A stretch of 64,000 bases of DNA from Jeotgalibacillus aurantiacus. Lineage in GTDB: Bacteria; Bacillota; Bacilli; Bacillales; Jeotgalibacillaceae. Under the pieces are notes generated by a model. That model was given only the letters and a program-made list of their open reading frames with translations. It was not told the DNA's origin and did not search any database. How positions within the stretch are numbered: position 1 is the first letter of the stretch; the number at the start of each line of letters is the position of its first letter. The position numbers and the translations under genes were made by a program. Positions 1 through 64,000 of this stretch are shown here, one piece after another. The stretch spans positions 930,001 to 994,000 of the forward strand of contig NZ_JACNMS010000001.1 in NCBI RefSeq assembly GCF_020595125.1. The letters run 5' to 3'.

Positions 1-804
1 TGCACGCATATCATCCCAGTTCTGGCCTGAGTTATAGTACGTACCTTCATCATACATCTCTTTGATCAGGTTGAATACGTTCAGTCCTTCTTCTCCGTTA
101 AAAACAGCTTCTGTTGCCTGACCTGCACGTCCGTTTTCTTCATTGACGAACAGTCCGCCCTGAGCAGCGACCATTTCTTCAAAGAACCAGCCATAGTTCA
201 GGATCGAGAAGCCTTTTTGTGTATCCGTCGTCAGTGCTTCTGCAGCCTCTTTTAGCTCGCTGTAAGTCATTGGTGCTTTCTCTGGATCAAGTCCTGCTGC
301 TTCAAATGCGTCCTTGTTGTAAATGAGGACTGGTGTTGATGAGTTAAATGGCATTGAATATTGAACGCCGTCTACACTGTAATAGTTTGTGATATTTTCT
401 TCCCAGATTGATGTATCAAAGCCTTCTTCATCAATAAAATCCTGAACCGGCTGGATATGACCGGAGTCGATCATGAATTTTGTACCCACTTCAAATACCT
501 GCATCATCGCTGGAGATTCGTCTGTGCCGGCAACTGTGTTCAGCTTTGTCAGTGCTTCCTCGTACGTTCCCTGGAATACTGGCTCAACCTCATACTCATC
601 CTGAGACGCGTTGAAATCATCCACAAGTGTGTTCAGCGCTGTTTCAAGCTCTCCGCTCATCGCGTGCCAGAATACAACCTCTGTTTTACCTTCTTCTGTA
701 GTGGAAGCCGTTGCATCTGTTGTCTGTACTGATTCTTCTGTTTCACCAGAACATGCTGCCAAAAGAAGTGCCATTGCCGTTGAACCGATCCAAAGCTTTT
801 TCAT
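1..804 (-). CDS. ugpB: Glycerol-3-phosphate-type ABC transporter substrate-binding lipoprotein (UgpB-like), C-terminus cut by window edge
   Basis: Extracellular solute-binding protein of an ABC importer; 268 residues are visible and the C-terminus lies outside the window. The start is an ATG preceded by GGAGGAAACAATCA. The N-terminus is a lipoprotein signal peptide with lipobox LLAAC, giving a lipid-anchored Cys18, followed by a Ser/Thr/Glu-rich linker. The mature part has family 1 solute-binding features such as VVFWHAMSG near residue 45 and the MPFNSSTPVLIYNKD segment. It is last in a leftward operon after two permeases, an ATPase and GlpP. The glpP context makes sn-glycerol-3-phosphate (or its diesters) the most likely ligand; a related sugar cannot be excluded from sequence alone. 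Confidence 0.85.
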   Translation of the reverse strand, partial: MKKLWIGSTAMALLLAACSGETEESVQTTDATASTTEEGKTEVVFWHAMSGELETALNTLVDDFNASQDEYEVEPVFQGTYEEALTKLNTVAGTDESPAMMQVFEVGTKFMIDSGHIQPVQDFIDEEGFDTSIWEENITNYYSVDGVQYSMPFNSSTPVLIYNKDAFEAAGLDPEKAPMTYSELKEAAEALTTDTQKGFSILNYGWFFEEMVAAQGGLFVNEENGRAGQATEAVFNGEEGLNVFNLIKEMYDEGTYYNSGQNWDDMRA

Positions 805-818
805 TGATTGTTTCCTCC

Positions 819-1631
819 TTATTTTAGCGCCCCTTGTGTGAGGCCTTCCTGAAGTCGTTTTTGTCCTGCAAATAAGAGAATTAACGTTGGTAAGATGACC
901 ATGACCACACCCGCCATGACAACGCCCCAGTCACTTGCAATTTCCTGGGTCTGCATCTGCTTCAGACCGATTTGAACGGTCCGGTTTGCTTCATTGTTCG
1001 TCACAAGAAGCGGCCATAAATACATATTCCATGCGGTTAAAAAGCTGTAAATCGCTAAGGTTGTGATCGTCGTTTTTGCAACTGGCAGTACGACGCCTGT
1101 GAAAAAGCGCAGCTTGCTGATTCCGGCGATCTGTGACGCTTCATACAGCTCCTTTGGAATCGTCTTGAACTGCTGTCTGAGTAAAAACGTCCCAAAGGCC
1201 ATCGCAAAAAACGGAATCGTCAGCCCTGCGTAGCTGTTGAGCCAGCCAAGCGACTGTACGGTCTGGAAGTTTGGTACCATTGTTGCTTCCCACGGAATCA
1301 TCATCGTGGAAATAAACAGATAGAAAATCCATTCGCGCCCTTTAAATTCAATAAATACAAACGCAAACGCGGCTAGACTGCATAACACGAGCTGTCCGAC
1401 CATGATCAGCACCGAAACAACGAGACTGTTCCATAAATACGTCAGAAGCGGCACCCGCTCAAAAGCGGAAAAATAATTGGCGAGTGAAAAGCTTTCCGGC
1501 CATAAAGAGCCCTGCAGCACTTCCCCACCCTGCATAAAGCTTATTAAAAAGGCGTAAAGAATCGGGAACACCATCACAAGTCCGGAGACGGTGAGCGCCA
1601 TATAAAGTAAAACCTTTTTTCCCATGCTCAC
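819..1631 (-). CDS. ugpE: ABC transporter permease, UgpE/MalG type
   Basis: Inner permease subunit of the same importer, 270 residues, with about six hydrophobic helices and the EAA loop (ELYEASQIAGIS, near residues 165-176) that docks onto the ATPase. Its start overlaps the end of the upstream permease by 4 bp (ATGA), so the two are translationally coupled, and the lipoprotein gene follows 14 bp later. Family knowledge: UgpE pairs with UgpA in a heterodimeric channel energised by UgpC. The C-terminal GQKRLQEGLTQGALK matches the ending common to MalG-type subunits. Confidence 0.9.
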   Translation of the reverse strand: MSMGKKVLLYMALTVSGLVMVFPILYAFLISFMQGGEVLQGSLWPESFSLANYFSAFERVPLLTYLWNSLVVSVLIMVGQLVLCSLAAFAFVFIEFKGREWIFYLFISTMMIPWEATMVPNFQTVQSLGWLNSYAGLTIPFFAMAFGTFLLRQQFKTIPKELYEASQIAGISKLRFFTGVVLPVAKTTITTLAIYSFLTAWNMYLWPLLVTNNEANRTVQIGLKQMQTQEIASDWGVVMAGVVMVILPTLILLFAGQKRLQEGLTQGALK

Positions 1632-2563
1632 TGATAGTGCACCTTCCTTTCACCGATTTTGAATTGAAGCACCGTGACAACCAGTACCGCCACAAACAAC
1701 AGCACAGCCTGCGCACTTGCAGATCCTACGTTGTAGTTAATAAAAGCGTCTTTGTAAATGGAATACACAATGACATTCGTAGATTCCATCGGACCGCCTT
1801 TTGTTAACAGATCAATCTGTCCAAACGTCTGAAATGCGTTGATCAGCGATACGGTCGTGACGAAAAATAGCGTTGGTGACAGCATCGGCAACGTAATTTT
1901 ACGAAGCTTGTAAGACTCGCTTACCCCCGCAATCCGTGCGCTTTCATATAAGGACTGATCAATATTCTGCAGCCCGCCAAGAAGGATGAGAAACGCAAAG
2001 CCCGTATTCATCCAGATCGTCGCCACAGAAACTGACAGCAATGCGTACTGCGGATCAAGCAGCCACTGCACACCCGGAATATTCAGCGCCGCCAAAATCC
2101 GGTTAAACAAACCGATCGACGGGTTAAATAAAAACATCCAGATCACAGAAGACGCCGCCACACTCATCCCCATCGTCGCTGAAAACATCGTGCGGAACAG
2201 CCCGATCCCGCGCAGCTTCTGATTCGCTAAAATCGCAAGCCCCGTTGCCAGCACAATCCCGGCAGGCACCGTATACAAAACAAACAGCGCCGTCGCCTTC
2301 GCACTCAGCTGAAAACTCGTCGACTGAAACAAATTAATAAAATTCTCCCAGCCCACAAACACCACCGGAATCCCTTGCGAATCCGTTAAAAACAAACTCA
2401 AATACACCGTGCGAACCATCGGATAAAACAGAAACACACCAAACAAAATCAGCGATGGCAGCAAAAACATCATGCCAGTCATCCAGTTGGACCAGGCGCG
2501 CTTACGTTCGAGGTGCCTGTCACCTGTCGATCCAATTGTCGTTTCCTGTCGAATTACAGTCAT
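1628..2563 (-). CDS. ugpA: ABC transporter permease, UgpA/MalF type
   Basis: Second permease subunit, 311 residues. A polar N-terminal tail (about 30 residues, basic) precedes six predicted helices; the coupling-helix motif SLYESARIAGVSE lies near residue 210. It overlaps the upstream ATPase gene by 4 bp and the downstream permease by 4 bp, showing tight operon packing. It should form the membrane channel with the neighbouring UgpE-like subunit. The strong adjacency to GlpP favours glycerol-3-phosphate over other carbohydrates, but the permease itself does not reveal the substrate. Confidence 0.9.
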   Translation of the reverse strand: MTVIRQETTIGSTGDRHLERKRAWSNWMTGMMFLLPSLILFGVFLFYPMVRTVYLSLFLTDSQGIPVVFVGWENFINLFQSTSFQLSAKATALFVLYTVPAGIVLATGLAILANQKLRGIGLFRTMFSATMGMSVAASSVIWMFLFNPSIGLFNRILAALNIPGVQWLLDPQYALLSVSVATIWMNTGFAFLILLGGLQNIDQSLYESARIAGVSESYKLRKITLPMLSPTLFFVTTVSLINAFQTFGQIDLLTKGGPMESTNVIVYSIYKDAFINYNVGSASAQAVLLFVAVLVVTVLQFKIGERKVHYQ

Positions 2564-3675
2564 GATGACACCTTCTTTTCAGCTGACTGTTCAGATGCCT
2601 GACAGTAGATGCGCTCTCCTGTTTCGGTTGAGAAGAGAGCCAGGTGATGATCATCGACTGCGATGCGGATTTGTGCACCCGGCTGAATATTGCTTTGGCC
2701 GTTCCATTTTGCGATCCACTGCGTGTCTTCGCCGAAGTCGAATGTTACAAGCGTTTCGGTGCCAAGCACTTCTACGTTTGCAACCTGGACGAGGAAGCCG
2801 GGCTCGCTGTCTTTGGCGAGTGAAATGTGCTCCGGACGTACGCCAAGCGTCACTTTATCCGTCTGCAGTTTCGCTTTCATCTCAGCTGTGATTGGCGTCA
2901 TCCAGTGTCCATCTGCGACTAACACGGAGTCGGAAATTTCCGCTTCGATTAAGTTCATTGGCGGCGATCCGATAAAGGATGCGACAAAGGTGTTCGCCGG
3001 ATTGTTGTACACATCCAGCGGACGGCCGATCTGCTGCACGTCCCCGCCTGATAAAATCATCATCCGGTCCGCCATCGTCATCGCTTCTGTCTGGTCATGC
3101 GTGACATAAATCATCGTGATGCCGAGCTTTCTTTGAAGCTGGCGGATTTCTGAGCGCATTTTTGCCCTTAATTTCGCATCAAGGTTTGATAGCGGCTCAT
3201 CCATGAGGCAAAGTGGCGCCTGCGTGACAACCGCTCGCGCTAACGCCACACGCTGGCGTTGACCGCCTGAGAGCTCTTTTGGCTTCCGCTTCATGTAATC
3301 GGTGAGTCCAAGCATCGTGCAAACCTCTTCACAGCGCGCTTTTTGCTCTTTTTTAGAGATTTTTTTCACGTGAAGTCCGAATGTGATATTCTGCTCCACT
3401 GTTAAATGCGGATAGAGGGCGTAATTCTGAAACACCATCGACAGGTCGCGCTCACTTGGCGAAAGGGCATTAGCGCGCTTGCCATCTAAAGCAAGCTCTC
3501 CTGATGTAATGGATTCAAGCCCTGCGATCATCCGCAGCATCGTACTTTTACCACAGCCCGATGGCCCGACAAGAACGAAGAATTCGCCCGGCTCAATCGT
3601 GACATCAATCGCTTTTAACACGTCATGCTTTCCGTCATAGGATTTTGTTAATCCTTTCAGCTCAACCTTTCTCAT
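2560..3675 (-). CDS. ugpC: ABC transporter ATP-binding protein UgpC/MsmX type
   Basis: ATPase subunit, 371 residues, of the carbohydrate-uptake CUT1 class. Walker A GPSGCGKST is at residues 37-45, signature LSGGQ at 135-139 and Walker B LMDEP near 157-161; a C-terminal TOBE-type regulatory domain (about 240-360) follows, with the family segment GVRPEHI. The start chosen is ATG AGA AAG preceded by GGAGGTGGTTCG; a further upstream in-frame ATG would add nine residues (MEAVDGGGS) but has no matching ribosome-binding site. It overlaps the glpP stop by ATGA. Proteins of this type can energise several sugar importers, so partners outside this operon are possible. Confidence 0.93.
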   Translation of the reverse strand: MRKVELKGLTKSYDGKHDVLKAIDVTIEPGEFFVLVGPSGCGKSTMLRMIAGLESITSGELALDGKRANALSPSERDLSMVFQNYALYPHLTVEQNITFGLHVKKISKKEQKARCEEVCTMLGLTDYMKRKPKELSGGQRQRVALARAVVTQAPLCLMDEPLSNLDAKLRAKMRSEIRQLQRKLGITMIYVTHDQTEAMTMADRMMILSGGDVQQIGRPLDVYNNPANTFVASFIGSPPMNLIEAEISDSVLVADGHWMTPITAEMKAKLQTDKVTLGVRPEHISLAKDSEPGFLVQVANVEVLGTETLVTFDFGEDTQWIAKWNGQSNIQPGAQIRIAVDDHHLALFSTETGERIYCQASEQSAEKKVSS

Positions 3676-4247
3676 CGAACCACCTCCGTCAACGGCTTCC
3701 ACAAGTGCGTGCGGCCGGTTGATACAGCCGTCGCGCCTCTTTCCACCGCTCTGATCATCTGCTTTCGGTTTTGAATCAGTCCGCCTGTAATAATCGGAAT
3801 ATCCGTTTTCTTCTTCACGTGCTCAATCATGTGCGGCACCACACCCGGCATCAGTTCAAGAAAATCCGGGCGGATATTCTCCGCACTCTCAAGCCCATAT
3901 TTCAAGGCATCTGAATCAATCAAAAACAGACGCTGAATCGCAATTAATCCTTCTTTTTGTGCTGCTGCGACGAGAGAGGACTTCGTGGTCACAATCCCCG
4001 TCGGCTTCACATGCCGCGCAATAAATTTCAAGCCTTCGCGGTCGTAGCTGATGCCCGGAATTTTCTCAATATGTAAAAACACATCCCGGTCATGCTCCTT
4101 TAAAAAATCAACATACCGTTTAATCACTGTGACATTTCCTAACAGTAAAAAGGCTGACTTAATATCCGTTTCGATAAAGGCTTCAAGCTGCTTCGGTTCC
4201 TTGATCGATGCGATCACCTGAGATTCTTTCACTCTTTCTAAAAACAT
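3672..4247 (-). CDS. glpP: Glycerol-3-phosphate-responsive antiterminator GlpP
   Basis: RNA-binding antiterminator of 191 residues, TIM-barrel GlpP family. Recognisable family segments are SAFLLLGNV, VFLHIEKIPGI, VTTKSSL, QRLFLIDSDAL and the C-terminal TGGLIQNRKQM. Known role in bacilli: with glycerol-3-phosphate bound it acts on leader transcripts of glp genes so that the polymerase passes an intrinsic terminator. The ATG at 4247 is chosen because GGAGTGGGCAAGT precedes it; an upstream extension lacks a site. Here glpP is the first gene of the operon and sits directly after a terminator-bearing leader, so it probably controls its own transcription and that of ugpCAEB. Confidence 0.9.
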   Translation of the reverse strand: MFLERVKESQVIASIKEPKQLEAFIETDIKSAFLLLGNVTVIKRYVDFLKEHDRDVFLHIEKIPGISYDREGLKFIARHVKPTGIVTTKSSLVAAAQKEGLIAIQRLFLIDSDALKYGLESAENIRPDFLELMPGVVPHMIEHVKKKTDIPIITGGLIQNRKQMIRAVERGATAVSTGRTHLWKPLTEVVR

Positions 4248-4278
4248 ACTTGCCCACTCCTTTTCCCCGGCATTTGAG

Positions 4279-4337
4279 CATAAAAAAATCCATAAAAACA
4301 TAAAGAGGCCGATGTCGTCTGTCTCTCGTTTTTATGG
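4279..4337 (-). promoter_or_regulatory. Candidate GlpP-controlled terminator/antiterminator leader
   Basis: On the minus strand, ten bases CCATAAAAAC (4337-4328) pair perfectly with GTTTTTATGG (4299-4290), enclosing a 28-nt loop with GAGAGACAG and CCTCTTT that could pair further. The right arm is followed at once by A and seven T residues (4288-4282), so this is an intrinsic terminator placed about 32 nt before the glpP start. Terminator leaders in front of glp genes are the known target type of GlpP; that GlpP acts here is inference from position. Confidence 0.65.
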
Positions 4338-4465
4338 TTCTCCTAAGTCATACCGGACTGCTATTCACTTGTCGTTCACACCACTTACTTTAAACGAGGA
4401 ATATTAAGAGAATATGAAGAAGCTGTATGAGATTTGAAAATGTTGTGTTAAGGGAGTAGGCGGCC

Positions 4466-4590
4466 GGCGTGGATTTGACCACTCTTCGTGCGGATTTGAC
4501 TACTCTTTTGGTTATTTGACTACTTTTTATGGGGATTAGACCACTTTTTGAGGTTATTTAACCACTCTTCTCGGTTATTCAACCACTCTC
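4466..4590. repeat. 21-bp-period intergenic array, core TTTGACCACTCTT
   Basis: Six degenerate units. The GAC/AAC triplet of the core falls at 4477, 4498, 4518, 4539, 4560 and 4581, so spacings are 21, 20, 21, 21 and 21. Between cores the sequence is nearly unconstrained. A GC-rich palindrome (CCCGG...CCGGG, 4600-4615) follows. No credible gene is present between glpP and the peroxiredoxin gene; the reading frames that cross it are by-products of the 21-nt (seven-codon) period. Confidence 0.85.
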
Positions 4591-4680
4591 TGAAAAAATC
4601 CCGGCGCAGACCGGGGGCTCTTAGTGCTTTTAGGTACATAAGAGCACTTGGCTGGACGCTTCGCTTGTGCAGGGATGTGA

Positions 4681-4785
4681 GACTTGGTCACATTGGTGGG
4701 ATGTTTGGACACTTTGCGCGTGTACTTGGTCACTTTTGGCCCCAGCTTGGTCACTTTCGGCCCCAGCCTGGTCACTTCGCACCAA
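4681..4785. repeat. 21-bp-period intergenic array, core CTTGGTCACTTT
   Basis: Five units with the GG of the core at 4686, 4707, 4728, 4749 and 4770: four spacings of exactly 21 bp. The last three units also share the inter-core text GGCCCCAG. The array lies about 75 bp before the peroxiredoxin start and uses a different core word from the array 100 bp to its left. Confidence 0.88.
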
Positions 4786-4861
4786 AACACCTCCATCCGT
4801 TTACTCATCCAGTAAAAGGGTATTCACTCATTATGCTGACAAATTTAGGAGGCGTTACACG

Positions 4862-5356
4862 ATGAAAACTTTTAAGCTGGGCGAAAAAGCCCCGAATTTT
4901 GAACTGACATCGACAACTGGAGAAACATACTCTTTGGAAAACGAAAGAAACGGCTGGCAGCTGATCGTCTTTTTCAGAGGCTCATGGTGCCCGGTCTGTC
5001 AGAAAGATCTGAAGGAGTATTCCGACCATCTTTCGAAATTCACGGAAAACAACGTAAATGTCGTTGCCATTTCCACAGACACGAACGAAAACCTATCAAC
5101 ATTCAAACAGGAATATGAACTGAAATTCCCGGTGCTCTCTGACGAAAAACATGAAGTATTTGATGCGTACGGCGTGTTTTATCACGGAGAAGATGCACCC
5201 TATGAGGACCACGGCGAGCATGGCGAGCCGGGCTACTTCATTTTAGACGAAGAAGGACGCGTCCTGTTCCAGCACCGCCAAAGCGGACCATTCGGCCGCC
5301 CCGACGCCGAATCCCTGCGTAAAACAATCCGTTACATTCAAAAGAACCTGAAATAA
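4862..5356 (+). CDS. Peroxiredoxin-like AhpC/TSA family protein
   Basis: Thiol peroxidase-fold protein of 164 residues, probably cytoplasmic and reducing hydroperoxides. The start ATG follows TTAGGAGGCGTTACACG, an excellent site, and the sequence begins KLGEKAPNFELTS as AhpC/TSA proteins do. The redox motif is SWCPVC with Cys43 and Cys46; the CxxC spacing is thioredoxin-like and also seen in BCP-like members, whereas typical peroxiredoxins have a single peroxidatic Cys. A histidine/acid-rich insert (DHGEHGEPG) precedes the last beta strand. It stands alone between intergenic arrays and a terminator, reading against the replication direction. The physiological reductant cannot be named. Confidence 0.8.
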   Translation: MKTFKLGEKAPNFELTSTTGETYSLENERNGWQLIVFFRGSWCPVCQKDLKEYSDHLSKFTENNVNVVAISTDTNENLSTFKQEYELKFPVLSDEKHEVFDAYGVFYHGEDAPYEDHGEHGEPGYFILDEEGRVLFQHRQSGPFGRPDAESLRKTIRYIQKNLK

Positions 5357-5380
5357 TCGTTTGAATTAAACACAATAATG

Positions 5381-5420
5381 AAAAGGGATGTCCAGCCTCA
5401 TTAGCGGACATCCCTTTATT
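5381..5420 (+). terminator. Intrinsic terminator after the peroxiredoxin gene
   Basis: Perfect 12-bp stem AAAGGGATGTCC (5382-5393) with GGACATCCCTTT (5406-5417), 12-nt loop, ending in T-rich sequence; it lies 25 nt past the stop codon. Confidence 0.85.
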
Positions 5421-5501
5421 ATGACTAGAATTCTCTGTTCATAAAGCTTTTGACTTTAGTCTTATTCTTTTTAATATCGTTTCAGTTGAGATCAACCCAA
5501 A

Positions 5502-5614
5502 GGGCCGGACTCATCCGCAGACTCCTGTGGCGGAAAGGGTCAGGTGAAACCGACTGTGCGAAGCGCAGGCGGGTTCACCGCCCGGCCACGGAAAGCGAAG
5601 GATGAGTCCGGCCC
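5502..5614. repeat. Long GC-rich inverted-repeat element (family A), copy 1
   Basis: 113-bp imperfect hairpin. Terminal arms GGGCCGGACTCATCC (5502-5516) and GGATGAGTCCGGCCC (5600-5614) are perfectly complementary. The interior carries words shared with two other elements in this window (near 44.85-44.99 and 60.50-60.62 kb), such as GACTCCTG, TTCACCG and GGAAAGCGAAGG, here in the opposite orientation. No coding capacity. Similar elements are scattered in Bacillaceae genomes to my recollection, without a function I can name. Confidence 0.75.
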
Positions 5615-5828
5615 GGTTTTATACAACCATCCACATCCAAAACCCAAAACAACAAATTAATCCACATGTGGACAACAAATTAGTCTAATTTTTCGCTAAT
5701 TTCGCACCGGTTTTGTCGAGCGATCGCTCGGAAAACGTTGATATAAGCGCTTTCTTGTCCATGCTGGAAGGATTTTGATGAACAGAAAATGAATGGAGCC
5801 TCACAGTTATTCACTCATTATGAACAGG

Positions 5829-5871
5829 TTATCCCCAAAAGTTATACACATATCCACAATTTCTATCCACA
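5829..5871 (+). promoter_or_regulatory. DnaA-box-like cluster far from oriC
   Basis: Four nonamers in one orientation within 43 bp: TTATCCCCA (5829), TTATACACA (5842), ATATCCACA (5850) and CTATCCACA (5863), each one to two changes from TTATCCACA. More partial matches flank it: a TCCACATGTGGA palindrome near 5661-5672, TTCTCCACA (5891) and TTATCCACT (5953). The rest of the gap between the peroxiredoxin and the CxxH/CxxC genes holds only the family A element and AT-rich sequence. Confidence 0.6.
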
Positions 5872-5883
5872 TTTCGTATGGGA

Positions 5884-6048
5884 TCATGTGTTCTCCACAA
5901 TATATATGGCTCGTTCTTTGCAATATTCACAGATTGTGGACAAGTCGTCCTGGTTATCCACTGTCTTTAAATCCGGGTAGCTTTCCTGTTCATCCACAAA
6001 AACATCAAGGGCAAGCTCGACGTGTTCCTGGCAGCAATAGATCTTCAT
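5884..6048 (-). CDS. CxxH/CxxC small protein (BA_5709-like family)
   Basis: 54-residue protein with YCCQEH near the N-terminus and CEYC near residue 43, the paired Cys/His motifs of the small CxxH/CxxC family found beside htrA and rlmH in Bacillales; it could bind a metal ion, but the function is unknown. The ATG at 6048 is chosen because family members begin MKIYC and GGCGGTG lies upstream; an in-frame extension upstream crosses the htrA terminator and is not credible. The usual next gene, rlmH, is absent from the flanking sequence. Confidence 0.82.
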   Translation of the reverse strand: MKIYCCQEHVELALDVFVDEQESYPDLKTVDNQDDLSTICEYCKERAIYIVENT

Positions 6049-6120
6049 TTTTTCACCGCCTTCTTCAAATTTCCGATTTCTCATTTTAGCATAAAAAAAT
6101 GAAGCGCATGTTAAAAGCAC

Positions 6121-6159
6121 AAAAAAAGAGGCAGGAACGGTGGAGGCGTTCCTGCCTTG
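6121..6159 (-). terminator. Intrinsic terminator after htrA
   Basis: Stem AGGCAGGAACG (6129-6139) with CGTTCCTGCCT (6147-6157), 7-nt loop, followed on the minus strand by CTTTTTTT. It separates htrA from the small CxxH/CxxC gene, which therefore needs its own promoter or read-through. Confidence 0.88.
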
Positions 6160-6235
6160 AGACAAAATAGGCTTAAAAAATAGTAGAGTTGGACCTTTCA
6201 CTTTCTATGGTCTTGCATCTATATGAACTCACCTT

Positions 6236-7453
6236 TTACAGATCTGCATCATCTGTGAGGGTGAGAGTAACCTCTTGCATTTCACCATCGCGGTATACTT
6301 TAACCTGCATTTCATCGCCGACTTCTTTTTCAGTGTAAAGATGCTTACGAAGCTCGACGCTGTTGTTGATTTTCTTGCCATCCATTTCAACGATGACATC
6401 AAGATCTTCAAGTCCCGCTTCAGCAGCAGCTGAATTTGGTACAACACGCTGAATCACAACACCTGATTTTACTTCCTCAGGTAGATTCAGTTCACTTTGT
6501 CTTTGTGCAGCTGGTACATTTGCCAGGTCAAACAGTGTGATTCCCATTGTTGGACGAAGCACTTCACCTTGTGTTTCAAGGTCTTCGATGATTGGTGCTG
6601 CCATATCGATTGGAATGGCAAGACCGATACCTTCTACGGCTGACTGGGCAATTTTCATTGAGTTAATGCCGACCAGCTGGCCTTGAATATTGACGAGTGC
6701 GCCACCGCTGTTACCTGGGTTGATCGCAGCATCCGTCTGGATAACCTCTGCCTGCCAGTCAACGGCGCCGTCCTGATTAATGTCAACCGGAATTGTCCGT
6801 TCAACACCGGATACAACACCTGTTGTGACTGAGCCTGAGAACTGAAGACCTAATGGATTTCCGATTGCAATAACCGGTTCACCCGGCTTCAGTGCCTGTG
6901 AATCCCCGAATTCAGCAACGGTTTCGACGTTTTCATTGCTGATCTGGAGTACAGCAAGGTCTGTCCACTGGTCTCCCCCGAGCACCTGCGCTTCCTCTTT
7001 TGTGCCATCAGCGAGCGTGACTTCTACCTGATCGCTGCCTTCAATGACGTGATAGTTCGTCACGATGTACGCAGCGTCTCCTTCAGATTTATAAATGACA
7101 CCTGAACCGGTACCGGCTTCTGTTGCTTCACCGGATTGTCCGCCAAAGAGGCTTTGACCGGACTGCAGGTTGGTTACACCTACGACTGCTCCGCCAGCTT
7201 TTTCAACGGCTGCGGTCACGTCTGATGAGACATCATAGGAGACATTTTGCGTTTGTGCACTTTGTGTGCCGTCTCCTGAAGATGTATTATTGACAGCCGG
7301 TGAGCCGCCATTCCCCATCATTGGCATTAACAGTGTCACTAAAAGCGCTCCGATGATAAGTCCGGACAGACTGGATAAAAAATATCCTGCCTTACTTCCG
7401 CTTTTCTTACGGGATATGCTTTCTCGGGTTTCCTGATCATCATAGTATCCCAT
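6236..7453 (-). CDS. htrA: HtrA/DegP-type membrane-anchored serine protease with PDZ domain
   Basis: 405-residue surface quality-control protease. A basic cytoplasmic N-terminus and one membrane helix (about 24-46) are followed by an Asn/Ser/Gln linker, a trypsin-like domain with triad His135 (TNYHVIEG), Asp165 (WTDLAVL) and Ser249 (GNSGGALV), and one PDZ domain (about 305-395). The start MGYYDD is chosen because AAAGGA lies nine bases upstream; two earlier in-frame ATGs have no spacing for it. In B. subtilis the equivalent gene (yyxA) directly follows yycJ in the wal operon; here more than 4 kb of other genes and repeats separate them. A strong terminator follows. Confidence 0.93.
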   Translation of the reverse strand: MGYYDDQETRESISRKKSGSKAGYFLSSLSGLIIGALLVTLLMPMMGNGGSPAVNNTSSGDGTQSAQTQNVSYDVSSDVTAAVEKAGGAVVGVTNLQSGQSLFGGQSGEATEAGTGSGVIYKSEGDAAYIVTNYHVIEGSDQVEVTLADGTKEEAQVLGGDQWTDLAVLQISNENVETVAEFGDSQALKPGEPVIAIGNPLGLQFSGSVTTGVVSGVERTIPVDINQDGAVDWQAEVIQTDAAINPGNSGGALVNIQGQLVGINSMKIAQSAVEGIGLAIPIDMAAPIIEDLETQGEVLRPTMGITLFDLANVPAAQRQSELNLPEEVKSGVVIQRVVPNSAAAEAGLEDLDVIVEMDGKKINNSVELRKHLYTEKEVGDEMQVKVYRDGEMQEVTLTLTDDADL

Positions 7454-7594
7454 GTATGTCATTCCTTTCATCGTTATTTTGTTTTCTATGGTTCACAGTA
7501 TAAGAGGTGAAAATGAAAATTAGATGAAAAACGGCTAAATTTTTTAAGAAAATGCTCTATACTTTAAAAAAACTGTTATGTTGGGGGAATGATG

Positions 7595-8047
7595 ATGTTG
7601 AAACGAACGACAGATGTGGATGTAATCGCATCTTTAAATAAACCGGTACATGATTTGCATGTTAAGCTGCACCCGGATTTATTCGTGCCTTATTCATTTG
7701 AGGCGATGCGGGATGCATTTTTAAAAATTCTAGAGCATGGGGAGCATGAGATGTATGTGCTGGATGAGGATGCGGGTTTTGTGTGGTTTGAAATCCGCCG
7801 GAGAGAAGCCAACGCATTTAAAAAAGAGGTGTCCTATGTTTATGTGCACCAGATCAGTGTCTCACCTGCTTATCAGAAAAAAGGTTACGGCGCACTTTTA
7901 ATGGGAAAAGTAGAAGAGGCTGCAAGAGAGCGTGGTATTAATAGAGTTCAGCTCGATTACTGGAGCTCAAATACGGATGCAGCCGCCTTTTACCGCCATC
8001 AGGGCTTTGACGTGCTGCGTGAGGTGGTGGAAAAGCGGCTGGATTGA
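7595..8047 (+). CDS. GNAT-family N-acetyltransferase
   Basis: About 150 residues with the GNAT fold: acetyl-CoA site motif QKKGYGALLM (near residue 95, form Q/RxxGxG/A) preceded by the beta4 strand YVHQISVSPAYQ, and a C-terminal segment DYWSSNTDAAAFYRHQGF typical of small-molecule or amino-acid acetyltransferases. Three consecutive ATG codons at 7589, 7592 and 7595 follow TTGGGGG; the third gives the best spacing (7 nt) and is used here. It is 15 bp upstream of the glutaminase gene and probably co-transcribed with it, diverging from htrA. The acceptor substrate is unknown. Confidence 0.85.
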   Translation: MLKRTTDVDVIASLNKPVHDLHVKLHPDLFVPYSFEAMRDAFLKILEHGEHEMYVLDEDAGFVWFEIRRREANAFKKEVSYVYVHQISVSPAYQKKGYGALLMGKVEEAARERGINRVQLDYWSSNTDAAAFYRHQGFDVLREVVEKRLD

Positions 8048-8062
8048 TCGGGAGGCACACAT

Positions 8063-9025
8063 ATGAGAAGCGAGGAAGTGTATGAGAGATTGACGCAGTG
8101 GGTTGAGGATAACCGCTCCCATACAATGCTTGGGGAAACCGCCAAATATATTCCGGCGCTTGCGAATCAGGACCCCAATCAGCTTGGGATCTGTATCATG
8201 GATTATGACGGGGATACCTATACTGCCGGAGACAGCGATGTGAAATTCACGCTTCAAAGTGTGTCTAAAATCATCAGTTTTGTGGCGCTCTGTCATTTTA
8301 GAGGGCTTGATTTTGTGCTCGATAAAGTGGATGTGGAGCCGACAGGTGAATCGTTCAATTCCATTATCCCTTTTGAAATCCACCGGCCGGGAAAGCCGTT
8401 TAATCCGCTGATTAATGCTGGTGCGATCACCGTTGCCTCGATGCTTCCGGGTGATACGGTCGGGGAAAAATATGAGCGTTTTCTCTTATTTGTCGAAGGG
8501 ATGATTGGTCATCAGCTTGAGCTCGATCAGGCGGTTTATGAATCTGAATGGCAGACCGCCCACCGGAACCGCGCGCTTGCTTATTATTTGAAAGAATCGA
8601 AGCTTTTGGATCTGGACGTGGAGGAAGCACTCGATATTTATATCAGGCTTTGTGCGATCTGTATTACCCTTGAGGATCTTGCGAAAATCGGACTGGTGAT
8701 TGCACACGACGGCTACGATCCCGTTGAGAAACGGCAGATTTTCAGCAGTGATGTGGCGCGGATTGCAAAGGTATTGATGGTGACATGCGGGATGTATAAT
8801 TCATCCGGAAAATTTGCTGCGCACGTCGGGATCCCTGCTAAAAGTGGTGTGTCAGGCGGGATTTTAGCGTCCGTTCCGCCAAAATGGCATTCACCGGAAA
8901 AAGCGTTTCGCAAAGGCTGCGGCATTGCTGTGTTCAGCCCCGCGATTGATAAAAACGGAAACAGCGCAGCTGGTACGATGCTATTGCGTCAGATTTCCGA
9001 GGCATGGGATTTTAGTATTTTCTGA
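8063..9025 (+). CDS. glsA: Glutaminase A
   Basis: Hydrolyses L-glutamine to glutamate and ammonia in the cytoplasm. 320 residues, close to the usual bacterial glutaminase length (about 305-330). The serine beta-lactamase-like active site is visible as SVSK (Ser66, Lys69), with NAGAI near residue 117, the conserved CGMYNSSG segment near 246 and the KSGVSGG motif near 262-268. The start follows GGGAGGCACACAT. It lies 15 bp after the acetyltransferase gene, and no recognisable terminator follows in the repeat-containing gap. A glutaminase in this position is not part of the usual wal neighbourhood and looks like an insertion between yycJ and htrA. Confidence 0.93.
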   Translation: MRSEEVYERLTQWVEDNRSHTMLGETAKYIPALANQDPNQLGICIMDYDGDTYTAGDSDVKFTLQSVSKIISFVALCHFRGLDFVLDKVDVEPTGESFNSIIPFEIHRPGKPFNPLINAGAITVASMLPGDTVGEKYERFLLFVEGMIGHQLELDQAVYESEWQTAHRNRALAYYLKESKLLDLDVEEALDIYIRLCAICITLEDLAKIGLVIAHDGYDPVEKRQIFSSDVARIAKVLMVTCGMYNSSGKFAAHVGIPAKSGVSGGILASVPPKWHSPEKAFRKGCGIAVFSPAIDKNGNSAAGTMLLRQISEAWDFSIF

Positions 9026-9076
9026 GGAGGGCTGCTGCGGTGGCCTTTTTTTGGTGGGGTGCGGTGAGTGTGCGGC

Positions 9077-9265
9077 ATTCCATCACTGCGGTGAATGATT
9101 CAGGCTTTTTGAGATTTTAATTCAGGCTGTTGAAAATGGAATTCCTTCTTTCTGGATTGTCATTCCTTCACTCGCCCGATTGCGTCTGCTTTTCCCTTCG
9201 TTTCAAGGTTTGAATCCCTCCACTGCTGATCAGAATTCCTTCTTTTGAAAAAATCATTCCTTCAA
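9077..9265. repeat. 21-bp-period intergenic array, core ATTCCTTC
   Basis: Core words begin at 9077, 9098, 9120, 9141, 9162, then after two weak units at about 9214, 9235 and 9256; spacings are 21 or 22. The words are ATTCCATC, ATTCAGGC, ATTCAGGC, ATTCCTTC, ATTCCTTC and so on. It fills the gap between glsA and a convergent gene; no coding sequence is seen. Confidence 0.75.
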
Positions 9266-9281
9266 ACCACCGGCCCCATTT

Positions 9282-9311
9282 AAAAAACGCCCGGCGCTTC
9301 AGCCGGACGTT
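9282..9311 (-). terminator. Intrinsic terminator after the redoxin gene
   Basis: Minus strand stem AACGTCCGGC with GCCGGGCGTT followed by TTTT; arms at 9302-9311 and 9286-9295. It begins within 3 bp of the redoxin stop codon. Confidence 0.8.
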
Positions 9312-9313
9312 CA

Positions 9314-9910
9314 TCAGATTTCACCCATCATTTCAATCATCATATCCTGATCCATCGGCCCCATCAGCTTGCGCTGGATGATGCCGTCCTCGTCGATTAA
9401 ATACGTGGTCGGGATCGAATAAGCCTGAAATTCTTCGCCGAGCAGGCCTGTATCGTCAAGTAGAATAGGGAACGTGAGCTCATAATCCTCTACAAAACTG
9501 CGCACCTTATCCATCCCGTTATCCTTACTCGTTAGGTTAACCGCTAAAACTTCAACGTTCTGCTCTTTGGCCATCCCTTCATAATAATCCTGCATGTGCG
9601 GCATTTCAGCCATACATGGCGGACACCAGGTTGCCCAGAAATTGAGAATGATCTTTTTGCCACGAAGATCCTTCAGCGCAATGATGTCACCATCCAGTGT
9701 TGATGCCTGAACATCCGGAACGGGCTGACCTTCCTTCAGTGCACCTGTTGACTCAACAGGCTGGGCCGTTTCATTGTCAGCGGGCATCACAGCATACTGC
9801 TCCATCAATGCCTGCCGCTCCTCTCGTTCTTTCTGATCATTTATTACATTTATAATAAGTAACGCCACAAGTACGCCTACCCCCGCAAGCGCAATGATAC
9901 GTGGAATCAT
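9314..9910 (-). CDS. Membrane-anchored TlpA/ResA-like thiol-disulfide oxidoreductase
   Basis: 198 residues: one N-terminal membrane helix (residues 3-22), a charged linker, then a thioredoxin-like domain (about 60-195) with active site WCPPC (Cys96, Cys99), the usual motif of extracytoplasmic reductases such as ResA and StoA. The segment IPTTYLIDEDG supplies the cis-Pro loop. It probably reduces disulfides on the outer face of the membrane, for example during cytochrome c maturation, but no haem-lyase genes are nearby. It overlaps the upstream membrane-protein gene by 4 bp (ATGA), implying a two-gene unit in which the partner may supply electrons or an anchor. Confidence 0.85.
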   Translation of the reverse strand: MIPRIIALAGVGVLVALLIINVINDQKEREERQALMEQYAVMPADNETAQPVESTGALKEGQPVPDVQASTLDGDIIALKDLRGKKIILNFWATWCPPCMAEMPHMQDYYEGMAKEQNVEVLAVNLTSKDNGMDKVRSFVEDYELTFPILLDDTGLLGEEFQAYSIPTTYLIDEDGIIQRKLMGPMDQDMMIEMMGEI

Positions 9911-10482
9911 ACTCTTTCCCTCCTTCGATACAGCACAAATACCACAAGACTGAACAGCCAGCTGTAAACCAGTCCCTCAGTATAAAAATCTCCATTTACC
10001 AAAACCGTCACCCATTGAAAAATAAGGATGGCGACTAGCATATATCCATTTAAAAAGCGGTTTTCTTTAGGCCAGATGAGCACGAATAGGACCAGAAAAA
10101 CCCCTGCCAAAAGCGCATCCGGCACGGTTGCAGCGGTCTGAATCATCTTAGCCGCTTCAAGAACAGTGAGTAGCACGAGCCAGGCCGGAAAAAGCAGGCC
10201 GCTGATCTGCGCATGCTTTTTGCTGTAAAAGAAGAGCTGAATCAAAACGGCTAAGACAGCCAGCCGCAATCCCCACTCTCCTCCGTTATAATAGAGCACA
10301 GCCATCGGTGTCTGCCGCACATAATCAAAATAAATCACAATACTTGAAAACTTCCAGACCAGCACAAACGTAAAAAACAAATTCGAAACCGTCGATGCCA
10401 GCTGACGATCCACCCGCCTCATCGACCACCAGGCTACTGTAAATGCGATTAGAAGGCTGACCTGAGTCGACGAAATAATCAA
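9907..10482 (-). CDS. Polytopic membrane protein of unknown function, paired with a redoxin
   Basis: I do not recognise the family. The 191-residue frame from a TTG start encodes about six hydrophobic helices with a basic C-terminal tail (YRRRERV). The frame stays open upstream through E-W-Y-N-I-G-A-L, which looks like genuine N-terminal protein sequence; the codon before it, ATC at 10506-10504, is 8 nt from a perfect AGGAGGAGG (10523-10515), whereas the TTG has a poor site. An ATG at 10511 is out of frame and gives only ten codons ending on the TTG. The true start may thus be non-canonical, or the gene may carry a start-codon mutation. It is coupled to the redoxin gene downstream. Confidence 0.65.
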   Translation of the reverse strand: MIISSTQVSLLIAFTVAWWSMRRVDRQLASTVSNLFFTFVLVWKFSSIVIYFDYVRQTPMAVLYYNGGEWGLRLAVLAVLIQLFFYSKKHAQISGLLFPAWLVLLTVLEAAKMIQTAATVPDALLAGVFLVLFVLIWPKENRFLNGYMLVAILIFQWVTVLVNGDFYTEGLVYSWLFSLVVFVLYRRRERV

Positions 10483-10599
10483 TGCTCCAATATTATACCA
10501 CTCGATCCCATACCCCTCCTCCTATTTCCCCTCCTATCAGTCTACTTCATTGTGCCCGAAAATAAACCGAATTTGCAGGATGTCACAAAGGTTTTGGAA

Positions 10600-10790
10600 A
10601 TAGGAAAGGTGGAAGCAGGTGTTAAGAGACGTACAAACTGGACTGTCCTCGACGAAGATAAAAGAAACATGGAAAGCGCAGCGATCCGATGTTGACTTAT
10701 CGAACGAGAGGACGGATGTGTTTGCTAGTCCCTGTCTGCCGGAGCTGGACCAAGAAAAGCGAAGGCGCCTTGCTCAGCCCTGACCGAATC
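10600..10790. repeat. Family B inverted-repeat element, solitary copy
   Basis: Contains the family words AAGATAAAAGAAACA and GATGTTGACTTATCGAA with flanking arms (GAGACGTACAAACT... and ...GTTTGCTAGTCCCT) and ends CGGAGCTGGACCAAGAAAAGCG, as do the tandem copies at 17.4-18.0 kb. The start of another truncated copy (AAGCGAAGGCGCC) follows. It occupies most of the gap upstream of the membrane-protein gene; no coding sequence. Confidence 0.75.
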
Positions 10791-10801
10791 TCACCGCCAT
10801 C

Positions 10802-10843
10802 TAAAAAAAGTGTGGACGGAATGGACCGTCCACACTTTTTTAT
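10802..10843. terminator. Bidirectional terminator at the end of the carboxymuconolactone decarboxylase-family gene
   Basis: AAAAGTGTGGACGG pairs with CCGTCCACACTTTT around a 6-nt loop, with A and T runs on both sides. The right side overlaps the TAA stop of the leftward gene. Confidence 0.88.
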
Positions 10844-11187
10844 CGTTCTCTGAATTGCTTCAACAGCTCGAGGCCCATGGTTACACCGTGACTCATTGCA
10901 GAGCCGCCTCCGTAAGCTGCAGCCACCATCATCGTTTCGTGAATCTGCTGATCGGTGCAGTCATGCGCAACGCACTGGTCCATATGAAAGGCGATGCTGG
11001 ATTCATCTCCATCCTTGATCGCGATGGCGAGTGCCATTAAATGCTTTTGCGAACGATCAATAGTTCCGCTTTCGAAAACTTTCCCTGTAAAGCGGTTATA
11101 TTCACTGATTGCATCCGGTAGAGTTTCATGTACTTCTTTAACGCCATTTCTATATCTCTCCAGAATTTTTTCTCCGTTTAGATTCAT
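10840..11187 (-). CDS. Carboxymuconolactone decarboxylase (AhpD-like) family protein
   Basis: 115 residues with the helical CMD fold: KHLMALAIAI, then FHMDQCVAHDCTDQQI and a C-terminal helix rich in Ala/Gly (MVAAAYGGGSAMSH). AhpD relatives use a CxxC plus His for peroxide-linked redox; here the two cysteines are C-V-A-H-D-C (CX4C), so a peroxidase-reductase role is doubtful and the function is unknown. The start ATG has GGAGG 11 bases upstream. It is a single gene flanked by repeats and a bidirectional terminator, between yycJ and the redoxin pair. Confidence 0.75.
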   Translation of the reverse strand: MNLNGEKILERYRNGVKEVHETLPDAISEYNRFTGKVFESGTIDRSQKHLMALAIAIKDGDESSIAFHMDQCVAHDCTDQQIHETMMVAAAYGGGSAMSHGVTMGLELLKQFRER

Positions 11188-11350
11188 GTTATCATGCCTC
11201 CAATAAATTCAATATTATGCCATTCCTTCTCAGGCTATATCATAAACCCTTGAATGTGCTGTCTGATTTACTGGCTTGACGTTTCTCAGCACGGAAAATG
11301 CTCTATTTCAGCAGCTTGTGCAATGCGTTTATTGTAAAATGCAGATACCA

Positions 11351-11470
11351 CTTGGTCACATTTGCCGCCAGCCTGGACACTTAAAGATGGTGTTTGGTCA
11401 CATTCTACGTCAGCTTGGTCACTTACGCCTTTAACTTGACCACTTTTGTGCTTTATTTGGTCACTTTCAT
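11351..11470. repeat. 21-bp-period intergenic array, core CTTGGTCACTTT
   Basis: Six units with core GG/GA at 11354, 11375, 11396, 11417, 11438 and 11459: five spacings of exactly 21. Same core word as the arrays at 4.7 and 18.0 kb, but inter-core sequences differ. A GC-rich hairpin CCCGGC...GCCGGG (about 11476-11493) follows immediately, as after the arrays at 4.5 and 9.2 kb. Confidence 0.88.
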
Positions 11471-11526
11471 GAAAAACCCGGCGCAGGCCGGGGCTTTTGA
11501 TGATTTTGGCTAACAGATCCCGTCAG

Positions 11527-11665
11527 CCGAACGATGCGAAAAGTCCCAACCTTGCGAACTTCGACTAAAATCTGATGAAAGTCTCCGGGAATTCTGTGAA
11601 CCTCACCCCATATCTTGCGAAACACACGCAACATTCCGCAAAACTCGCTCAAAATCCTGCGAACC
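11527..11665. repeat. 21-bp-period intergenic array, core CTTGCGAAC
   Basis: Core GCGAA-like words at 11554, 11575, 11596, 11617, 11638 and 11659 (five spacings of 21), with two irregular words before them (11527, 11536). A second core type directly beside the CTTGGTCACTTT array in the same gap. No gene is seen between yycJ and the AhpD-like gene. Confidence 0.85.
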
Positions 11666-11683
11666 TACCCCCACCAACTAAAA

Positions 11684-11720
11684 AGCGCCTGTGCCATTGA
11701 TCAAAAATGGCACAGGCGCT
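11684..11720 (-). terminator. Intrinsic terminator after yycJ
   Basis: Perfect 15-bp stem AGCGCCTGTGCCATT (11684-11698) with AATGGCACAGGCGCT (11706-11720), 7-nt loop, 8 bp past the yycJ stop codon. The run after the stem on the minus strand is only TTTT. Confidence 0.82.
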
Positions 11721-11728
11721 CCGTCCCC

Positions 11729-12529
11729 CTAGACAATTTTATAAAGCTCGGTCGGGATTGAGGCATCGGTATCGTACAGGTCGAATGTGTCTCCGACGCG
11801 CACACCGCAGCTTTCGAGTGTCTGAGTGACGCTCATGCGTGCGAGGTCTTTCATGTTGTTGTCTTTTGAGAGATGGGACAGGTAGATGCGTTTGGTGTTG
11901 TCGCTGAATACTTCGCTCATGGCAATGGCTGCGTCTTCATTGGAGACGTGTCCAACGTCGCTCAAGATGCGGCGTTTGACGCTCCATGGATAGCGGCCCA
12001 TGCGGAGCATGCCGACGTCGTGGTTGCTTTCAAAGACGTAAGTATCCGCTCCTTTAATGATGCCTTTCATGCGGTCGCTGACGTAGCCTGTGTCGGTCAT
12101 GACGACGAGTTTTTTGCCGTCCTGATGAAAGACGTAAAACATCGGCTCTGCTGCGTCGTGTGAAACACCGAATGATTCGATATCGAGACCGCCGAAGGAT
12201 TTCACTGTTTCCATCGGAAAGATGAATTTCTGATCGGTTTGAACGTTTCCGATCAGGGGTTCCATCGCGTTCCATGTTTTTTCGTTTGCGTAAATGGGCA
12301 GCTTATAGCGGCGGGCTAATACGCCAAGCCCTTTAATATGATCACTATGTTCATGGGTGACCAGGATTCCGCTCAGGCGGTCAGCGGAGCGCCCGATTTT
12401 GTCAAATAGGCCCTCCATCTGCTTTCCGCTTAAGCCGGCATCGACCAGGAAGGAATGCTCTTCTGTTTCAATATAGATCGCATTTCCTGTACTGCCGCTT
12501 GCAAGTACACTCATGTGCATTGTCATCAT
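11729..12529 (-). CDS. walJ: Metallo-beta-lactamase-fold nuclease YycJ/WalJ
   Basis: 266 residues; MBL-fold hydrolase with the metal motif THEHSDH (His59, His61, Asp63, His64) and downstream metal ligands in GVSHDA, MTDTG and YLSHLS. It is the last gene of the wal operon; family members are linked to DNA end processing and to coordination of cell division with replication. Three ATG codons lie near the start; the first has GGAGTG six bases upstream and is used. It begins 3 bp after the yycI stop and is followed by a strong stem-loop, so the operon ends here without htrA. Confidence 0.93.
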
Positions 12530-12532
12530 GCT

Positions 12533-13402
12533 TCACTCCGTTGATTCGTCGTTTTCCTGTTCATCGAGCTGGTCAAAGTCCATGTTGACCTGGCTCATAT
12601 CATAAATGTTGTCGTCAACGGCATTGATAAACAGGTCCCGTTGACTGCCTTCTTCATTTTCGATCGTCATTTTATACGTTGGTGTCAGTACCTGAACGTC
12701 ACCCGTTACGCTGTCATCATTATTTCCGGCCTGCAAAAATGAAGGAAAATAGCCGATCTCCAGATCTGTAACCCGTGAGTTGGCTTCTACATTACCAGAA
12801 CCATAAAATGTCTCAAGCGCATCTCCCGGCGTAATCAGTTCCTGCTCAGATGAGAAGGGTTCAAGCGATGTTAAATAGGTCTGTGTGTAAGCTACGGCCT
12901 GCTGCTGTTCATTCAGCGTCACGACCAGCTGGGCATTGACATTATAGTACAGTTCATTATCTTCGTAGACCTGAAAATAAACAAGCTCGTTTTCTTCTTC
13001 ACGATAATCCCAGAACCGGTACTGCTCTCCGTAGAGGACAAATTCCTCTAACAGTTCGGTCACTTCTTCAGGATTTTCCGGATCCTCAATATCAACTGGG
13101 GTGTTCAGGTTCGACTCCAGAATACGGTTGTTGCGGACATTTGCATTTTGACCTTGAAGATTCGATGCTTCTTCTGCTGAAAAACGGTAGGATTCTGCAT
13201 TTAAATAAGCTTTGCTGTCATCCAGATCGGGCAGTTCATTACTAATCGTAATGTTTTCCTCTTCAATCTGTTCAGCAATGGAAAGCTGAGGCAGCTGGCT
13301 GTTTTGTGTGTCCTGATATTTCTGTAAAAACAGGAAGAATAGAAAAATGTCCAGAATGAGAAAGACCACGATAAAAATGGTTTTTGTTTTACTCCAATCC
13401 AA
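12533..13402 (-). CDS. yycI: WalK-regulating membrane protein YycI
   Basis: 289 residues: a short cytoplasmic start (DWSKTK), a single membrane helix (about 8-26), then a large extracellular domain with the YycH/YycI fold. In B. subtilis YycI and YycH bind the sensor kinase WalK in the membrane and damp its activity. The start is a TTG at 13402 preceded by GGAGGGGATCCGA; starts further upstream would run through the end of yycH and lack support. The gene start lies 14 bp inside the yycH reading frame, so the two are translationally coupled. Length is near the B. subtilis protein (280). Confidence 0.9.
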   Translation of the reverse strand: MDWSKTKTIFIVVFLILDIFLFFLFLQKYQDTQNSQLPQLSIAEQIEEENITISNELPDLDDSKAYLNAESYRFSAEEASNLQGQNANVRNNRILESNLNTPVDIEDPENPEEVTELLEEFVLYGEQYRFWDYREEENELVYFQVYEDNELYYNVNAQLVVTLNEQQQAVAYTQTYLTSLEPFSSEQELITPGDALETFYGSGNVEANSRVTDLEIGYFPSFLQAGNNDDSVTGDVQVLTPTYKMTIENEEGSQRDLFINAVDDNIYDMSQVNMDFDQLDEQENDESTE

Positions 13403-14711
13403 TCGGATCCCCTCCTCCCTGCTCCGGAACACGTTTCCATACGCCATCATATTTGTAATACCAGGACGGATCAAGTGTATAAGTCAGTGCATTTTGAGAG
13501 TCCCTGATCATTCTGTAGGCAGGTGTGACGTCTTCTAACAGCTCAGGCTCATAGTTTTCTTCTCGTGACTCAATCTGACTAATGACATCAAGACCCGGCT
13601 GCAGTGTTTTCGTTGCTGATTCGGTTGGTAACGGGAATTGTGTCTGAAGGAATGAGCGGCTGTATTTATGAATAATGGTGCTTCCCCATTCCTGATTGAT
13701 CTCTGAAACTCCATCCTCACTAAAGATCGGAACTCCGCCTATGTGCATGCGGTACGTTACTTGCTGGTTCATTGGATCAAGGTTTGCAAGATAGTAGTCA
13801 CCTGTCCAACCGCTGTGATCATTGACAAAACGGCGGCTGTTTGTAATCAGTTCAGTCGCATCAATGACCGTGGCTTCATCAGAGGTGAGGTTTACAAAAC
13901 TGATCATGTTGGTGTTGTTATTGACCTCAAGCAGGTTTGAATTATCGACATACTGCTCTCTGGATGAAGCAAGTGAATTATAGTTGATATCATCCGGGTT
14001 TGAAAACAGTGCCTGCCTGAACAGTTCAATATCAATCCGTTCCATCCGGTAACCGTATTGCTGAGGTGTGAGACGATTAGCCGGAACAAATATCGAACGT
14101 CTTCCTGTGTCATAGCGGGCATAAGCCATATATTTCTCAGGTGCAGGAAGCACAATATCCCGGTTTATCGCTGCAAGACTGTCACGATCGACACGTGATT
14201 CATACACAACCCTATTTTCGTAGTGAACAAAATAAACGGTAAAGGTAGACTCGTCCCTCGCAGCGACATCAATGACGATTCTGTTGAAGCTGTCCTGCGG
14301 CAGATTGCTGTCTTCAAAACGCAGGACATCTCTGTACGTGTTAAATGGAACGCTGACCGGAAACACGACTTCGATCCGGTTCGGACCATGAACAAGATTT
14401 AAGAATTCCTCTTCATTTAGAGATGTGTTCTGGCGTATGCTGAAGATGCTCCAGTCGCTCATTTGACTCAGCAGGGTTTCTACTTCACTGGAAGCAGAAG
14501 CTCCATAGACGGCTTCCTCTTCATGCACAAGAAATCTGAGCGGCTTGATCAGATCATCAATATCCCGCTCTTCACTGATCGCCACATCAATCGTTGTAGG
14601 TGCTTCAAACGTTTCGGTAGATGGCTGGTACGACCAGACATTCCATGTCAACAGACCACTTAAGACTACGAGCAGTGTCAGTAAGATTGATTTAAATAAT
14701 TCGATCCTCAT
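13389..14711 (-). CDS. yycH: WalK-regulating membrane protein YycH
   Basis: 440 residues with one N-terminal membrane helix (about 8-26, FKSILLTLLVVLSGLLTW) and a large extracellular part. Partner of YycI in the WalK inhibitory complex. The ATG at 14711 is preferred because it forms an ATGA overlap with the walK stop and gives the conserved beginning (M)xxExxKSILL; an ATG two codons upstream is possible. Acidic, proline-poor extracellular sequence with many Asn/Thr is typical for this rapidly diverging family, so identification rests mostly on position, topology and the N-terminal motif. Confidence 0.92.
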   Translation of the reverse strand: MRIELFKSILLTLLVVLSGLLTWNVWSYQPSTETFEAPTTIDVAISEERDIDDLIKPLRFLVHEEEAVYGASASSEVETLLSQMSDWSIFSIRQNTSLNEEEFLNLVHGPNRIEVVFPVSVPFNTYRDVLRFEDSNLPQDSFNRIVIDVAARDESTFTVYFVHYENRVVYESRVDRDSLAAINRDIVLPAPEKYMAYARYDTGRRSIFVPANRLTPQQYGYRMERIDIELFRQALFSNPDDINYNSLASSREQYVDNSNLLEVNNNTNMISFVNLTSDEATVIDATELITNSRRFVNDHSGWTGDYYLANLDPMNQQVTYRMHIGGVPIFSEDGVSEINQEWGSTIIHKYSRSFLQTQFPLPTESATKTLQPGLDVISQIESREENYEPELLEDVTPAYRMIRDSQNALTYTLDPSWYYKYDGVWKRVPEQGGGDPIGLE

Positions 14712-16555
14712 GACCATTCATCCTCACTTGTTGGGTCATACGGCAGCGTGAAGTAAATGGTTGTGCCTCTTCCTTCCACACTTGATGCCCAGATTCGTCC
14801 TTCATGGGCGGTGATCATTTCCTTGGCAATCGCAAGACCGAGCCCTGTACCGCCAAGCTGTCTCGTCCTTGCTTTATCTACACGATAAAAACGTTCGAAA
14901 ATATTTTTCAGGTTTTCACGCGGAATGCCGACGCCCTGATCGGATACGCTGACGACCATTTCCTTTTCACGCTCTTTCAGCTCCACTTTAAAACGGATCT
15001 GTCCACCCTCAGGTGAATACTTCAGCGCATTGGAGATGATGTTATCAAGCACCTGCGTCATTTTATCAGTATCAATTTCAACATACACCGGCTCCTGTGG
15101 AAGCTTCGTTTTAAACGTAACGTTTTGAGAACGTCCCATATCAAAACGGTCGATAATCCGCTGATAAAAGTTGATAAAGTTCACGAATTCTTTATTCAGT
15201 CGGTAATCCCGGCTGTCCATTTTAGATAATTGAAGAAGGTCGTTGACAAGCCGGATCATCCGCTCGGTTTCCGTCTGGGTCACCTCAAGGAAATGAGGGG
15301 CAATCTCCTGGTCCTGCCACGCGCCTTCTGATAAGGCTTCCAAATAGCTTCGCATCGTTGTAAGCGGCGTGCGCAGCTCGTGGGATACGTTCGCTACAAA
15401 TTCCCGGCGCTCTGCATCGATTTTTTCCTGCTCGGTAATATCATGCAGCACGGTAATCAGACCGTTTACAAAGCCTGTTTCCTTTTGAATCACCGAGAAG
15501 TTTGCACGTAAAATATACGGCTTAGCGTCCGTTCCAAAGTTTAAAATGAGGGAATCTGTCTGAGTAGACAGGTCATCGACCGAATACTCCTCTTCGATGC
15601 CAAGCACTTCAGGCAGCGACATCGACAGCACTGTTTCACGTGAAACATTCAGCATGGCAGCAGCCGGATCATTGATCAAAATAACTCTTCCGCGGCGATC
15701 TGTTGCGATTACCCCGTCTGTCATGTAACTGAGGACTGAGGACAGCTTTCTCCGCTCTGCTTCAGTCGTCGCTCTCGCTTCCTGAAGCCTTTTTGTTAAA
15801 TTGTTAAAGGTGATCGCGAGCTGACCGATTTCATCATGACCATACACCTTTACTTTTCGCGAAAAATTCCCTTTTGCCATATCGACCGCATGGCTTCTCA
15901 TGGCGGCAATAGGACGGGTAATGGTCTGGGCGAGCAGTACACCCAGGATCGCTGTGATAACAAGAGAAATAGCGGTTCCTCCTGCGAGAATCCCGTTAAT
16001 CTCATCCATCTGCTCATAGACATTTTCAATCTGTGATTTGACCCAGATGACCCCGATTTTTTCACCCTGATCCGTAATAATCGGCTGGGCAAGCACCCAG
16101 ACGCGGTTACCCTGATCCATATACGTTTCTTCCTGTTGAAGATCCGTATCATTGGAAAGAATCTCCCGTACCTGTTCGTTGCTCGTTGTCCGCTGTCCGA
16201 CAATCGACTGGTTACTGTCATCTGATGTTCCTAAAATACGGCTTCTTGTATCAATTATTTGTACTTCTTCAATGTCTTCAGAATTAAGTCCACCCAGCAG
16301 TTGGCGGATGGACTGTTGCAGTGTCGGCTCATCTTCTGACCGGTTTCCGGAAAGGCTGCTGCTGATTTCCTGCGCAACCGTGTATTCCAGAGGATCAAGA
16401 CGGTCCACAACTGAATTCTTAAAGTTTTCAATCAGCGTATCCTCGAGCTCCCGCACAAAGTATACGCCGATGATTTGCATCGCTAATGCAATAAGAAGTA
16501 CATAAATCAATACAAACTTTAAATGTATTGATTGAAAAAAATTGACCTTCCTCAT
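14708..16555 (-). CDS. walK: Essential cell-wall sensor histidine kinase WalK (YycG)
   Basis: 615 residues. Order: TM1 (about 11-32), extracellular sensor domain of the Cache type (33-188), TM2 (189-210), HAMP (about 211-263), PAS (about 268-375), HisKA with phospho-accepting His392 in SHELRTPL, and the ATPase domain ending with GTGLGLAIAKEM. It phosphorylates WalR to set autolysin and wall-metabolism gene expression. The start ATG follows CAGGAGTAGGATTGA, 6 bp after the walR stop. A perfect parS site lies inside the PAS coding region (residues 304-308, VSRET). Confidence 0.97.
   Translation of the reverse strand: MRKVNFFQSIHLKFVLIYVLLIALAMQIIGVYFVRELEDTLIENFKNSVVDRLDPLEYTVAQEISSSLSGNRSEDEPTLQQSIRQLLGGLNSEDIEEVQIIDTRSRILGTSDDSNQSIVGQRTTSNEQVREILSNDTDLQQEETYMDQGNRVWVLAQPIITDQGEKIGVIWVKSQIENVYEQMDEINGILAGGTAISLVITAILGVLLAQTITRPIAAMRSHAVDMAKGNFSRKVKVYGHDEIGQLAITFNNLTKRLQEARATTEAERRKLSSVLSYMTDGVIATDRRGRVILINDPAAAMLNVSRETVLSMSLPEVLGIEEEYSVDDLSTQTDSLILNFGTDAKPYILRANFSVIQKETGFVNGLITVLHDITEQEKIDAERREFVANVSHELRTPLTTMRSYLEALSEGAWQDQEIAPHFLEVTQTETERMIRLVNDLLQLSKMDSRDYRLNKEFVNFINFYQRIIDRFDMGRSQNVTFKTKLPQEPVYVEIDTDKMTQVLDNIISNALKYSPEGGQIRFKVELKEREKEMVVSVSDQGVGIPRENLKNIFERFYRVDKARTRQLGGTGLGLAIAKEMITAHEGRIWASSVEGRGTTIYFTLPYDPTSEDEWS
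15632..15647. promoter_or_regulatory. parS centromere site (ParB/Spo0J loading site)
   Basis: TGTTTCACGTGAAACA, a perfect 16-bp palindrome identical to the bacterial parS consensus TGTTNCACGTGAAACA. It lies within walK, about 34 kb from oriC. From memory, B. subtilis also has a parS in yycG, so the location may be conserved. Confidence 0.93.
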
Positions 16556-16561
16556 TCAATC

Positions 16562-17272
16562 CTACTCCTGATCCGGATTTCTCAAATAATACCCAACGCC
16601 GCGGCGCGTCACGATCCACAGCGGGTGACTCGGATTATCCTCGATTTTTTCACGCAGACGACGAACCGTTACGTCAACCGTACGTACATCGCCGTAATAG
16701 TCATAACCCCAAACTGTCTGAAGCAAATGCTCACGTGTCATAACCTGTCCGATATGCTTTGATAAATAATGCAGCAATTCGAACTCACGATGCGTCAGTT
16801 CAATTGTTTCACCGCGTTTTGTCACCATGTAGGCATCCGGGTGAATCGTCAGCACGCCAACCGTGATCTCATTCGTCAGGTTCTCTTCCTCTGCCTGACC
16901 TTTCAGTGCCTGGTGGCGACGAAGGTTCGCCTTCACACGCGCCACAAGCTCACGCGTACTGAACGGCTTTGTGACATAATCATCCGCACCAAGCTCAAGA
17001 CCTAAAACCTTATCAATCTCAGAGTCTTTCGCCGTCAGCATAATGATCGGCATTTCATAATTCTTGCGGACCTCACGGCAAACTTCCATCCCGTCACGTC
17101 CCGGCAGCATAATATCAAGAAGAATCAGGTCCGGCTTGATTTCCTCGACCATTTCAACAGCCGTGTCACCATCATAAGCACAATGAACCTCATAACCCTC
17201 CTTCTTTAAATTAAACTGAAGAATATCTGCAATCGGCTTTTCATCATCAACAACTAGAATCTTTTTATCCAT
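16562..17272 (-). CDS. walR: Response regulator WalR (YycF)
   Basis: 236 residues of the OmpR/PhoB class: receiver domain (1-120) with phospho-acceptor Asp53 in LLDIMLPG, acidic pocket DDE near 9-11 and Lys in KPFS; winged-helix DNA-binding domain (about 135-233) with [10 protein letters not shown]. It controls genes for peptidoglycan hydrolases. The ATG at 17272 gives the conserved [14 protein letters not shown] and has GGAG ten bases upstream; an in-frame GTG two codons earlier is the alternative. First gene of walR-walK-yycH-yycI-yycJ. Confidence 0.97.
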
Positions 17273-17303
17273 GTTCACTAATCTCCTTTAGCTTCATGAT
17301 CAA

Positions 17304-17332
17304 TTTATAAGAGTGTTTTAATTTTTTTACAA
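17304..17332 (-). promoter_or_regulatory. Probable sigma-A promoter of the wal operon
   Basis: On the minus strand -35 TTGTAA (17332-17327) and -10 TATAAA (17309-17304) with a 17-bp spacer, 32 bp before the walR start. Confidence 0.6.
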
Positions 17333-17385
17333 TCTACTATAGTAAATGTATCACGTTAAGGTGGATATTTCACTTATTTACAAAA

Positions 17386-17975
17386 GAAAAGCGGAGGCGG
17401 GCGTTTAGGGACGTACAAACTGGACTGGCCTCGACGAAGATAAAGGAAACACGGCGAACGAAGTGAACCGATGTTGACTTATCGAACGAGAGGACGGGAA
17501 GTTTGCTAGTCCCTGCCCGCCGGAGCTGGACATCGAGAAAAGCGGAGGCGGGCGTTTAGGGACGTACAAACTGGACTGGCCTCGACGAAGATAAAGGAAA
17601 CACGGTGAACGGATGTGAACCGATGTTGACTTATCGAACGAGAGGACGGGAAGTTTGCTAGTCCCTGCCCGCGGGAGCTGGACATCGAGAAAAGCGGAGG
17701 TTCGCGTTTAGCGGCGTATGCGGTGGACTGAAGCGATTAAGATAAAGGAAACACGGAGAGCGTCAGCGAGCCGATGTTGACTTATCGAAATGAGCTGAGG
17801 GAAGCGCACTAGCCGCTGCGAACCGGAGCTGGATCGAGAAAGGTGGAGGCTTTGCTCAGCCCCGACAAGCATAAGACGAAAATGAAAAGAGGGTTGCCCT
17901 TTACCCTCGTTCATTTTTGACTTATGACCTCGAGGGGCTAGGCGCCGGAGCTGGATCAAGAAAAGCGGAGGCGGG
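17386..17975. repeat. Four tandem copies of family B inverted-repeat element
   Basis: Units begin at about 17386, 17534, 17688 and 17836, each opening GAAAGCGGAGG-like and closing CCGGAGCTGGA; a further stub (AAAAGCGGAGGCGGG) ends the block. Copies 1-3 share AGATAAAGGAAACACGG and CCGATGTTGACTTATCGAA. The arms differ but stay paired: copies 1-2 GCGGGC...AGGGAC with GTCCCTGCCCGC; copy 3 GGTTCGC...AGCGGC with GCCGCTGCGAACC; copy 4 AGCCCC with GGGGCT plus AAAATGAA with TTCATTTT. No coding sequence. Confidence 0.82.
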
Positions 17976-17980
17976 TTGGT

Positions 17981-18085
17981 GTTTGGACACTTTTGCTTTC
18001 AGTTTGGTCACTTACTGGCTGAGCTTGGTCACTTTTGAGCTTAATTTGGACACTTTCACCTCAAACTTGGTCACTTTCTTGAACA
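17981..18085. repeat. 21-bp-period intergenic array, core TTTGGTCACTT
   Basis: Five units with the core GG at 17985, 18006, 18027, 18048 and 18069: four spacings of exactly 21 bp. It abuts the family B block. Confidence 0.88.
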
Positions 18086-18151
18086 ACCACCTGTTCATAA
18101 AGAGCTTTTTCTGTGTTTCTCCACTTTTTTCTTCATTTTTCGACTTATCTC

Positions 18152-18165
18152 ATTTCCCGGGAAAT
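18152..18165. promoter_or_regulatory. Noc-binding site (NBS) palindrome, intergenic
   Basis: ATTTCCCGGGAAAT, a perfect 14-bp palindrome equal to the nucleoid-occlusion factor (Noc) consensus. It lies between the repeat block and the M23 peptidase gene. Noc is encoded in this window. Confidence 0.85.
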
Positions 18166-18224
18166 GTATTTATGCTGTAAAAATCAGTAAACGAATCAGT
18201 ATATAAAAAGAACCGTTTCTGAAT

Positions 18225-18345
18225 CCCCTTCCCTTTCCGTGGCCGCGTGGTGAGCCCGGCAGGCTATCTAACAACTTTTTCGGTAATTTTACAATTCTTC
18301 CGCTTTATTCAAAAACTCTTACCATGTATTTGACAACTCTCCAGA
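18225..18345. repeat. Family A fragment followed by a short 21-bp-period array, core ACAACTCTT
   Basis: 18228-18262 resembles one half of a family A element (CCTTTCCGTGGCCGCGTGGTGAGCC). It is followed by four units ACAACTTTT, ACAATTCTT, AAAACTCTT and ACAACTCTC at 18271, 18291, 18312 and 18333 (spacings 20, 21, 21). Confidence 0.65.
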
Positions 18346-18376
18346 TTTTCATCCCGGATACACCTTTAAACAAACA

Positions 18377-18423
18377 AAAAAGCTGTTTCCATATTCCTCA
18401 TTCAAATATGGAAACAGCCTTTT
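18377..18423 (-). terminator. Intrinsic terminator after the M23 peptidase gene
   Basis: AAGCTGTTTCCATATT pairs with AATATGGAAACAGC(C)TT around a short loop, followed on the minus strand by a T run (TTTTTTG). It ends about 25 bp beyond the stop codon. Confidence 0.85.
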
Positions 18424-18447
18424 CAAACCATTAAACCTTATGCTGTT

Positions 18448-19866
18448 TTATAAATAATCCATCGGGTTTACAAGCTGACCGTTCACATGTACTTCGAAGT
18501 GCAGATGAATGCCTGTTGAGAACCCTGTATCTCCCATGATGCCCAGTGATTCACCCTGTGCGACAACCTGTCCCGGCGTCACGTGGATTTCAGCAAGATG
18601 GGCATATGTTGTGCGTACGCCGTTGTTATGATCAATCACGACCTTATTGCCGTAATCTCCATCAGGACCTGCCGATACAACAACACCGTTATCTACGTTT
18701 TTAATCGTATAGTTATCAGGCTGGGCGATATCGATCCCTTTATGGTAATCTCCCCATCTCGGACCCTGGTGACTTGAAATGTAGCCGCCATTTGTCGGGA
18801 AGATGAATGAGCCTGTTCCTTTTGAAGGAATCTCTTTCGTTCCGTTGACCACGATATGGTTTTTCACTTCACGCGTTACTTCTTCATCTGTGATGTCACT
18901 GGAAACTTCTTTTCCGTTTGTTTCACTGATGATTTGTGTATACACCTTTTCACCATCCTGGCCTTCCTGTTCCACGCGTGATTCGCCTTTTAGCATAGTG
19001 TCGTCTTCCTTCACCTGCTCTTCAAAAGCGATCGTTTCTTTGACCCGCTTTTCTTTCTCCACTTTCACCTGCAGACCCGGAATTGCTTTCTGGACCTTTA
19101 CGATGTCGCCTTCAGTCAGCTCATCAAGTTCAGGATTCAGCTGATCGAACGCTTCTTCTTTCATATTATATTGTTCCAAAAGCTGTTCTTTTGTCTCGCC
19201 TTCTTTTACCTCATGCTCTACTTCAGCTTTTGTTCCTGCCAGAAGCTTTTCAGCTGCTTTCTCTGGTGTAGAGAGACTTTCAGGTGTCACAGACAGATCC
19301 TCTGCTTCCTCTAATCCCTCAATGGTGATGGAATTGATCCGGCTTTCACCCGGCTTCAGTTCCGCACTATCACCTTTTTCTTCATAGGCTGCCAGCTCTT
19401 CTTTTGATACTGCACTTAATTTAAGCTGACGGATCACTTCTTGTTCTTCCTTTTCATCCTTGACATACGCCACGGGATGACCGTTCAGGCTTAATGCTTT
19501 TGCCTCTGTCACAAAATCAGCAGAATCCTTCACTTGGTTCAGGATGTCGCGATCATTCGTTTCCGGATGAAAAACATGTTCAGGAATCATCGTTACATTG
19601 TGTGCGACTTCAAGCTCCTTTGAAGACTCGAGCTTTTTCTCCTCGTCTTCAGCCCAGTCTGTGATCAGCTGCTCATCTTCCACCATGCCTAAGTACTCGT
19701 CCCCTGCATACACATGGTAGACAATACTCAGGCCTTCCTCCTCGGCTTTTGCCGGCTTTCCGAAACCAGTAAGCGAAGAGGAAAGAATGATCCCCGCAGC
19801 AAACAGTTTTACTGACGGTCTTTTATTTATAGGAATCAGGCCTCTGCCTGTCATTGATTTTCTCAT
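18448..19866 (-). CDS. Secreted M23 peptidoglycan endopeptidase with LysM and G5 domains
   Basis: 472 residues. A Sec signal peptide (basic start, hydrophobic 19-34, likely cleavage after AKA at about 41) is followed by a Glu/Lys-rich region, a LysM-like segment (about 216-262, VKEGETKEQLLEQYNM), a G5-type domain (about 268-345) and a C-terminal lysostaphin-type M23 domain (about 370-470) with zinc ligands in HKGIDIA and HLHFE. It should cut peptide bridges in the cell wall. The start has GGAGG nine bases upstream. Position next to walR suggests a link with wall homeostasis, since WalR controls such hydrolases in bacilli, but I see no convincing WalR box. Confidence 0.9.
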   Translation of the reverse strand: MRKSMTGRGLIPINKRPSVKLFAAGIILSSSLTGFGKPAKAEEEGLSIVYHVYAGDEYLGMVEDEQLITDWAEDEEKKLESSKELEVAHNVTMIPEHVFHPETNDRDILNQVKDSADFVTEAKALSLNGHPVAYVKDEKEEQEVIRQLKLSAVSKEELAAYEEKGDSAELKPGESRINSITIEGLEEAEDLSVTPESLSTPEKAAEKLLAGTKAEVEHEVKEGETKEQLLEQYNMKEEAFDQLNPELDELTEGDIVKVQKAIPGLQVKVEKEKRVKETIAFEEQVKEDDTMLKGESRVEQEGQDGEKVYTQIISETNGKEVSSDITDEEVTREVKNHIVVNGTKEIPSKGTGSFIFPTNGGYISSHQGPRWGDYHKGIDIAQPDNYTIKNVDNGVVVSAGPDGDYGNKVVIDHNNGVRTTYAHLAEIHVTPGQVVAQGESLGIMGDTGFSTGIHLHFEVHVNGQLVNPMDYL

Positions 19867-19924
19867 TCTATTGTCCTCCGTAAAAAATGTAGGTTCATAG
19901 ATGCGTCAAAATTCACGCCTCCCA

Positions 19925-19952
19925 AATGTACCATAGATTAAATAGAGGACAA
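19925..19952 (-). promoter_or_regulatory. Possible promoter of the M23 peptidase gene
   Basis: Minus strand TTGTCC (19952-19947), 16-bp spacer, TACATT (19930-19925) with an extended TGG before the -10. An AAGCGCTT palindrome just upstream (TGAAAGCGCTTATT, 19986-19973) resembles a catabolite-response element but misses two consensus positions. Nothing else is recognised between this gene and the tRNA cluster. Confidence 0.4.
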
Positions 19953-20305
19953 GCGCTGTCGCTTAATTGTAAAATAAGCGCTTTCAGCCATACCATTCGT
20001 TGTCATTGAAAAATGCTTCAATACTCACCTTTTTACGTCTGATGAAAGTTGTCGATTTGTTGAATGACATGAAACTGTTATGATTTTGTGATGTTTAAAG
20101 AGTGTGAGAGAGGGAATGTAACAAGCTTGGCGTTTTTTACTAATAGAGGAAAAAATCATTCGATGGGGACCACTATTACCGTGAAGATTGCAGTGATTAG
20201 CGTATAATCGTCCAGATTCATAAAGGCAGAAATGTACGCGATTCATGCCGCAAGTCCATTTTTAAGCAAATAAAAAAGATACACCGCACCAGCAGCGTAT
20301 CTTAA

Positions 20306-20378
20306 TGGCTTTGGACGGAATCGAACCGCCGACACATGGATTTTCAGTCCATTGCTCTACCAACTGAGCTACAAAGCC
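20306..20378 (-). tRNA. tRNA-Phe (GAA)
   Basis: Cloverleaf with acceptor GGCTTTG/CAAAGCC, D-arm GCTCAGTTGGTAGAGC, anticodon loop CTGAAAA (anticodon GAA) and T-arm GGCGGTTCGATTCCGTC. Discriminator A; the CCA is not encoded. Last of three tRNA genes in one leftward transcript. Confidence 0.95.
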
Positions 20379-20382
20379 TAAA

Positions 20383-20458
20383 TGGCGGTCCCGACCGGGA
20401 TCGAACCGGCGATCTCCTGCGTGACAGGCAGGCATGTTAACCGCTACACCACGGGACC
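20383..20458 (-). tRNA. tRNA-Asp (GTC)
   Basis: Acceptor GGTCCCG/CGGGACC, discriminator G, encoded CCA; anticodon loop CTGTCAC gives anticodon GTC; T-arm with GGTTCGATCCC. Middle gene of the cluster, 4 bp from tRNA-Phe. Confidence 0.96.
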
Positions 20459-20487
20459 TTATTGTTTCTAAATGTGAGTATGTATAG

Positions 20488-20562
20488 TGGTGACCCGTAC
20501 GGGATTCGAACCCGTGTTACCGCCGTGAAAGGGCGGTGTCTTAACCACTTGACCAACGGGCC
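20488..20562 (-). tRNA. tRNA-Glu (TTC)
   Basis: Acceptor GGCCCGT/ACGGGTC (one G-T pair), discriminator A, encoded CCA; anticodon loop CTTTCAC with anticodon TTC; T-arm ACACGGGTTCGAATCCCGT. First gene of the cluster. Confidence 0.96.
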
Positions 20563-20591
20563 ATCATGCGTGTTGCTTAGCAACGAATCTA

Positions 20592-20621
20592 ACTATACCA
20601 CAAACATTTTTACTATGACAA
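20592..20621 (-). promoter_or_regulatory. Promoter of the tRNA cluster
   Basis: Minus strand -35 TTGTCA (20621-20616), 18-bp spacer, extended -10 TGG-TATAGT (20597-20592), 30 bp before tRNA-Glu. Confidence 0.6.
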
Positions 20622-20736
20622 TCTTTTTTTAAAAAAAGATGACAAACTTTTTTCTTGTAAAATGTATGGTACTTTTTTCATTTTATCTGTACGATTTTAA
20701 TAGAGTATTTTTTAGAAATAGAGAGGAGGATCCGCC

Positions 20737-21777
20737 ATGCAGATTTTTTTCAGGCTGTGGAAGCAGCTGTCGGAATTAAACTTTAAGTTTATTGCGGTTT
20801 TGTCTTTAATCATCATTTTATTCGGGACGTTTTCCGTGCATCTCATCGAACCGGAGACGTTTCCAACACTATTTGACAGCTTCTGGTGGACGATGACGAC
20901 GTTAACAACAGTCGGCTACGGGGATTTCTTTCCGGTTACTGTGGCCGGACGGCTTGTCGGTATTTTTCTATTTATCTTCGGAATCGGTCTCATTGGGGTA
21001 TTGATCGGAAAAATCGTAGAGGGAGCAAGCACTTATCAGCGACTGAAAAAGGAGGGAAAGCTGGTGTATAAAAAAGGTGGGCATTATGTTTATATTGGGT
21101 GGTCTAAAAAAACAGAGCAGGCGATTCACGAAGTACTTTATCACAATAGTAAAGCGCCGATTGTATTAATTGAAGATCTTCCTGAAACGCCTATCACGCA
21201 TGATGGGGTTCACTTTATCAGTGGAGATCCATCTGAAGAGCGGACGCTGATGAAAGCCAACATTTTAGAATCGAAGCGTGTCGCGATTTTTTCTGATCCG
21301 AGAATTGATAACCCGGTTCTTTGTGATGGAAAGAGTCTGCTGGTGGCGTCGGCAGTTGAAGCCTTATCTATTACGCATAATGTTGATATACAGACTGTTG
21401 TCGAAATCAGTGAAGAGCGTCATATTTCTAAATTTAATCATATCAGAGTCGATGACTTTATTCTGTCGGATGATTCAGTGTCATTATTAATGGCGAAAGC
21501 GACTTTGCAGCCTGGAACGACATCGATTTTTAGACAGCTGTTAAGTAAGCGCTATGGCAATAATATTAATGTCATTAAGGCGAAGTCTTCCTGGAAAACG
21601 TACCGTGATGCTTCTCAAAAACTGCTGGATGACGGTGCAGTGCTGATTGCGGTAAATGATGATATGGATTTCCGTGATGCTAATAAAAAGAAGATGAACG
21701 AAGGCGACTTATTGTATATTATTTGTGAAGATACTACTTTTCAAAAGCTGAACGTTTTATATGAAACTGTGGAGTGA
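20737..21777 (+). CDS. Two-TM potassium channel with regulatory TrkA-N (RCK) domains, YugO-like
   Basis: 346 residues: TM1 (about 17-36), pore helix and selectivity filter TTVGYGD (57-63), TM2 (about 70-92), then a cytoplasmic RCK/TrkA-N domain (about 110-250) and a C-terminal ligand-binding lobe. The architecture matches MthK-type and B. subtilis YugO channels, which release potassium across the membrane. The canonical Rossmann glycine motif GxGxxG is replaced by YIGWSKK, so nucleotide binding may be altered. The start follows GAGGAGGATCCGCC. It reads against replication, diverging from the tRNA cluster, and ends in a terminator. Confidence 0.9.
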   Translation: MQIFFRLWKQLSELNFKFIAVLSLIIILFGTFSVHLIEPETFPTLFDSFWWTMTTLTTVGYGDFFPVTVAGRLVGIFLFIFGIGLIGVLIGKIVEGASTYQRLKKEGKLVYKKGGHYVYIGWSKKTEQAIHEVLYHNSKAPIVLIEDLPETPITHDGVHFISGDPSEERTLMKANILESKRVAIFSDPRIDNPVLCDGKSLLVASAVEALSITHNVDIQTVVEISEERHISKFNHIRVDDFILSDDSVSLLMAKATLQPGTTSIFRQLLSKRYGNNINVIKAKSSWKTYRDASQKLLDDGAVLIAVNDDMDFRDANKKKMNEGDLLYIICEDTTFQKLNVLYETVE

Positions 21778-21802
21778 GCCGGATTTATATCCGGCTTTTT
21801 AT
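21776..21802 (+). terminator. Intrinsic terminator after the potassium channel gene
   Basis: GCCGGAT, TTAT loop, ATCCGGC then TTTTTATT; the left arm starts at the stop codon. Confidence 0.88.
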
Positions 21803-21882
21803 TATGGCTCAATGCGTGATGTCAGATGATTCTGTCTTTTTCATGTATAATGGCTATAATTAATTGGGAAAGGAGACATGGT

Positions 21883-22797
21883 ATGCCACCAAAAAAGAAG
21901 AAACGGACATTGCCACCGGTGTCTAAAAAGAAACGCCAGCAGCATCGTGCCCTTTCCTTGCAGGGAATTGGAAAGCGGGTTTTATTTATTGTACTCGGGG
22001 CTATACTGATGGCGGTCGGACTTGAGCTTTTTCTTGTACCTAATCAGGTACTGGATGGAGGCATCGTTGGAATTTCCATCATTTTATCTTACCTGACGGG
22101 CTGGCGGCTCGGATTATTTATTTTTTTATTGAACATTCCTTTCTTTTTTATTGGGTATAAACAAATAGGTAAGACATTTGCCTTATCCACTCTGTTGGGA
22201 ATCAGCGTTTTATCCATTTCAACTTACTTTCTTCACGACTTTGAAGTGTTTACTGATGACCTGTTGCTGGCGACCGTATTTGGTGGAATTACACTGGGTA
22301 TCGGCGTTGGAACCGTGATCCGGTATGGTGGATCCCTTGATGGTACTGAGATTTTGGCGATTTTATTTAATAAAAACCTGCCTTTTTCTGTTGGAGAAAT
22401 TATTATGTTTTTTAACTTTTTTATTTTTATTGTGGCAGGTTTTGTGTTTGAGTGGGATCGTGCAATGTATTCAGCTATTGCTTATTTTATTGCGTTTAAA
22501 ACGATTGATATTGTGATTCAGGGAATTGATGAATCGCGTGCAGCGTGGATTATCAGTGATCAGTACACTGAGATTGGTGATGCGATTATTGACCGCCTTG
22601 GACGCGGTGTCACGTATTTGAATGGTCAGGGTGGTTTTACCCTTCATCAGAAGAAGGTCGTGTTCTGCGTCATCACCAGGCTTGAGGAGGCAAAGCTGAA
22701 AGGTATCGTGGAGGATATTGATCCTGGCGCCTTTTTAGCGGTTGGAAATATTGCAGAAGTAAGAGGCGGACGTTTTAAGAAGAAGGCGATTCATTAA
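21883..22797 (+). CDS. YitT-family membrane protein (DUF161/DUF2179)
   Basis: 304 residues. A strongly basic N-terminus (MPPKKKKRTLPP) precedes five to six membrane helices of the YitT domain with the family segment FLVPNQVLDGGIVGISI (about 55-72), then a soluble DUF2179 domain (about 220-300; RGVTYLNGQGGF). Function unknown in all bacilli; several paralogues usually occur per genome. The start is set by AAAGGAGACATGGT before the ATG at 21883; an upstream in-frame ATG at 21826 lies within the promoter-like TATAAT region and is rejected. Confidence 0.9.
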   Translation: MPPKKKKRTLPPVSKKKRQQHRALSLQGIGKRVLFIVLGAILMAVGLELFLVPNQVLDGGIVGISIILSYLTGWRLGLFIFLLNIPFFFIGYKQIGKTFALSTLLGISVLSISTYFLHDFEVFTDDLLLATVFGGITLGIGVGTVIRYGGSLDGTEILAILFNKNLPFSVGEIIMFFNFFIFIVAGFVFEWDRAMYSAIAYFIAFKTIDIVIQGIDESRAAWIISDQYTEIGDAIIDRLGRGVTYLNGQGGFTLHQKKVVFCVITRLEEAKLKGIVEDIDPGAFLAVGNIAEVRGGRFKKKAIH

Positions 22798-22833
22798 CAT
22801 TCCGAAAAATAAAAAGAGAATAGAGGGATTCTG

Positions 22834-23661
22834 ATGGGTAGCGTTCAAGCACTTGCAGCATATCTGGATCAGTATGGTGAGAAGCTCGGTGAAAAACTGA
22901 TGGAATACAGTCTTGGTAAAATGGATATTGAGATTCCTGATCATGTGATCGAGCAATCGAGAAAAACCAATGCACCCTTTTTCCACTTTTTATCGAAGGC
23001 ACTGCTTTATAAAGAGGATCAGCAGGTTGCCGATGAATTTCTGGAATGGTCGAGACAAAACAGTGAGGCGCAGGCTGCGATGATGGATAAGTTGTCGAGT
23101 CTGATTAAGCCGTATCCGGAAACACGTATGTATTTCAGTAAACTGATGGGTGACTTGTGTCTCGAGCACGAGCTGTCAGCCAGGGACACCCTCCATGTGT
23201 TGAATCGGCTGAATTATATGATGGATATCAGTCTGAAGGAATCCATTCTTGTGTTTGAACAGTATAAAAATGCGATTAATGAAGAAAATCGGAAAGAGAT
23301 TCTCGCACTGTCCGCTCCGATCGTCCCGCTCCAGCATGGTGTAGCGGTTCTGCCACTGATCGGAACCATTGATCCTGAACGTGCTAATCATCTGTTGACA
23401 AAGACTGCCCCAGCGATTAGTGAACTGGGTCTCGAGACGGTCATTATCGATTTTTCAGGACTGGTCTCTATTGATTCAGAAGTAGCTGGACACGTTTTTG
23501 ATATTACCAACGTTTTAAAGCTTCTCGGAATTGGCGTGATCATGAGTGGCATGCGGCCTTCTCTGGCGCAGCACGTGATTTTAACCGGTATCAATTTTTC
23601 ATCAATTCGGACGTTTTCCAATGTGAAACAAGCCTTGGAATCCATGCACGCAATAGATTGA
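22834..23661 (+). CDS. RsbR-type stressosome protein with C-terminal STAS domain
   Basis: 275 residues. The N-terminal helical part (1-150) resembles the non-haem globin-like sensor region of RsbR paralogues; the C-terminal STAS domain (about 160-272) has VIIDFSGLVSIDSEVAG and GMRPSLAQ, the pattern of RsbR co-antagonists. The usual phosphorylated Thr in the first motif (DT in RsbRA) is Ser here (IDSEVA). Such proteins assemble into stressosomes that hold RsbT and feed the sigma-B pathway. No rsbS, rsbT or sigB is nearby, so this is a stand-alone member. It lies 36 bp after the YitT gene, on the same strand, and ends at a terminator shared with purA. Confidence 0.85.
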   Translation: MGSVQALAAYLDQYGEKLGEKLMEYSLGKMDIEIPDHVIEQSRKTNAPFFHFLSKALLYKEDQQVADEFLEWSRQNSEAQAAMMDKLSSLIKPYPETRMYFSKLMGDLCLEHELSARDTLHVLNRLNYMMDISLKESILVFEQYKNAINEENRKEILALSAPIVPLQHGVAVLPLIGTIDPERANHLLTKTAPAISELGLETVIIDFSGLVSIDSEVAGHVFDITNVLKLLGIGVIMSGMRPSLAQHVILTGINFSSIRTFSNVKQALESMHAID

Positions 23662-23697
23662 CCATTGCCGAGCATGCTTTTTACCCGTTCAACAGTA

Positions 23698-23737
23698 CAA
23701 AAAAGCACCAGGCGACGATGCCTGATGCTTTTTTTTG
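23698..23737. terminator. Bidirectional terminator between the rsbR-like gene and purA
   Basis: AAAAAGCACCAGGC pairs with GCCTGATGCTTTTT around a 6-nt loop; A run on the left, eight T on the right, so it can serve both convergent genes. Confidence 0.87.
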
Positions 23738-23739
23738 TG

Positions 23740-25065
<1,326 letters not shown>

Positions 25066-25112
25066 TTATCAAACAAAAACAGTGTACCAGTGATTAGGGG
25101 ACACGTCAATGA

Positions 25113-25156
25113 AAAGACGAACATTAATTATGTTATTTTTATTTATATTCGTTATT
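25113..25156 (-). promoter_or_regulatory. Candidate PurR operator (two inverted PurBoxes) upstream of purA
   Basis: AAAGACGAACATT (25113-25125) fits the PurBox AWWWCCGAACWWT at 11 of 13 positions, and a weaker inverted copy TATATTCGTTATT (25144-25156) follows after 18 bp, close to the 16-17 bp spacing known for B. subtilis. It is centred about 100 bp upstream of the purA start, where PurR control of purA is established in B. subtilis. Confidence 0.5.
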
Positions 25157-25239
25157 TAAGGGTTTGGAGGTCAGATGTCTGGCAGGATTTGTGGCTTTTT
25201 TGATGTGATTGCGATTTATGGTGGGAAGGACTATTTTCA

Positions 25240-25865
25240 CTGAAATGACGAATGTGTCATCTAAACTCACAAATTCCCGCGGGAACTGACGAAAGTGACG
25301 CCTATCCTCACGAAGTTCGCGGCTAACCTGACGAATTTGGGTGCCAAGCTTACGAACTCTTCCGGAGCCATATTTAAAAGACGGTTACCAGCGGCGGCAT
25401 GGGGCTTATTTCACTGAACTCACAAACTTTCTCACAAGCTGACAAACTCCAGTCCGGAACTCACGAAACCGCCGCCTATCCTCACGAACTCAGTGGCTAA
25501 CCTGACGAATTTGGGTGCTAAGCTTACGAACTCTTCCGGAACCATATTTAAAAGACGGTTACCAGCGGCGGGCATGGGGCTTATTTCACTGAACTCACAA
25601 ACTTTCCGGCAAGCTGGCGAACTCCGCCGCGGAACTCACAAACCCGCCGCCTATCCTCACGAACTCAGTGGCTAACCTGACGAATTTAAACGCTGAGCTC
25701 ACGAACTCTTCCCGACACACCTTTCAAAGACGGTTACCAGCGGCGGCCATGGGGCTTATTTCACTGAACTCACAAACTTTCTCGCAAGCTGACGAACTCC
25801 GGTCCGGAACTCACAAACCCGTCGCCTATCCTCACGAATTCACTCCACAACCTCACAAACTCCCC
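25240..25865. repeat. Large 21-bp-period array with 174-175 bp higher-order repeat, core CTCACGAACTC
   Basis: ACGAA/ACAAA words occur at 25248, 25269, 25289, 25310, 25331 and 25352, then 25422, 25442, 25463, 25484, 25505 and 25526, and so on. Superimposed is a longer unit: the block GACGGTTACCAGCGGCGG starts near 25380, 25554 and 25729, and CCTGACGAATT at 25329, 25503 and 25678, giving periods of 174 and 175 bp. Frames open through it are artefacts of the 21-nt period; no credible gene lies between purA and dnaC. Confidence 0.85.
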
Positions 25866-25872
25866 TCTCCGC

Positions 25873-25910
25873 CAAAAAAGAAAGCCTCCCACATTTTCGG
25901 GAGGCTTTCT
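25873..25910 (-). terminator. Intrinsic terminator after dnaC
   Basis: Minus strand GAAAGCCTCCC, 8-nt loop, GGGAGGCTTTC, then TTTTTT; it begins 1 bp after the dnaC stop codon. Confidence 0.92.
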
Positions 25911-27275
25911 TCACGCACCAGGCGGCATATTCGGGTCGTCGAGACGCCGCTCGAGGTTGACGAATTTGTTGTATTCCTTGATAAAGGCAAGGGAAACGGT
26001 GCCGACCGGGCCGTTACGCTGTTTGGCGATGATGATTTCGATCGTGTTCTGGTTTTCACTTTCTTTATCGTAATAGTCATCACGGTACAGGAAGGCGACG
26101 ATGTCGGCATCCTGCTCGATACTTCCTGATTCACGAAGATCGGACATCATTGGACGCTTGTCCTGACGTGATTCTACACCACGGGACAGCTGTGACAGGG
26201 CAATGAGTGGTACTTCAAGCTCACGTGCGAGTCCTTTTAGGGAACGGGAGATTTCAGAAACCTCCTGCTGCCGGTTCTCACCCGGCTTGCCGGTTCCGTG
26301 AATCAGCTGCATGTAGTCAATTAAAATCATGCCGAGACCGTGCTCCTGCTTGAGGCGGCGGCATTTGGCACGGATATCCTGCACGCGGACACCCGGCGTA
26401 TCATCAATATAGATGCCGGCATTAGAGAGGCTTCCCATCGCCATCGTCAGCTTGCGCCAGTCTTCATCGGTGAGGGCACCGGTACGCAGGTTTTGTGCGT
26501 TAATATTGCCTTCTGCGCAGAGCATACGCATGACGAGCTGCTCTGCTCCCATCTCAAGACTGAAGATCGCGACGTTTTCACCTGTTTTGGTCGCCACATT
26601 TTGCGCAATGTTCAGGGCAAAGGCGGTCTTACCTACTGATGGACGGGCGGCCACGATGATCAGGTCGTTGCGCTGGAACCCGGCAGTCATGCGGTCGAGC
26701 TCATTAAAGCCGGTCGCAATCCCTGTGATGTCGCCTTTTGTGCTGTTGAGCATCTCGATATTATCGTACGTGCGGACAAGAACGTCCTTCATGCTGTGGA
26801 AGGCGGACGTATTTTTACGGTTGGCGACTTCCATGATGTTACGTTCCGCTTCAGCTAAAAGGGTTTCCACTTCATCCTCGCGGGCATAGCCGTCCTGGGC
26901 GATCGTGGTCGCGGTGCGGATCAGGCGGCGAAGAAGCGCTTTTTCTTCTACGATATGCGCGTAGTACTCGACGTTGGCGGCTGTCGGAACAAAGCCTGCA
27001 AGGTCGGTCAGATAAGAGATACCGCCAACATCCTCAAGCTCCTTCATCGCAGACAGTTCTTCCGTTACCGTGACCAGGTCAATCGCTTTTCCGCGGTCGC
27101 TCAGGCGCACCATGACTTCGAAGATTCGCTGGTGGGCGCTCCGGTAAAAGTCTTCCGGCATTAAAATTTCCTGTGCAGAAATGAGTGACTGCGGCTCAAG
27201 GAATATTGCACCGAGTACAGCCATTTCCGCTTCTATATTCTGGGGCGGCATACGATCCGCAAACTGTTCATTCAA
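25911..27275 (-). CDS. dnaC: Replicative DNA helicase (DnaB family; DnaC in B. subtilis)
   Basis: 454 residues; hexameric helicase that unwinds the fork and recruits primase. N-terminal helicase-loader domain (1-150) begins with RMPPQNIEAEMAVLGAI; the RecA-like ATPase has Walker A ARPSVGKTAFA (210-220), Walker B LILIDYMQ-type segment near 310 and RGVESR near 366. The start is a TTG (27275) eight bases after GGGAGGG; a nearby ATG is out of frame. It lies 130 bp after rplI on the same strand, with a terminator between, as in the B. subtilis rplI-dnaC-purA order. Confidence 0.97.
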   Translation of the reverse strand: MNEQFADRMPPQNIEAEMAVLGAIFLEPQSLISAQEILMPEDFYRSAHQRIFEVMVRLSDRGKAIDLVTVTEELSAMKELEDVGGISYLTDLAGFVPTAANVEYYAHIVEEKALLRRLIRTATTIAQDGYAREDEVETLLAEAERNIMEVANRKNTSAFHSMKDVLVRTYDNIEMLNSTKGDITGIATGFNELDRMTAGFQRNDLIIVAARPSVGKTAFALNIAQNVATKTGENVAIFSLEMGAEQLVMRMLCAEGNINAQNLRTGALTDEDWRKLTMAMGSLSNAGIYIDDTPGVRVQDIRAKCRRLKQEHGLGMILIDYMQLIHGTGKPGENRQQEVSEISRSLKGLARELEVPLIALSQLSRGVESRQDKRPMMSDLRESGSIEQDADIVAFLYRDDYYDKESENQNTIEIIIAKQRNGPVGTVSLAFIKEYNKFVNLERRLDDPNMPPGA

Positions 27276-27304
27276 AGCTGGATCCCTCCCGAAAGATTTT
27301 GATC

Positions 27305-27342
27305 GAAAAAAAATGTGATCTCAAATGATCACATTTTTTTAA
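27305..27342 (-). terminator. Intrinsic terminator between rplI and dnaC
   Basis: AAAAAAATGTGATC, 6-nt loop, GATCACATTTTTTT, symmetric A/T runs. It would attenuate read-through from yybS-gdpP-rplI into dnaC. Confidence 0.88.
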
Positions 27343-27408
27343 GTATAGCACGAAATCGGTTCGCCGTTTGCTTAAAAATATTGGGTGAATCCGATTTCCG
27401 GTCAGGTT

Positions 27409-27855
27409 TTATTCTTTTGTTACGTGCACTTTAAGCGTTGCTGTCACTTCGTTGTGCAGCTTGACTGGCACGTTTGTGTAGCCAAGTGAACGAATAGCAT
27501 CGTCCATTTCGATTTTGCGCTTATCGACTTTAATGTTGTGGCGCTTTTTCAGTTCTTCAGCGATTTGCTTGGACGTGATGGAGCCGAACAGGCGGCCGCC
27601 TTCTCCGGATTTTGCTTTCAGTTCAACCGTCAGGGCTTCCACTGTTTCCTTCAGCTTTTTCGCTTCTTCAAGCTCCTGCTGTGCCTCTTTTTCCTGCTTT
27701 TTCTTCTGCGCGCTTACCTGGCTCAGGTTCGCATTGTTGGCTTCAACAGCCAGGTTATTTTTCAGGAGAAAGTTGTGTGCGTAGCCGTCTGCTACATTTT
27801 TCACTTCGCCTTTTTTACCTTTACCTTTAACATCTTTTAAGAAAATAACTTTCAT
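27409..27855 (-). CDS. rplI: 50S ribosomal protein L9
   Basis: 148 residues, standard length. N-terminal globular domain begins [32 protein letters not shown]-like sequence, then a long charged connecting helix (about 40-75, Lys/Glu/Gln-rich) and the C-terminal rRNA-binding domain ([14 protein letters not shown]). Start follows GGAGGAACGGAAGAATC and overlaps the gdpP stop by ATGA, so it is translationally coupled to gdpP as in other bacilli. Confidence 0.98.
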
Positions 27856-29831
27856 GATTCTTCCGTTCCTCCTTCGATGTGTTCATTGATCGCCTGTTTG
27901 AGCTGTTCGACAGCCTCATCAATGCTGATCCCTTTCAGCTGTGTGGCGGCATTTGTTAAGTGTCCGCCTCCATTGAGCTTTTCCATGATCAGCTGGACAT
28001 TGACGGTGCCGAGTGAACGGGCACTGATGCCGACTACATCCTCATCCCTGAATGCCACAACAAAGGACGCCGCTACATCCTCCATGGATAAAAGCGTATC
28101 TGCTGCCTGTGCGATGATGACAGGATCATGAATCCGGTCATCTTCACCAAACGCAATCGCCATTCCGTGTTTATAAAACGTTACGGTTTCCACTAAACGT
28201 GCGCGTTCTACATACGTGGTGACATCCTCACGCAGGAATTGCTGCACTAAAATCGTATCAGCACCAAGCGTTCTGAGGTATGAAGCCGCATCAAATGTTC
28301 GCGATCCGGTTCTCATCGTAAAACTTTTTGTATCCACTATTATACCAGCAAGGAGTGCCGTTGCTTCAAGCATTGTGATTTTTTCGTGTTTTGGCTGATA
28401 ATCCAAAAGCTCTGTCACGAGTTCAGCTGTTGAGGAAGCGTATGGCTCCATATAGACGAGCAGCGGATTTTCAATAAACTCCTCGCCTCTCCGGTGATGG
28501 TCAATGACAACGACTTTTTCAGCCTTATTTAATAAACGTTCATCAATCACAAGACTCGGTTTATGCGTATCCACAACGACTAACAGCGTATCCTCTGTCA
28601 CCATCTCCATCGCTTCTTCCGGTGTGATGATATGGGAATATAAGTCAGGTTTCGTTTTAATCTCTTCGACGAGACGTGTCACGCCGCTGTCGATTTCAGA
28701 AAAATCGAGCGCCACAAAGCCTTCCCGCTGATTCATCTGAGCAATTTTCCGGATGCCGATCGCCGCTCCGACTGCATCCATATCCGGGCGTTTATGGCCC
28801 ATGACAATCACTTTATCACTGCGGATGATCAGTTCACGCAGCGCATGGGAAATCACGCGTGCGCGGACACGGGTCCGCTTTTCGATCGGGTTGGTTTTCC
28901 CGCCGAAAAACTTTACTTTACCGTTTGCCTGATTAATGACAACCTGGTCACCACCGCGGCCCAGGGCAAGATCAAGGCTCGACTGCGCCTGCTGACCAAG
29001 TTCAGGTAGGGTTTCCGCTCCGGAGCCCACACCAATACTGAGCGTCAGCGGGACATTCTGTTTTGCCGTCGTCTCGCGGATCGTATCTAAAATCGTGAAT
29101 TTTTCCTGCTCCAGATCACGTAAAATGCGTTCATTCATCACAGCTAAAAAGCGGTCTGATGAAATTCTTTTTACATAAATCTCGTGCTGGTTCGCCCATT
29201 GATTTAACAGGGTTGTGACCACACTATTAATATTACTGCGGGCGGAATCATCCATGCCCTGTGTCAGCTCATCGTAGTTATCGAGGAAAATGACAGACAG
29301 CACAGTGCGATCCGCTTCGTACTGCTCCTCCACCTCTGACTGTTCCGTCACATCAAAGAAGTACAGCAGTTTTTCTTCCTGACGGTGAACGACTCTGAAA
29401 ATTCGTCCCTGCCAGGATACGGTTTCCTCTGAGCTGCCGTCCTTTTTAATGACCGGCACAAGTACATCCGCTACATCGTAAAGCGAACGGCCAATCATCG
29501 GTCCATCTTCAATAAAAGCGGACAAATAAGGGTTCGACCACTCCACAAAGAAATCATCGTTATAAAGAAGAATTCCAACCGGCATCTCCATCAGCGCTTC
29601 TTCCCCTACTCTTTTGACCCGGTAGGAAAGGGTGGATATATACTGCTCTGTATCAAGAAAAAACCGCTTTTCGTATACAAAAGCGAACCACAAAAAAGGA
29701 GCAGCCACTGCTGCCGCAAAGAATGCGATGATCCAGTTATAGATGGCAAGGCCTGCAAGAATCAGGGCGAGAATCACCGTCACGCCGATCAGCAGTCTGC
29801 GCAAAACCCGGTGTTGAAAATAAGTTGGCAT
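27852..29831 (-). CDS. gdpP: Cyclic-di-AMP phosphodiesterase GdpP (YybT)
   Basis: 659 residues, the same length as the B. subtilis protein. Two membrane helices (about 12-52), a PAS-like sensory domain (about 80-150), a degenerate GGDEF domain (about 170-300) and a catalytic DHH/DHHA1 module with [12 protein letters not shown] (near 345) and VIDHHRRGE (near 418). It hydrolyses c-di-AMP to pApA, affecting potassium balance and wall stress. The start MPTYFQ is chosen for GGGAGCTGAAAGC before the ATG; an upstream in-frame ATG overlaps that site. Part of yybS-gdpP-rplI. Confidence 0.96.
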
Positions 29832-29914
29832 GCTTTCAGCTCCCAAAACGGTTGAACCGTTTGCATTCTGTATAAATTATCTTATCTGATATCAGTGTAA
29901 AAGGTTACCTGATA

Positions 29915-30847
29915 TCACTTTCCGGACATTCGCTTTCGTAAATCAAAGCCTAAGTCTATTATACCTAAAATGCGGGTTAATGGATTGATTAATATTCCCA
30001 GAATCGTCACAAGAACCATAAGCCCTTTACTCCAGTTTTTATGATGCCCGTAAAACTGGATAAACGACAGCCCCTGCAAAATCATCAGCAATTCAAGCGC
30101 AATCTGCAGGTTGATAATCGCATAAGCAAACATCGTCCCTTCCTCCGGCGCACCGATCAATGCTGTTAATAGCACAATGAGGTAATACCAGATCACGCTT
30201 TTCGGCAAAGTCAGCTCGCGAAACGGAGTAAAAACCGGCACATCAACCTTCAGTCTCTTCGCGATTGGAAAGTTAACGGCGATCGTAATCCACATTAAAA
30301 CAGCGACACTGAAGACAAGCAGCGTCGGCAGCAGGAGCTCGATCATCATCATGTTCTGTGACCAGACTTCCTGCACCTGCTCCGTGTCTACCCCGGCATT
30401 ATTGAACATCGTCACAGACTGATTAAATGATTCTGTCATGATCGTAAAAAACTCTTCAATCACGTTGATCTCAAACACGACAATAGAGATCGCATACTGC
30501 ACAACAACATTCACTAAAAAGACCAGTGATGAAATGAGCAAAATCGTTAATTTGCTTTTTTTCTGCTGAACCATCCAGCCCATCGCGATCCCGGTCGTTC
30601 CATAGGCAACCGCTGCCGGAATCGAGAAAATCCCTCCAATAATTGCAGACACACCAATTGCCGCACCAACCATGATCAGTGATGCATTTATTGAATATTT
30701 AGCACTATAAATTAAAAACGGCAATATTAAAAAGAACGCCGTAATGATCGAAATCACCGGCACATAAACGGTTATGAGTAACAGTACAGCAAAAAACGCT
30801 GTCAGAATCGCACCTTCAGTTAGCCTCAATGTAGACTGTCTATCCAT
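29915..30847 (-). CDS. YybS-family DUF2232 membrane protein
   Basis: 310 residues with about eight hydrophobic helices and a short basic C-terminus (LRKRMSGK). The DUF2232 family resembles ECF-transporter S components and predicted permeases; its substrate is unknown. Start ATG preceded by GAGGGTGAACAA. It is first in the yybS-gdpP-rplI group, 83 bp upstream of gdpP. Two copies of the palindrome TGATATCA (29887 and 29910) sit at its 3' end, the second overlapping the stop codon. Confidence 0.88.
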   Translation of the reverse strand: MDRQSTLRLTEGAILTAFFAVLLLITVYVPVISIITAFFLILPFLIYSAKYSINASLIMVGAAIGVSAIIGGIFSIPAAVAYGTTGIAMGWMVQQKKSKLTILLISSLVFLVNVVVQYAISIVVFEINVIEEFFTIMTESFNQSVTMFNNAGVDTEQVQEVWSQNMMMIELLLPTLLVFSVAVLMWITIAVNFPIAKRLKVDVPVFTPFRELTLPKSVIWYYLIVLLTALIGAPEEGTMFAYAIINLQIALELLMILQGLSFIQFYGHHKNWSKGLMVLVTILGILINPLTRILGIIDLGFDLRKRMSGK

Positions 30848-31048
30848 TTGTTCACCCTCTATTTAAATTCCGGTCCATGAAAATTGGTTCATGTACATTC
30901 TATCCGTCTAACGGTCTCCATTCAACCCGCACCCATCCCGAATTGAATTTTCCTGCCAGTTTCCGTTCACGTTTTTGTGTTATTTCGATTTCAAAAAGAT
31001 TTTTGCACCTGACCCGCTGCCTTAAAGCGCGACCCGGAATCAACCGAA

Positions 31049-31090
31049 AAAAGCCGGAACCGCTCTTAAAAGAGCAGCCCCGGCTTCACA
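31049..31090 (-). terminator. Intrinsic terminator after the chemoreceptor gene
   Basis: Two-part stem on the minus strand: AAGCCGGGG and CCGGCTT closing an inner GCTCT/AGAGC hairpin, followed by TTTTT. It starts about 10 bp past the stop codon. Confidence 0.85.
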
Positions 31091-31098
31091 AACATTTG

Positions 31099-33129
31099 TT
31101 AATTCAATTCACTTTTATCTTCCGCGAGCTGAAAACGATTCACAGCCTGCAGGAGATCGTCACTTAATTCACTTAAGCGTTCTGCTGATTCTGTCACTGT
31201 CTGGATCGCGCGCACCTGCTCATCCGTTGACGCAGCAACCTGCTGACAGGAAGCGGCCGTTTCCTCAGACATCGCAGCCATTTCCTGAATAACACGCGTC
31301 ACGACTTCCTTGCTTGAAGAGACATCTTCGATTTCACGGTACACAGCAAGAATGGATGTCTCCATTGTGCTCATAAAGTCAGACATACGCATAAAGATTT
31401 CATTCGTTTTCTCCACAACCTCAGACTGGCTGTCGAAGGTTTCTTTCGTGCGTCCCATTTCTGACACGGCACGCTTGGAGCTGTCCTGAATGTCTACGAT
31501 CGTCTGCTTTACTTCATCAGTGGCACGTACAGACTGTTCAGCAAGCTTACGGACTTCATCCGCTACAACAGCAAATCCTTTCCCATGCTCTCCCGCACGC
31601 GCCGCTTCAATAGAAGCATTCAGTGCCAGAAGATTCGTCTGGGATGAAATGTCTGTAATTGTCGACATCACGCTTTCGATCGTCTGAACCTTCTGCTCAA
31701 GGTCTTGAATGACACTTTCCATAGACAGAATAAAGCCTGCAGAGGATTCGTGATAATCTTTTAGCTGTTTCATCTGATTAAGACCATTCTGATTGACTTC
31801 CCCTGCTTCACTCGCCACTTCAGACATTTGTCTCGACTGCTCTGAAATCGTATTAATCTGATCACTCAGACGTGAAGACTGGCGGTTTGCTTCATCTGCT
31901 TCCTCAGCGGACTGGGTCGCACCGTCTGCAATGTCACTGACCGCACTTGCTACCTGCTCACTGGACGCATTCGTTTCCTCTGCTACAGCACTCAAGCCTT
32001 CTGCAGAACCACGCACTTCATCAACAGATGTTTTAACCATTGAAATGATGTCATTCATATGATCAACCATCAGATTAAACTGATGGGACAGATCCCCGAT
32101 TTCATCCTTGGAGTTTACATCTGATTTGACACTCAGATCCCCATTGGCCACCTGACGCACCGCTTCATTTAAACGCACAATCGGTTTTGAGAAACGCCCT
32201 GCCACAATCGACATAATGACCGCTGCGACAATCAGTGTTGCTACGCCAATCACAATTAACAGCAGTAAAATAGACTGTGATTCAGCAGCGATATCACTCT
32301 GTTCAAACGCTACCCCAACCTTCCAGCCTGTGTTGGCAGAGGTCGAATAAACGAGCAGCTTATCTGAGCCTTCTAACGTGTACTCAATTGAACCGGTTCC
32401 ATCCTGGTCACTATAGACGTCCTGAATAAAGTCATAATCCATCAGGCTTTCGCTTTCAAGCGTTGGATGCACCAGTGCAATCCCCTGTGAGGATAATACA
32501 AATGGAAAGCCGCCATAGCCGATCTGAGCCTCACCAAGCTTTGATGTTAAATCCCCAAGCTTGACGTCTACCCCGACAACCCCAATCACCTGTCCGCCGC
32601 TCTGGATGCCTTTAGAGGCTGTAATGACGTATTCACCTGTTGCTTCATCAATATAAGGCTCACTCCATAAAATCTCGTCAGGCGCAGCTGCTGAATTGAT
32701 GTACCAGTCACGCGTGGTTGCATCAAAATCAGCAGGCAGGTCTACAAATGGCGAGATAAGAAGCGATCCATTATCTGCCGCAACATAAATAGAGGATGGA
32801 TCAGAATAGATCCCCAGGTACTCTTCCAATAATGATTCCAGCTCACCAGGTGATGCCGCATCCCCGTCCTCTAAGGAAGACTCAACGTATTCAATCGCCG
32901 TTGTGGTCGATGCTACCTGTTCAATACTTCGTCCATACTGATCTAAAAACGTTTCTACTGTATTATTCAATTCTCCTGCGATTCCTTCAGCCTGAGAGAG
33001 AACATTATTCTCTGTCCGATCGTGAAGCTGCCACCCTGTTAAACCGAGTAACACAACAAATGACGCAATTAAAACGACAGAAGTTGTCAAAATCAGCTTC
33101 ATCCGGATTGATTGTAACTGCTTTTTCAT
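31099..33129 (-). CDS. Methyl-accepting chemotaxis protein with dCache sensor domain
   Basis: 676 residues: TM1 (about 12-34), extracellular double-Cache domain (about 40-290, with [14 protein letters not shown] and DWYINSA-type segments common in amino-acid sensors), TM2 (about 294-316), HAMP (about 317-370) and a long coiled-coil signalling domain (400-676) with the hairpin tip around [20 protein letters not shown] / [17 protein letters not shown]. It signals to CheA/CheW and shows that the organism is probably motile. The start MKKQLQ is set by GAGGTGAAAAGG. A single gene in a region that in B. subtilis holds other genes; ligand not predictable. Confidence 0.93.
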
Positions 33130-33354
33130 CCTTTTCACCTCATGCTGTCTGTAATCAGTCCACACTTAAAGTAGTTAGTAAGTCATGACTGTCTATTACA
33201 TACATCGGATCATACCGGATTTTTTAAAGGGTTAATTTAAGTTTTTTATAGTTCTATATGCTTATTTAATAAAAACTTTTTATATAAAAAGAAATGATAA
33301 CTGAAACTTAAACCTGTTTTGCAATAAAAATTGGTTTTTTTCGAGAAAGGTGTC

Positions 33355-33383
33355 TTTACATGACGTTTTATGTCGCATAAAGT
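33355..33383 (+). promoter_or_regulatory. Probable promoter of the sigma-region-2 gene
   Basis: TTTACA (33355-33360), 17-bp spacer, TAAAGT (33378-33383), 28 bp before the AGGAGG. The remaining gap to the chemoreceptor gene is AT-rich with nothing recognised. Confidence 0.5.
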
Positions 33384-33424
33384 AGGGAAATTTCAGAGTA
33401 CGTAATAAAAAGGAGGGTTCATTC

Positions 33425-33688
33425 ATTCGACATCATGACCATGTTCTATTTGCAGAGCTATCTGCCGGTAATCAGGATGCACTAAGCCAGCTTTATGATC
33501 GATATGTTGCTCTGCTGTGGAAGGTTGTCTATGGGAAAACGAAGGATCCCGCTTTGACAGAAGAAGTGATTCAATGTGTATTCAAGAAGCTTTGGCAAGA
33601 TCCAAAGTCTTTTACATATGATCGATTTTTAGCGAAAGAGTTAATCAGGCAGTGTATGGAGGAAATTGAAGGGGTAAAAGTGTCATGA
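33425..33688 (+). CDS. Small sigma-70 region 2-like protein with apparent ATT start
   Basis: 87 residues from an ATT codon placed 8 nt after a perfect AGGAGG (33411-33416). No ATG, GTG or TTG exists in frame near the 5' end after an upstream stop. The product resembles region 2 of ECF/alternative sigma factors: LFAELSAGNQDALSQLYDRY, then DPALTEEVIQCVFKKLW, and it stops where region 3/4 would begin. It could be a core-binding half of a two-part sigma factor (compare the co-sigma RsoA of B. subtilis, about 79 residues), a regulator, or the decayed N-terminus of a former sigma gene that has lost its start. Promoter, ribosome-binding site, intact frame and a terminator argue for a living gene. 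Confidence 0.55.
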   Translation: MRHHDHVLFAELSAGNQDALSQLYDRYVALLWKVVYGKTKDPALTEEVIQCVFKKLWQDPKSFTYDRFLAKELIRQCMEEIEGVKVS

Positions 33689-33772
33689 AACGCGTCTCCC
33701 CCTTTCCTTTGTCTAGCTGCGGCCGCGAAAAGAGAGGGGTATTCTTGCACGGTTCATATATAATACAACAAT

Positions 33773-33810
33773 AAAAAAGACTGACTCAGCGAAGAGTCAG
33801 TCCTTTTTTA
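33773..33810. terminator. Bidirectional terminator between the sigma-region-2 gene and rpsR
   Basis: AAAAAAGACTGACTC, 6-nt loop, GAGTCAGTC then CTTTTTTA. It serves rpsR leftward and the small sigma-like gene rightward. A partial repeat-like segment (GCTGCGGCCGCGAAAAGAGAGG) precedes it. Confidence 0.88.
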
Positions 33811-34047
33811 TTATTCACCAGATACGAATGGTAGTAATGCCATTGTACGTGAACGTTTGATTGCGATTGTTAACATACGCTGATACTTAGCGCTTGTTCC
33901 AGTCACACGACGTGGAAGAATTTTTCCACGCTCTGAGATAAACTTTCTTAGTAGATCTACGTCTTTATAATCGATGTGTGTAATACCGTTTGAAGTAAAG
34001 TAGCACACCTTTTTACGACGACGACCGCCTCTGCGTCCTCCTGCCAT
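33811..34047 (-). CDS. rpsR: 30S ribosomal protein S18
   Basis: 78 residues, standard size, with the basic start [17 protein letters not shown] and the conserved [24 protein letters not shown] core. Start preceded by GGAGGGGAATCCC. Binds S6 on the 30S platform; last gene of rpsF-ssb-rpsR, ending at a strong terminator. Confidence 0.98.
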
Positions 34048-34091
34048 GGGATTCCCCTCCTTCTTTTTTAGATTTTATAATAAGTTACACC

Positions 34092-34601
34092 TTAGAATGG
34101 CAGATCATCATCTGAAATGTCGATCTGCTGACCGTCATTTGAGAATGGGTCCTTGTCCACTCTTGTGTAGTTCTGGTTATTCTGGTTGCTCTGATTGTCG
34201 CGCGGCTGCTGACCGAAGTTATTGTTATCCTGATAACCCTGGTTGCTTCCATATCCTCCGCCGGATTGACCGCCGGAAGCATTTTTCGGCTCAAGGAACT
34301 GCACGCTTTCAGCAACAACTTCTGTTACGTATACGCGTTTTCCTTCCTGGTTATCATAGCTTCGTGTCTGAATCCGTCCGTCAACGCCTGCAAGACTGCC
34401 TTTTTTGAGGAAGTTTGCCACGTTTTCGGCTGGTCGGCGCCATACGACACAGTTGATGAAGTCCGCTTCACGGTCACCCTGCTGATTCGTGAAAGCACGA
34501 TTAACAGCAAGTGTGAACGTGGCTACCGCGGCACCACTTGGCGTATAACGCAGATCCGGATCCTTGGTTAACCGACCGACTAATACGACTCGATTCATCA
34601 T
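34092..34601 (-). CDS. ssb: Single-stranded DNA-binding protein SsbA
   Basis: 169 residues: OB fold (1-105) starting [22 protein letters not shown], a Gly/Gln/Asn-rich flexible linker, and the acidic tip DISDDDLPF that recruits repair and replication proteins. Two adjacent ATG codons are possible; the first has AAAGGAG nine bases upstream. It sits between rpsF and rpsR, as in all bacilli. Confidence 0.98.
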
Positions 34602-34677
34602 CAGAACCAGCTCCTTTGTCTTTGCATCAGCCGGCTTACACCTGCTGTTGCATTGGGTACTGCTCTATCGGTAAAAA

Positions 34678-34968
34678 TTACTTTTCGTCTTCACGGATTG
34701 TCATGTGGCGGACGATATCTTCGCTGATTTTAGCCAGACGATCGAATTCGTTGATAGCCTCAGAACCTGAGTTCAACTTCACGATCTGGTAGAAACCTTC
34801 GCGATAATCGTTGATTTCGTAAGCGAAACGACGCTTACCCCACTCTTTTGACTCGATGATCTCCGCTCCGTTTGTCGTAAGGATGTTTTCGAAACGCTCA
34901 GTTACAGCTTTCTTCTGATCCTCATCAACGTCTGGACGGACAATGTACATGATTTCGTACTTTCTCAT
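34678..34968 (-). CDS. rpsF: 30S ribosomal protein S6
   Basis: 96 residues, expected length, beginning [18 protein letters not shown] and containing [17 protein letters not shown]. Start preceded by AAGGAGGTGAATACCG. First gene of rpsF-ssb-rpsR; its leader carries a candidate S6:S18 binding structure, which implies feedback control by the S6-S18 complex. Confidence 0.98.
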
Positions 34969-34986
34969 CGGTATTCACCTCCTTAT

Positions 34987-35017
34987 GGTCTATGCGGCCT
35001 TCTGCTTCCAGAAGACA
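34987..35017 (-). promoter_or_regulatory. Candidate S6:S18 ribosomal-protein leader structure
   Basis: Minus strand: GTCT (35016-35013) pairs with AGAC (34991-34988), closing an inner hairpin TTCT-GGAAGC-AGAA and an asymmetric bulge containing GGCCGCAT. A hairpin with a bulged CCG that mimics the rRNA site is the described form of the S6:S18 leader motif. It lies 19 bp before the rpsF start codon, just upstream of the ribosome-binding site. Confidence 0.65.
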
Positions 35018-35135
35018 AGAAGTAATAACTCTATCTATTACTCACAAGGTAAAAGTATATCATAGTTGGTTTGGTTGTACAAGGTGGTGTTTGATGTTTG
35101 TCCAAAGTTTTGGAAAACGTGTCTTTCTATAATGA

Positions 35136-35182
35136 AAAAGACCGGAATCACTCATTACTGAGCTTATTCCAGTCTCTTTATT
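35136..35182 (-). terminator. Intrinsic terminator after ychF
   Basis: AAAGACCGGAAT pairs with ATTCCAGTCTCTTT around a loop of about 17 nt, with A runs to its left giving a T-rich tail on the minus strand; about 36 bp beyond the ychF stop. Confidence 0.72.
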
Positions 35183-35217
35183 TAGTCGGTGAGCTCCACA
35201 CACCTCTTCTAAATGTA

Positions 35218-36318
35218 TTACACGTTAAAACGGAAGTGAATGACATCTCCGTCTTTTACGATATATTCTTTTCCTTCAAGACGAACTTTTCCGGCTTCTT
35301 TAGCTGGTGTCATACCGCCTGATCCGATCAGGTCATCATAAGATACCGTTTCTGCACGGATGAACCCGCGCTCGAAGTCAGTGTGGATGATTCCTGCACA
35401 CTGAGGCGCCTTCATGCCGTGGCGGAATGTCCATGCACGTACTTCCTGAACGCCTGCTGTGAAGTATGTCGCAAGACCAAGAAGGTTATACGTTGCGCGG
35501 ATCAGCTGATCAAGGCCTGACTCTTCAATGCCAAGCTCCTGCAGGAACATTGCTTTTTCCTCATCGTCAAGCTCAGCGATTTCTTCTTCGATCTTTGCAC
35601 AAACGACGATCACCTCTGCATTATCATCAGCAGCAAACTCCTGTACACGCTTTACATATTCGTTGTTTGAAGGATCTGCGATTTCATCTTCAGCTACATT
35701 CGCTGCATAAAGCATCGGTTTACTTGTGAGAAGATGCATACCTTTTGCAATTTTCGCCTGTTCTTCTGAAAGTTCAACCGTACGGGCAGCCTGGTTGTTT
35801 TCAAGTGCTTCTTTGATTTTTTCAAGTACCGCCATTTCAGCTACGGCTTCTTTATCCTTCTGTTTCGCCATCTTGCCGACGCGGCCGATGCGTTTATCAA
35901 CGGCTTCAAGGTCTGCTAAAATCAGCTCAAGATTGATGACTTCAATATCATCAATCGGATCCACTTTTCCGGAAACGTGTGTAATGTTGTCATCAGCGAA
36001 GCAGCGGACAACCTGAACGATCGCGTCCACTTCACGGATGTGTGAAAGGAACTTGTTTCCTAGTCCTTCACCCTTACTTGCACCTTTAACGATCCCGGCA
36101 ATATCGGTAAATTCAAATGCTGTTGGAACTGTTTTTTTCGGCTGTACAAGCTCAGTCAGCTTATTTAAACGCGGGTCCGGTACTTCTACGATGCCCACGT
36201 TTGGATCAATCGTACAGAACGGGTAGTTGGCGGATTCTGCACCCGCTTTTGTTATTGCATTAAATAAAGTAGATTTCCCTACGTTCGGAAGACCTACAAT
36301 TCCTGCTGTTAATGCCAT
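35218..36318 (-). CDS. ychF: Redox-sensitive GTPase/ATPase YchF (YyaF)
   Basis: 366 residues, Obg-related P-loop protein. G1 motif GLPNVGKST (9-17), G3 [10 protein letters not shown] near 67-76, a helical insertion (about 130-200) and a C-terminal TGS domain ending [17 protein letters not shown]. Family members prefer ATP and associate with the ribosome. The ATG at 36318 with GGAGTGAATAAA is used; an upstream in-frame ATG adds seven residues not seen in the family. Followed by its own terminator before rpsF. Confidence 0.97.
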
Positions 36319-36486
36319 TTTATTCACTCCATATCTCAAACATTTTCATGTGACGTGTCAACTTCAAACCTCACATAATTATAAAGATTCCGCGCGCTAA
36401 ATACAAGAGTACCTGTTTTAATGGTTTGTATGTGGGGGAGGTTGGTGAGTGTGAGTTGGAGGTCTGGGTAAAAAAGCGTGGGATGG

Positions 36487-36635
36487 ATCGACAGAAATTT
36501 TAATACTATGAACAAATATTACAGTGCGATCAACAATAATAAAGGCTCTATCGACACAATTTTTCGTGCTATCGACAATTTCAACCCCCGGCAGACAGTC
36601 TATCAACAGAAACTGCTCACCTTGTGACAGAAATA
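36487..36635. repeat. 21-bp-period intergenic array, core TATCGACAATTT
   Basis: Words ATCGACA, ATGAACA, ATCAACA, ATCGACA and ATCGACA start at 36487, 36508, 36529, 36550 and 36571 (all spacings 21); after an irregular unit, ATCAACA at 36602 and TGTGACA at 36623 resume the 21-bp step. It fills the gap between ychF and the DUF951 gene; no gene is seen there. Confidence 0.82.
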
Positions 36636-36707
36636 ATGATCCTAACGACATGAATCCCAGAGTACCAACAGCAACTTCGCTCGCAGGTAGTCGTATCCTA
36701 TCCGCGG

Positions 36708-36743
36708 ACAGAAAGAAACTCCCTTTCATCACGAAAGAGAGCT
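36708..36743 (-). terminator. Probable terminator after the DUF951 gene
   Basis: Imperfect stem on the minus strand: AAAGAAGCTCTCTTTC, GTGAT loop, GAAAGGGAGTTTCTTT. It starts about 8 bp past the stop codon; the T tail is short. Confidence 0.6.
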
Positions 36744-36750
36744 TCTTTAC

Positions 36751-36948
36751 TTATTCCTCATGCTTCACAAGCACTTTCTTCATTTTACGGGAGAATTCTT
36801 TCCGCGGGATCATGACGCTGTGGGAGCAGCCTTCACATTTGATGCGGATATCCATGCCCATGCGGATGATTTTCCAGCGATTCGTGCCGCATGGATGCTG
36901 TTTTTTCATCTCCACAATATCGTTTAGTCCAAATTCTTTTTCTTCCAC
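36751..36948 (-). CDS. DUF951 domain protein (YyzM-like)
   Basis: 65 residues from a GTG start with GAGGAACTTTTC upstream. The small DUF951 fold shows MKKQHPCGTNRW and IKCEGCSHSVMIPR, so a single Cys at position 20 and a Cys pair (CEGC) may bind metal or nucleic acid. Function unknown. It lies 12 bp after the mscS gene on the same strand; the pair is conserved near soj/spo0J in bacilli. Confidence 0.9.
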   Translation of the reverse strand: MEEKEFGLNDIVEMKKQHPCGTNRWKIIRMGMDIRIKCEGCSHSVMIPRKEFSRKMKKVLVKHEE

Positions 36949-36960
36949 GAAAAGTTCCTC

Positions 36961-37890
36961 CTATTCTGTTGATTTTTTGTTCAATTGCTTGCCGGCTTCT
37001 TCGCGTGAATACATGACCATGCGAGGGAACGGGATTTCGATTCCGAGTCCGTCAAGATGCTGCTTGATTTCTCGTCGCAGTTCACGGGCGATATACCAAT
37101 GTTTCATTGGCTGGGTCTCAGCAATGACACGCATGACGACTTCAGAAGCACCGAGTGTCTGTACACCTAAAAGCTCAGGCTTCATGACGATCTCTTCATA
37201 CTTCCCTTCAAGCGAATCACAGAACTTACGGATTTCATCCTGTGCCCGTTCAATATCTTCTTCATAAGCAATGCTGATGTCAACAACAGCCACACTATTA
37301 TGAATAGAGAAGTTCGTCACTTCTGTGATATTTCCGTTCGGAAAAATGTGAAGCTCACCTGTCCAGCTCTTTACTTTGGTTGTACGCAGACCGATCTCTT
37401 CGACGTGACCTTCCGCCTGACCAATTCTTACATAGTCACCTACTGAAAACTGATCTTCAAAAATAATGAAAAATCCGGTGATAATATCGCGGACAAGGTT
37501 TTGTGCACCGAAACCGACGGCCAGACCGAGAATTCCGGCACCTGCAATTAACCCGCGGACATCTATATCCACAGCTGACAAAATCGCCAGGATCGCAACG
37601 AAGTAAACGACGTATGCAACCACGTTCTGCAGCAGCTTTAAGAGGGTCGCTTCCCGTCTTTCTGACAGCTGCATCGGAGCACGTGAGCGTACTGTGAACA
37701 CTTTTTGTATGACTTTTTTGGCAATCCGTACTACAATACCTGCAACCAGTATAATAAAAATGATTTTGAGGGAGACAAGGCTGAAGGAGATCCACGTTTC
37801 TTCATTTGTCAGATACGCGACCATCGATTCCCACATTTGTCCTATCGCGCTCAAACTCTCTTCGACTTGTTCGTTTTGCTGGTTTTCCAT
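36961..37890 (-). CDS. Small-conductance mechanosensitive channel, MscS family
   Basis: 309 residues. An acidic N-terminus, three membrane helices (about 35-60, 85-105, 110-135) with the Gly/Ala-rich pore helix (LIAGAGILGLAVGFGAQNLVRD, near 115-136), then the beta domain with VGDYVRIGQAEGHVEEIGLR and a C-terminal cage domain. It opens under membrane tension to release osmolytes. The start MENQQNEQ is chosen because GGAAGTGGATGT precedes it; an earlier in-frame ATG lacks a site. Transcribed with the DUF951 gene. Confidence 0.93.
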   Translation of the reverse strand: MENQQNEQVEESLSAIGQMWESMVAYLTNEETWISFSLVSLKIIFIILVAGIVVRIAKKVIQKVFTVRSRAPMQLSERREATLLKLLQNVVAYVVYFVAILAILSAVDIDVRGLIAGAGILGLAVGFGAQNLVRDIITGFFIIFEDQFSVGDYVRIGQAEGHVEEIGLRTTKVKSWTGELHIFPNGNITEVTNFSIHNSVAVVDISIAYEEDIERAQDEIRKFCDSLEGKYEEIVMKPELLGVQTLGASEVVMRVIAETQPMKHWYIARELRREIKQHLDGLGIEIPFPRMVMYSREEAGKQLNKKSTE

Positions 37891-37976
37891 ACATCCACTT
37901 CCTCTGAAATAATGACTATAGTTTATCAGCATCCCGCGACAAAGAAAAATAAAAACAAATAAAATAAAAAATGTTC

Positions 37977-38005
37977 TTTAAAAAGAACAAAAAGTATTAT
38001 ATAAT
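37977..38005 (+). promoter_or_regulatory. Probable promoter of yyaC
   Basis: TTTAAA (37977-37982), 17-bp spacer, perfect TATAAT (38000-38005), 69 bp before the yyaC start. A sporulation sigma factor could be used instead, but no such match is obvious. Confidence 0.5.
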
Positions 38006-38074
38006 GAACAAAAGAGGTTGAATAACATAGAATCGAATAACCAATACTGGATTTAAGAGAGGGGTTGTCCAACC

Positions 38075-38686
38075 ATGACACAACCAATTCCATCCTGCCA
38101 GGTTACACCGACAAGCTGCCGAAGCCACGTGGAAGATTCAATGACACCTCATCGTCTGGCGAGAGAACTCGCAGCCCGCTATCCATCCGATGGGCGTCCG
38201 ATTGTCTTTGTCTGTATCGGAACGGACCGGTCTACAGGGGACTCGCTCGGACCGTTAACCGGTTCATTATTAGAGAAACGGAAGCTGCCTCACTTTTTCC
38301 AATATGGCACATTAAAAGAACCGGTACATGCCTTAAATCTCGAAGAAGTGATTGAGCGAATCCGTTTCCTTCATCATGATGCATTTATCGTGGGGATCGA
38401 TGCATGTCTCGGACATTTTAAAAATATCGGATACCTTGAAGTCGGTGACGGCCCGGTTCGTCCGGGGGCCGGCGTACACAAGGAACTTCCGGCAACCGGT
38501 GACATTCATATTATCGGTATTGTTAATGCAGGCGGTTTTATGGAACATGCGATGCTTCAGAACACCCGCTTATATCTGGTCAATGAAATGGCAACGATGA
38601 TCGCAGACGCGATTCATTACTCCAATATTCTTTACCGTAAGGATGTTATGACAGGTTCCCATAAAAATATACAGCAGTCACAATAG
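38075..38686 (+). CDS. yyaC: YyaC, DUF1256 spore-protease-like protein
   Basis: 203 residues of the DUF1256 family, structurally related to the germination protease GPR and conserved in endospore formers. Motifs: VCIGTDRSTGDSLGPL (about 47-62), GIDACLG near 110, PVRPGAGVHKELP and GIVNAGGFMEH. Catalytic activity has not been established for the family. It is the only rightward gene between mcp and oriC apart from the small sigma-like frame, and its last 41 bp overlap the end of the convergent DUF554 gene. A start upstream of the DUF1256 core (C-rich first 20 residues) is supported only by the weak site GAGAGGGGTTGTCCAACC. Confidence 0.9.
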   Translation: MTQPIPSCQVTPTSCRSHVEDSMTPHRLARELAARYPSDGRPIVFVCIGTDRSTGDSLGPLTGSLLEKRKLPHFFQYGTLKEPVHALNLEEVIERIRFLHHDAFIVGIDACLGHFKNIGYLEVGDGPVRPGAGVHKELPATGDIHIIGIVNAGGFMEHAMLQNTRLYLVNEMATMIADAIHYSNILYRKDVMTGSHKNIQQSQ

Positions 38687-39359
38687 TCCCAACGACTAAA
38701 ATACCCGGCAGCAGGTTGGCCACTCTGATTTTTGTGATCCCGATCAGATTTAATCCGATCGCAAAAATCATCAGGCCGCCTGTTGCTGTCATTTCAGCGA
38801 TAAATTGATCCATTAACGGAGCCGGAACAAACTTATCAATCTGCGTGGCAAAAAGCGCGATGGATCCCTGATATAAAATAACCGGAATTGCTGAAAACAG
38901 TACGCCAATGCCCAGCGTGGAAGCTAAGATAATTGAGGTAAAGCCATCAATTATAGATTTCGTATATAACACCTGATGATCGCCCCGGATCCCTGAATCC
39001 AGCGCCCCAATAACAGCCATCGCACCGATCACAAAAATCAGCGTGGCCGTGACAAACCCCTGGGATATACTCGTATCTCCATTCGTACCAACCTGACGCT
39101 CAATCCATCGTCCCATCGCATTCAGCTTATCATCAAGCCCCATCCATTCACCGAGCACCGCTCCGATGACCAGACTTAAAATCACGATCAGGTAGTTGTT
39201 ACTCTGAAGCCCCATCTGAAGACCAAGGACCACCACTGCAAGACCAATCGCTGACATAACAGTTGCTTTCATCCGCTCAGGAATCCGGTGAAGCATCTTC
39301 CCAATCAGCGTGCCTACAATGATTAACAGGCCATTGACCAATGTTCCCAATAACACCAT
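38646..39359 (-). CDS. DUF554 membrane protein
   Basis: 237 residues with seven or so hydrophobic helices and Gly-rich segments (LLGTLVNGLLIIVGTLIGKML at the start, GAMAVIGALDSGIRGDH near 125). DUF554 proteins are predicted transporters of unknown substrate. The ATG at 39359 with AAGGAAG upstream gives the usual family start; an in-frame extension to 39440 would overlap spo0J with non-membrane sequence and is rejected. The 3' end overlaps yyaC tail-to-tail by 41 bp with no terminator between. Confidence 0.88.
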   Translation of the reverse strand: MVLLGTLVNGLLIIVGTLIGKMLHRIPERMKATVMSAIGLAVVVLGLQMGLQSNNYLIVILSLVIGAVLGEWMGLDDKLNAMGRWIERQVGTNGDTSISQGFVTATLIFVIGAMAVIGALDSGIRGDHQVLYTKSIIDGFTSIILASTLGIGVLFSAIPVILYQGSIALFATQIDKFVPAPLMDQFIAEMTATGGLMIFAIGLNLIGITKIRVANLLPGILVVGTIVTAVYFYGNLS

Positions 39360-39417
39360 GGATACAGTCTTCCTTTCTGGCAAAAAGAACAGACCGGGCA
39401 GTGAGCCAGGTCCGCTG

Positions 39418-40266
39418 TTACTCCTCCTGACCTCCGTCAAGAAGCGCTAAAATCCGGTTCAAATCATCCTCTGACAGGAACTCGATTTCAATTTTCCCTT
39501 TGCTTTTTCCTTTTTTAATCGCAACACTTGTCCCAAAACGTTCACGCAGGTAGCTTTCCTGCTTTTTAATATAAGGATCTGCCTGTTTCTTCTTTAATTC
39601 TTTTGACGGTTTTTGATTCAGCTGTTGAATCAGCGCCTCAAGCTGACGCACATTTAATCCTTCTTTGACGATCCGCTCCGCTAATTGAAGCGCAGCTGCC
39701 TGATCTTTAATCCCTGCAAGGGCACGGGCATGGCCCATCGAAATCTTTTGACCGGAAAGCATCTCCTGCAGCTTGTCTGACAGCTGTAACAGTCTCAGAT
39801 GATTGGCAATGTGAGGACGGCTTTTGCCAACCTTCTGTGCCAGCTCATCCTGCGTGATTTTCAGCTTTTTCATGAGCGTTTCATACGCTTTCGCCTCTTC
39901 AATCGGCGTCAGATCCTCACGCTGAAGATTTTCAAGCACAGAAAGCTCCATCATCTGCCTGTCATTGAGCTCGCGAACGACCGCTGGAATATGCGTCAGG
40001 TCGGCGGCTTTGGCAGCACGAAATCTGCGTTCACCCGCTACAATTTCAAAGCCTTTAATGCTTTTTCTCACAATGATCGGTTGCATGATTCCGTGGATTT
40101 TAACTGAATCCGTCAGTTCGCGTAACGGACCATCCTCAAAGATCTTCCTCGGCTGATACGGATTCGGCCGGATATCCTTCACCGACAGCTGCTGAATCTG
40201 CTCATCCTCAATCGACGACATATCCTTAAAAAGTTTATTTACACCTTTTCCAAGACCTTTAGCCAT
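39418..40266 (-). CDS. spo0J: Chromosome-partitioning protein ParB (Spo0J)
   Basis: 282 residues, same size as the B. subtilis protein. N-terminal GLGKGVNKLF, CTPase/parS-loading motif GERRFRAAK near 77-85, LSVLENLQREDLTPIEEA (about 108-125), a helix-turn-helix (QDELAQKVGKSRPHIANHLRLL) and a C-terminal dimerisation domain with LNRILALL. It loads clamps at parS, spreads, and recruits SMC. The start overlaps soj by 8 bp. A cognate parS lies within walK in this window. Confidence 0.97.
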   Translation of the reverse strand: MAKGLGKGVNKLFKDMSSIEDEQIQQLSVKDIRPNPYQPRKIFEDGPLRELTDSVKIHGIMQPIIVRKSIKGFEIVAGERRFRAAKAADLTHIPAVVRELNDRQMMELSVLENLQREDLTPIEEAKAYETLMKKLKITQDELAQKVGKSRPHIANHLRLLQLSDKLQEMLSGQKISMGHARALAGIKDQAAALQLAERIVKEGLNVRQLEALIQQLNQKPSKELKKKQADPYIKKQESYLRERFGTSVAIKKGKSKGKIEIEFLSEDDLNRILALLDGGQEE

Positions 40267-41020
40267 TTTTAATCACTTCCTTTGCGAGTTCCAGATACAC
40301 TTCCGCACCTCTTGATTTCGCATCATATAAAATAACCGGCAGCCCGTGACTCGGTGCTTCACTGAGTCGGACATTTCTAGGAATGACGGTCCGGTATACC
40401 TTATCCTGAAAATACTTCTTCACTTCTTCGATCACCTGAATCCCAAGGTTTGTCCGGGCATCGAGCATCGTCAGCAACACTCCGTCAATTAGCAGACGGT
40501 TATTTAAATGCTTTTGTACAAGACGTACTGTACTGAGCAGCTGACTTAACCCTTCAAGCGCGTAATATTCACACTGCACAGGGATAATAAGGGCATCTGA
40601 AGCAGTTAACGCATTGATCGTCAGCATACCGAGTGATGGCGGACAGTCGATGACGATAAAATCGTACTGATCCTGCACTTCCTGTAAAGCGGATTTCAGC
40701 CGTATTTCCCGGGAAATCATTGATACAAGTTCGATTTCTGCTCCGGCGAGAGAAATCGTAGCCGGGATAGCATCGAGATTTTCAACGGTAGTCTGACGGA
40801 TAATCGGCTTAATATTCGCGTCATCAATTAAAATGTCATAAATGCACTGATCCACTTCCCCTTTATCAATGCCAACACCGCTTGTGGCATTCCCCTGGGG
40901 GTCTGTATCAACGAGCAGCACTTTTTTTCCTAAATAAGCAAGGCATGCACTTAAATTAACGGAGGTGGTCGTTTTTCCGACTCCTCCTTTTTGATTCGTG
41001 ATGGCGATAATTCTTCCCAT
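40259..41020 (-). CDS. soj: Chromosome-partitioning ATPase ParA (Soj)
   Basis: 253 residues, identical length to B. subtilis Soj. Deviant Walker A NQKGGVGKTTTSVNL (10-24), Walker A' near VIDCPPSLG (about 124), and LLTMLDARTNL. ATP-dependent dimer that with Spo0J drives origin segregation and regulates DnaA. The ATG at 41020 with CAGGTGACCAAC upstream is used; a GTG three codons earlier is the alternative. Its coding sequence holds a perfect Noc-binding palindrome. Confidence 0.97.
   Translation of the reverse strand: MGRIIAITNQKGGVGKTTTSVNLSACLAYLGKKVLLVDTDPQGNATSGVGIDKGEVDQCIYDILIDDANIKPIIRQTTVENLDAIPATISLAGAEIELVSMISREIRLKSALQEVQDQYDFIVIDCPPSLGMLTINALTASDALIIPVQCEYYALEGLSQLLSTVRLVQKHLNNRLLIDGVLLTMLDARTNLGIQVIEEVKKYFQDKVYRTVIPRNVRLSEAPSHGLPVILYDAKSRGAEVYLELAKEVIKNG
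40704..40717. promoter_or_regulatory. Noc-binding site (NBS) palindrome inside soj
   Basis: ATTTCCCGGGAAAT, perfect 14-bp palindrome matching the Noc consensus, about 9 kb from oriC and 570 bp from the noc gene. Confidence 0.85.
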
Positions 41021-41252
41021 GTTGGTCACCTGTCCTTACTGCACCGTCACGGTATTGCGGTACAAACTTTCATAGAATGATTGCATCCTTCAAACGGCCT
41101 GCAAGTGCATGGACGATTCCCCATGCCGGATATTTATGTATAAAAGTCCAATAGTCAGTGGCGTTAAAAAACCGAATTCGCTTTACGTAAATAAAGAATA
41201 ATTTTATTTTAACAGACATTTTAAAAAATAGTTTTGAAAATCGGCTCTGATG

Positions 41253-41288
41253 ATAAAAAAAAGCAAGAAACACAGAAGTGCTTCTTAC
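41253..41288 (-). terminator. Intrinsic terminator after noc
   Basis: Minus strand GTAAGAAGCA, 6-nt loop, TGTTTCTTGC (two G-T pairs), then eight T. The stem overlaps the noc stop codon. Confidence 0.78.
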
Positions 41289-42139
41289 TTTTTCTTTTTT
41301 GGAAGTTTAATCGTGATCTGATAGTAATCATCAAATTCCTCTTCCTGCGAATCCAGCTTCATTCCGGAATCAGAAATCATATTCAGTGACTGACGAATCG
41401 TATTGACCGCAATCCGGACGTCTTTATTAAATGCTTTACGCTTCGGCTTCGGTTTTATTTCTTTTGTTTCCAGGAGCTTTTGAACGCGCAGTTCAGTCTG
41501 TTTCACATTCAGCTGCTGTTCAATCACTTCTTCCGCCACTTTGACCTGCAGCTCACTGTCCTTTAAAGGAATGAGCGCACGCGCGTGACGTTCTGTGATC
41601 TGTTTTTGAATAATGCTCTCCTGGACAAATTCAGGCAGCTTTAACAGGCGAAGTTTATTCGCAACGGTTGACTGACCTTTACCGAGCCTTTGAGCGAGGG
41701 CTTCCTGCGTTAATTCGTGGAGGTCTAACAGCTTCTGATAAGCCATGGCCTCTTCAACAGGTGATAATTCTTCGCGCTGAAGGTTTTCAATGAGCGCAAC
41801 AGAGGCTGTTTCCGTATCACTCAGGTTTTTCACGATGGCCGGCACAGTTTCCCATTCCAGTGATTTCATCGCGCGCCATCTGCGTTCCCCGGCAATAATC
41901 TCAAATGAACCATCGCCGCTTTCCCGCACGACGATCGGCTGAATAATCCCGTGCGTATGAATCGTACGGGCCAGTTCCTCTATTTTCTCATCATCAAAAA
42001 TCGTTCTCGGCTGAAAACGGTTCGGTTTAATTTGATGAATATCAATCTGTTTGACTTCTTCTTTATGTTCCGTGGTTTCAGGCGAAACAGGCTCGTCCTT
42101 ATCACCAAGGCCAAAGATCCGCGAAAACGGAGTCTTCAT
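41285..42139 (-). CDS. noc: Nucleoid occlusion factor Noc (ParB family)
   Basis: 284 residues. Short amphipathic N-terminus ([12 protein letters not shown]) that in Noc tethers DNA to the membrane, then ParB-like motifs [11 protein letters not shown] and [18 protein letters not shown], a helix-turn-helix ([25 protein letters not shown]) and a C-terminal dimerisation region. W in GERRWRA and the N-terminus separate it from Spo0J (GERRFRA). Noc binds ATTTCCCGGGAAAT sites, two of which occur in this window, and blocks Z-ring formation over the nucleoid. The ATG at 42139 follows AAGGTGG; a TTG one codon earlier is possible. Confidence 0.96.
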
Positions 42140-42192
42140 CAAGACACACCACCTTATATGAAACTCGCAGTCTCTACATCTGTATCATCGGC

Positions 42193-42906
42193 TTACAGCG
42201 GGGATTTGTTAGGAGTCCCCGGTTTTCTTGGATACTTTTTCGGTGTAGATTTTGCTTTTTTGATCACAATGATTGACCGTTCACTGTCTTCTACAGGCAG
42301 CGTAAAAGAATGAACGGCCGTTTCTTTTCCGCCAAGAAGCTGAATCGCTTTTTTACTTTCTTCACGCTCTTCAGGTGCGCTCGCACCTTTCATCGCTGCA
42401 AACTGTCCACCCGTTTTCACAAGCGGTAAGCATAGCTCTGAAAGGACCGACAGTCTTGCAACTGCACGCGCTGTGACCAGGTCATACTGTTCGCGGTGAG
42501 ACGGATTTTGTCCAAACGTCTCAGCACGATCATGGTAAAAGTGCACGTGATCAAGCTTTAATTCATCGGCTAAATGCTCAAGAAACGTGATTCGTTTTTT
42601 CAGGGAATCCACGATTGAAACATCAAGGTGAGGGAAGCAGATTTTAATCGGAATACTTGGAAAACCCGCTCCCGCACCTACATCACAGATCGTCATCGGC
42701 TTTGAGAAATCCAGATAAAACGCAGCACTTATTGAATCGTAGAAGTGCTTTAAATACACTTCTTCACGATCCGTAATGGCTGTCAGGTTCATCTTCTCAT
42801 TCCACTCCACGAGCACTTCGTAATACGTTCTGAATTGCCCGAGCTGTTGATCAGAAAGGTCAATGCCTTTGGCTTTAAGCTGTTCATAAAACTGCTGTTC
42901 TGTCAT
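42193..42906 (-). CDS. rsmG: 16S rRNA (guanine-527-N7) methyltransferase RsmG
   Basis: 237 residues with SAM-binding motif [16 protein letters not shown] (about 71-86), [23 protein letters not shown] and [15 protein letters not shown]. Methylates G527 of 16S rRNA. Start preceded by AAAGGAGAAACCG, 16 bp after mnmG; co-transcribed in mnmE-mnmG-rsmG-noc. Confidence 0.97.
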
Positions 42907-42922
42907 CGGTTTCTCCTTTTGA

Positions 42923-44818
42923 TTACTCGCCTGCTACTTTTGCAATCCGTCCCTGTTCGATATAAACGAGAAGAATTGAAATGTCAGCCGGATTCACCCC
43001 GGAAATACGGGATGCCTGGGCAATCGACAGCGGGCGTACCTCCTGTAGCTTTTGGCGCGCTTCGCTTGCGAGTCCTGTGATGGCCTGATAATCAATACCA
43101 TCCGGAATTTTTTTATTTTCCATTTTTTTCAGCTTGTCTACCTGCTGAAGTGATTTTTCAATATATCCTTCGTATTTAATCTGAATTTCAACCTGCTCTT
43201 CGACATCCTCCGGAAGAGCGGTTTCAGACGGGATGATTTGTTTAATTAGATTGTACGTGATTTCCGGTCTTCTTAAAAGGTCCGTTCCGCGAATTCCGTC
43301 TTTCAACGCACTGCTGCCAGCCGCTTCAAGGAGCGCCTGAACGTGCTCATTCGGCTTAATCATCACGGTTTTCAGGCGATCGATTTCAAGATCAATGAGT
43401 GCTTTTTTCTCATTAAACTTTTCATAGCGATCCTCTTTAATCAGACCAATTTCATAACCGATATCCGTCAGACGCAGATCCGCATTGTCATGACGAAGCA
43501 GCAGACGGTATTCTGCACGGGATGTCAGCAGACGATAAGGTTCATTTGTTCCCTTCGTCACAAGGTCATCAATCAGCACTCCAATATAGGCATCAGAGCG
43601 GCTGAGGATCACTTCGTCCTGACCAAAAGCACGGCGCGCTGCATTAATACCAGCCATAATGCCCTGACCGGCTGCCTCTTCATAACCGGACGTACCGTTA
43701 ATCTGGCCGGCTGTGTAAAGGTTTCGGATTTTCTTTGTTTCAAGTGTTGGCCATAGCTGAGTTGGCACGACTGCATCATATTCAATCGCATAACCTGATC
43801 TCATCATCTGGGCATTTTCAAGTCCCGGAATCGTTGCAAGAATCTGCTGCTGTACATCCTCCGGCAGACTCGTTGACAGTCCCTGCACATACACTTCTTT
43901 TGTATTTCTTCCTTCAGGTTCTAAAAAGATCTGATGGCGTGGTTTGTCATTAAAGCGGACCACTTTATCTTCAATAGAAGGACAGTAACGTGGACCGGTT
44001 CCTTTAATCATACCCGAATACATCGCTGAGCGGTGTAAATTTTCATCAATAATGGTATGCGTTGTCTCATTTGTATACGTCAGCCAGCATGGCAGCTGAT
44101 CAGTAATATAGTTAGTCGTTTCATAGCTGAACGCACGCGGCGTTTCATCACCCGGCTGAATTTCCGTTTTGCTGTAATCAATCGTGTGACTGTTCACACG
44201 CGGCGGCGTTCCCGTCTTGAAACGGACGATATCAAAACCGAGTCCGCGAAGGTGATCGGCAAGACCAATTGACGGCTGCTGATTATTCGGACCGCTGGAG
44301 TATTTCAGATCTCCAATGATTACCTCTCCACGAAGGAAGGTACCAGCTGTAATGATCGTTGTTTTCGCACGGAATGTTGCACCCGTATTGGTCACAACGC
44401 CGTGACACTCTTCGCCTTCAATGATCAGCTCTTCAACCATCCCTTGAAGAAGTGTTATATTCGGTTCATTTTCAATCGCTTCTTTCATCATTTGCTGATA
44501 CAGCACTTTGTCCGCCTGCGCGCGCAGTGCACGGACAGCCGGGCCTTTTCCTGTATTCAGCATACGCATCTGGATGTGCGTCTGGTCGATGGTTCTGCCC
44601 ATCTGACCGCCGAGTGCGTCAATTTCACGCACAACAATCCCTTTTGCCGGACCTCCGACAGAAGGGTTACATGGCATAAATGCCACCATATCTAAGTTGA
44701 TCGTCAGCATCAGGGTTTTGGCACCCATGCGGGCAGCTGCCAGTCCGGCTTCGACGCCGGCGTGACCTGCACCGATGACGATGACGTCGTAGTTACCTGC
44801 CTCAAATTTTTTCACCAT
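42923..44818 (-). CDS. mnmG: tRNA uridine-34 carboxymethylaminomethyl enzyme MnmG (GidA)
   Basis: 631 residues, FAD-binding Rossmann motif [12 protein letters not shown] (about 14-25), [13 protein letters not shown] (about 49-61), second glycine motif [16 protein letters not shown] (about 367) and a C-terminal helical domain ([19 protein letters not shown]). Works with MnmE to modify wobble uridine. The start ATG has GGAGG about 12 bases upstream. A long hairpin element separates it from mnmE, unlike the close spacing elsewhere. Confidence 0.97.
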
Positions 44819-44845
44819 GACGATGAATGGCCTCCTTTAGTTTGG

Positions 44846-44985
44846 GCTGATGAACTAGCACCGGGCGATCTCCGCGGAGGCACTCGCTTTCCGCGGGCGG
44901 TCTCACCTGCCCCGCTTCTCCCGCAGGAGTCTCGCACTCTACGCTACGATCACCATCTAGTGTTCAGGTCCAGTTCATTCAGCTC
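44846..44985. repeat. Long inverted-repeat element (family A), copy 2
   Basis: GCTGATGAACT (44846-44856) near the left end pairs with AGTTCATTCAGC near the right end, and inside it TGAACTAG with CTAGTGTTCA. The interior shares CGCTTTCCGCGG, TCTCACCTG and GCAGGAGTCT with the copy at 60.5 kb, in the same orientation. It interrupts the mnmE-mnmG gap; no coding sequence. Confidence 0.72.
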
Positions 44986-45026
44986 TTAATATTTATCGTG
45001 AAGCAGCGGCTTTTTGGACCGGTGCT

Positions 45027-46412
45027 TTATTTCCCAAGGCAGAATTGCGAGAATAGCTGGTCGATGAGGCTTTCCTGGACGGTGTCTCCGATCATTTCGC
45101 CGAGGATTTCCCACGTGCGGCGAAGGTCGATCTGGACCATATCAACAGGTGTGCCCATTTCAGCGCTTTGAATGGCTTCTTCGATTGATTGAAGCGCCTG
45201 GTGTAAAAGTGCGATGTGACGGCTGTTAGAGACGTAGGTTCCGTCACCAAGTTCAACGGATCCGTCAAAGAATAGAGAGGCGATGGCTTCTTCAAGTTCA
45301 TCAACACCTTCTTCCTTTAATAAAGAAGTTGTCACGAGCTTGTGGCGGTCCGCCAGCTGCTGTACTTCATCTAAATCAATGGCACGATCGAGGTCTGTTT
45401 TATTGACGATGACGATGACATCCATCCCGCTCACCGCTTCAAATAATCGTCGGTCTTCGTCTGAAAGCTCTTCACCGTGATTTAAAACGAGAAGAATTAA
45501 ATCCGCTTCCTTCAGCACTTTACGTGAACGTTCAACACCTATTCGTTCAACAATATCCTCTGTTTCCCGAATCCCTGCTGTATCTACTAGGCGAAGCGGA
45601 ACGCCGCGTACATTAACGTATTCCTCAATGACGTCACGGGTTGTCCCCGGAATATCCGTTACAATCGCTTTATTCTCCTGAACAAGACTGTTTAACAGAG
45701 AGGATTTCCCTACGTTCGGACGCCCGATAATGACCGTTGACAGCCCTTCACGTAAAATCTTCCCCTGCTCTGACGTTCTGAGCAGCTTCTCGATTTCTGA
45801 TCTTACATACTGTGATTTCTCCATCATCATCTTCAACGTCATTTCTTCCACGTCGTCATATTCCGGATAATCAATATTCACTTCAACCTGTGCCAGGATC
45901 TCGAGGATCTCCTGTCGCAGTGACTGAACGAGCTTGGACAAGCGCCCCTGCATCTGATTCATCGCTACGTTCATCGCGCGATCTGTTTTGGCACGAATCA
46001 GGTCCATAACAGCTTCAGCCTGAGATAAATCAATCCGGCCATTTAAGAAAGCCCGCTTTGTAAATTCACCCGGCTCTGCCATTCTGGCTCCTTGTCTTAA
46101 AAGCAGCTGCAGCACGTGATTCACACTGACAATCCCGCCGTGACAATTGATCTCCACCACATCTTCCCGCGTAAAGGTTTTTGGCCCCTTCATCACGGAT
46201 ACCATGACTTCCTCAATGGTCTCATCTTTAGCTGGATCCACAATGTGTCCGTAATGGATCGTATGAGAAGGAACAGACTGCAGCTGCTTCCCGCCGATCC
46301 CTTTGAACACGCGGTCAGCAATTTGAAATGCTTCATCACCGCTTAACCGTACAATTGCGATTGCGCCTTCACCCATCGGCGTGGAAATCGCTGCAATCGT
46401 ATCAAATTCCAT
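45027..46412 (-). CDS. mnmE: tRNA modification GTPase MnmE (TrmE)
   Basis: 461 residues. N-terminal tetrahydrofolate-binding domain (1-118), helical domain, G domain with [12 protein letters not shown] (about 227-238), DIPGTTRD and NKTD, and the C-terminal catalytic Cys in FCLGK. Forms the heterotetramer with MnmG. Start preceded by GAGGTGAACACAGG. The upstream gap to jag (about 330 bp) is AT-rich and holds the jag terminator and presumably the mnmE promoter; I see no gene there. Confidence 0.97.
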
Positions 46413-46702
46413 CCTGTGTTCACCTCATCATTCCATAACGTATCTATAAATAAAGGATATTTTTTATCATGAACTCCCTAAATCATTAGAATAGCACACT
46501 TCACCCTATTTAAAAAGAAAATCAGTTGGCATTTCGAGTAAAGTATGGTATTGATCAGACCGTTATATAAAGGAAGTTACATGATTGGAATAGCCATTAA
46601 AAATATTTATATTTATCCATATTAAGGATTTTATTAAAATTAAAATTTATATTAATTTACATTATAATGCTTTTTATTCATTTAAATTAATATCTTCCGC
46701 CC

Positions 46703-46742
46703 AAAAAAACAGCCGGCCGAATGAGATCCGGCTGGCTGCATC
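46703..46742 (-). terminator. Intrinsic terminator after jag
   Basis: Minus strand CAGCCAGCCGGAT, 3-nt loop, ATTCGGCCGGCTG (13 pairs including two G-T), then TTTTTTT; it starts just past the jag stop codon. Confidence 0.87.
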
Positions 46743-46745
46743 ATG

Positions 46746-47363
46746 TTATTTTTTTGCCGTAATTACGAGATAACGGCGGGGTTCATTTCCTTCTGAATGT
46801 GTTTCGATATCACGTCTGCCTGATAGCGCACTGTGAATAATTTTCCGCTCAAAGGATGGCATCGGTTCAAGCTTGACCGGTTTTTTCGTCCGGACTGCCT
46901 GATGAGCCATTCTTTCAGCAAGCTGACTGAGCGTCACCCTTCTGCGCTCACGGTAATCCTCCGCATCTAAAACGATCGTGATAAATTGCGCTGAGTAGCG
47001 GTTGGCCACCAGCTGGGCAAGAGACTGCAGCGCATTAAGCGTTTGTCCTCTTTTGCCGATCAGCAGCGCAACTTTTTCACTTTCAAGCTTAAATGTGACC
47101 GTTTTTCCTTCACGCTGAATGGATGTTGTTACGTCCACACCCATATGTGCAGTCACGTCCTTCAGATAACGGTCCACTTCCTCAACCGCATCTTTTTTAC
47201 GGATGACCTGCACTTTTGCCGGGCGGGAGCCTATCCCTAAAAACCCTTTTTTTCCTTCGTCAAGCACATGAATGTCTGCCTGTTCCCTGGAAATGGCCAG
47301 TTTTACAAGTGCTTCAGCTACAGCCTCTTCCACGGTGGCACCTGTCAGTGTGATTTCATCCAC
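46746..47363 (-). CDS. jag: RNA-binding protein Jag/KhpB (SpoIIIJ-associated)
   Basis: 205 residues: Jag_N domain (1-50, TLTGATVEEAVAEAL and KGFLGIGSRPAKV), KH domain with LIGKRGQTLNALQSLAQL (about 106-123) and an R3H domain ending IIHSALSGRRDIETHSEGNEPRRYLVI. Partners KhpA in binding mRNA of cell-wall genes. GTG start eight bases after AGGGGG. Last gene of rpmH-rnpA-yidC-jag, 17 bp after yidC. Confidence 0.96.
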   Translation of the reverse strand: MDEITLTGATVEEAVAEALVKLAISREQADIHVLDEGKKGFLGIGSRPAKVQVIRKKDAVEEVDRYLKDVTAHMGVDVTTSIQREGKTVTFKLESEKVALLIGKRGQTLNALQSLAQLVANRYSAQFITIVLDAEDYRERRRVTLSQLAERMAHQAVRTKKPVKLEPMPSFERKIIHSALSGRRDIETHSEGNEPRRYLVITAKK

Positions 47364-47380
47364 AATCCGGTCCCCCTGTC

Positions 47381-48145
47381 TTATTGAACGGAACTCTCTG
47401 TCTTCTTGCTGCCAACTCCATTAATCAGGAGTGTCTGAACAATCATGAAGATGTTACCGACTACCCAGTAAAGAGATAGCGCCGATGGGAAGACAATCGC
47501 AAACACTGCGATCATTACCGGCATCAGGTATAGCATAATCTGCATTTGCGGATTCATACCTGCCGGATTTCCAGCCATCATAATTTTCTGCTGTAAATAT
47601 GTCGTTAAACCTGTAACAAGCGGCAGAATAAAGAACGGATCCGGCTCGCCAAGGTCAAACCATAAAAAGCTGTGGTTCGCAATTTCAGTTGTACGGACGA
47701 TTGCATGGTAGAATGCAATCAGAATCGGCATTTGTACAAGAAGCGGGAAACACCCTGCAAGCGGGTTAACTCCGTGCTTCTGGAACATCGCCATTGTTTC
47801 CTGCTGAAGCTTCTGTTGCGTTTGAGCATCTTTGGATGAATACTTTTCACGTAACTTCAACATTTCAGGCTGAATTTCCTGCATACGTTTCGTGTTTTTT
47901 GTCTGCTTAATCATTAATGGAAGTAAAACGAAACGGATTAAAAGTGTCACAAGGACAATCCCAAGTCCGTAGTTCTCATTAAAAAACTCAGCAAACGTGG
48001 TAATAAGCCAAGAAAGCGGATAAACGAAATAGCTATTCCAAATCCCTTCACTGTCGGATGTGATTGGCTGGTCAATTTCAGTACAGCCGGCTAAGAAAAC
48101 CGCCACAACCGCGATCATAAAGAAGGGAATCATTTTCTTCTTCAC
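47381..48145 (-). CDS. yidC: Membrane protein insertase YidC/OxaA (SpoIIIJ type)
   Basis: 254 residues, lipoprotein with lipobox FLAGC (Cys about 21) and five membrane helices; the insertase core shows [43 protein letters not shown] and [19 protein letters not shown]. Inserts membrane proteins with or without Sec. The start is a GTG at 48145, nine bases after GGGAGG; an in-frame extension upstream has no signal-peptide character. The highly similar sporulation paralogue cannot be distinguished except by this location next to jag. Confidence 0.95.
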
Positions 48146-48234
48146 TAATCTGTTCCTCCCTGTTTTTATCCTATAAATTATAATCTGCCAAACGTAATTG
48201 TAACACGTTTTCATTTCAATAGAACACTATGGCC

Positions 48235-48591
48235 CTATTTCTTCGTTTTTTCGACACGTAATACACGTGATTTTTTCATCACATGCATTAAACTGCTTTT
48301 CGTTTCATGAAAATTCAGGTCAGCAGCAGGCTTACGGGCAATCACGATGTAATCATGATGCGGATCCAGCTCCTCAGACAATTCATAAAAAGCCTGACGG
48401 ATATAGCGCTTCACCTGATTACGTACGACCGCATTTCCAACCTTTTTACTGACAGACAACCCGAGACGAAAAACAGCCTGTTCCTTTTTTTGCAGCCGGT
48501 AAAGAACAAACTGGCGGTTCGCCATGGATGTTCCTTTCCTGAAAACCTGCTGAAACTCCGGATTTTTTTTAATACGCTGCTCTTTTTTCAT
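48235..48591 (-). CDS. rnpA: Ribonuclease P protein component
   Basis: 118 residues. Starts [20 protein letters not shown] and has the RNR-type motif [27 protein letters not shown] (given here in overlapping pieces near residues 48-72). Assists the catalytic RNA in tRNA 5' processing. The ATG at 48591 follows AAGGGTGTTCTG; an upstream in-frame ATG overlaps that site. A stem-loop lies between rpmH and rnpA. Confidence 0.96.
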
Positions 48592-48632
48592 CAGAACACC
48601 CTTCAATTTCGTCAGTCATTTCATTTTATAAG

Positions 48633-48666
48633 TGAAAAAAGACCACTGAGTGGAATCAGTGGTCTT
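48633..48666 (-). terminator. Attenuating terminator between rpmH and rnpA
   Basis: AAGACCACTGA (48639-48649) pairs with TCAGTGGTCTT (48656-48666) around 6 nt; on the minus strand it is followed by TTTTTTCAC. It begins at the rpmH stop codon and would make rpmH transcript far more abundant than rnpA transcript. Confidence 0.85.
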
Positions 48667-48799
48667 AAGCAGACAATACTTTACGTCCACGCTGACGGCG
48701 GCGGGCAAGAACTTTACGTCCATTTTTCGTGCTCATACGCGCGCGGAAACCGTGTACTTTACTTCTCTTACGCTTATTTGGCTGGAATGTACGTTTCAT
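48665..48799 (-). CDS. rpmH: 50S ribosomal protein L34
   Basis: 44 residues, nearly invariant sequence: [42 protein letters not shown]. Start preceded by GGAGGTGTCTTAC. First gene of the leftward rpmH-rnpA-yidC-jag group that borders oriC. Found by direct translation because it is too short for usual cut-offs. Confidence 0.98.
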
Positions 48800-48959
48800 G
48801 TAAGACACCTCCTAAAAGATCATTTAATTATATGATCATACTTCCAGAAATACCTGGTTCATTCTATCGATGACAATCATCAACTATCTATGCTCATTTC
48901 ATGCAACCACTATATCATAGCAAAAACCCACCAAGCATTCAATAGCCAATTTAAAAATC

Positions 48960-49105
48960 GAAAAAACTGGCGTATGCAGGGAAAAAAGACAAGAAGGCGA
49001 AGGGCGAGTAAACTCGCCTCTCACCTTCTTGTCTTTTTTCCCTGCTTTTCAGCTCCGCTGAAAAGCGGTTGAACCAGAGGTTCAACCGAATACGCCAGTT
49101 TTTTC
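48960..49105. repeat. 146-bp perfect DNA cloverleaf between rpmH and dnaA
   Basis: Closing stem: GAAAAAACTGGCGTAT (48960-48975) with ATACGCCAGTTTTTTC (49090-49105), 16 bp perfect. Arm 1: 22 perfect bp (48976-48997 with 49024-49045) plus an inner 6-bp GGCGAG/CTCGCC hairpin. Arm 2: TTTTCAGC (49046-49053) with GCTGAAAA (49057-49064), loop TCC. Arm 3: CGGTTGAACC (49066-49075) with GGTTCAACCG (49079-49088), loop AGA. Only G65 and A89 (49065, 49089) are unpaired at the junction. No sensible reading frame. Confidence 0.9.
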
Positions 49106-49191
49106 TTTCACACACTTCCTTATATAAACAATAAACGAAACAATTCTCTTCCACATCGATTCCTCACACGCTATTTCAATGCGCCACCCCC

Positions 49192-49247
49192 GCCGAGGTT
49201 GTGAACATCTGATCCGCGCAAGCAGATCAGATGTTCACAGCCTCGGC
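49192..49247. repeat. 56-bp hairpin near oriC
   Basis: GCCGAGGTTGTGAACATCTGATC (written as 49192-49214) pairs with 49225-49247 at 22 of 23 positions around a 10-nt loop CGCGCAAGCA. It lies 86 bp from the cloverleaf and has no terminator-like tail adjacent to a gene end. Confidence 0.85.
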
Positions 49248-49400
49248 AAAACCACTCCGCTTCCTCCAACAAACCCGCTCACCAAAAACAATCTTCAACC
49301 ACTCAGCAAAAACATCTCACGAATCATTCACTCAACCAAAAAACCAATGCATAACCCACACCCCAAAAATAATCCTTCTCCAAATCTCTCAACCTGTGAA
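49248..49400. other. G-poor, strongly strand-asymmetric tract next to oriC
   Basis: About 150 bp on the plus strand are made mostly of A and C with very few G (for example CAACCAAAAAACCAATGC, ACCCACACCCCAAAAAT). No gene is credible. It directly precedes the DnaA-box array. Confidence 0.7.
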
Positions 49401-49433
49401 TAACTCATTTCCTCAAAAATCCTCACAAAAAAA

Positions 49434-49667
49434 TTATCCACAACGCTTATCGACACGTTTTTCACAGACAAACAGTCTGTGGACAAATAAAATCCACTTA
49501 TCTAAAGGGTTGTGGATAAACAATACGAACCATTGCACCAACAAGCATTATCTGATATTATAGTTGTGTTTTCACTCTGAATAACTTATTCTATCGAAAA
49601 ACATTATCCACAGATGTGGATAGTCTGTGGATAAACTATTTCACATGCATGGAAAAAGTTGTCCACA
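49434..49667. promoter_or_regulatory. oriC: oriC part 1: DnaA-box array upstream of dnaA
   Basis: Perfect boxes TTATCCACA at 49434 and 49604 and perfect inverted boxes TGTGGATAA at 49511 and 49626; one-mismatch boxes TGTGGACAA (49478), TGTGGATAG (49615) and TTGTCCACA (49659). This corresponds to the incA/incB clusters of B. subtilis, which also regulate dnaA transcription. Confidence 0.93.
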
Positions 49668-49797
49668 ACCATTGAATGGTGTCGATAACCCTCGAATCCA
49701 CCATTTTCGGCTATTCAGAAAAATGTATATATATAAATCTTATGAAACGGGAATGTTTTTCTCGAAAAATATTATAGAAAAGGAGGGGGCATTCAGT

Positions 49798-51144
49798 TTG
49801 GAAAATATCACGGATTTATGGAACCGGGCACTGCAGGATATGGAGAAAAAGATCAGTAAACCGAGCTTTGAAACCTGGCTTAAGTCAACAAAAGCTTTTT
49901 CTCTTAAACGGAACGTTTTAACCGTCACAGCGCCTAATGAATTCGCCCGGGACTGGCTTGAAGGGAACTACACGCAATTAATTGTCGGTGTCATAAAGGA
50001 AATAACCGGGGAAGAGCTGACGATCAAGTTCATTATTCCTCAAAATCAGGACGAAGATGATTTCGCTTTGGCTGCACCCCCAAGAAAGCCCGTCGTTGAC
50101 GATGACCAGCAGGAATGGTCTAAGAGCATGCTGAATCCGAAGTACACCTTTGACACCTTTGTCATCGGATCCGGTAATCGCTTCGCGCACGCTGCTTCAC
50201 TTGCTGTAGCGGAAGCACCGGCAAAAGCTTATAACCCGTTATTTATTTACGGGGGAGTAGGACTTGGCAAAACGCACTTAATGCATGCGATCGGCCATTA
50301 TGTGCTTGAACATAACGCATCTGCTAAGGTTGTTTACTTATCTTCTGAGAAATTCACCAATGAATTTATTAATTCAATCCGTGATAACAAAGCGGTTGAT
50401 TTCCGCAATAAGTACCGGAACGTAGATGTGCTGTTAATTGATGATATTCAATTTTTAGCCGGGAAAGAACAGACGCAAGAGGAATTTTTCCATACTTTTA
50501 ATACTTTACATGAAGAAAGTAAACAGATCGTAATCTCAAGCGACCGGCCGCCTAAAGAGATTCCGACACTGGAGGACCGTCTGCGTTCACGTTTTGAGTG
50601 GGGGCTGATCACGGACATCACACCGCCTGATCTTGAAACAAGAATCGCCATTCTCCGCAAAAAGGCGAAGGCAGAGGGACTTGATATTCCAAATGAAGCG
50701 ATGCTGTATATCGCCAACCAGATTGACTCCAATATCCGTGAGCTTGAAGGGGCGCTGATTCGCGTTGTGGCTTATTCTTCATTAGTCAGCAAGGACATTA
50801 ATGCAGACCTGGCAGCTGAAGCACTGAAGGATATTATGCCAAGCTCCAAGCCGAAAGTGATTACGATCATGGACATTCAAAAAACCGTGGGAGAGCATTT
50901 CAGCGTAAAGCTTGAGGATTTCAAAGCGAAAAAACGGACAAAAACCGTCGCATTTCCAAGGCAGATCGCGATGTATCTGTCGCGTGAGATGACAGACTTC
51001 TCTTTACCGAAGATCGGGGAAGAATTCGGAGGGCGTGATCATACAACGGTTATACATGCCCACGAAAAAATTTCAAAACTGCTCGCAACAGACGAATCTT
51101 TAAAGCAGGAATTGAAGGATATTAAAGCCGAACTGCAAAAGTAG
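49798..51144 (+). CDS. dnaA: Chromosomal replication initiator DnaA
   Basis: 448 residues. Domain I (1-85) starts [17 protein letters not shown]; domain II linker about 86-112; AAA+ domain III with Walker [10 protein letters not shown] (152-160), Walker [10 protein letters not shown] (about 214-222) and RLRSRFEWG; domain IV with the DnaA signature [11 protein letters not shown] (about 400-410) that reads DnaA boxes. The start is a TTG (49798) eight bases after AGGAGGGGG, giving the expected N-terminus; upstream in-frame ATGs run through the DnaA boxes and are rejected. Confidence 0.97.
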
Positions 51145-51156
51145 GGAAATAACCGC

Positions 51157-51303
51157 TGTGTATAAGTGACAAAATCCGTGCACGTTCGACCACATTCTAT
51201 TCACATGCGGATAACACGTCATGTCAGTCATTAACAGACATATCCACATATCCACAGCCCCTACTATTATTACTAAGTTTATTTAAAAATATTTATTATA
51301 TAA
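51157..51303. promoter_or_regulatory. oriC: oriC part 2: DnaA boxes, DnaA-trios and unwinding element between dnaA and dnaN
   Basis: Boxes TGTGTATAA (51157) and TGCGGATAA (51206), then two tandem ATATCCACA (51240, 51248). Directly after them come a short GC stretch (GCCCC) and CTACTATTATTACTAAG (51261-51277), which reads as consecutive DnaA-trios (CTA CTA TTA TTA CTA), then about 30 bp almost only A/T (51278-51303). This is the order described for the B. subtilis basal unwinding system. Confidence 0.85.
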
Positions 51304-51341
51304 CTCGCAGCAAACTTGCGAAGAGTTGGAGGATATCTTAC

Positions 51342-52478
51342 ATGAAATTTCAGATTCAGCGTGATCGTCTTGTTGATGGCGTTAATGATGTCATCAAAGC
51401 GGTCTCATCCAGAACAGCGATTCCGATTTTGAGCGGAATTAAAATTACAGCTCACGAGGAAGGAATTACACTGACTGGAAGTGATTCAGATATTTCGATT
51501 GAATCGTTTATTCCAAAAGAAGAAGATGGTAAGGAAATCGTTCATGTTGAAGAAACAGGGGGCATTGTCCTTCAGGCCAGATTTTTTGAAAGCATCGTGA
51601 AAAAGCTGCCGCTTGATACAGTGGAAATTGAAGTCCACTCACACCTGCAAACCGTGATCCGCTCAGGAAAATCGGAATTCAACTTAAACGGCCAGGATGT
51701 AAGAGAATATCCGCATCTTCCGGAAATTGAGGAAGACAGCGTACTGAAAATCCCGACAAACCTTTTAAAAACGATTATTCGTCAGACGGTGTTCGCAGTG
51801 TCCACCTCAGAAACACGCCCTATCTTGACAGGTGTAAACTGGACGGTGGAAGACGGTACTTTAAACTGTGTTGCAACAGATTCCCATCGTCTGGCCATGC
51901 GTAAAGCACCGGTCAGCGGAGGAAACGGCGAGCCATACAAAGCCGTTATTCCGGGTAAAAGTCTAAATGAACTGAACAAAATTCTTGAAGATACAGCAGA
52001 TGAAACAGAAATCGTCATGACAGAGAACCAGGTGCTGTTCCGCTCCAAGCACGTACTGTTCTTTTCAAGACTGCTTGAAGGAAATTATCCTGATACGTCA
52101 AGACTCGTTCCGTCTGAAAGCAAAACGTCGATGACTGTTGGCGGAAAAGAATTTTTACAGGCGATCGACCGTGCTTCCTTGTTAGCACGTGAAGAACGCA
52201 ACAATGTCGTGAAGCTGTTGATCAGTGAAGACGGTAATGTTCAGATTTCATCTAACACTCCTGAAATCGGGAAGGTTGTTGAGGAAATCCAGAGTGATGA
52301 AACAACTGGTGAAGCGCTGACGATTTCATTCAGTGCGAAATACATGATGGATGCGTTAAAGGTGCTTGAAGGTACAGAAACGAATATCCAGTTTACCGGT
52401 GCGATGAGACCATTCGTTCTTCGCCCGACAGCAGATGACAGCATTCTTCAGCTGATCACACCTGTTCGTACGTACTAA
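51342..52478 (+). CDS. dnaN: DNA polymerase III beta subunit (sliding clamp)
   Basis: 378 residues, standard size, three similar clamp domains. Begins MKFQIQRDRLVDGVNDVIKA; further landmarks ATDSHRLAMRK (about 184-194) and the C-terminal MRPFVLRPTADDSILQLITPVRTY, where the hydrophobic partner-binding pocket is completed. Start preceded by GGAGGATATCTTAC. Followed by a terminator, so yaaA-recF-remB-gyrB probably start from their own promoter. Confidence 0.98.
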   Translation: MKFQIQRDRLVDGVNDVIKAVSSRTAIPILSGIKITAHEEGITLTGSDSDISIESFIPKEEDGKEIVHVEETGGIVLQARFFESIVKKLPLDTVEIEVHSHLQTVIRSGKSEFNLNGQDVREYPHLPEIEEDSVLKIPTNLLKTIIRQTVFAVSTSETRPILTGVNWTVEDGTLNCVATDSHRLAMRKAPVSGGNGEPYKAVIPGKSLNELNKILEDTADETEIVMTENQVLFRSKHVLFFSRLLEGNYPDTSRLVPSESKTSMTVGGKEFLQAIDRASLLAREERNNVVKLLISEDGNVQISSNTPEIGKVVEEIQSDETTGEALTISFSAKYMMDALKVLEGTETNIQFTGAMRPFVLRPTADDSILQLITPVRTY

Positions 52479-52496
52479 TGTCAGTGATTCATTGAA

Positions 52497-52545
52497 AGAC
52501 TGAAACACAGCCGCTCAATTTGGCGGGATGTGTTTCAGTTTTTTG
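52497..52545 (+). terminator. Intrinsic terminator after dnaN
   Basis: ACTGAAACACA at the left and TGTGTTTCAGT at the right close a long GC-containing loop, followed by TTTTTTG. Confidence 0.8.
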
Positions 52546-52590
52546 TTTTAGTGAAGGCCGGATGGGGAAGAGGATTTTTCATTTTGGGGA

Positions 52591-52776
52591 ACGTTACAAT
52601 TCCTGAGTGGAACGATACAAATCTATCGCCGTAGTGATACAATTAACAGACCAAACAGAACAATTCACCTGCTATCTGCAGCAAACGATACAATAAAATG
52701 CTGAAACAGTACGAAAAAATGTTGAAACGATACAATTATTTTCTGAATCGAGTCAATCACTCACCCAAACAGTACA
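52591..52776. repeat. 21-bp-period intergenic array, core AACGATACAATT
   Basis: Core words ACGTTACA (52591), ACGATACA (52612), GTGATACA (52634), ACAGAACA (52655), then ACGATACA (52685), ACAGTACG (52706), ACGATACA (52727), ATCGAGTC (52747/8) and ACAGTACA (52769): spacings 21, 22, 21, one break, then 21, 21, 21, 21. It is the only such array to the right of oriC. No gene between dnaN and yaaA. Confidence 0.8.
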
Positions 52777-52917
52777 TTTCTAAAAAAATCAACCGCCTCC
52801 CAAAATTCGACGCCACCCCCATCCTTTACAATCATTACAACTCCATGTTTTCTTTGTTTTCGCGTACCCGTTAAGGTAAAATAAAAGGATAAGTCAATAA
52901 GAAAGAAGTGAACGGAC

Positions 52918-53139
52918 ATGAGTGAAAAAATCACGATCCAGACCGAATATATTACCCTCGGTCAATTTTTAAAGCTTGCGAACATTATCCAGAGTGGCGG
53001 GATGGCCAAATGGTTTTTAAGTGAGCATGAAATTTTTATTAACAAGGAACAGGACCAGCGCAGAGGACGTAAGCTGCGCGATGGCGATGAAATATATATT
53101 CCGGAAGTCGGCACTTATACGGTGAAGTCGGAAGGGTAG
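52918..53139 (+). CDS. yaaA: S4-domain RNA-binding protein YaaA (RlbA)
   Basis: 73 residues with the S4 fold: [30 protein letters not shown]-type segment ([15 protein letters not shown]) and RDGDEIYIP. Conserved between dnaN and recF; implicated in ribosome assembly in B. subtilis. The start ATG has only a weak site (GAAGTGAACGGAC). Confidence 0.93.
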
Positions 53140-53153
53140 AAGGATGTTCATGC

Positions 53154-54281
53154 ATGCACATTGAGGAGCTCGAGCTTTCGCATTATCGAAATTACGAAAA
53201 AATGACCCTGACCTTTGATAATAATGTCAATGTGATCCTCGGAGAGAACGCTCAGGGCAAGACAAACGTCATGGAGTCCATTTTTGTCCTGGCGATGGCA
53301 AAATCCCATAGAACGTCAAATGACAAAGATTTAATACAATGGGATGAGGAATATGCTAAAATAAAAGGTAGAGTGATGAAGCAGCACGGTGCTCTTCCCC
53401 TGGAACTGATCATTTCAAAAAAAGGGAAGAAAGCAAAAGTCAATCACCTTGAACAATCAAAACTCAGCCGCTATGTCGGCCATATGAATGTTGTGATGTT
53501 TGCGCCCGAAGATCTCCACCTCGTGAAGGGGAGCCCTCAAGTAAGGCGTCGTTTTATTGATATGGAGATTGGACAGGTTTCAGCGGTCTATCTGCACGAC
53601 AGCAGTCTTTACCAGAAGATTCTCCAGCAGCGAAACCATTATTTAAAGCAGCTTCAGACGCAGCGCCAAAAGGATCAGACGATGCTTGATGTGCTGACGG
53701 ATCAGTTTATTGAGATGGCTGCTAAAATTGTGGTGCGCCGCTTTCATTATTTGAAGCTTTTGCAGGAATGGGCTGAACCGATCCATAAAGGGATTTCAAG
53801 AGGACTTGAAACACTTGAAGTGGTGTACAAGCCTTCGATTCCTGTTGATTCAGGCGTCTCCCATCAAGAGGTTGAAGATGCGTTCAGGGAAAAGTTTGAA
53901 GGATTGCGAAAGCGCGAGATTGAGCGGGGAGTCACCTTAGTCGGTCCGCACCGGGATGATTTACAGTTTCTTGTAAATGGTCACGATGTTCAGACGTTTG
54001 GCTCACAGGGTCAGCAAAGAACGACGGCGCTCTCCATTAAGCTTGCTGAAATAGAGCTGATCCATTCGGAAATCGGTGAATATCCGATTCTTTTGCTTGA
54101 TGATGTGCTGTCTGAGCTTGACGATTACCGTCAGTCACATCTTTTAAATACGATTCAGGGCAAGGTCCAGACCTTTGTCACGACAACGAGTGTCGAAGGG
54201 ATTGATCATGAGACCCTGAACGAGGCCACTACATTTATTGTTGAGCAGGGCAGCATTGTAAAGAAATCAAAAGGGGGCTGA
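53154..54281 (+). CDS. recF: DNA replication and repair protein RecF
   Basis: 375 residues, SMC-like ATPase that loads RecA at gaps. Walker [10 protein letters not shown] (about 31-39), ABC-type signature [18 protein letters not shown]-like segment [15 protein letters not shown] near 282, Walker [14 protein letters not shown] near 305. Start [14 protein letters not shown] with AAGGA upstream; a nearby ATG is out of frame and hits a stop at once. 14 bp after yaaA. Confidence 0.97.
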
Positions 54282-54286
54282 CCCAG

Positions 54287-54541
54287 GTGTATGTGCATAT
54301 TGGGGAAGACGCAATGGTAAGAATGAATGACATCGTGGCGATAATGGATGTACAGGCGGCAGAGGGTTCGCTCATTATGGAGCAGTTTATGAAAGACAAC
54401 GAAAACGGTATCGTTGATCTCTGTCAGTCTGCCTGTAAAGCCATTGTTATTACTGATTTCAAGGTTTATTTATCGCCATTGTCATCAGCAACCCTTAAAA
54501 AAAGAGCGGAAAAAATGAGCAGACCGTATAACCGGTCCTAA
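54287..54541 (+). CDS. remB: Extracellular matrix regulator RemB (YaaB)
   Basis: 84 residues from a GTG start, 5 bp after recF, with AAGGGGG upstream. Matches the DUF370-type RemA/RemB family: YVHIGEDAMVRMNDIVAIMD and SACKAIVITDFKVYLSPLSSATLKKR. In B. subtilis RemA and RemB activate biofilm matrix genes; the family binds DNA as large rings. Confidence 0.9.
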   Translation: MYVHIGEDAMVRMNDIVAIMDVQAAEGSLIMEQFMKDNENGIVDLCQSACKAIVITDFKVYLSPLSSATLKKRAEKMSRPYNRS

Positions 54542-54561
54542 GTAATAGAAAGTGCAGGTGA

Positions 54562-56508
<1,947 letters not shown>

Positions 56509-56518
56509 CAGGTGGATA

Positions 56519-56555
56519 GAAGAGAGGGATAGGCATCTGTTCTATCCCTTCTTAC
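56519..56555 (+). terminator. Stem-loop between gyrB and gyrA
   Basis: AGGGATAG pairs with CTATCCCT around 9 nt, extendable by flanking GAAG/CTTC pairs; only a weak T-rich tail. It may attenuate read-through into gyrA, which has its own strong ribosome-binding site 120 bp on. Confidence 0.5.
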
Positions 56556-56674
56556 TGTTTTAAAGAAAAAACAGCAGATCAGCCGGCATGATCGTAATCA
56601 GCGGAGGATCTGTCTGAATGATGCAAAGCCGTTGATTAACCGGGCTTTTCTCTTATAAGGAGGTTTTTGTTGTT

Positions 56675-59176
56675 ATGGCCGAGACGCCTAGTTCGAATGT
56701 TCATGAGATCAATATTAGCCAGGAAATGCGTACGTCGTTCATGGACTATGCGATGAGTGTTATCGTATCCCGTGCGCTTCCTGATGTAAGAGACGGTCTG
56801 AAGCCGGTTCACCGTCGTATCCTGTATGCGATGAATGACCTTGGGATGACGTCTGATAAAGCATTCAAAAAGTCTGCCCGTATCGTCGGGGAAGTAATCG
56901 GTAAGTACCACCCTCACGGAGACTCAGCCGTGTATGACACGATGGTCCGTATGGCGCAGGATTTCAGCTATCGCTATATGCTTGTAGAGGGACATGGAAA
57001 CTTTGGATCTGTCGATGGAGATGCCGCTGCCGCGATGCGTTATACGGAAGCGAGAATGTCCAAAATATCGATGGAGCTTCTACGCGATATTAATAAAGAT
57101 ACGATTGACTATCGTGATAACTATGACGGTTCTGAACGTGAGCCGATCGTTCTGCCTTCCCGTTTCCCGAACCTGCTTGTAAATGGCTCAAGCGGAATCG
57201 CAGTTGGAATGGCGACAAATATTCCTCCACACCAGCTCGGGGAAGTCATTGACGGCCTGCTTGCTTTCAGTGAGCATCCTGAGATTACGATTGCTGAACT
57301 GATGGAGCATATTCCGGGACCGGATTTCCCAACTGGGGCTCTAATTTTAGGCCGCAGCGGGATTCGCCGCGCCTATGAAACGGGTAGAGGATCCGTTGTT
57401 CAGCGTGCGAAGGTTGAAATCGAACAGAAAGCCAATGGACGGGAAACGATTCTCGTTCATGAAATTCCTTATCAGGTTAATAAAGCGAAGCTGATTGAGA
57501 AAATTGCTGAGCTTGTGCGTGATAAGAAGATTGATGGCATTACGGATCTTCGTGATGAATCTGACCGTAACGGTATGCGAATCGTCATTGAAGTTCGACG
57601 TGATGCAAATGCCAACGTCCTGTTAAATAATTTATACAAGCAGACCGCTCTTCAGACGAGCTTCGGTATTAATATGCTGGCGCTTGTAGACGGTCAGCCG
57701 AAGGTACTGAACCTGAAAGAAGCGCTTCACCATTATTTAGAGCACCAAAAAGTCGTGATCCGACGCAGAACGGAATTTGAACTCCGTAAAGCGGAAGCAC
57801 GTGCACATATTCTAGAAGGTCTGCGCATTGCGCTTGATCATATTGATGAAATTATTGCCTTAATCCGTGGTTCTGAAACAGCGGACCTTGCGCGTGAAGG
57901 GTTGATGGAGCAGTTCAGTCTGTCTGAAAAGCAGGCACAGGCGATTCTTGATATGCGTCTTCAGCGTCTGACAGGACTTGAGCGCGACAAGATTGAAGAA
58001 GAATATCAGTCACTCGTTGCGTTAATTAAAGACCTGAAAGAAATTCTTGCAAGTGAAGCACGCGTGGTGGAAATCATCCGTGAAGAGCTGCTTGAATTAA
58101 AAGAACGTTTTAACGATAAGCGCCGTACAGAGATCACAACAGGCGGAGCGGAAATGATCGAGGATGAAGACCTGATCCCGCGTGAAAACCTGATTGTGAC
58201 GCTTACGCATAACGGTTATATCAAACGTCTGCCGGCTTCTACCTACCGTTCTCAAAAACGCGGTGGCCGGGGGATTCAGGGGATGGGTACGAACGAAAAT
58301 GATTTCGTTGAGCACCTGCTGACGACCTCTACGCATGATACGATCCTATTCTTTACGAATAAAGGGAAAGTATACCGTACAAAAGGTTATGAAATTCCTG
58401 AGTACAGCCGGACGGCGAAAGGTCTTCCAATTATCAACCTTCTTGAAATAGATAAAGACGAAGTCGTGAACGCGATGATCCGTGTAGAGGAATTCAAAGA
58501 GGACTCTTACTTCTTCTTTACGACGCGTAAAGGTCTGGCGAAACGTACACAGGCAACCGATTTCGCCAACATCCGTACAAACGGGCTGATTGCGATCAAC
58601 CTGCGTGAGGATGACGAGCTCATTTCGGTGAAATTTACAGACGGCAGTCAGGAAATGATCATCGGAACGAAAAACGGTCTCCTGATCCGTTTCCCTGAAA
58701 CCGACGTCCGCTCAATGGGACGTACAGCTGCCGGGGTAAGAGGAATCCGTCTGAATGCAGACGATGAAGTCGTTGGCATGGAAGTACTTGAAAAAGACAA
58801 CGATATCCTGGTCGTAACGGAAAACGGCTATGGTAAACGGACGCCTGAAGCAGAATACCGCGTTCAATCAAGAGGCGGTAAAGGAATTAAAACATGTAAC
58901 ATTACCGAGAAAAACGGACGTCTTGTCTCTGTAAACGCCGTATCCGGTAACGAAGACATCATGGTCATCACTGCGCAAGGCGTGCTGATCCGAATGGATG
59001 TCGGCGGGATTTCCCAGACGGGCAGAAGCACGCAGGGTGTGAAGCTGATCCGTCTTGGTGATGAGGAATACGTGGCTACGGTGACACGTATTGAAAAAGA
59101 AGAAGAAACAGATGAGATCGATGAAGAGGCTGCAGAAGGATTAGAAGCAGCGGCTCCGTCAGAAGAAACAGAATAA
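56675..59176 (+). CDS. gyrA: DNA gyrase subunit A
   Basis: 833 residues. Winged-helix breakage domain with catalytic Tyr123 (MRYTEARM) and quinolone-pocket sequence [10 protein letters not shown] (Ser84, sensitive-type residues as far as visible), tower and coiled coil with [15 protein letters not shown], then the DNA-wrapping beta-pinwheel containing the GyrA box [10 protein letters not shown]. An acidic tail ([21 protein letters not shown] in part) ends the protein. Start after ATAAGGAGGTTTTTGTTGTT. Confidence 0.98.
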
Positions 59177-59189
59177 AGCAATACTGTGT

Positions 59190-59232
59190 AAAAAAGAGAT
59201 CACGCTGTTCATTGGCGCGGTCTCTTTTTTTG
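59190..59232 (+). terminator. Intrinsic terminator after gyrA
   Basis: AAAAAGAGATCACG pairs with CGCGGTCTCTTTTT (one mismatch plus G-T) around a loop, ending in TTTTTTT; starts about 14 bp after the stop codon. Confidence 0.85.
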
Positions 59233-59331
59233 TTTCCATCTGAAAAATTCTGAAAAAACAGGAAAAATAACTTTCTGCTTTCCTTTTACGATGTGATAAA
59301 ATGAATAAAAAGAACTAGCCGAGGTGCGAGG

Positions 59332-60426
59332 ATGAAGGTACATGTTGAAGAACTGAAGATAGGGTGTATTGCTGCTGAGGATGTAATGGGGCTGACGGCA
59401 AATCCGATCATCAAGAAAGGAACAGAAATTGACCCTATACATATTGAAGTGCTGAGGGCATTTAACATTCGCCAGCTTGCGATTTTGTCTAAAACAGCCG
59501 ATGGAGAAATGATCGATGCAGAACCAATCAAAGACGAAGAAGTATTTCATGAAGCCGGTGCTTATGATGAGGTTGAAAATTATTCCTTCAAAAAGCTTTA
59601 TATGGATTTTGTTAAGTTCTTCAATGCTGCCTTCAATGGTTGGCAATCCGGAAGTAAAGTGGATGTAGTTGACCTGAAAAATAAACTGACACCGCTTTTA
59701 AAAGTAGTATCGTCTGACCGGGATATTATTTATTATCTCCCACGCTGGTCCCAGCCAAAGGATTATATGGCTCACCATGCTGTTTCAACAGCGCTGATCA
59801 GTTACTTAGTGGCTGAGAAATACGGCTACGACAAAGGAGCCTGTATCCAGACTGCTCTGGCCGGAATTATAGCCGATACAGGAATGGCGAAAATGCCCCT
59901 GTCGATTTTAAAGAAAACAGGGCCACTCACACAGGAGGAAGCAATTGAGATTCGTAAGCATCCGATTTACAGCTATCAATATGTCATGGACACACCTCTT
60001 TTGAAAAATGAAATGAAACAGGCCATCTATCAGCACCATGAACGACTGGATGGCAGCGGCTATCCGAGAGGAAGTAAACGGTCAGAGATTAACCTGCCGG
60101 CTCAGATGATCGCTCTTGCTGACGTGTATCATGCCATGACGTCTGAACGGCTGTACCGCGCCAAACAATCACCATTTAAAGCGCTGGAAACAATCATGCA
60201 TGACGAATTTGGCAAATTTGACATTATCCTGTTAAAAACACTTCAGGAAATGATCGGCAACCTGTCCACCGGGACAAAGGTCGAACTGTCCAACGAACAG
60301 GTCGCTGAAGTGATCTTCACAAAACCGGACGAACTCCTCCGCCCAATGGTCCGCTTGACAACAACAGAAGAAGTCATTGACCTGTCAACGAACCGCAAAC
60401 TGTTTATTGAAAGAGTTATTTCCTAG
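59332..60426 (+). CDS. HD-GYP domain protein with altered HD dyad
   Basis: 364 residues. An N-terminal region (1-130) with the VMGLTANPIIKKGTEI pattern seen before HD-GYP domains; the HD-GYP domain (about 140-310) retains HHA near 148, HP near 210, HHERLDGSGYPRG (235-247) and DVYHAMTSER. The catalytic HD pair expected in a LHDIGK-like motif is ADTGM (Ala181-Asp182), so the metal-binding His is missing. Canonical members degrade c-di-GMP; this one may have lost activity and act as a sensor or bind another nucleotide. It occupies the slot after gyrA and starts after GCCGAGGTGCGAGG. Confidence 0.85.
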   Translation: MKVHVEELKIGCIAAEDVMGLTANPIIKKGTEIDPIHIEVLRAFNIRQLAILSKTADGEMIDAEPIKDEEVFHEAGAYDEVENYSFKKLYMDFVKFFNAAFNGWQSGSKVDVVDLKNKLTPLLKVVSSDRDIIYYLPRWSQPKDYMAHHAVSTALISYLVAEKYGYDKGACIQTALAGIIADTGMAKMPLSILKKTGPLTQEEAIEIRKHPIYSYQYVMDTPLLKNEMKQAIYQHHERLDGSGYPRGSKRSEINLPAQMIALADVYHAMTSERLYRAKQSPFKALETIMHDEFGKFDIILLKTLQEMIGNLSTGTKVELSNEQVAEVIFTKPDELLRPMVRLTTTEEVIDLSTNRKLFIERVIS

Positions 60427-60501
60427 AATGAAATCGCTTTTTTCATAGTGTTTAAAAAAGGCATGACATTATATTTCATATCTATCTCAAAATGAAACCA
60501 C

Positions 60502-60622
60502 ATCGTACCGGGGGCATCCTTCGCTTTCCGCGGCCGCGCGGTGAGCCAGCTAGCGCTACGCACTACGCTGTCTCACCTGTCGCTTCTCTGCCGCAGGAGT
60601 CTACGGATGCCCCCGGTACGAT
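60502..60622. repeat. Long GC-rich inverted-repeat element (family A), copy 3
   Basis: Terminal arms ATCGTACCGGGGGCATCC (60502-60519) and GGATGCCCCCGGTACGAT (60605-60622), 18 bp perfect. Interior words CGCTTTCCGCGG, TCTCACCTG and GCAGGAGTCTACGG are shared with the other copies. It lies between the HD-GYP gene and the sigY promoter; nothing else is seen in this gap. Confidence 0.8.
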
Positions 60623-60718
60623 TGATGAAAACTGACATTCTTAACAGAGTTATTTCCTAACGGAGATAGCTCTTTTCTTTTGATAAAAAAAGTTTTTTTA
60701 AAAAATTTTAAAATGATT

Positions 60719-60744
60719 TGAACAAATGGGTGACCTGAATCGTA
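60719..60744 (+). promoter_or_regulatory. Candidate autoregulatory ECF (SigY-type) promoter
   Basis: TGAAC (60719-60723), 17-bp spacer, CGTA (60741-60744), 30 bp before the sigY start. ECF promoters carry an AAC-containing -35 and a CGT -10, and the B. subtilis sigY promoter has TGAAC and CGTC. Confidence 0.65.
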
Positions 60745-60774
60745 TAAGCCATAGAAAAAGAAAGGAGAGGCAGG

Positions 60775-61272
60775 ATGAAGAGAACGACACCAGAGCAGCT
60801 GAGCGTGCTGCTGCATGAACATTATTCGTTTTTATATGCCTATTTAGTCAAGCTGACCCTTCATCCTGCTGAAGCCGAGGATCTCGCGCAGGATACAATG
60901 ATTCGCTGTATCGAGCGTTACGCTCAGTACAATCCGAAGAAGTCAGCCTTTACAACGTGGATGATCCAGATCGCAACGAACCTCTGGATTGATAAAAAAC
61001 GCCGGAAAAAGCGGGAGCACATGTACCTGAACAGCCGTCAGCTGGAATGGAAGCTTGGGGAGGGACCGGGACTTGAGATTGCAGAAGCGCTGAAAACGTT
61101 AAAGGATATCCACCGGATTCCTGTCGTTTTGAGCTATTATTACGGCTATTCCTATGAAGAAATCGCAACGATCTGCCAGGTTTCGACCGGTACGGTTAAA
61201 TCCCGGATGCATCACGCAATGACTAAGCTGAGAAAGGAGCTGGGAGACAATGAAACACAACAGGCACGATGA
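60775..61272 (+). CDS. sigY: ECF RNA polymerase sigma factor SigY
   Basis: 165 residues: region 2 (about 10-80, HEHYSFLYAYLVKLTLHPAEAEDLAQDTM in overlapping parts, and FTTWMIQIATNLWIDKKRR) and region 4 (about 108-160, VVLSYYYGYSYEEIATICQVSTGTVKSRMHHA). The assignment to SigY rests on the six-gene order that follows, identical to B. subtilis sigY-yxlCDEFG. Ribosome-binding site AAAGGAGAGGCAGG. It overlaps yxlC by 23 bp. Confidence 0.92.
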   Translation: MKRTTPEQLSVLLHEHYSFLYAYLVKLTLHPAEAEDLAQDTMIRCIERYAQYNPKKSAFTTWMIQIATNLWIDKKRRKKREHMYLNSRQLEWKLGEGPGLEIAEALKTLKDIHRIPVVLSYYYGYSYEEIATICQVSTGTVKSRMHHAMTKLRKELGDNETQQAR

Positions 61273-61555
61273 CATAGAAGAAAAATTGAAAGAGGGATTG
61301 CGTGACCTTGATCGGGTGACAGCAGCACCTCCGTCTTTGGCAGAGATCCACATGATGATGGCAGAAACACGCAAGCGTCAGCGCAAGGAGCTGATCTGGT
61401 TCATTCTCATTGCGCTATGTCTCGTCACCGTCACGCTACTCGTGTTGATCAACGATCCGGTCCTTTATGCAGTAGGTCAGCTTCTCTTTTTTATCATTGC
61501 GGGCATCTCAGGTATGATTTATCGCCGCAGAAATGGGGTGAGACAGCATGAATGA
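61250..61555 (+). CDS. yxlC: SigY negative regulator YxlC
   Basis: 101 residues: a charged N-terminus (MKHNRHDDIEEKLKEGLRDL), then two membrane helices (about 44-64 and 68-88) and a basic C-terminus. In B. subtilis YxlC with YxlD restrains SigY, so this is the likely anti-sigma component. Starts within sigY after GGAGCTGGGAGACA, implying translational coupling. Confidence 0.85.
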   Translation: MKHNRHDDIEEKLKEGLRDLDRVTAAPPSLAEIHMMMAETRKRQRKELIWFILIALCLVTVTLLVLINDPVLYAVGQLLFFIIAGISGMIYRRRNGVRQHE

Positions 61556-61766
61556 ACTACCTGATATCCGGCTGCTCATTTTGCTGATCCTCATTGTCCT
61601 TGCCCAGAGTATTTATTTATTCACGGATGCAAGAAAAAGAGGGCATGCAAAATGGTTCTGGGGCATTTGGGGCATTATCCAGACGCCACTTCCGCTCATT
61701 TGCTATTTAGTCTGGTCCCGTAAACTACAGCCTTATTTAATCAAAAGGAGAGATGAAAATGGATGA
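61548..61766 (+). CDS. yxlD: SigY negative regulator YxlD (phospholipase D-nuclease N-like small membrane protein)
   Basis: 72 residues with two membrane helices (about 5-23 and 36-57) and the pattern DARKRGHAKWFWGIWGIIQTPLPLICYL. Overlaps yxlC by 8 bp and yxlE by 8 bp. Cooperates with YxlC in controlling SigY in B. subtilis. Confidence 0.85.
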   Translation: MNELPDIRLLILLILIVLAQSIYLFTDARKRGHAKWFWGIWGIIQTPLPLICYLVWSRKLQPYLIKRRDENG

Positions 61767-61950
61767 ATTAAATTTCGCTTTAATCGCGCCTCTGGCATTT
61801 ATTAATATTGTAATTGCCGTTTTAGCCCTGGTAGATCTGGCCAAACGACCTTCTGTGAACGGTCCGAAATGGCTGTGGGTGATCATTATTCTGTTCATTA
61901 ATCTGATTGGCCCAGTCCTTTACTTTATCATCGGAAGAAGGGATACCTAG
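61759..61950 (+). CDS. yxlE: Small membrane protein YxlE (PLDc_N domain)
   Basis: 63 residues, two helices, with VDLAKRPSVNGPKWLWVIIILFINLIGPVLYFIIGRRDT, the typical PLDc_N signature (in overlapping form). The ATG at 61759 is chosen for AAAAGGAG eight bases upstream; an ATG two codons earlier is too close to that site. Stop codon TAG abuts the yxlF start. Confidence 0.88.
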   Translation: MDELNFALIAPLAFINIVIAVLALVDLAKRPSVNGPKWLWVIIILFINLIGPVLYFIIGRRDT

Positions 61951-62847
61951 ATGATTAGCGTCTCAGGCTTAACAAAATCATATGGTTCAGCAAAAGCGGT
62001 GGACCAGCTTACTTTCTCTCTTTCACCCGGTCGGACAACAGCGCTACTCGGTCCAAACGGCGCCGGGAAAACAACGACACTTCACATGATCAGTGGGCTG
62101 GCTGAACCAACGGCAGGGACCATAACATTTGATCAGCATCACGGAGACAATAGAAGCCTGATTGGATTTCTACCACAATATCCGTCCTTTTTTAACTGGA
62201 TGACCGCAAAAGAATACCTTATTTTTGCTGCAGAGCTTGGTAAAGTTTCTAAAAAGGAAGGGATCATCCGCGCCGATCAGCTGTTGGAACGGGTCGGTTT
62301 AAAAGAAGCAGCGAATAAAAAAATCGGCGGCTTCTCAGGCGGGATGAAACAGCGGCTTGGTATCGCACAGGCACTGATCCATCAGCCAAAGCTGTTGCTG
62401 CTTGATGAACCGGTATCAGCACTAGATCCGGCCGGACGTAAAGATGTGATGGATCTGCTTCAGGAGTTAAAGCAGGAAATGACCATCCTATACTCTACAC
62501 ACGTTCTGCACGATGCCCAGACGTTGTGCGATGATGTACTGATCATGAATCATGGAAAAAAAGTGCTCTTTGACTCCCTTGAACAGGTGTATGCTTCCTA
62601 TGACCGTCCGGAAATCACGATACGCTCCGATGAATCGATTGAGGAGTGGGTTACTTTATTGAAACAAAAGCATCCCGTTCTAACGATTAAATCGGATGAC
62701 CGTACAGCGATCGTAAAAGGAATGGAAATGGATATGCTGCGACCACTCCTATTAAAAGAAATGATAGCCCACCAGCTGCCGGTCCGGTCAATGGAAGTCG
62801 GTACAGCCACATTAGAGGATGTCTTTCACGAGGTGATGAACGTATGA
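61951..62847 (+). CDS. yxlF: ABC transporter ATP-binding protein YxlF
   Basis: 298 residues: Walker A GPNGAGKTT (about 35-43), signature FSGGMKQRLGIAQAL (about 130), Walker B LLLLDEPVSALDP (about 149-161), and a C-terminal extension (220-298) typical of export-type DrrA/NatA proteins. Pairs with the permease YxlG. Possibly protects against a toxic peptide or supports the SigY response; substrate unknown. Confidence 0.9.
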   Translation: MISVSGLTKSYGSAKAVDQLTFSLSPGRTTALLGPNGAGKTTTLHMISGLAEPTAGTITFDQHHGDNRSLIGFLPQYPSFFNWMTAKEYLIFAAELGKVSKKEGIIRADQLLERVGLKEAANKKIGGFSGGMKQRLGIAQALIHQPKLLLLDEPVSALDPAGRKDVMDLLQELKQEMTILYSTHVLHDAQTLCDDVLIMNHGKKVLFDSLEQVYASYDRPEITIRSDESIEEWVTLLKQKHPVLTIKSDDRTAIVKGMEMDMLRPLLLKEMIAHQLPVRSMEVGTATLEDVFHEVMNV

Positions 62848-63620
62848 ATGCCTACCCTGTATTATTAAAAAAAGAATGGCTTGAAATGAAAAGAAGCTAT
62901 AAGTGGCTTTGGATGCCACTCGTTTTTATCGCGCTCGGAATCATGCAGCCGTTAACGAGCTACTACCTGCCGGACATTTTAGAACAGTTTGGCGGTCTTC
63001 CGGAAGGAGCGGTGATCGAGATTCCTCTGCCGGGAGCGGGTCAGGTTTTCGTTGAGACACTCGGACAGTTCTCACAAATTGGTCTGTTTGTGGTGGTGCT
63101 TGGCATTATGGGTATGCTTTCAGGTGAACGCACAGGAGGTACAGCGGTTATGGTGCTCGCAAAGCCTGTTTCCTACTTCGCCTACTTCTTTTCTAAATGG
63201 ACGGCAGCTGCAGCGATCGTGTTAATATCCTACGTCGCGGGTGCAGCTGCATCACTATACTACATTTATCTGCTGTTTGATCCGATTTCCTTTGCGGATG
63301 TGATGTCTGCCTCTTTCTTCTATATTCTGTGGCTGCTGTTTGCTGTCTCGCTCGTCCTGTCTTTAAGCACGGTGTTAAAAAGAAGTGCAGCAGTGGCTGG
63401 AGCGGGACTTGTGATTCTATTGCTATTATCTTTACTGTCATCCATCTTTAGAGAGCCAATGCTGTGGACGCCGGGAAGTCTGACGCTTCATTCACAGGCG
63501 ATTATGATGAACGAATCTCCAGAGGGTGCGTGGCGCTCCATTATAAGTACGATCCTATTGAGTGTGCTGCTGGTCGCCGGTTCTATACGATATTTAAAGA
63601 AAAAAGAGTGGGTACAGTAA
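62844..63620 (+). CDS. yxlG: ABC-2 type permease YxlG
   Basis: 258 residues with six hydrophobic helices, starting NAYPVLLKKEWLEMKRSYKW (the juxtamembrane helix common to ABC-2 permeases). Overlaps yxlF by ATGA with AGGTGATGAACGT upstream. Last gene of the sigY operon, ended by a terminator before the rRNA promoter. Confidence 0.9.
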   Translation: MNAYPVLLKKEWLEMKRSYKWLWMPLVFIALGIMQPLTSYYLPDILEQFGGLPEGAVIEIPLPGAGQVFVETLGQFSQIGLFVVVLGIMGMLSGERTGGTAVMVLAKPVSYFAYFFSKWTAAAAIVLISYVAGAAASLYYIYLLFDPISFADVMSASFFYILWLLFAVSLVLSLSTVLKRSAAVAGAGLVILLLLSLLSSIFREPMLWTPGSLTLHSQAIMMNESPEGAWRSIISTILLSVLLVAGSIRYLKKKEWVQ

Positions 63621-63642
63621 TTGTTTTTCGCTATAATGTTTA

Positions 63643-63680
63643 ACGCAGAGCATGGATACGGATCCTGCTCTTTTTTTATG
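63643..63680 (+). terminator. Intrinsic terminator after the sigY operon
   Basis: AGAGCATGGAT, ACGG loop, ATCCTGCTCT with one mismatch, then TTTTTTTA. Confidence 0.88.
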
Positions 63681-63828
63681 GGGTTAGAGCTTTGAAATAA
63701 ATTAAATTAATAGTTTATTTAAAAAGGGTTGCGTTATATGAAACATCCGTGATATATTATTCCTCGTTGCGAAAAACAACGGCCATCAATTTCAACTGGA
63801 TGCTGAAAAAACTTTTTCAAAATAACAG

Positions 63829-63858
63829 TTGACGACATAAACGAAGTCGTGTTATGAT
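63829..63858 (+). promoter_or_regulatory. rRNA operon promoter
   Basis: TTGACG (63829-63834), 18-bp spacer, extended -10 TGT-TATGAT (63853-63858), preceded by A/T tracts (GAAAAAACTTTTTCAAAAT) that could act as an UP element. The following 140 bp fit an rRNA leader. Confidence 0.78.
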
Positions 63859-63863
63859 AGATT

Positions 63864-64000
63864 GGTCGCTTGAGAGAGCAACAAACACTTTCTTCTTATA
63901 ATATAGAAGGAAGCGAAAAGAAGTATTGAACCTTGAAAACTAAACAACCAAACGTCAACGTTTAAGATTTTAAGTCTTTTTCGAATAAAAAAGACAATGA
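63864..64000 (+). other. rRNA operon leader (16S gene begins beyond the window)
   Basis: Contains GAACCTTGAAAACTAAACAACC, split as a typical Bacillales rrn leader/spacer sequence, with stems such as CTTTCTTCTTATAATATAGAAGGAAG that belong to RNase III processing regions. The 16S start itself is not reached. Confidence 0.7.

What the first reader, a model, noticed from the sequence alone, without database searches (positions are those of the whole stretch)
4466..52776. A family of intergenic arrays with an almost exact 21-bp period and locus-specific core words
At least nine gaps (4466-4590, 4681-4785, 9077-9265, 11351-11470, 11527-11665, 17981-18085, 25240-25865, 36487-36635, 52591-52776, and a short one at 18271-18345) hold 4-20 degenerate units. 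Only an 8-12 bp core is conserved; the distance between cores is 21 bp in nearly every step (for example 11354, 11375, 11396, 11417, 11438, 11459). Each locus has its own core: TTGACCACTCTT, CTTGGTCACTTT, CTTGCGAAC, ATTCCTTC, CTCACGAACTC, TATCGACAATT, AACGATACAATT. Twenty-one bp is two helical turns, so all cores lie on one face of the DNA, and it is seven codons, so frames stay open and yield false heptad-repeat proteins (such as VTKLGPK repeats). I know no described repeat class with a fixed period but a core that differs by locus. Possible roles: phased protein binding, DNA curvature or nucleoid architecture; or a replication/repair process that copies a word within a locus.
Basis: partly seen in the sequence, partly recalled or inferred. 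Interest (0 to 1): 0.85.

Follow-up and report, generated by a model that had tools for sequence, protein, structure and literature searches.

The report
Origin-side arrays of 21-base DNA units
This bacterium carries many short DNA arrays, usually five or six units exactly two turns of the double helix apart, in the gaps between genes on the replication-origin side of its chromosome; they look like rows of docking sites for unknown DNA-binding proteins, and their key word differs between families and between related species.

Summary
In 1.26 Mb sampled from this genome, 85 intergenic clusters have a 21-bp period; lags 14-20 and 22-30 together give 1. After refinement, 447 of 476 unit steps are 21 bp and 29 are 20 bp. 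Of 99 arrays 63 have six units, 27 five. "One core per locus" is wrong: about nine families of words recur, with 3 to 32 arrays each. A congener keeps the period but uses other words. Cores change about half as fast as spacers between sister genomes. Arrays favour convergent gene ends. They are almost absent around the terminus: 2 in 422 kb near dif, 97 in 840 kb elsewhere; a second species agrees. I found no RNA-fold, IS21 or target-duplication signature, and coding is unlikely. Family B arrays are copies of one dispersed six-unit element. Best reading: directional, helically phased binding arrays for unidentified DNA-binding proteins acting on the origin side of the chromosome. The protein and the function are inferred, not shown.

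The parts
4466..4590 (+). family G array, 6 units, core TTTGACCACTCTT
   Evidence: lag-21 identity 0.65; classified; kept in sister genome G004
4681..4785 (+). family A array, 5 units, core TTGGWCACTTT
   Evidence: lag-21 identity 0.67; 3 units in G004
9077..9265 (+). weak family C-like array, core ATTCCTTC
   Evidence: lag-21 identity 0.45 over the whole stretch, 0.50 at best; the same gap carries CGAAC-core arrays in G009, G007 and G006
11351..11470 (+). family A array, 6 units
   Evidence: six units also in G004 with cores kept and spacers diverged
11527..11665 (+). family D array, 6 units, core TGCGAACC
17981..18085 (+). family A array, 5 units (one 21-bp unit more in G004)
18271..18345 (+). 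short array, about 4 units, core resembling families G/H
   Evidence: lag-21 identity 0.52, lag 42 0.55; too short for the 84-bp scan
25244..25359 (+). family B array 1 (purA-dnaB gap), core CTCACGAACT, first step 20 bp
25418..25533 (+). family B array 2
   Evidence: G004 has two lag-21 clusters in this gap against four here, so one or more of arrays 2-4 is missing there; which one cannot be told
25592..25707 (+). family B array 3
25768..25862 (+). family B array 4, 5 units
36485..36580 (+). family E array, 5 units, core TATCGACAATT
   Evidence: G007 has an array with another core (ATGTGACC) in this gap, G009, G006 and G003 none
52591..52778 (+). family F array in the gap after dnaN, core AACGATACAATT
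   Evidence: present in G004, absent in G009, G007, G006 and G003, whose gaps are shorter

Best explanation
Each array is a directional row of five or six sites of roughly 12-15 bp, spaced 21 bp so that all lie on one face of the helix, for a sequence-specific DNA-binding protein. The families (A, B, C, D and so on) would be recognised by different members of one group of proteins, or by one protein whose preference drifts, so words change between species while the spacing, set by how neighbouring protein units pack along DNA, does not. The bound rows sit in non-coding gaps, above all between converging genes on the origin-proximal part, and most likely help to organise or segregate that part of the chromosome, as RacA/ram, Noc and ParB sites do in Bacillus. 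New copies arise by spread of whole six-unit elements (seen for family B) and by gain or loss of 21-bp units. SHOWN: period, unit number, families, one direction of units within an array, slower change of cores, placement, scarcity near dif in one genome and far from the origin in a second, turnover between species, dispersal of family B. INFERRED: that a protein binds, which protein, and the organising role.
For: Exclusive period; 447 of 476 steps are 21 bp; 90 of 99 arrays have five or six units. Pooled unit profiles have a conserved core and a low-information stretch of about four to seven positions (some core columns were fixed by the search expression, the stretch was not). Core mismatch 87/1002 against spacer 108/611 and flank 266/1820 between sister genomes (16 of 99 arrays could be paired). 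Gaps of 150-2500 bp outside C2 below 820 kb that hold arrays: convergent 28/56, tandem 32/161, divergent 10/83. C2 below 820 kb 3/156, rest 70/300, Fisher 4e-11. Within 450 kb of dif: 2 arrays where 33 are expected (neighbouring arrays are not independent). Relative G007: 16 arrays in 7 usable samples up to about 700 kb from the origin, 0 in 11 samples at about 800 kb or more (test). A different dispersed repeat (151 bp) is not so confined: 3 of 17 loci in the zone with 2 of 99 arrays. Noc-site matches are likewise scarce there: 1 of 21 on C2.
Against: No binding protein was identified and no binding data exist. Array positions are at best weakly conserved with G007 (both 6, G000 only 12, G007 only 9, neither 60 of 87 gaps), unlike an essential fixed site. 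One congener, G003, shows no clear excess in 50.5 kb near its origin (1 weak cluster at lag 21, 1 at six other lags), and G037 and G015 of other families have none in 15 kb each. In some arrays cores changed as much as spacers (family G 5/72 against 2/45). One extra G007 sample at 600 kb from the origin is empty. The polarity bias against the replication fork (51:18) shrinks to about 35:18 when I subtract nine defining loci and an estimated seven clustered B loci by hand (p 0.03), and by hand count it is absent in the main G007 family (7 of 13).
Confidence: 0.5

Rival explanations
1. They are selfish or neutral dispersed short repeats (REP/MITE-like) that spread as whole elements and by slippage of a 21-bp unit; convergent gaps merely tolerate them, and the period reflects the mechanism of spread.
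For: Family B arrays share a head and unit-index-specific bases across loci (same-index identity 0.387 against 0.356 +- 0.0015 shuffled in 24 arrays, locally multiplied copies not removed). Families are lineage-specific with high turnover. Units are gained or lost in 21-bp steps. Local multiplication of B arrays is seen.
Against: No excess of flanking repeats (direct >=10 bp: 1 seen, 0.8 expected; inverted >=10 bp: 3 seen, 1.3 expected; 76 loci). Cores evolve slower than spacers. Families with different words keep the same period and five or six units. The near-absence around the terminus is not shared by another dispersed repeat.
Confidence: 0.32
2. They are ends or end-derived relics of transposons with several direct transposase sites per end (IS21, Tn7, Mu type).
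For: IS21 ends carry two direct repeats each (PMC10122671, passages); arrays are directional direct repeats.
Against: No IS21 transposase over the family cut-off in this genome; Tn7- and Mu-type transposases were not searched for. No inverted partner array was found: 31 of 31 same-family pairs in one gap have the same polarity. No excess of flanking repeats. Five or six units rather than two.
Confidence: 0.07
3. They are real or decayed coding sequences for heptad-repeat proteins.
For: Frames stay open more often than in shuffles (84 + 69 of 594 against 86.9 expected); in family B variable core positions lie three apart (2, 5, 8, two of them being wildcards of my search expression).
Against: Any 21-bp period keeps frames open. 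27 of 32 B arrays have a 20-bp first step, which shifts the frame between units 1 and 2. Family A variable positions are not three apart and its spacers carry little information.
Confidence: 0.04
4. They act as RNA, as repeated protein sites or folded structures in 3' ends of transcripts.
For: They lie near gene ends; in tandem gaps family A runs opposite to the genes in 7 of 8 cases.
Against: No excess structure in five window stretches on both strands (z -1.33 to +1.41). No Rfam match in the window besides three tRNAs. Orientation is mixed for most other families. The scarcity near the terminus has no RNA-level reason that I can see.
Confidence: 0.06

Closest known systems
RacA-ram sites of Bacillus subtilis (centromere-like elements)
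   Same: Recurrent sites dense near the origin in a Bacillales chromosome (ram density: PMC6593407, passages).
   Different: ram is one palindromic motif (recalled); here there are rows of five or six direct units at 21 bp with several different words. RacA was not searched for.
Noc binding sites (NBS) and other nucleoid-occlusion sites
   Same: Scattered sites scarce around the terminus; NBS-like matches show this in the present genome.
   Different: NBS are single palindromes, ATTTCCCGGGAAAT (recalled); arrays are longer, directional and of many words.
REP/BIME repeats of enterobacteria
   Same: Dispersed intergenic repeats, usually more than 100 copies; BIMEs have regularly spaced units (PMC2817692, start of abstract in the listing).
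   Different: REPs are palindromes, in BIMEs in alternating orientation; these are direct, structure-free units with fixed pitch and exchangeable words.
Plasmid iterons
   Same: Several direct repeats of about two helical turns bound by an initiator (recalled).
   Different: Not at one replication origin but dispersed through a chromosome, with several words per genome.
IS21/Tn7/Mu transposon ends
   Same: Direct repeats of a transposase site (PMC10122671, passages).
   Different: No IS21 transposase over cut-off, no inverted partner and no excess of flanking repeats found here.

Membership tests
REP/BIME | palindromic unit able to form a hairpin | tested here: not met
   fold z-scores -1.33 to +1.41 for five window stretches on both strands
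REP/BIME | alternating orientation of units | tested here: not met
   units within an array are direct repeats; same-family arrays in one gap share polarity in 31 of 31 pairs
REP/BIME | dispersed intergenic placement, mostly away from promoters | tested here: met
   convergent 28/56, tandem 32/161, divergent 10/83 of gaps outside C2 below 820 kb
RacA-ram / centromere-like sites | high density on the origin side | tested here: met
RacA-ram / centromere-like sites | bound by RacA or another segregation protein | not testable with these tools
   no binding data; the racA gene was not searched for
IS21-type transposon ends | IstA transposase in the genome | tested here: not met
   NF033546: one sub-threshold match at 20.8 bits, cut-off 160
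IS21-type transposon ends | target-site duplications or terminal inverted repeats | tested here: inconclusive
   76 loci, no clear excess of repeats >=10 bp; the 4-5 bp duplications usual for such elements would not be seen
Plasmid iterons | direct repeats at about two helical turns | tested here: met
Plasmid iterons | adjacent Rep initiator gene and a replication origin | tested here: inconclusive
   arrays at 99 places in 36% of the genome; no Rep-type family among ten typed window proteins, the other neighbours were not typed
Coding heptad repeats | one uninterrupted reading frame | tested here: not met
   20-bp step after unit 1 in 27 of 32 B arrays; not excluded for each single array of other families

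The most novel reading that the evidence does not exclude
A chromosome-addressing code: the origin-proximal part of the chromosome in several Bacillales lineages is marked by rows of five or six binding sites at a strict two-turn pitch, read by a fast-diverging set of DNA-binding proteins. The pitch is the conserved part and the word is exchangeable, so words and readers co-evolve like PRDM9 hotspots or centromere repeats in eukaryotes.
Probability: 0.3. Interest if true: 0.93.

Novelty: categorically new. Interest (0 to 1): 0.8.

Why it matters
If the arrays are bound, they would reveal an unrecognised chromosome-organising system in Bacillales with a usable rule: fixed pitch, five or six units, origin side, exchangeable word. 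It would make testable how a bacterial chromosome domain is marked and how such marks change between close relatives. Even if they are selfish, a repeat class that keeps period and unit number but not sequence, and is scarce around the terminus, would need a new mechanism of spread.

Tried and rejected
Tried without result: Rfam on the window (only three tRNAs); RNA folding; IS21 transposase; flanking direct and inverted repeats (one inverted match of 14 bp, at C1:873484, where 0.2 of 12 bp or more is expected); viral contigs with the family A word (7 single hits, about what chance gives by my hand estimate; two of them, L270 and L271, show the same stretch). Simple terminators: 15 of 76 on the left and 28 of 76 on the right of arrays against 99 of 456 random gap starts, no clear enrichment. 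Positional conservation with G007 was re-tested at five thresholds: Fisher p 0.02 to 0.38, so weak. Literature: eight searches, five of them aimed at repeats and three at RacA, IS21 and Noc, listed no description of such arrays; the library is open-access only and I judged most papers by title and start of abstract. Papers opened: PMC6593407 passages, PMC10122671 passages, PMC11417379 outline, abstract and two passages, PMC2267715 one passage. Considered and rejected: one word per locus; a strong replication-polarity rule (weak after correction). Non-Bacillales hits (24 of 73 stretches): several are 7-bp runs, but some do give lag-21 clusters and one, L124 of a Bacteroidales MAG, is a ten-unit 21-bp array with near-constant spacers; I did not follow it. 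Caveats: genes were called by my own codon-usage script; family prototypes were chosen by eye, mostly from the window, so classes and polarity signs carry that choice; arrays under about five units are undercounted by the 105-bp detection span.
Full report
WHAT THE WINDOW IS. The window is C1:930001-994000 of a 3.51 Mb, 19-contig genome. Ten of its proteins were typed by Pfam, among them a WalK-like kinase, adenylosuccinate synthetase (purA), MnmE, a RecF/RecN/SMC-type ATPase, gyrase B and gyrase A; dnaA (from 49.7 kb), dnaN (51342-52478), yaaA and dnaB are named from gene order and recall. The genus is most likely Jeotgalibacillus: its closest relative here, G004, has a 91,068-bp contig equal in length to a contig of Jeotgalibacillus sp. 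R-1-5s-1.

CHECK OF THE OBSERVATION. All ten listed gaps have lag 21 as best or second-best lag. In 1.26 Mb of the genome (36%), 85 intergenic clusters pass identity 0.54 over 84 bp at lag 21, and 1 cluster in all at lags 14-20 and 22-30; predicted coding DNA has 7 at lag 21. At a looser threshold and after refinement there are 99 arrays, with 447 steps of 21 bp and 29 of 20 bp. Unit numbers are 4 (1 array), 5 (27), 6 (63), 7 (6) and 8 (2). Arrays below five units are undercounted by design; longer ones are not, so the upper limit near six is real. The 99 include weak rows, among them the A-rich stretch at window 37938.

FAMILIES, NOT LOCUS-SPECIFIC WORDS. The 99 arrays fall into B 32, D 14, A 13, C 10, G 10, I 6, F 4, H 4, E 3 and 3 unclassified (prototypes set by eye). 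Profiles of A, B, D and G each show a conserved core and a low-information stretch of about four to seven positions (units were picked with a search expression, so some core columns are fixed by the picking). Units within an array point one way; where two families share a gap their polarity agrees in 5 of 6 pairs. Family B has a structural mark: in 27 of 32 arrays there is a 20-bp step, always the first. B arrays share a head, about TAGG.C..TTTACACTAAA, and unit-specific bases (31 arrays shown; same-index identity 0.387 against 0.356 +- 0.0015 shuffled in 24 arrays, locally multiplied copies included), so they are copies of one six-unit element. The same test is weak in D (0.399 against 0.389 +- 0.003) and A (0.329 against 0.320 +- 0.003) and absent in G. 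Family D arrays have a similar head, TAGGTC....CACAAT. TAGG occurs within 45 bp before the array in 29 of 90 arrays, after it in 6, on the other strand in 4; clustered B arrays make this count less independent than it looks.

WHERE THEY SIT. Of gaps of 150-2500 bp outside C2 below 820 kb, 28 of 56 convergent, 32 of 161 tandem and 10 of 83 divergent gaps hold arrays. In this sample they come no closer than 47 bp to a called start codon but can abut stop codons. dif was found exactly once, at C2:342113, near where GC skew flips. Within 450 kb of dif there are 2 arrays in 422 kb sampled, elsewhere 97 in 840 kb; 33 would be expected, Poisson 2.5e-12, though neighbouring arrays are not independent. 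By gaps it is 3 of 156 on C2 below 820 kb against 70 of 300, Fisher 4e-11. On C1 the two samples about 820-940 kb from the origin also have none, while C2 from 809 to 918 kb has five. An independent test in G007 uses a 3.516 Mb contig that starts next to dnaN and whose skew flips near its middle, with 20-kb samples every 200 kb. The seven usable samples up to about 700 kb from the origin give 0, 5, 3, 1, 4, 2 and 1 arrays, the ten beyond 800 kb none. One sample (L195) was left out because of masked bases; three clusters at six other lags occur in the samples used. Of later samples, one at 800 kb and one at 600 kb are also empty. Mann-Whitney on 7 against 11 samples, without the one at 600 kb, gives p 0.0002. 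Another dispersed repeat of this genome, 151 bp long, has 3 of 17 loci in the dif zone, so repeats in general are not shut out. Noc-site matches with up to one mismatch are scarce on C2, 1 of 21.

EVOLUTION. Between G000 and G004 (median 99% protein identity over 48 of 49 window genes), 16 of the 99 arrays could be paired, since only parts of G004 were held: mismatches are 87/1002 in cores, 108/611 in spacers, 266/1820 in 60-bp flanks. Whole units are gained or lost in 21-bp steps, for example at C1:366187 and 947982. Some arrays depart from the rule: family G at 934469 has 5/72 core and 2/45 spacer changes. Against G007 (about 85% identity) 87 orthologous gaps give arrays in both 6, G000 only 12, G007 only 9, neither 60; conservation of place is at best weak. 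The exact A pattern is absent from G007; within the genus only G000 and G004 of 12 genomes have it, and 3 of 397 genomes searched in the order. G007's main family reads TTTTCTA[AC]GAAC, with other words beside it, at the same 21-bp pitch (24 clusters against 3 at six neighbouring lags). In the same gap different species can carry different words: in the glutaminase gap ATTCCTTC in G000 but CGAAC-type in G009, G007 and G006. Thus the pitch is kept while the word changes. Near the origin, lag 21 against six other lags gives 12 and 2 clusters in G004, 9 and 1 in G009, 7 and 2 in G006, but 1 and 1 in G003, so one congener shows no clear excess.

BREADTH. The named scan found the A pattern in 73 stretches, 49 of them in Jeotgalibacillus, Sporosarcina, Gracilibacillus, Tenuibacillus and Ureibacillus (counted by hand). 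Those loci show lag-21 clusters and few at eight other lags, for example 35 against 1 in all for Sporosarcina sp. E16_8 and 28 against 1 at each other lag for Jeotgalibacillus; they were chosen for containing the pattern, so only further arrays are independent evidence. In 15-kb samples near the origin, G038 of another family has two arrays with a shared new word (around GATAATA), G037 and G015 have none.

MECHANISM. The shared rule is geometry: 21 bp is two turns, so all cores face one side, and units are directional. Direct, structure-free repeats with slower-changing cores are what a row of protein sites looks like (inference). The coding reading is opposed by the 20-bp step and the spacer profile; the RNA reading has no fold signal; transposon ends lack an IS21 transposase, inverted partners and flanking repeats. 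The main rival is a selfish dispersed repeat, which explains family B copies and turnover well, but not the common pitch and size of families with different words, the slower cores, or the scarcity near the terminus. I therefore favour binding arrays with an origin-side organising role at 0.5, the selfish reading at 0.32.

LIMITS. The reader protein is unknown. Polarity against the replication fork (51:18) weakens to about 35:18 after hand removal of nine defining and an estimated seven clustered loci (p 0.03), and a hand count of G007's main family gives 7 of 13, so I do not build on it. Sampling covers 36% of the genome. Novelty is judged from open-access searches only.

Noticed in passing
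window 17385-17789: A 151-bp tandem repeat (2.7 copies), dispersed at 17 loci of the sampled genome; 6 of 13 family A arrays lie within 200 bp of a copy.
   Followed up: partly
G000 C1:880635-892755 (L048-L049): Thirteen family B arrays within about 12 kb, four of them about 163 bp apart: a local burst of the element.
   Followed up: partly
window 4590-4680 and L103 1160-1260: A segment beside family A arrays (GCGAAGCGTCCAG ... TTAGGTACMTAA ...) recurs in the sister genome and in similar form beside other A arrays: A arrays may belong to a composite repeat.
   Followed up: no
L071, L080, L100, L137 (Sporosarcina sp. E16_8): Long 21-bp arrays, partly with a higher-order period of 103 bp, at contig ends; they may have broken the assembly.
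   Followed up: no
window 15632 and 18152: Exact parS inside the WalK-like gene and an exact Noc-site match just after a family A array.
   Followed up: no
G000 C1:740217 gap: In G000 one arm of the terminator hairpin is repeated on the far side of the array, while G007 has a single hairpin and no array: a possible trace of how arrays enter. No general excess of flanking repeats was found.
   Followed up: partly
L124 about 1350-1640: A Bacteroidales MAG carries a ten-unit 21-bp array with the TTGGACACTTT word and near-constant spacers.
   Followed up: no
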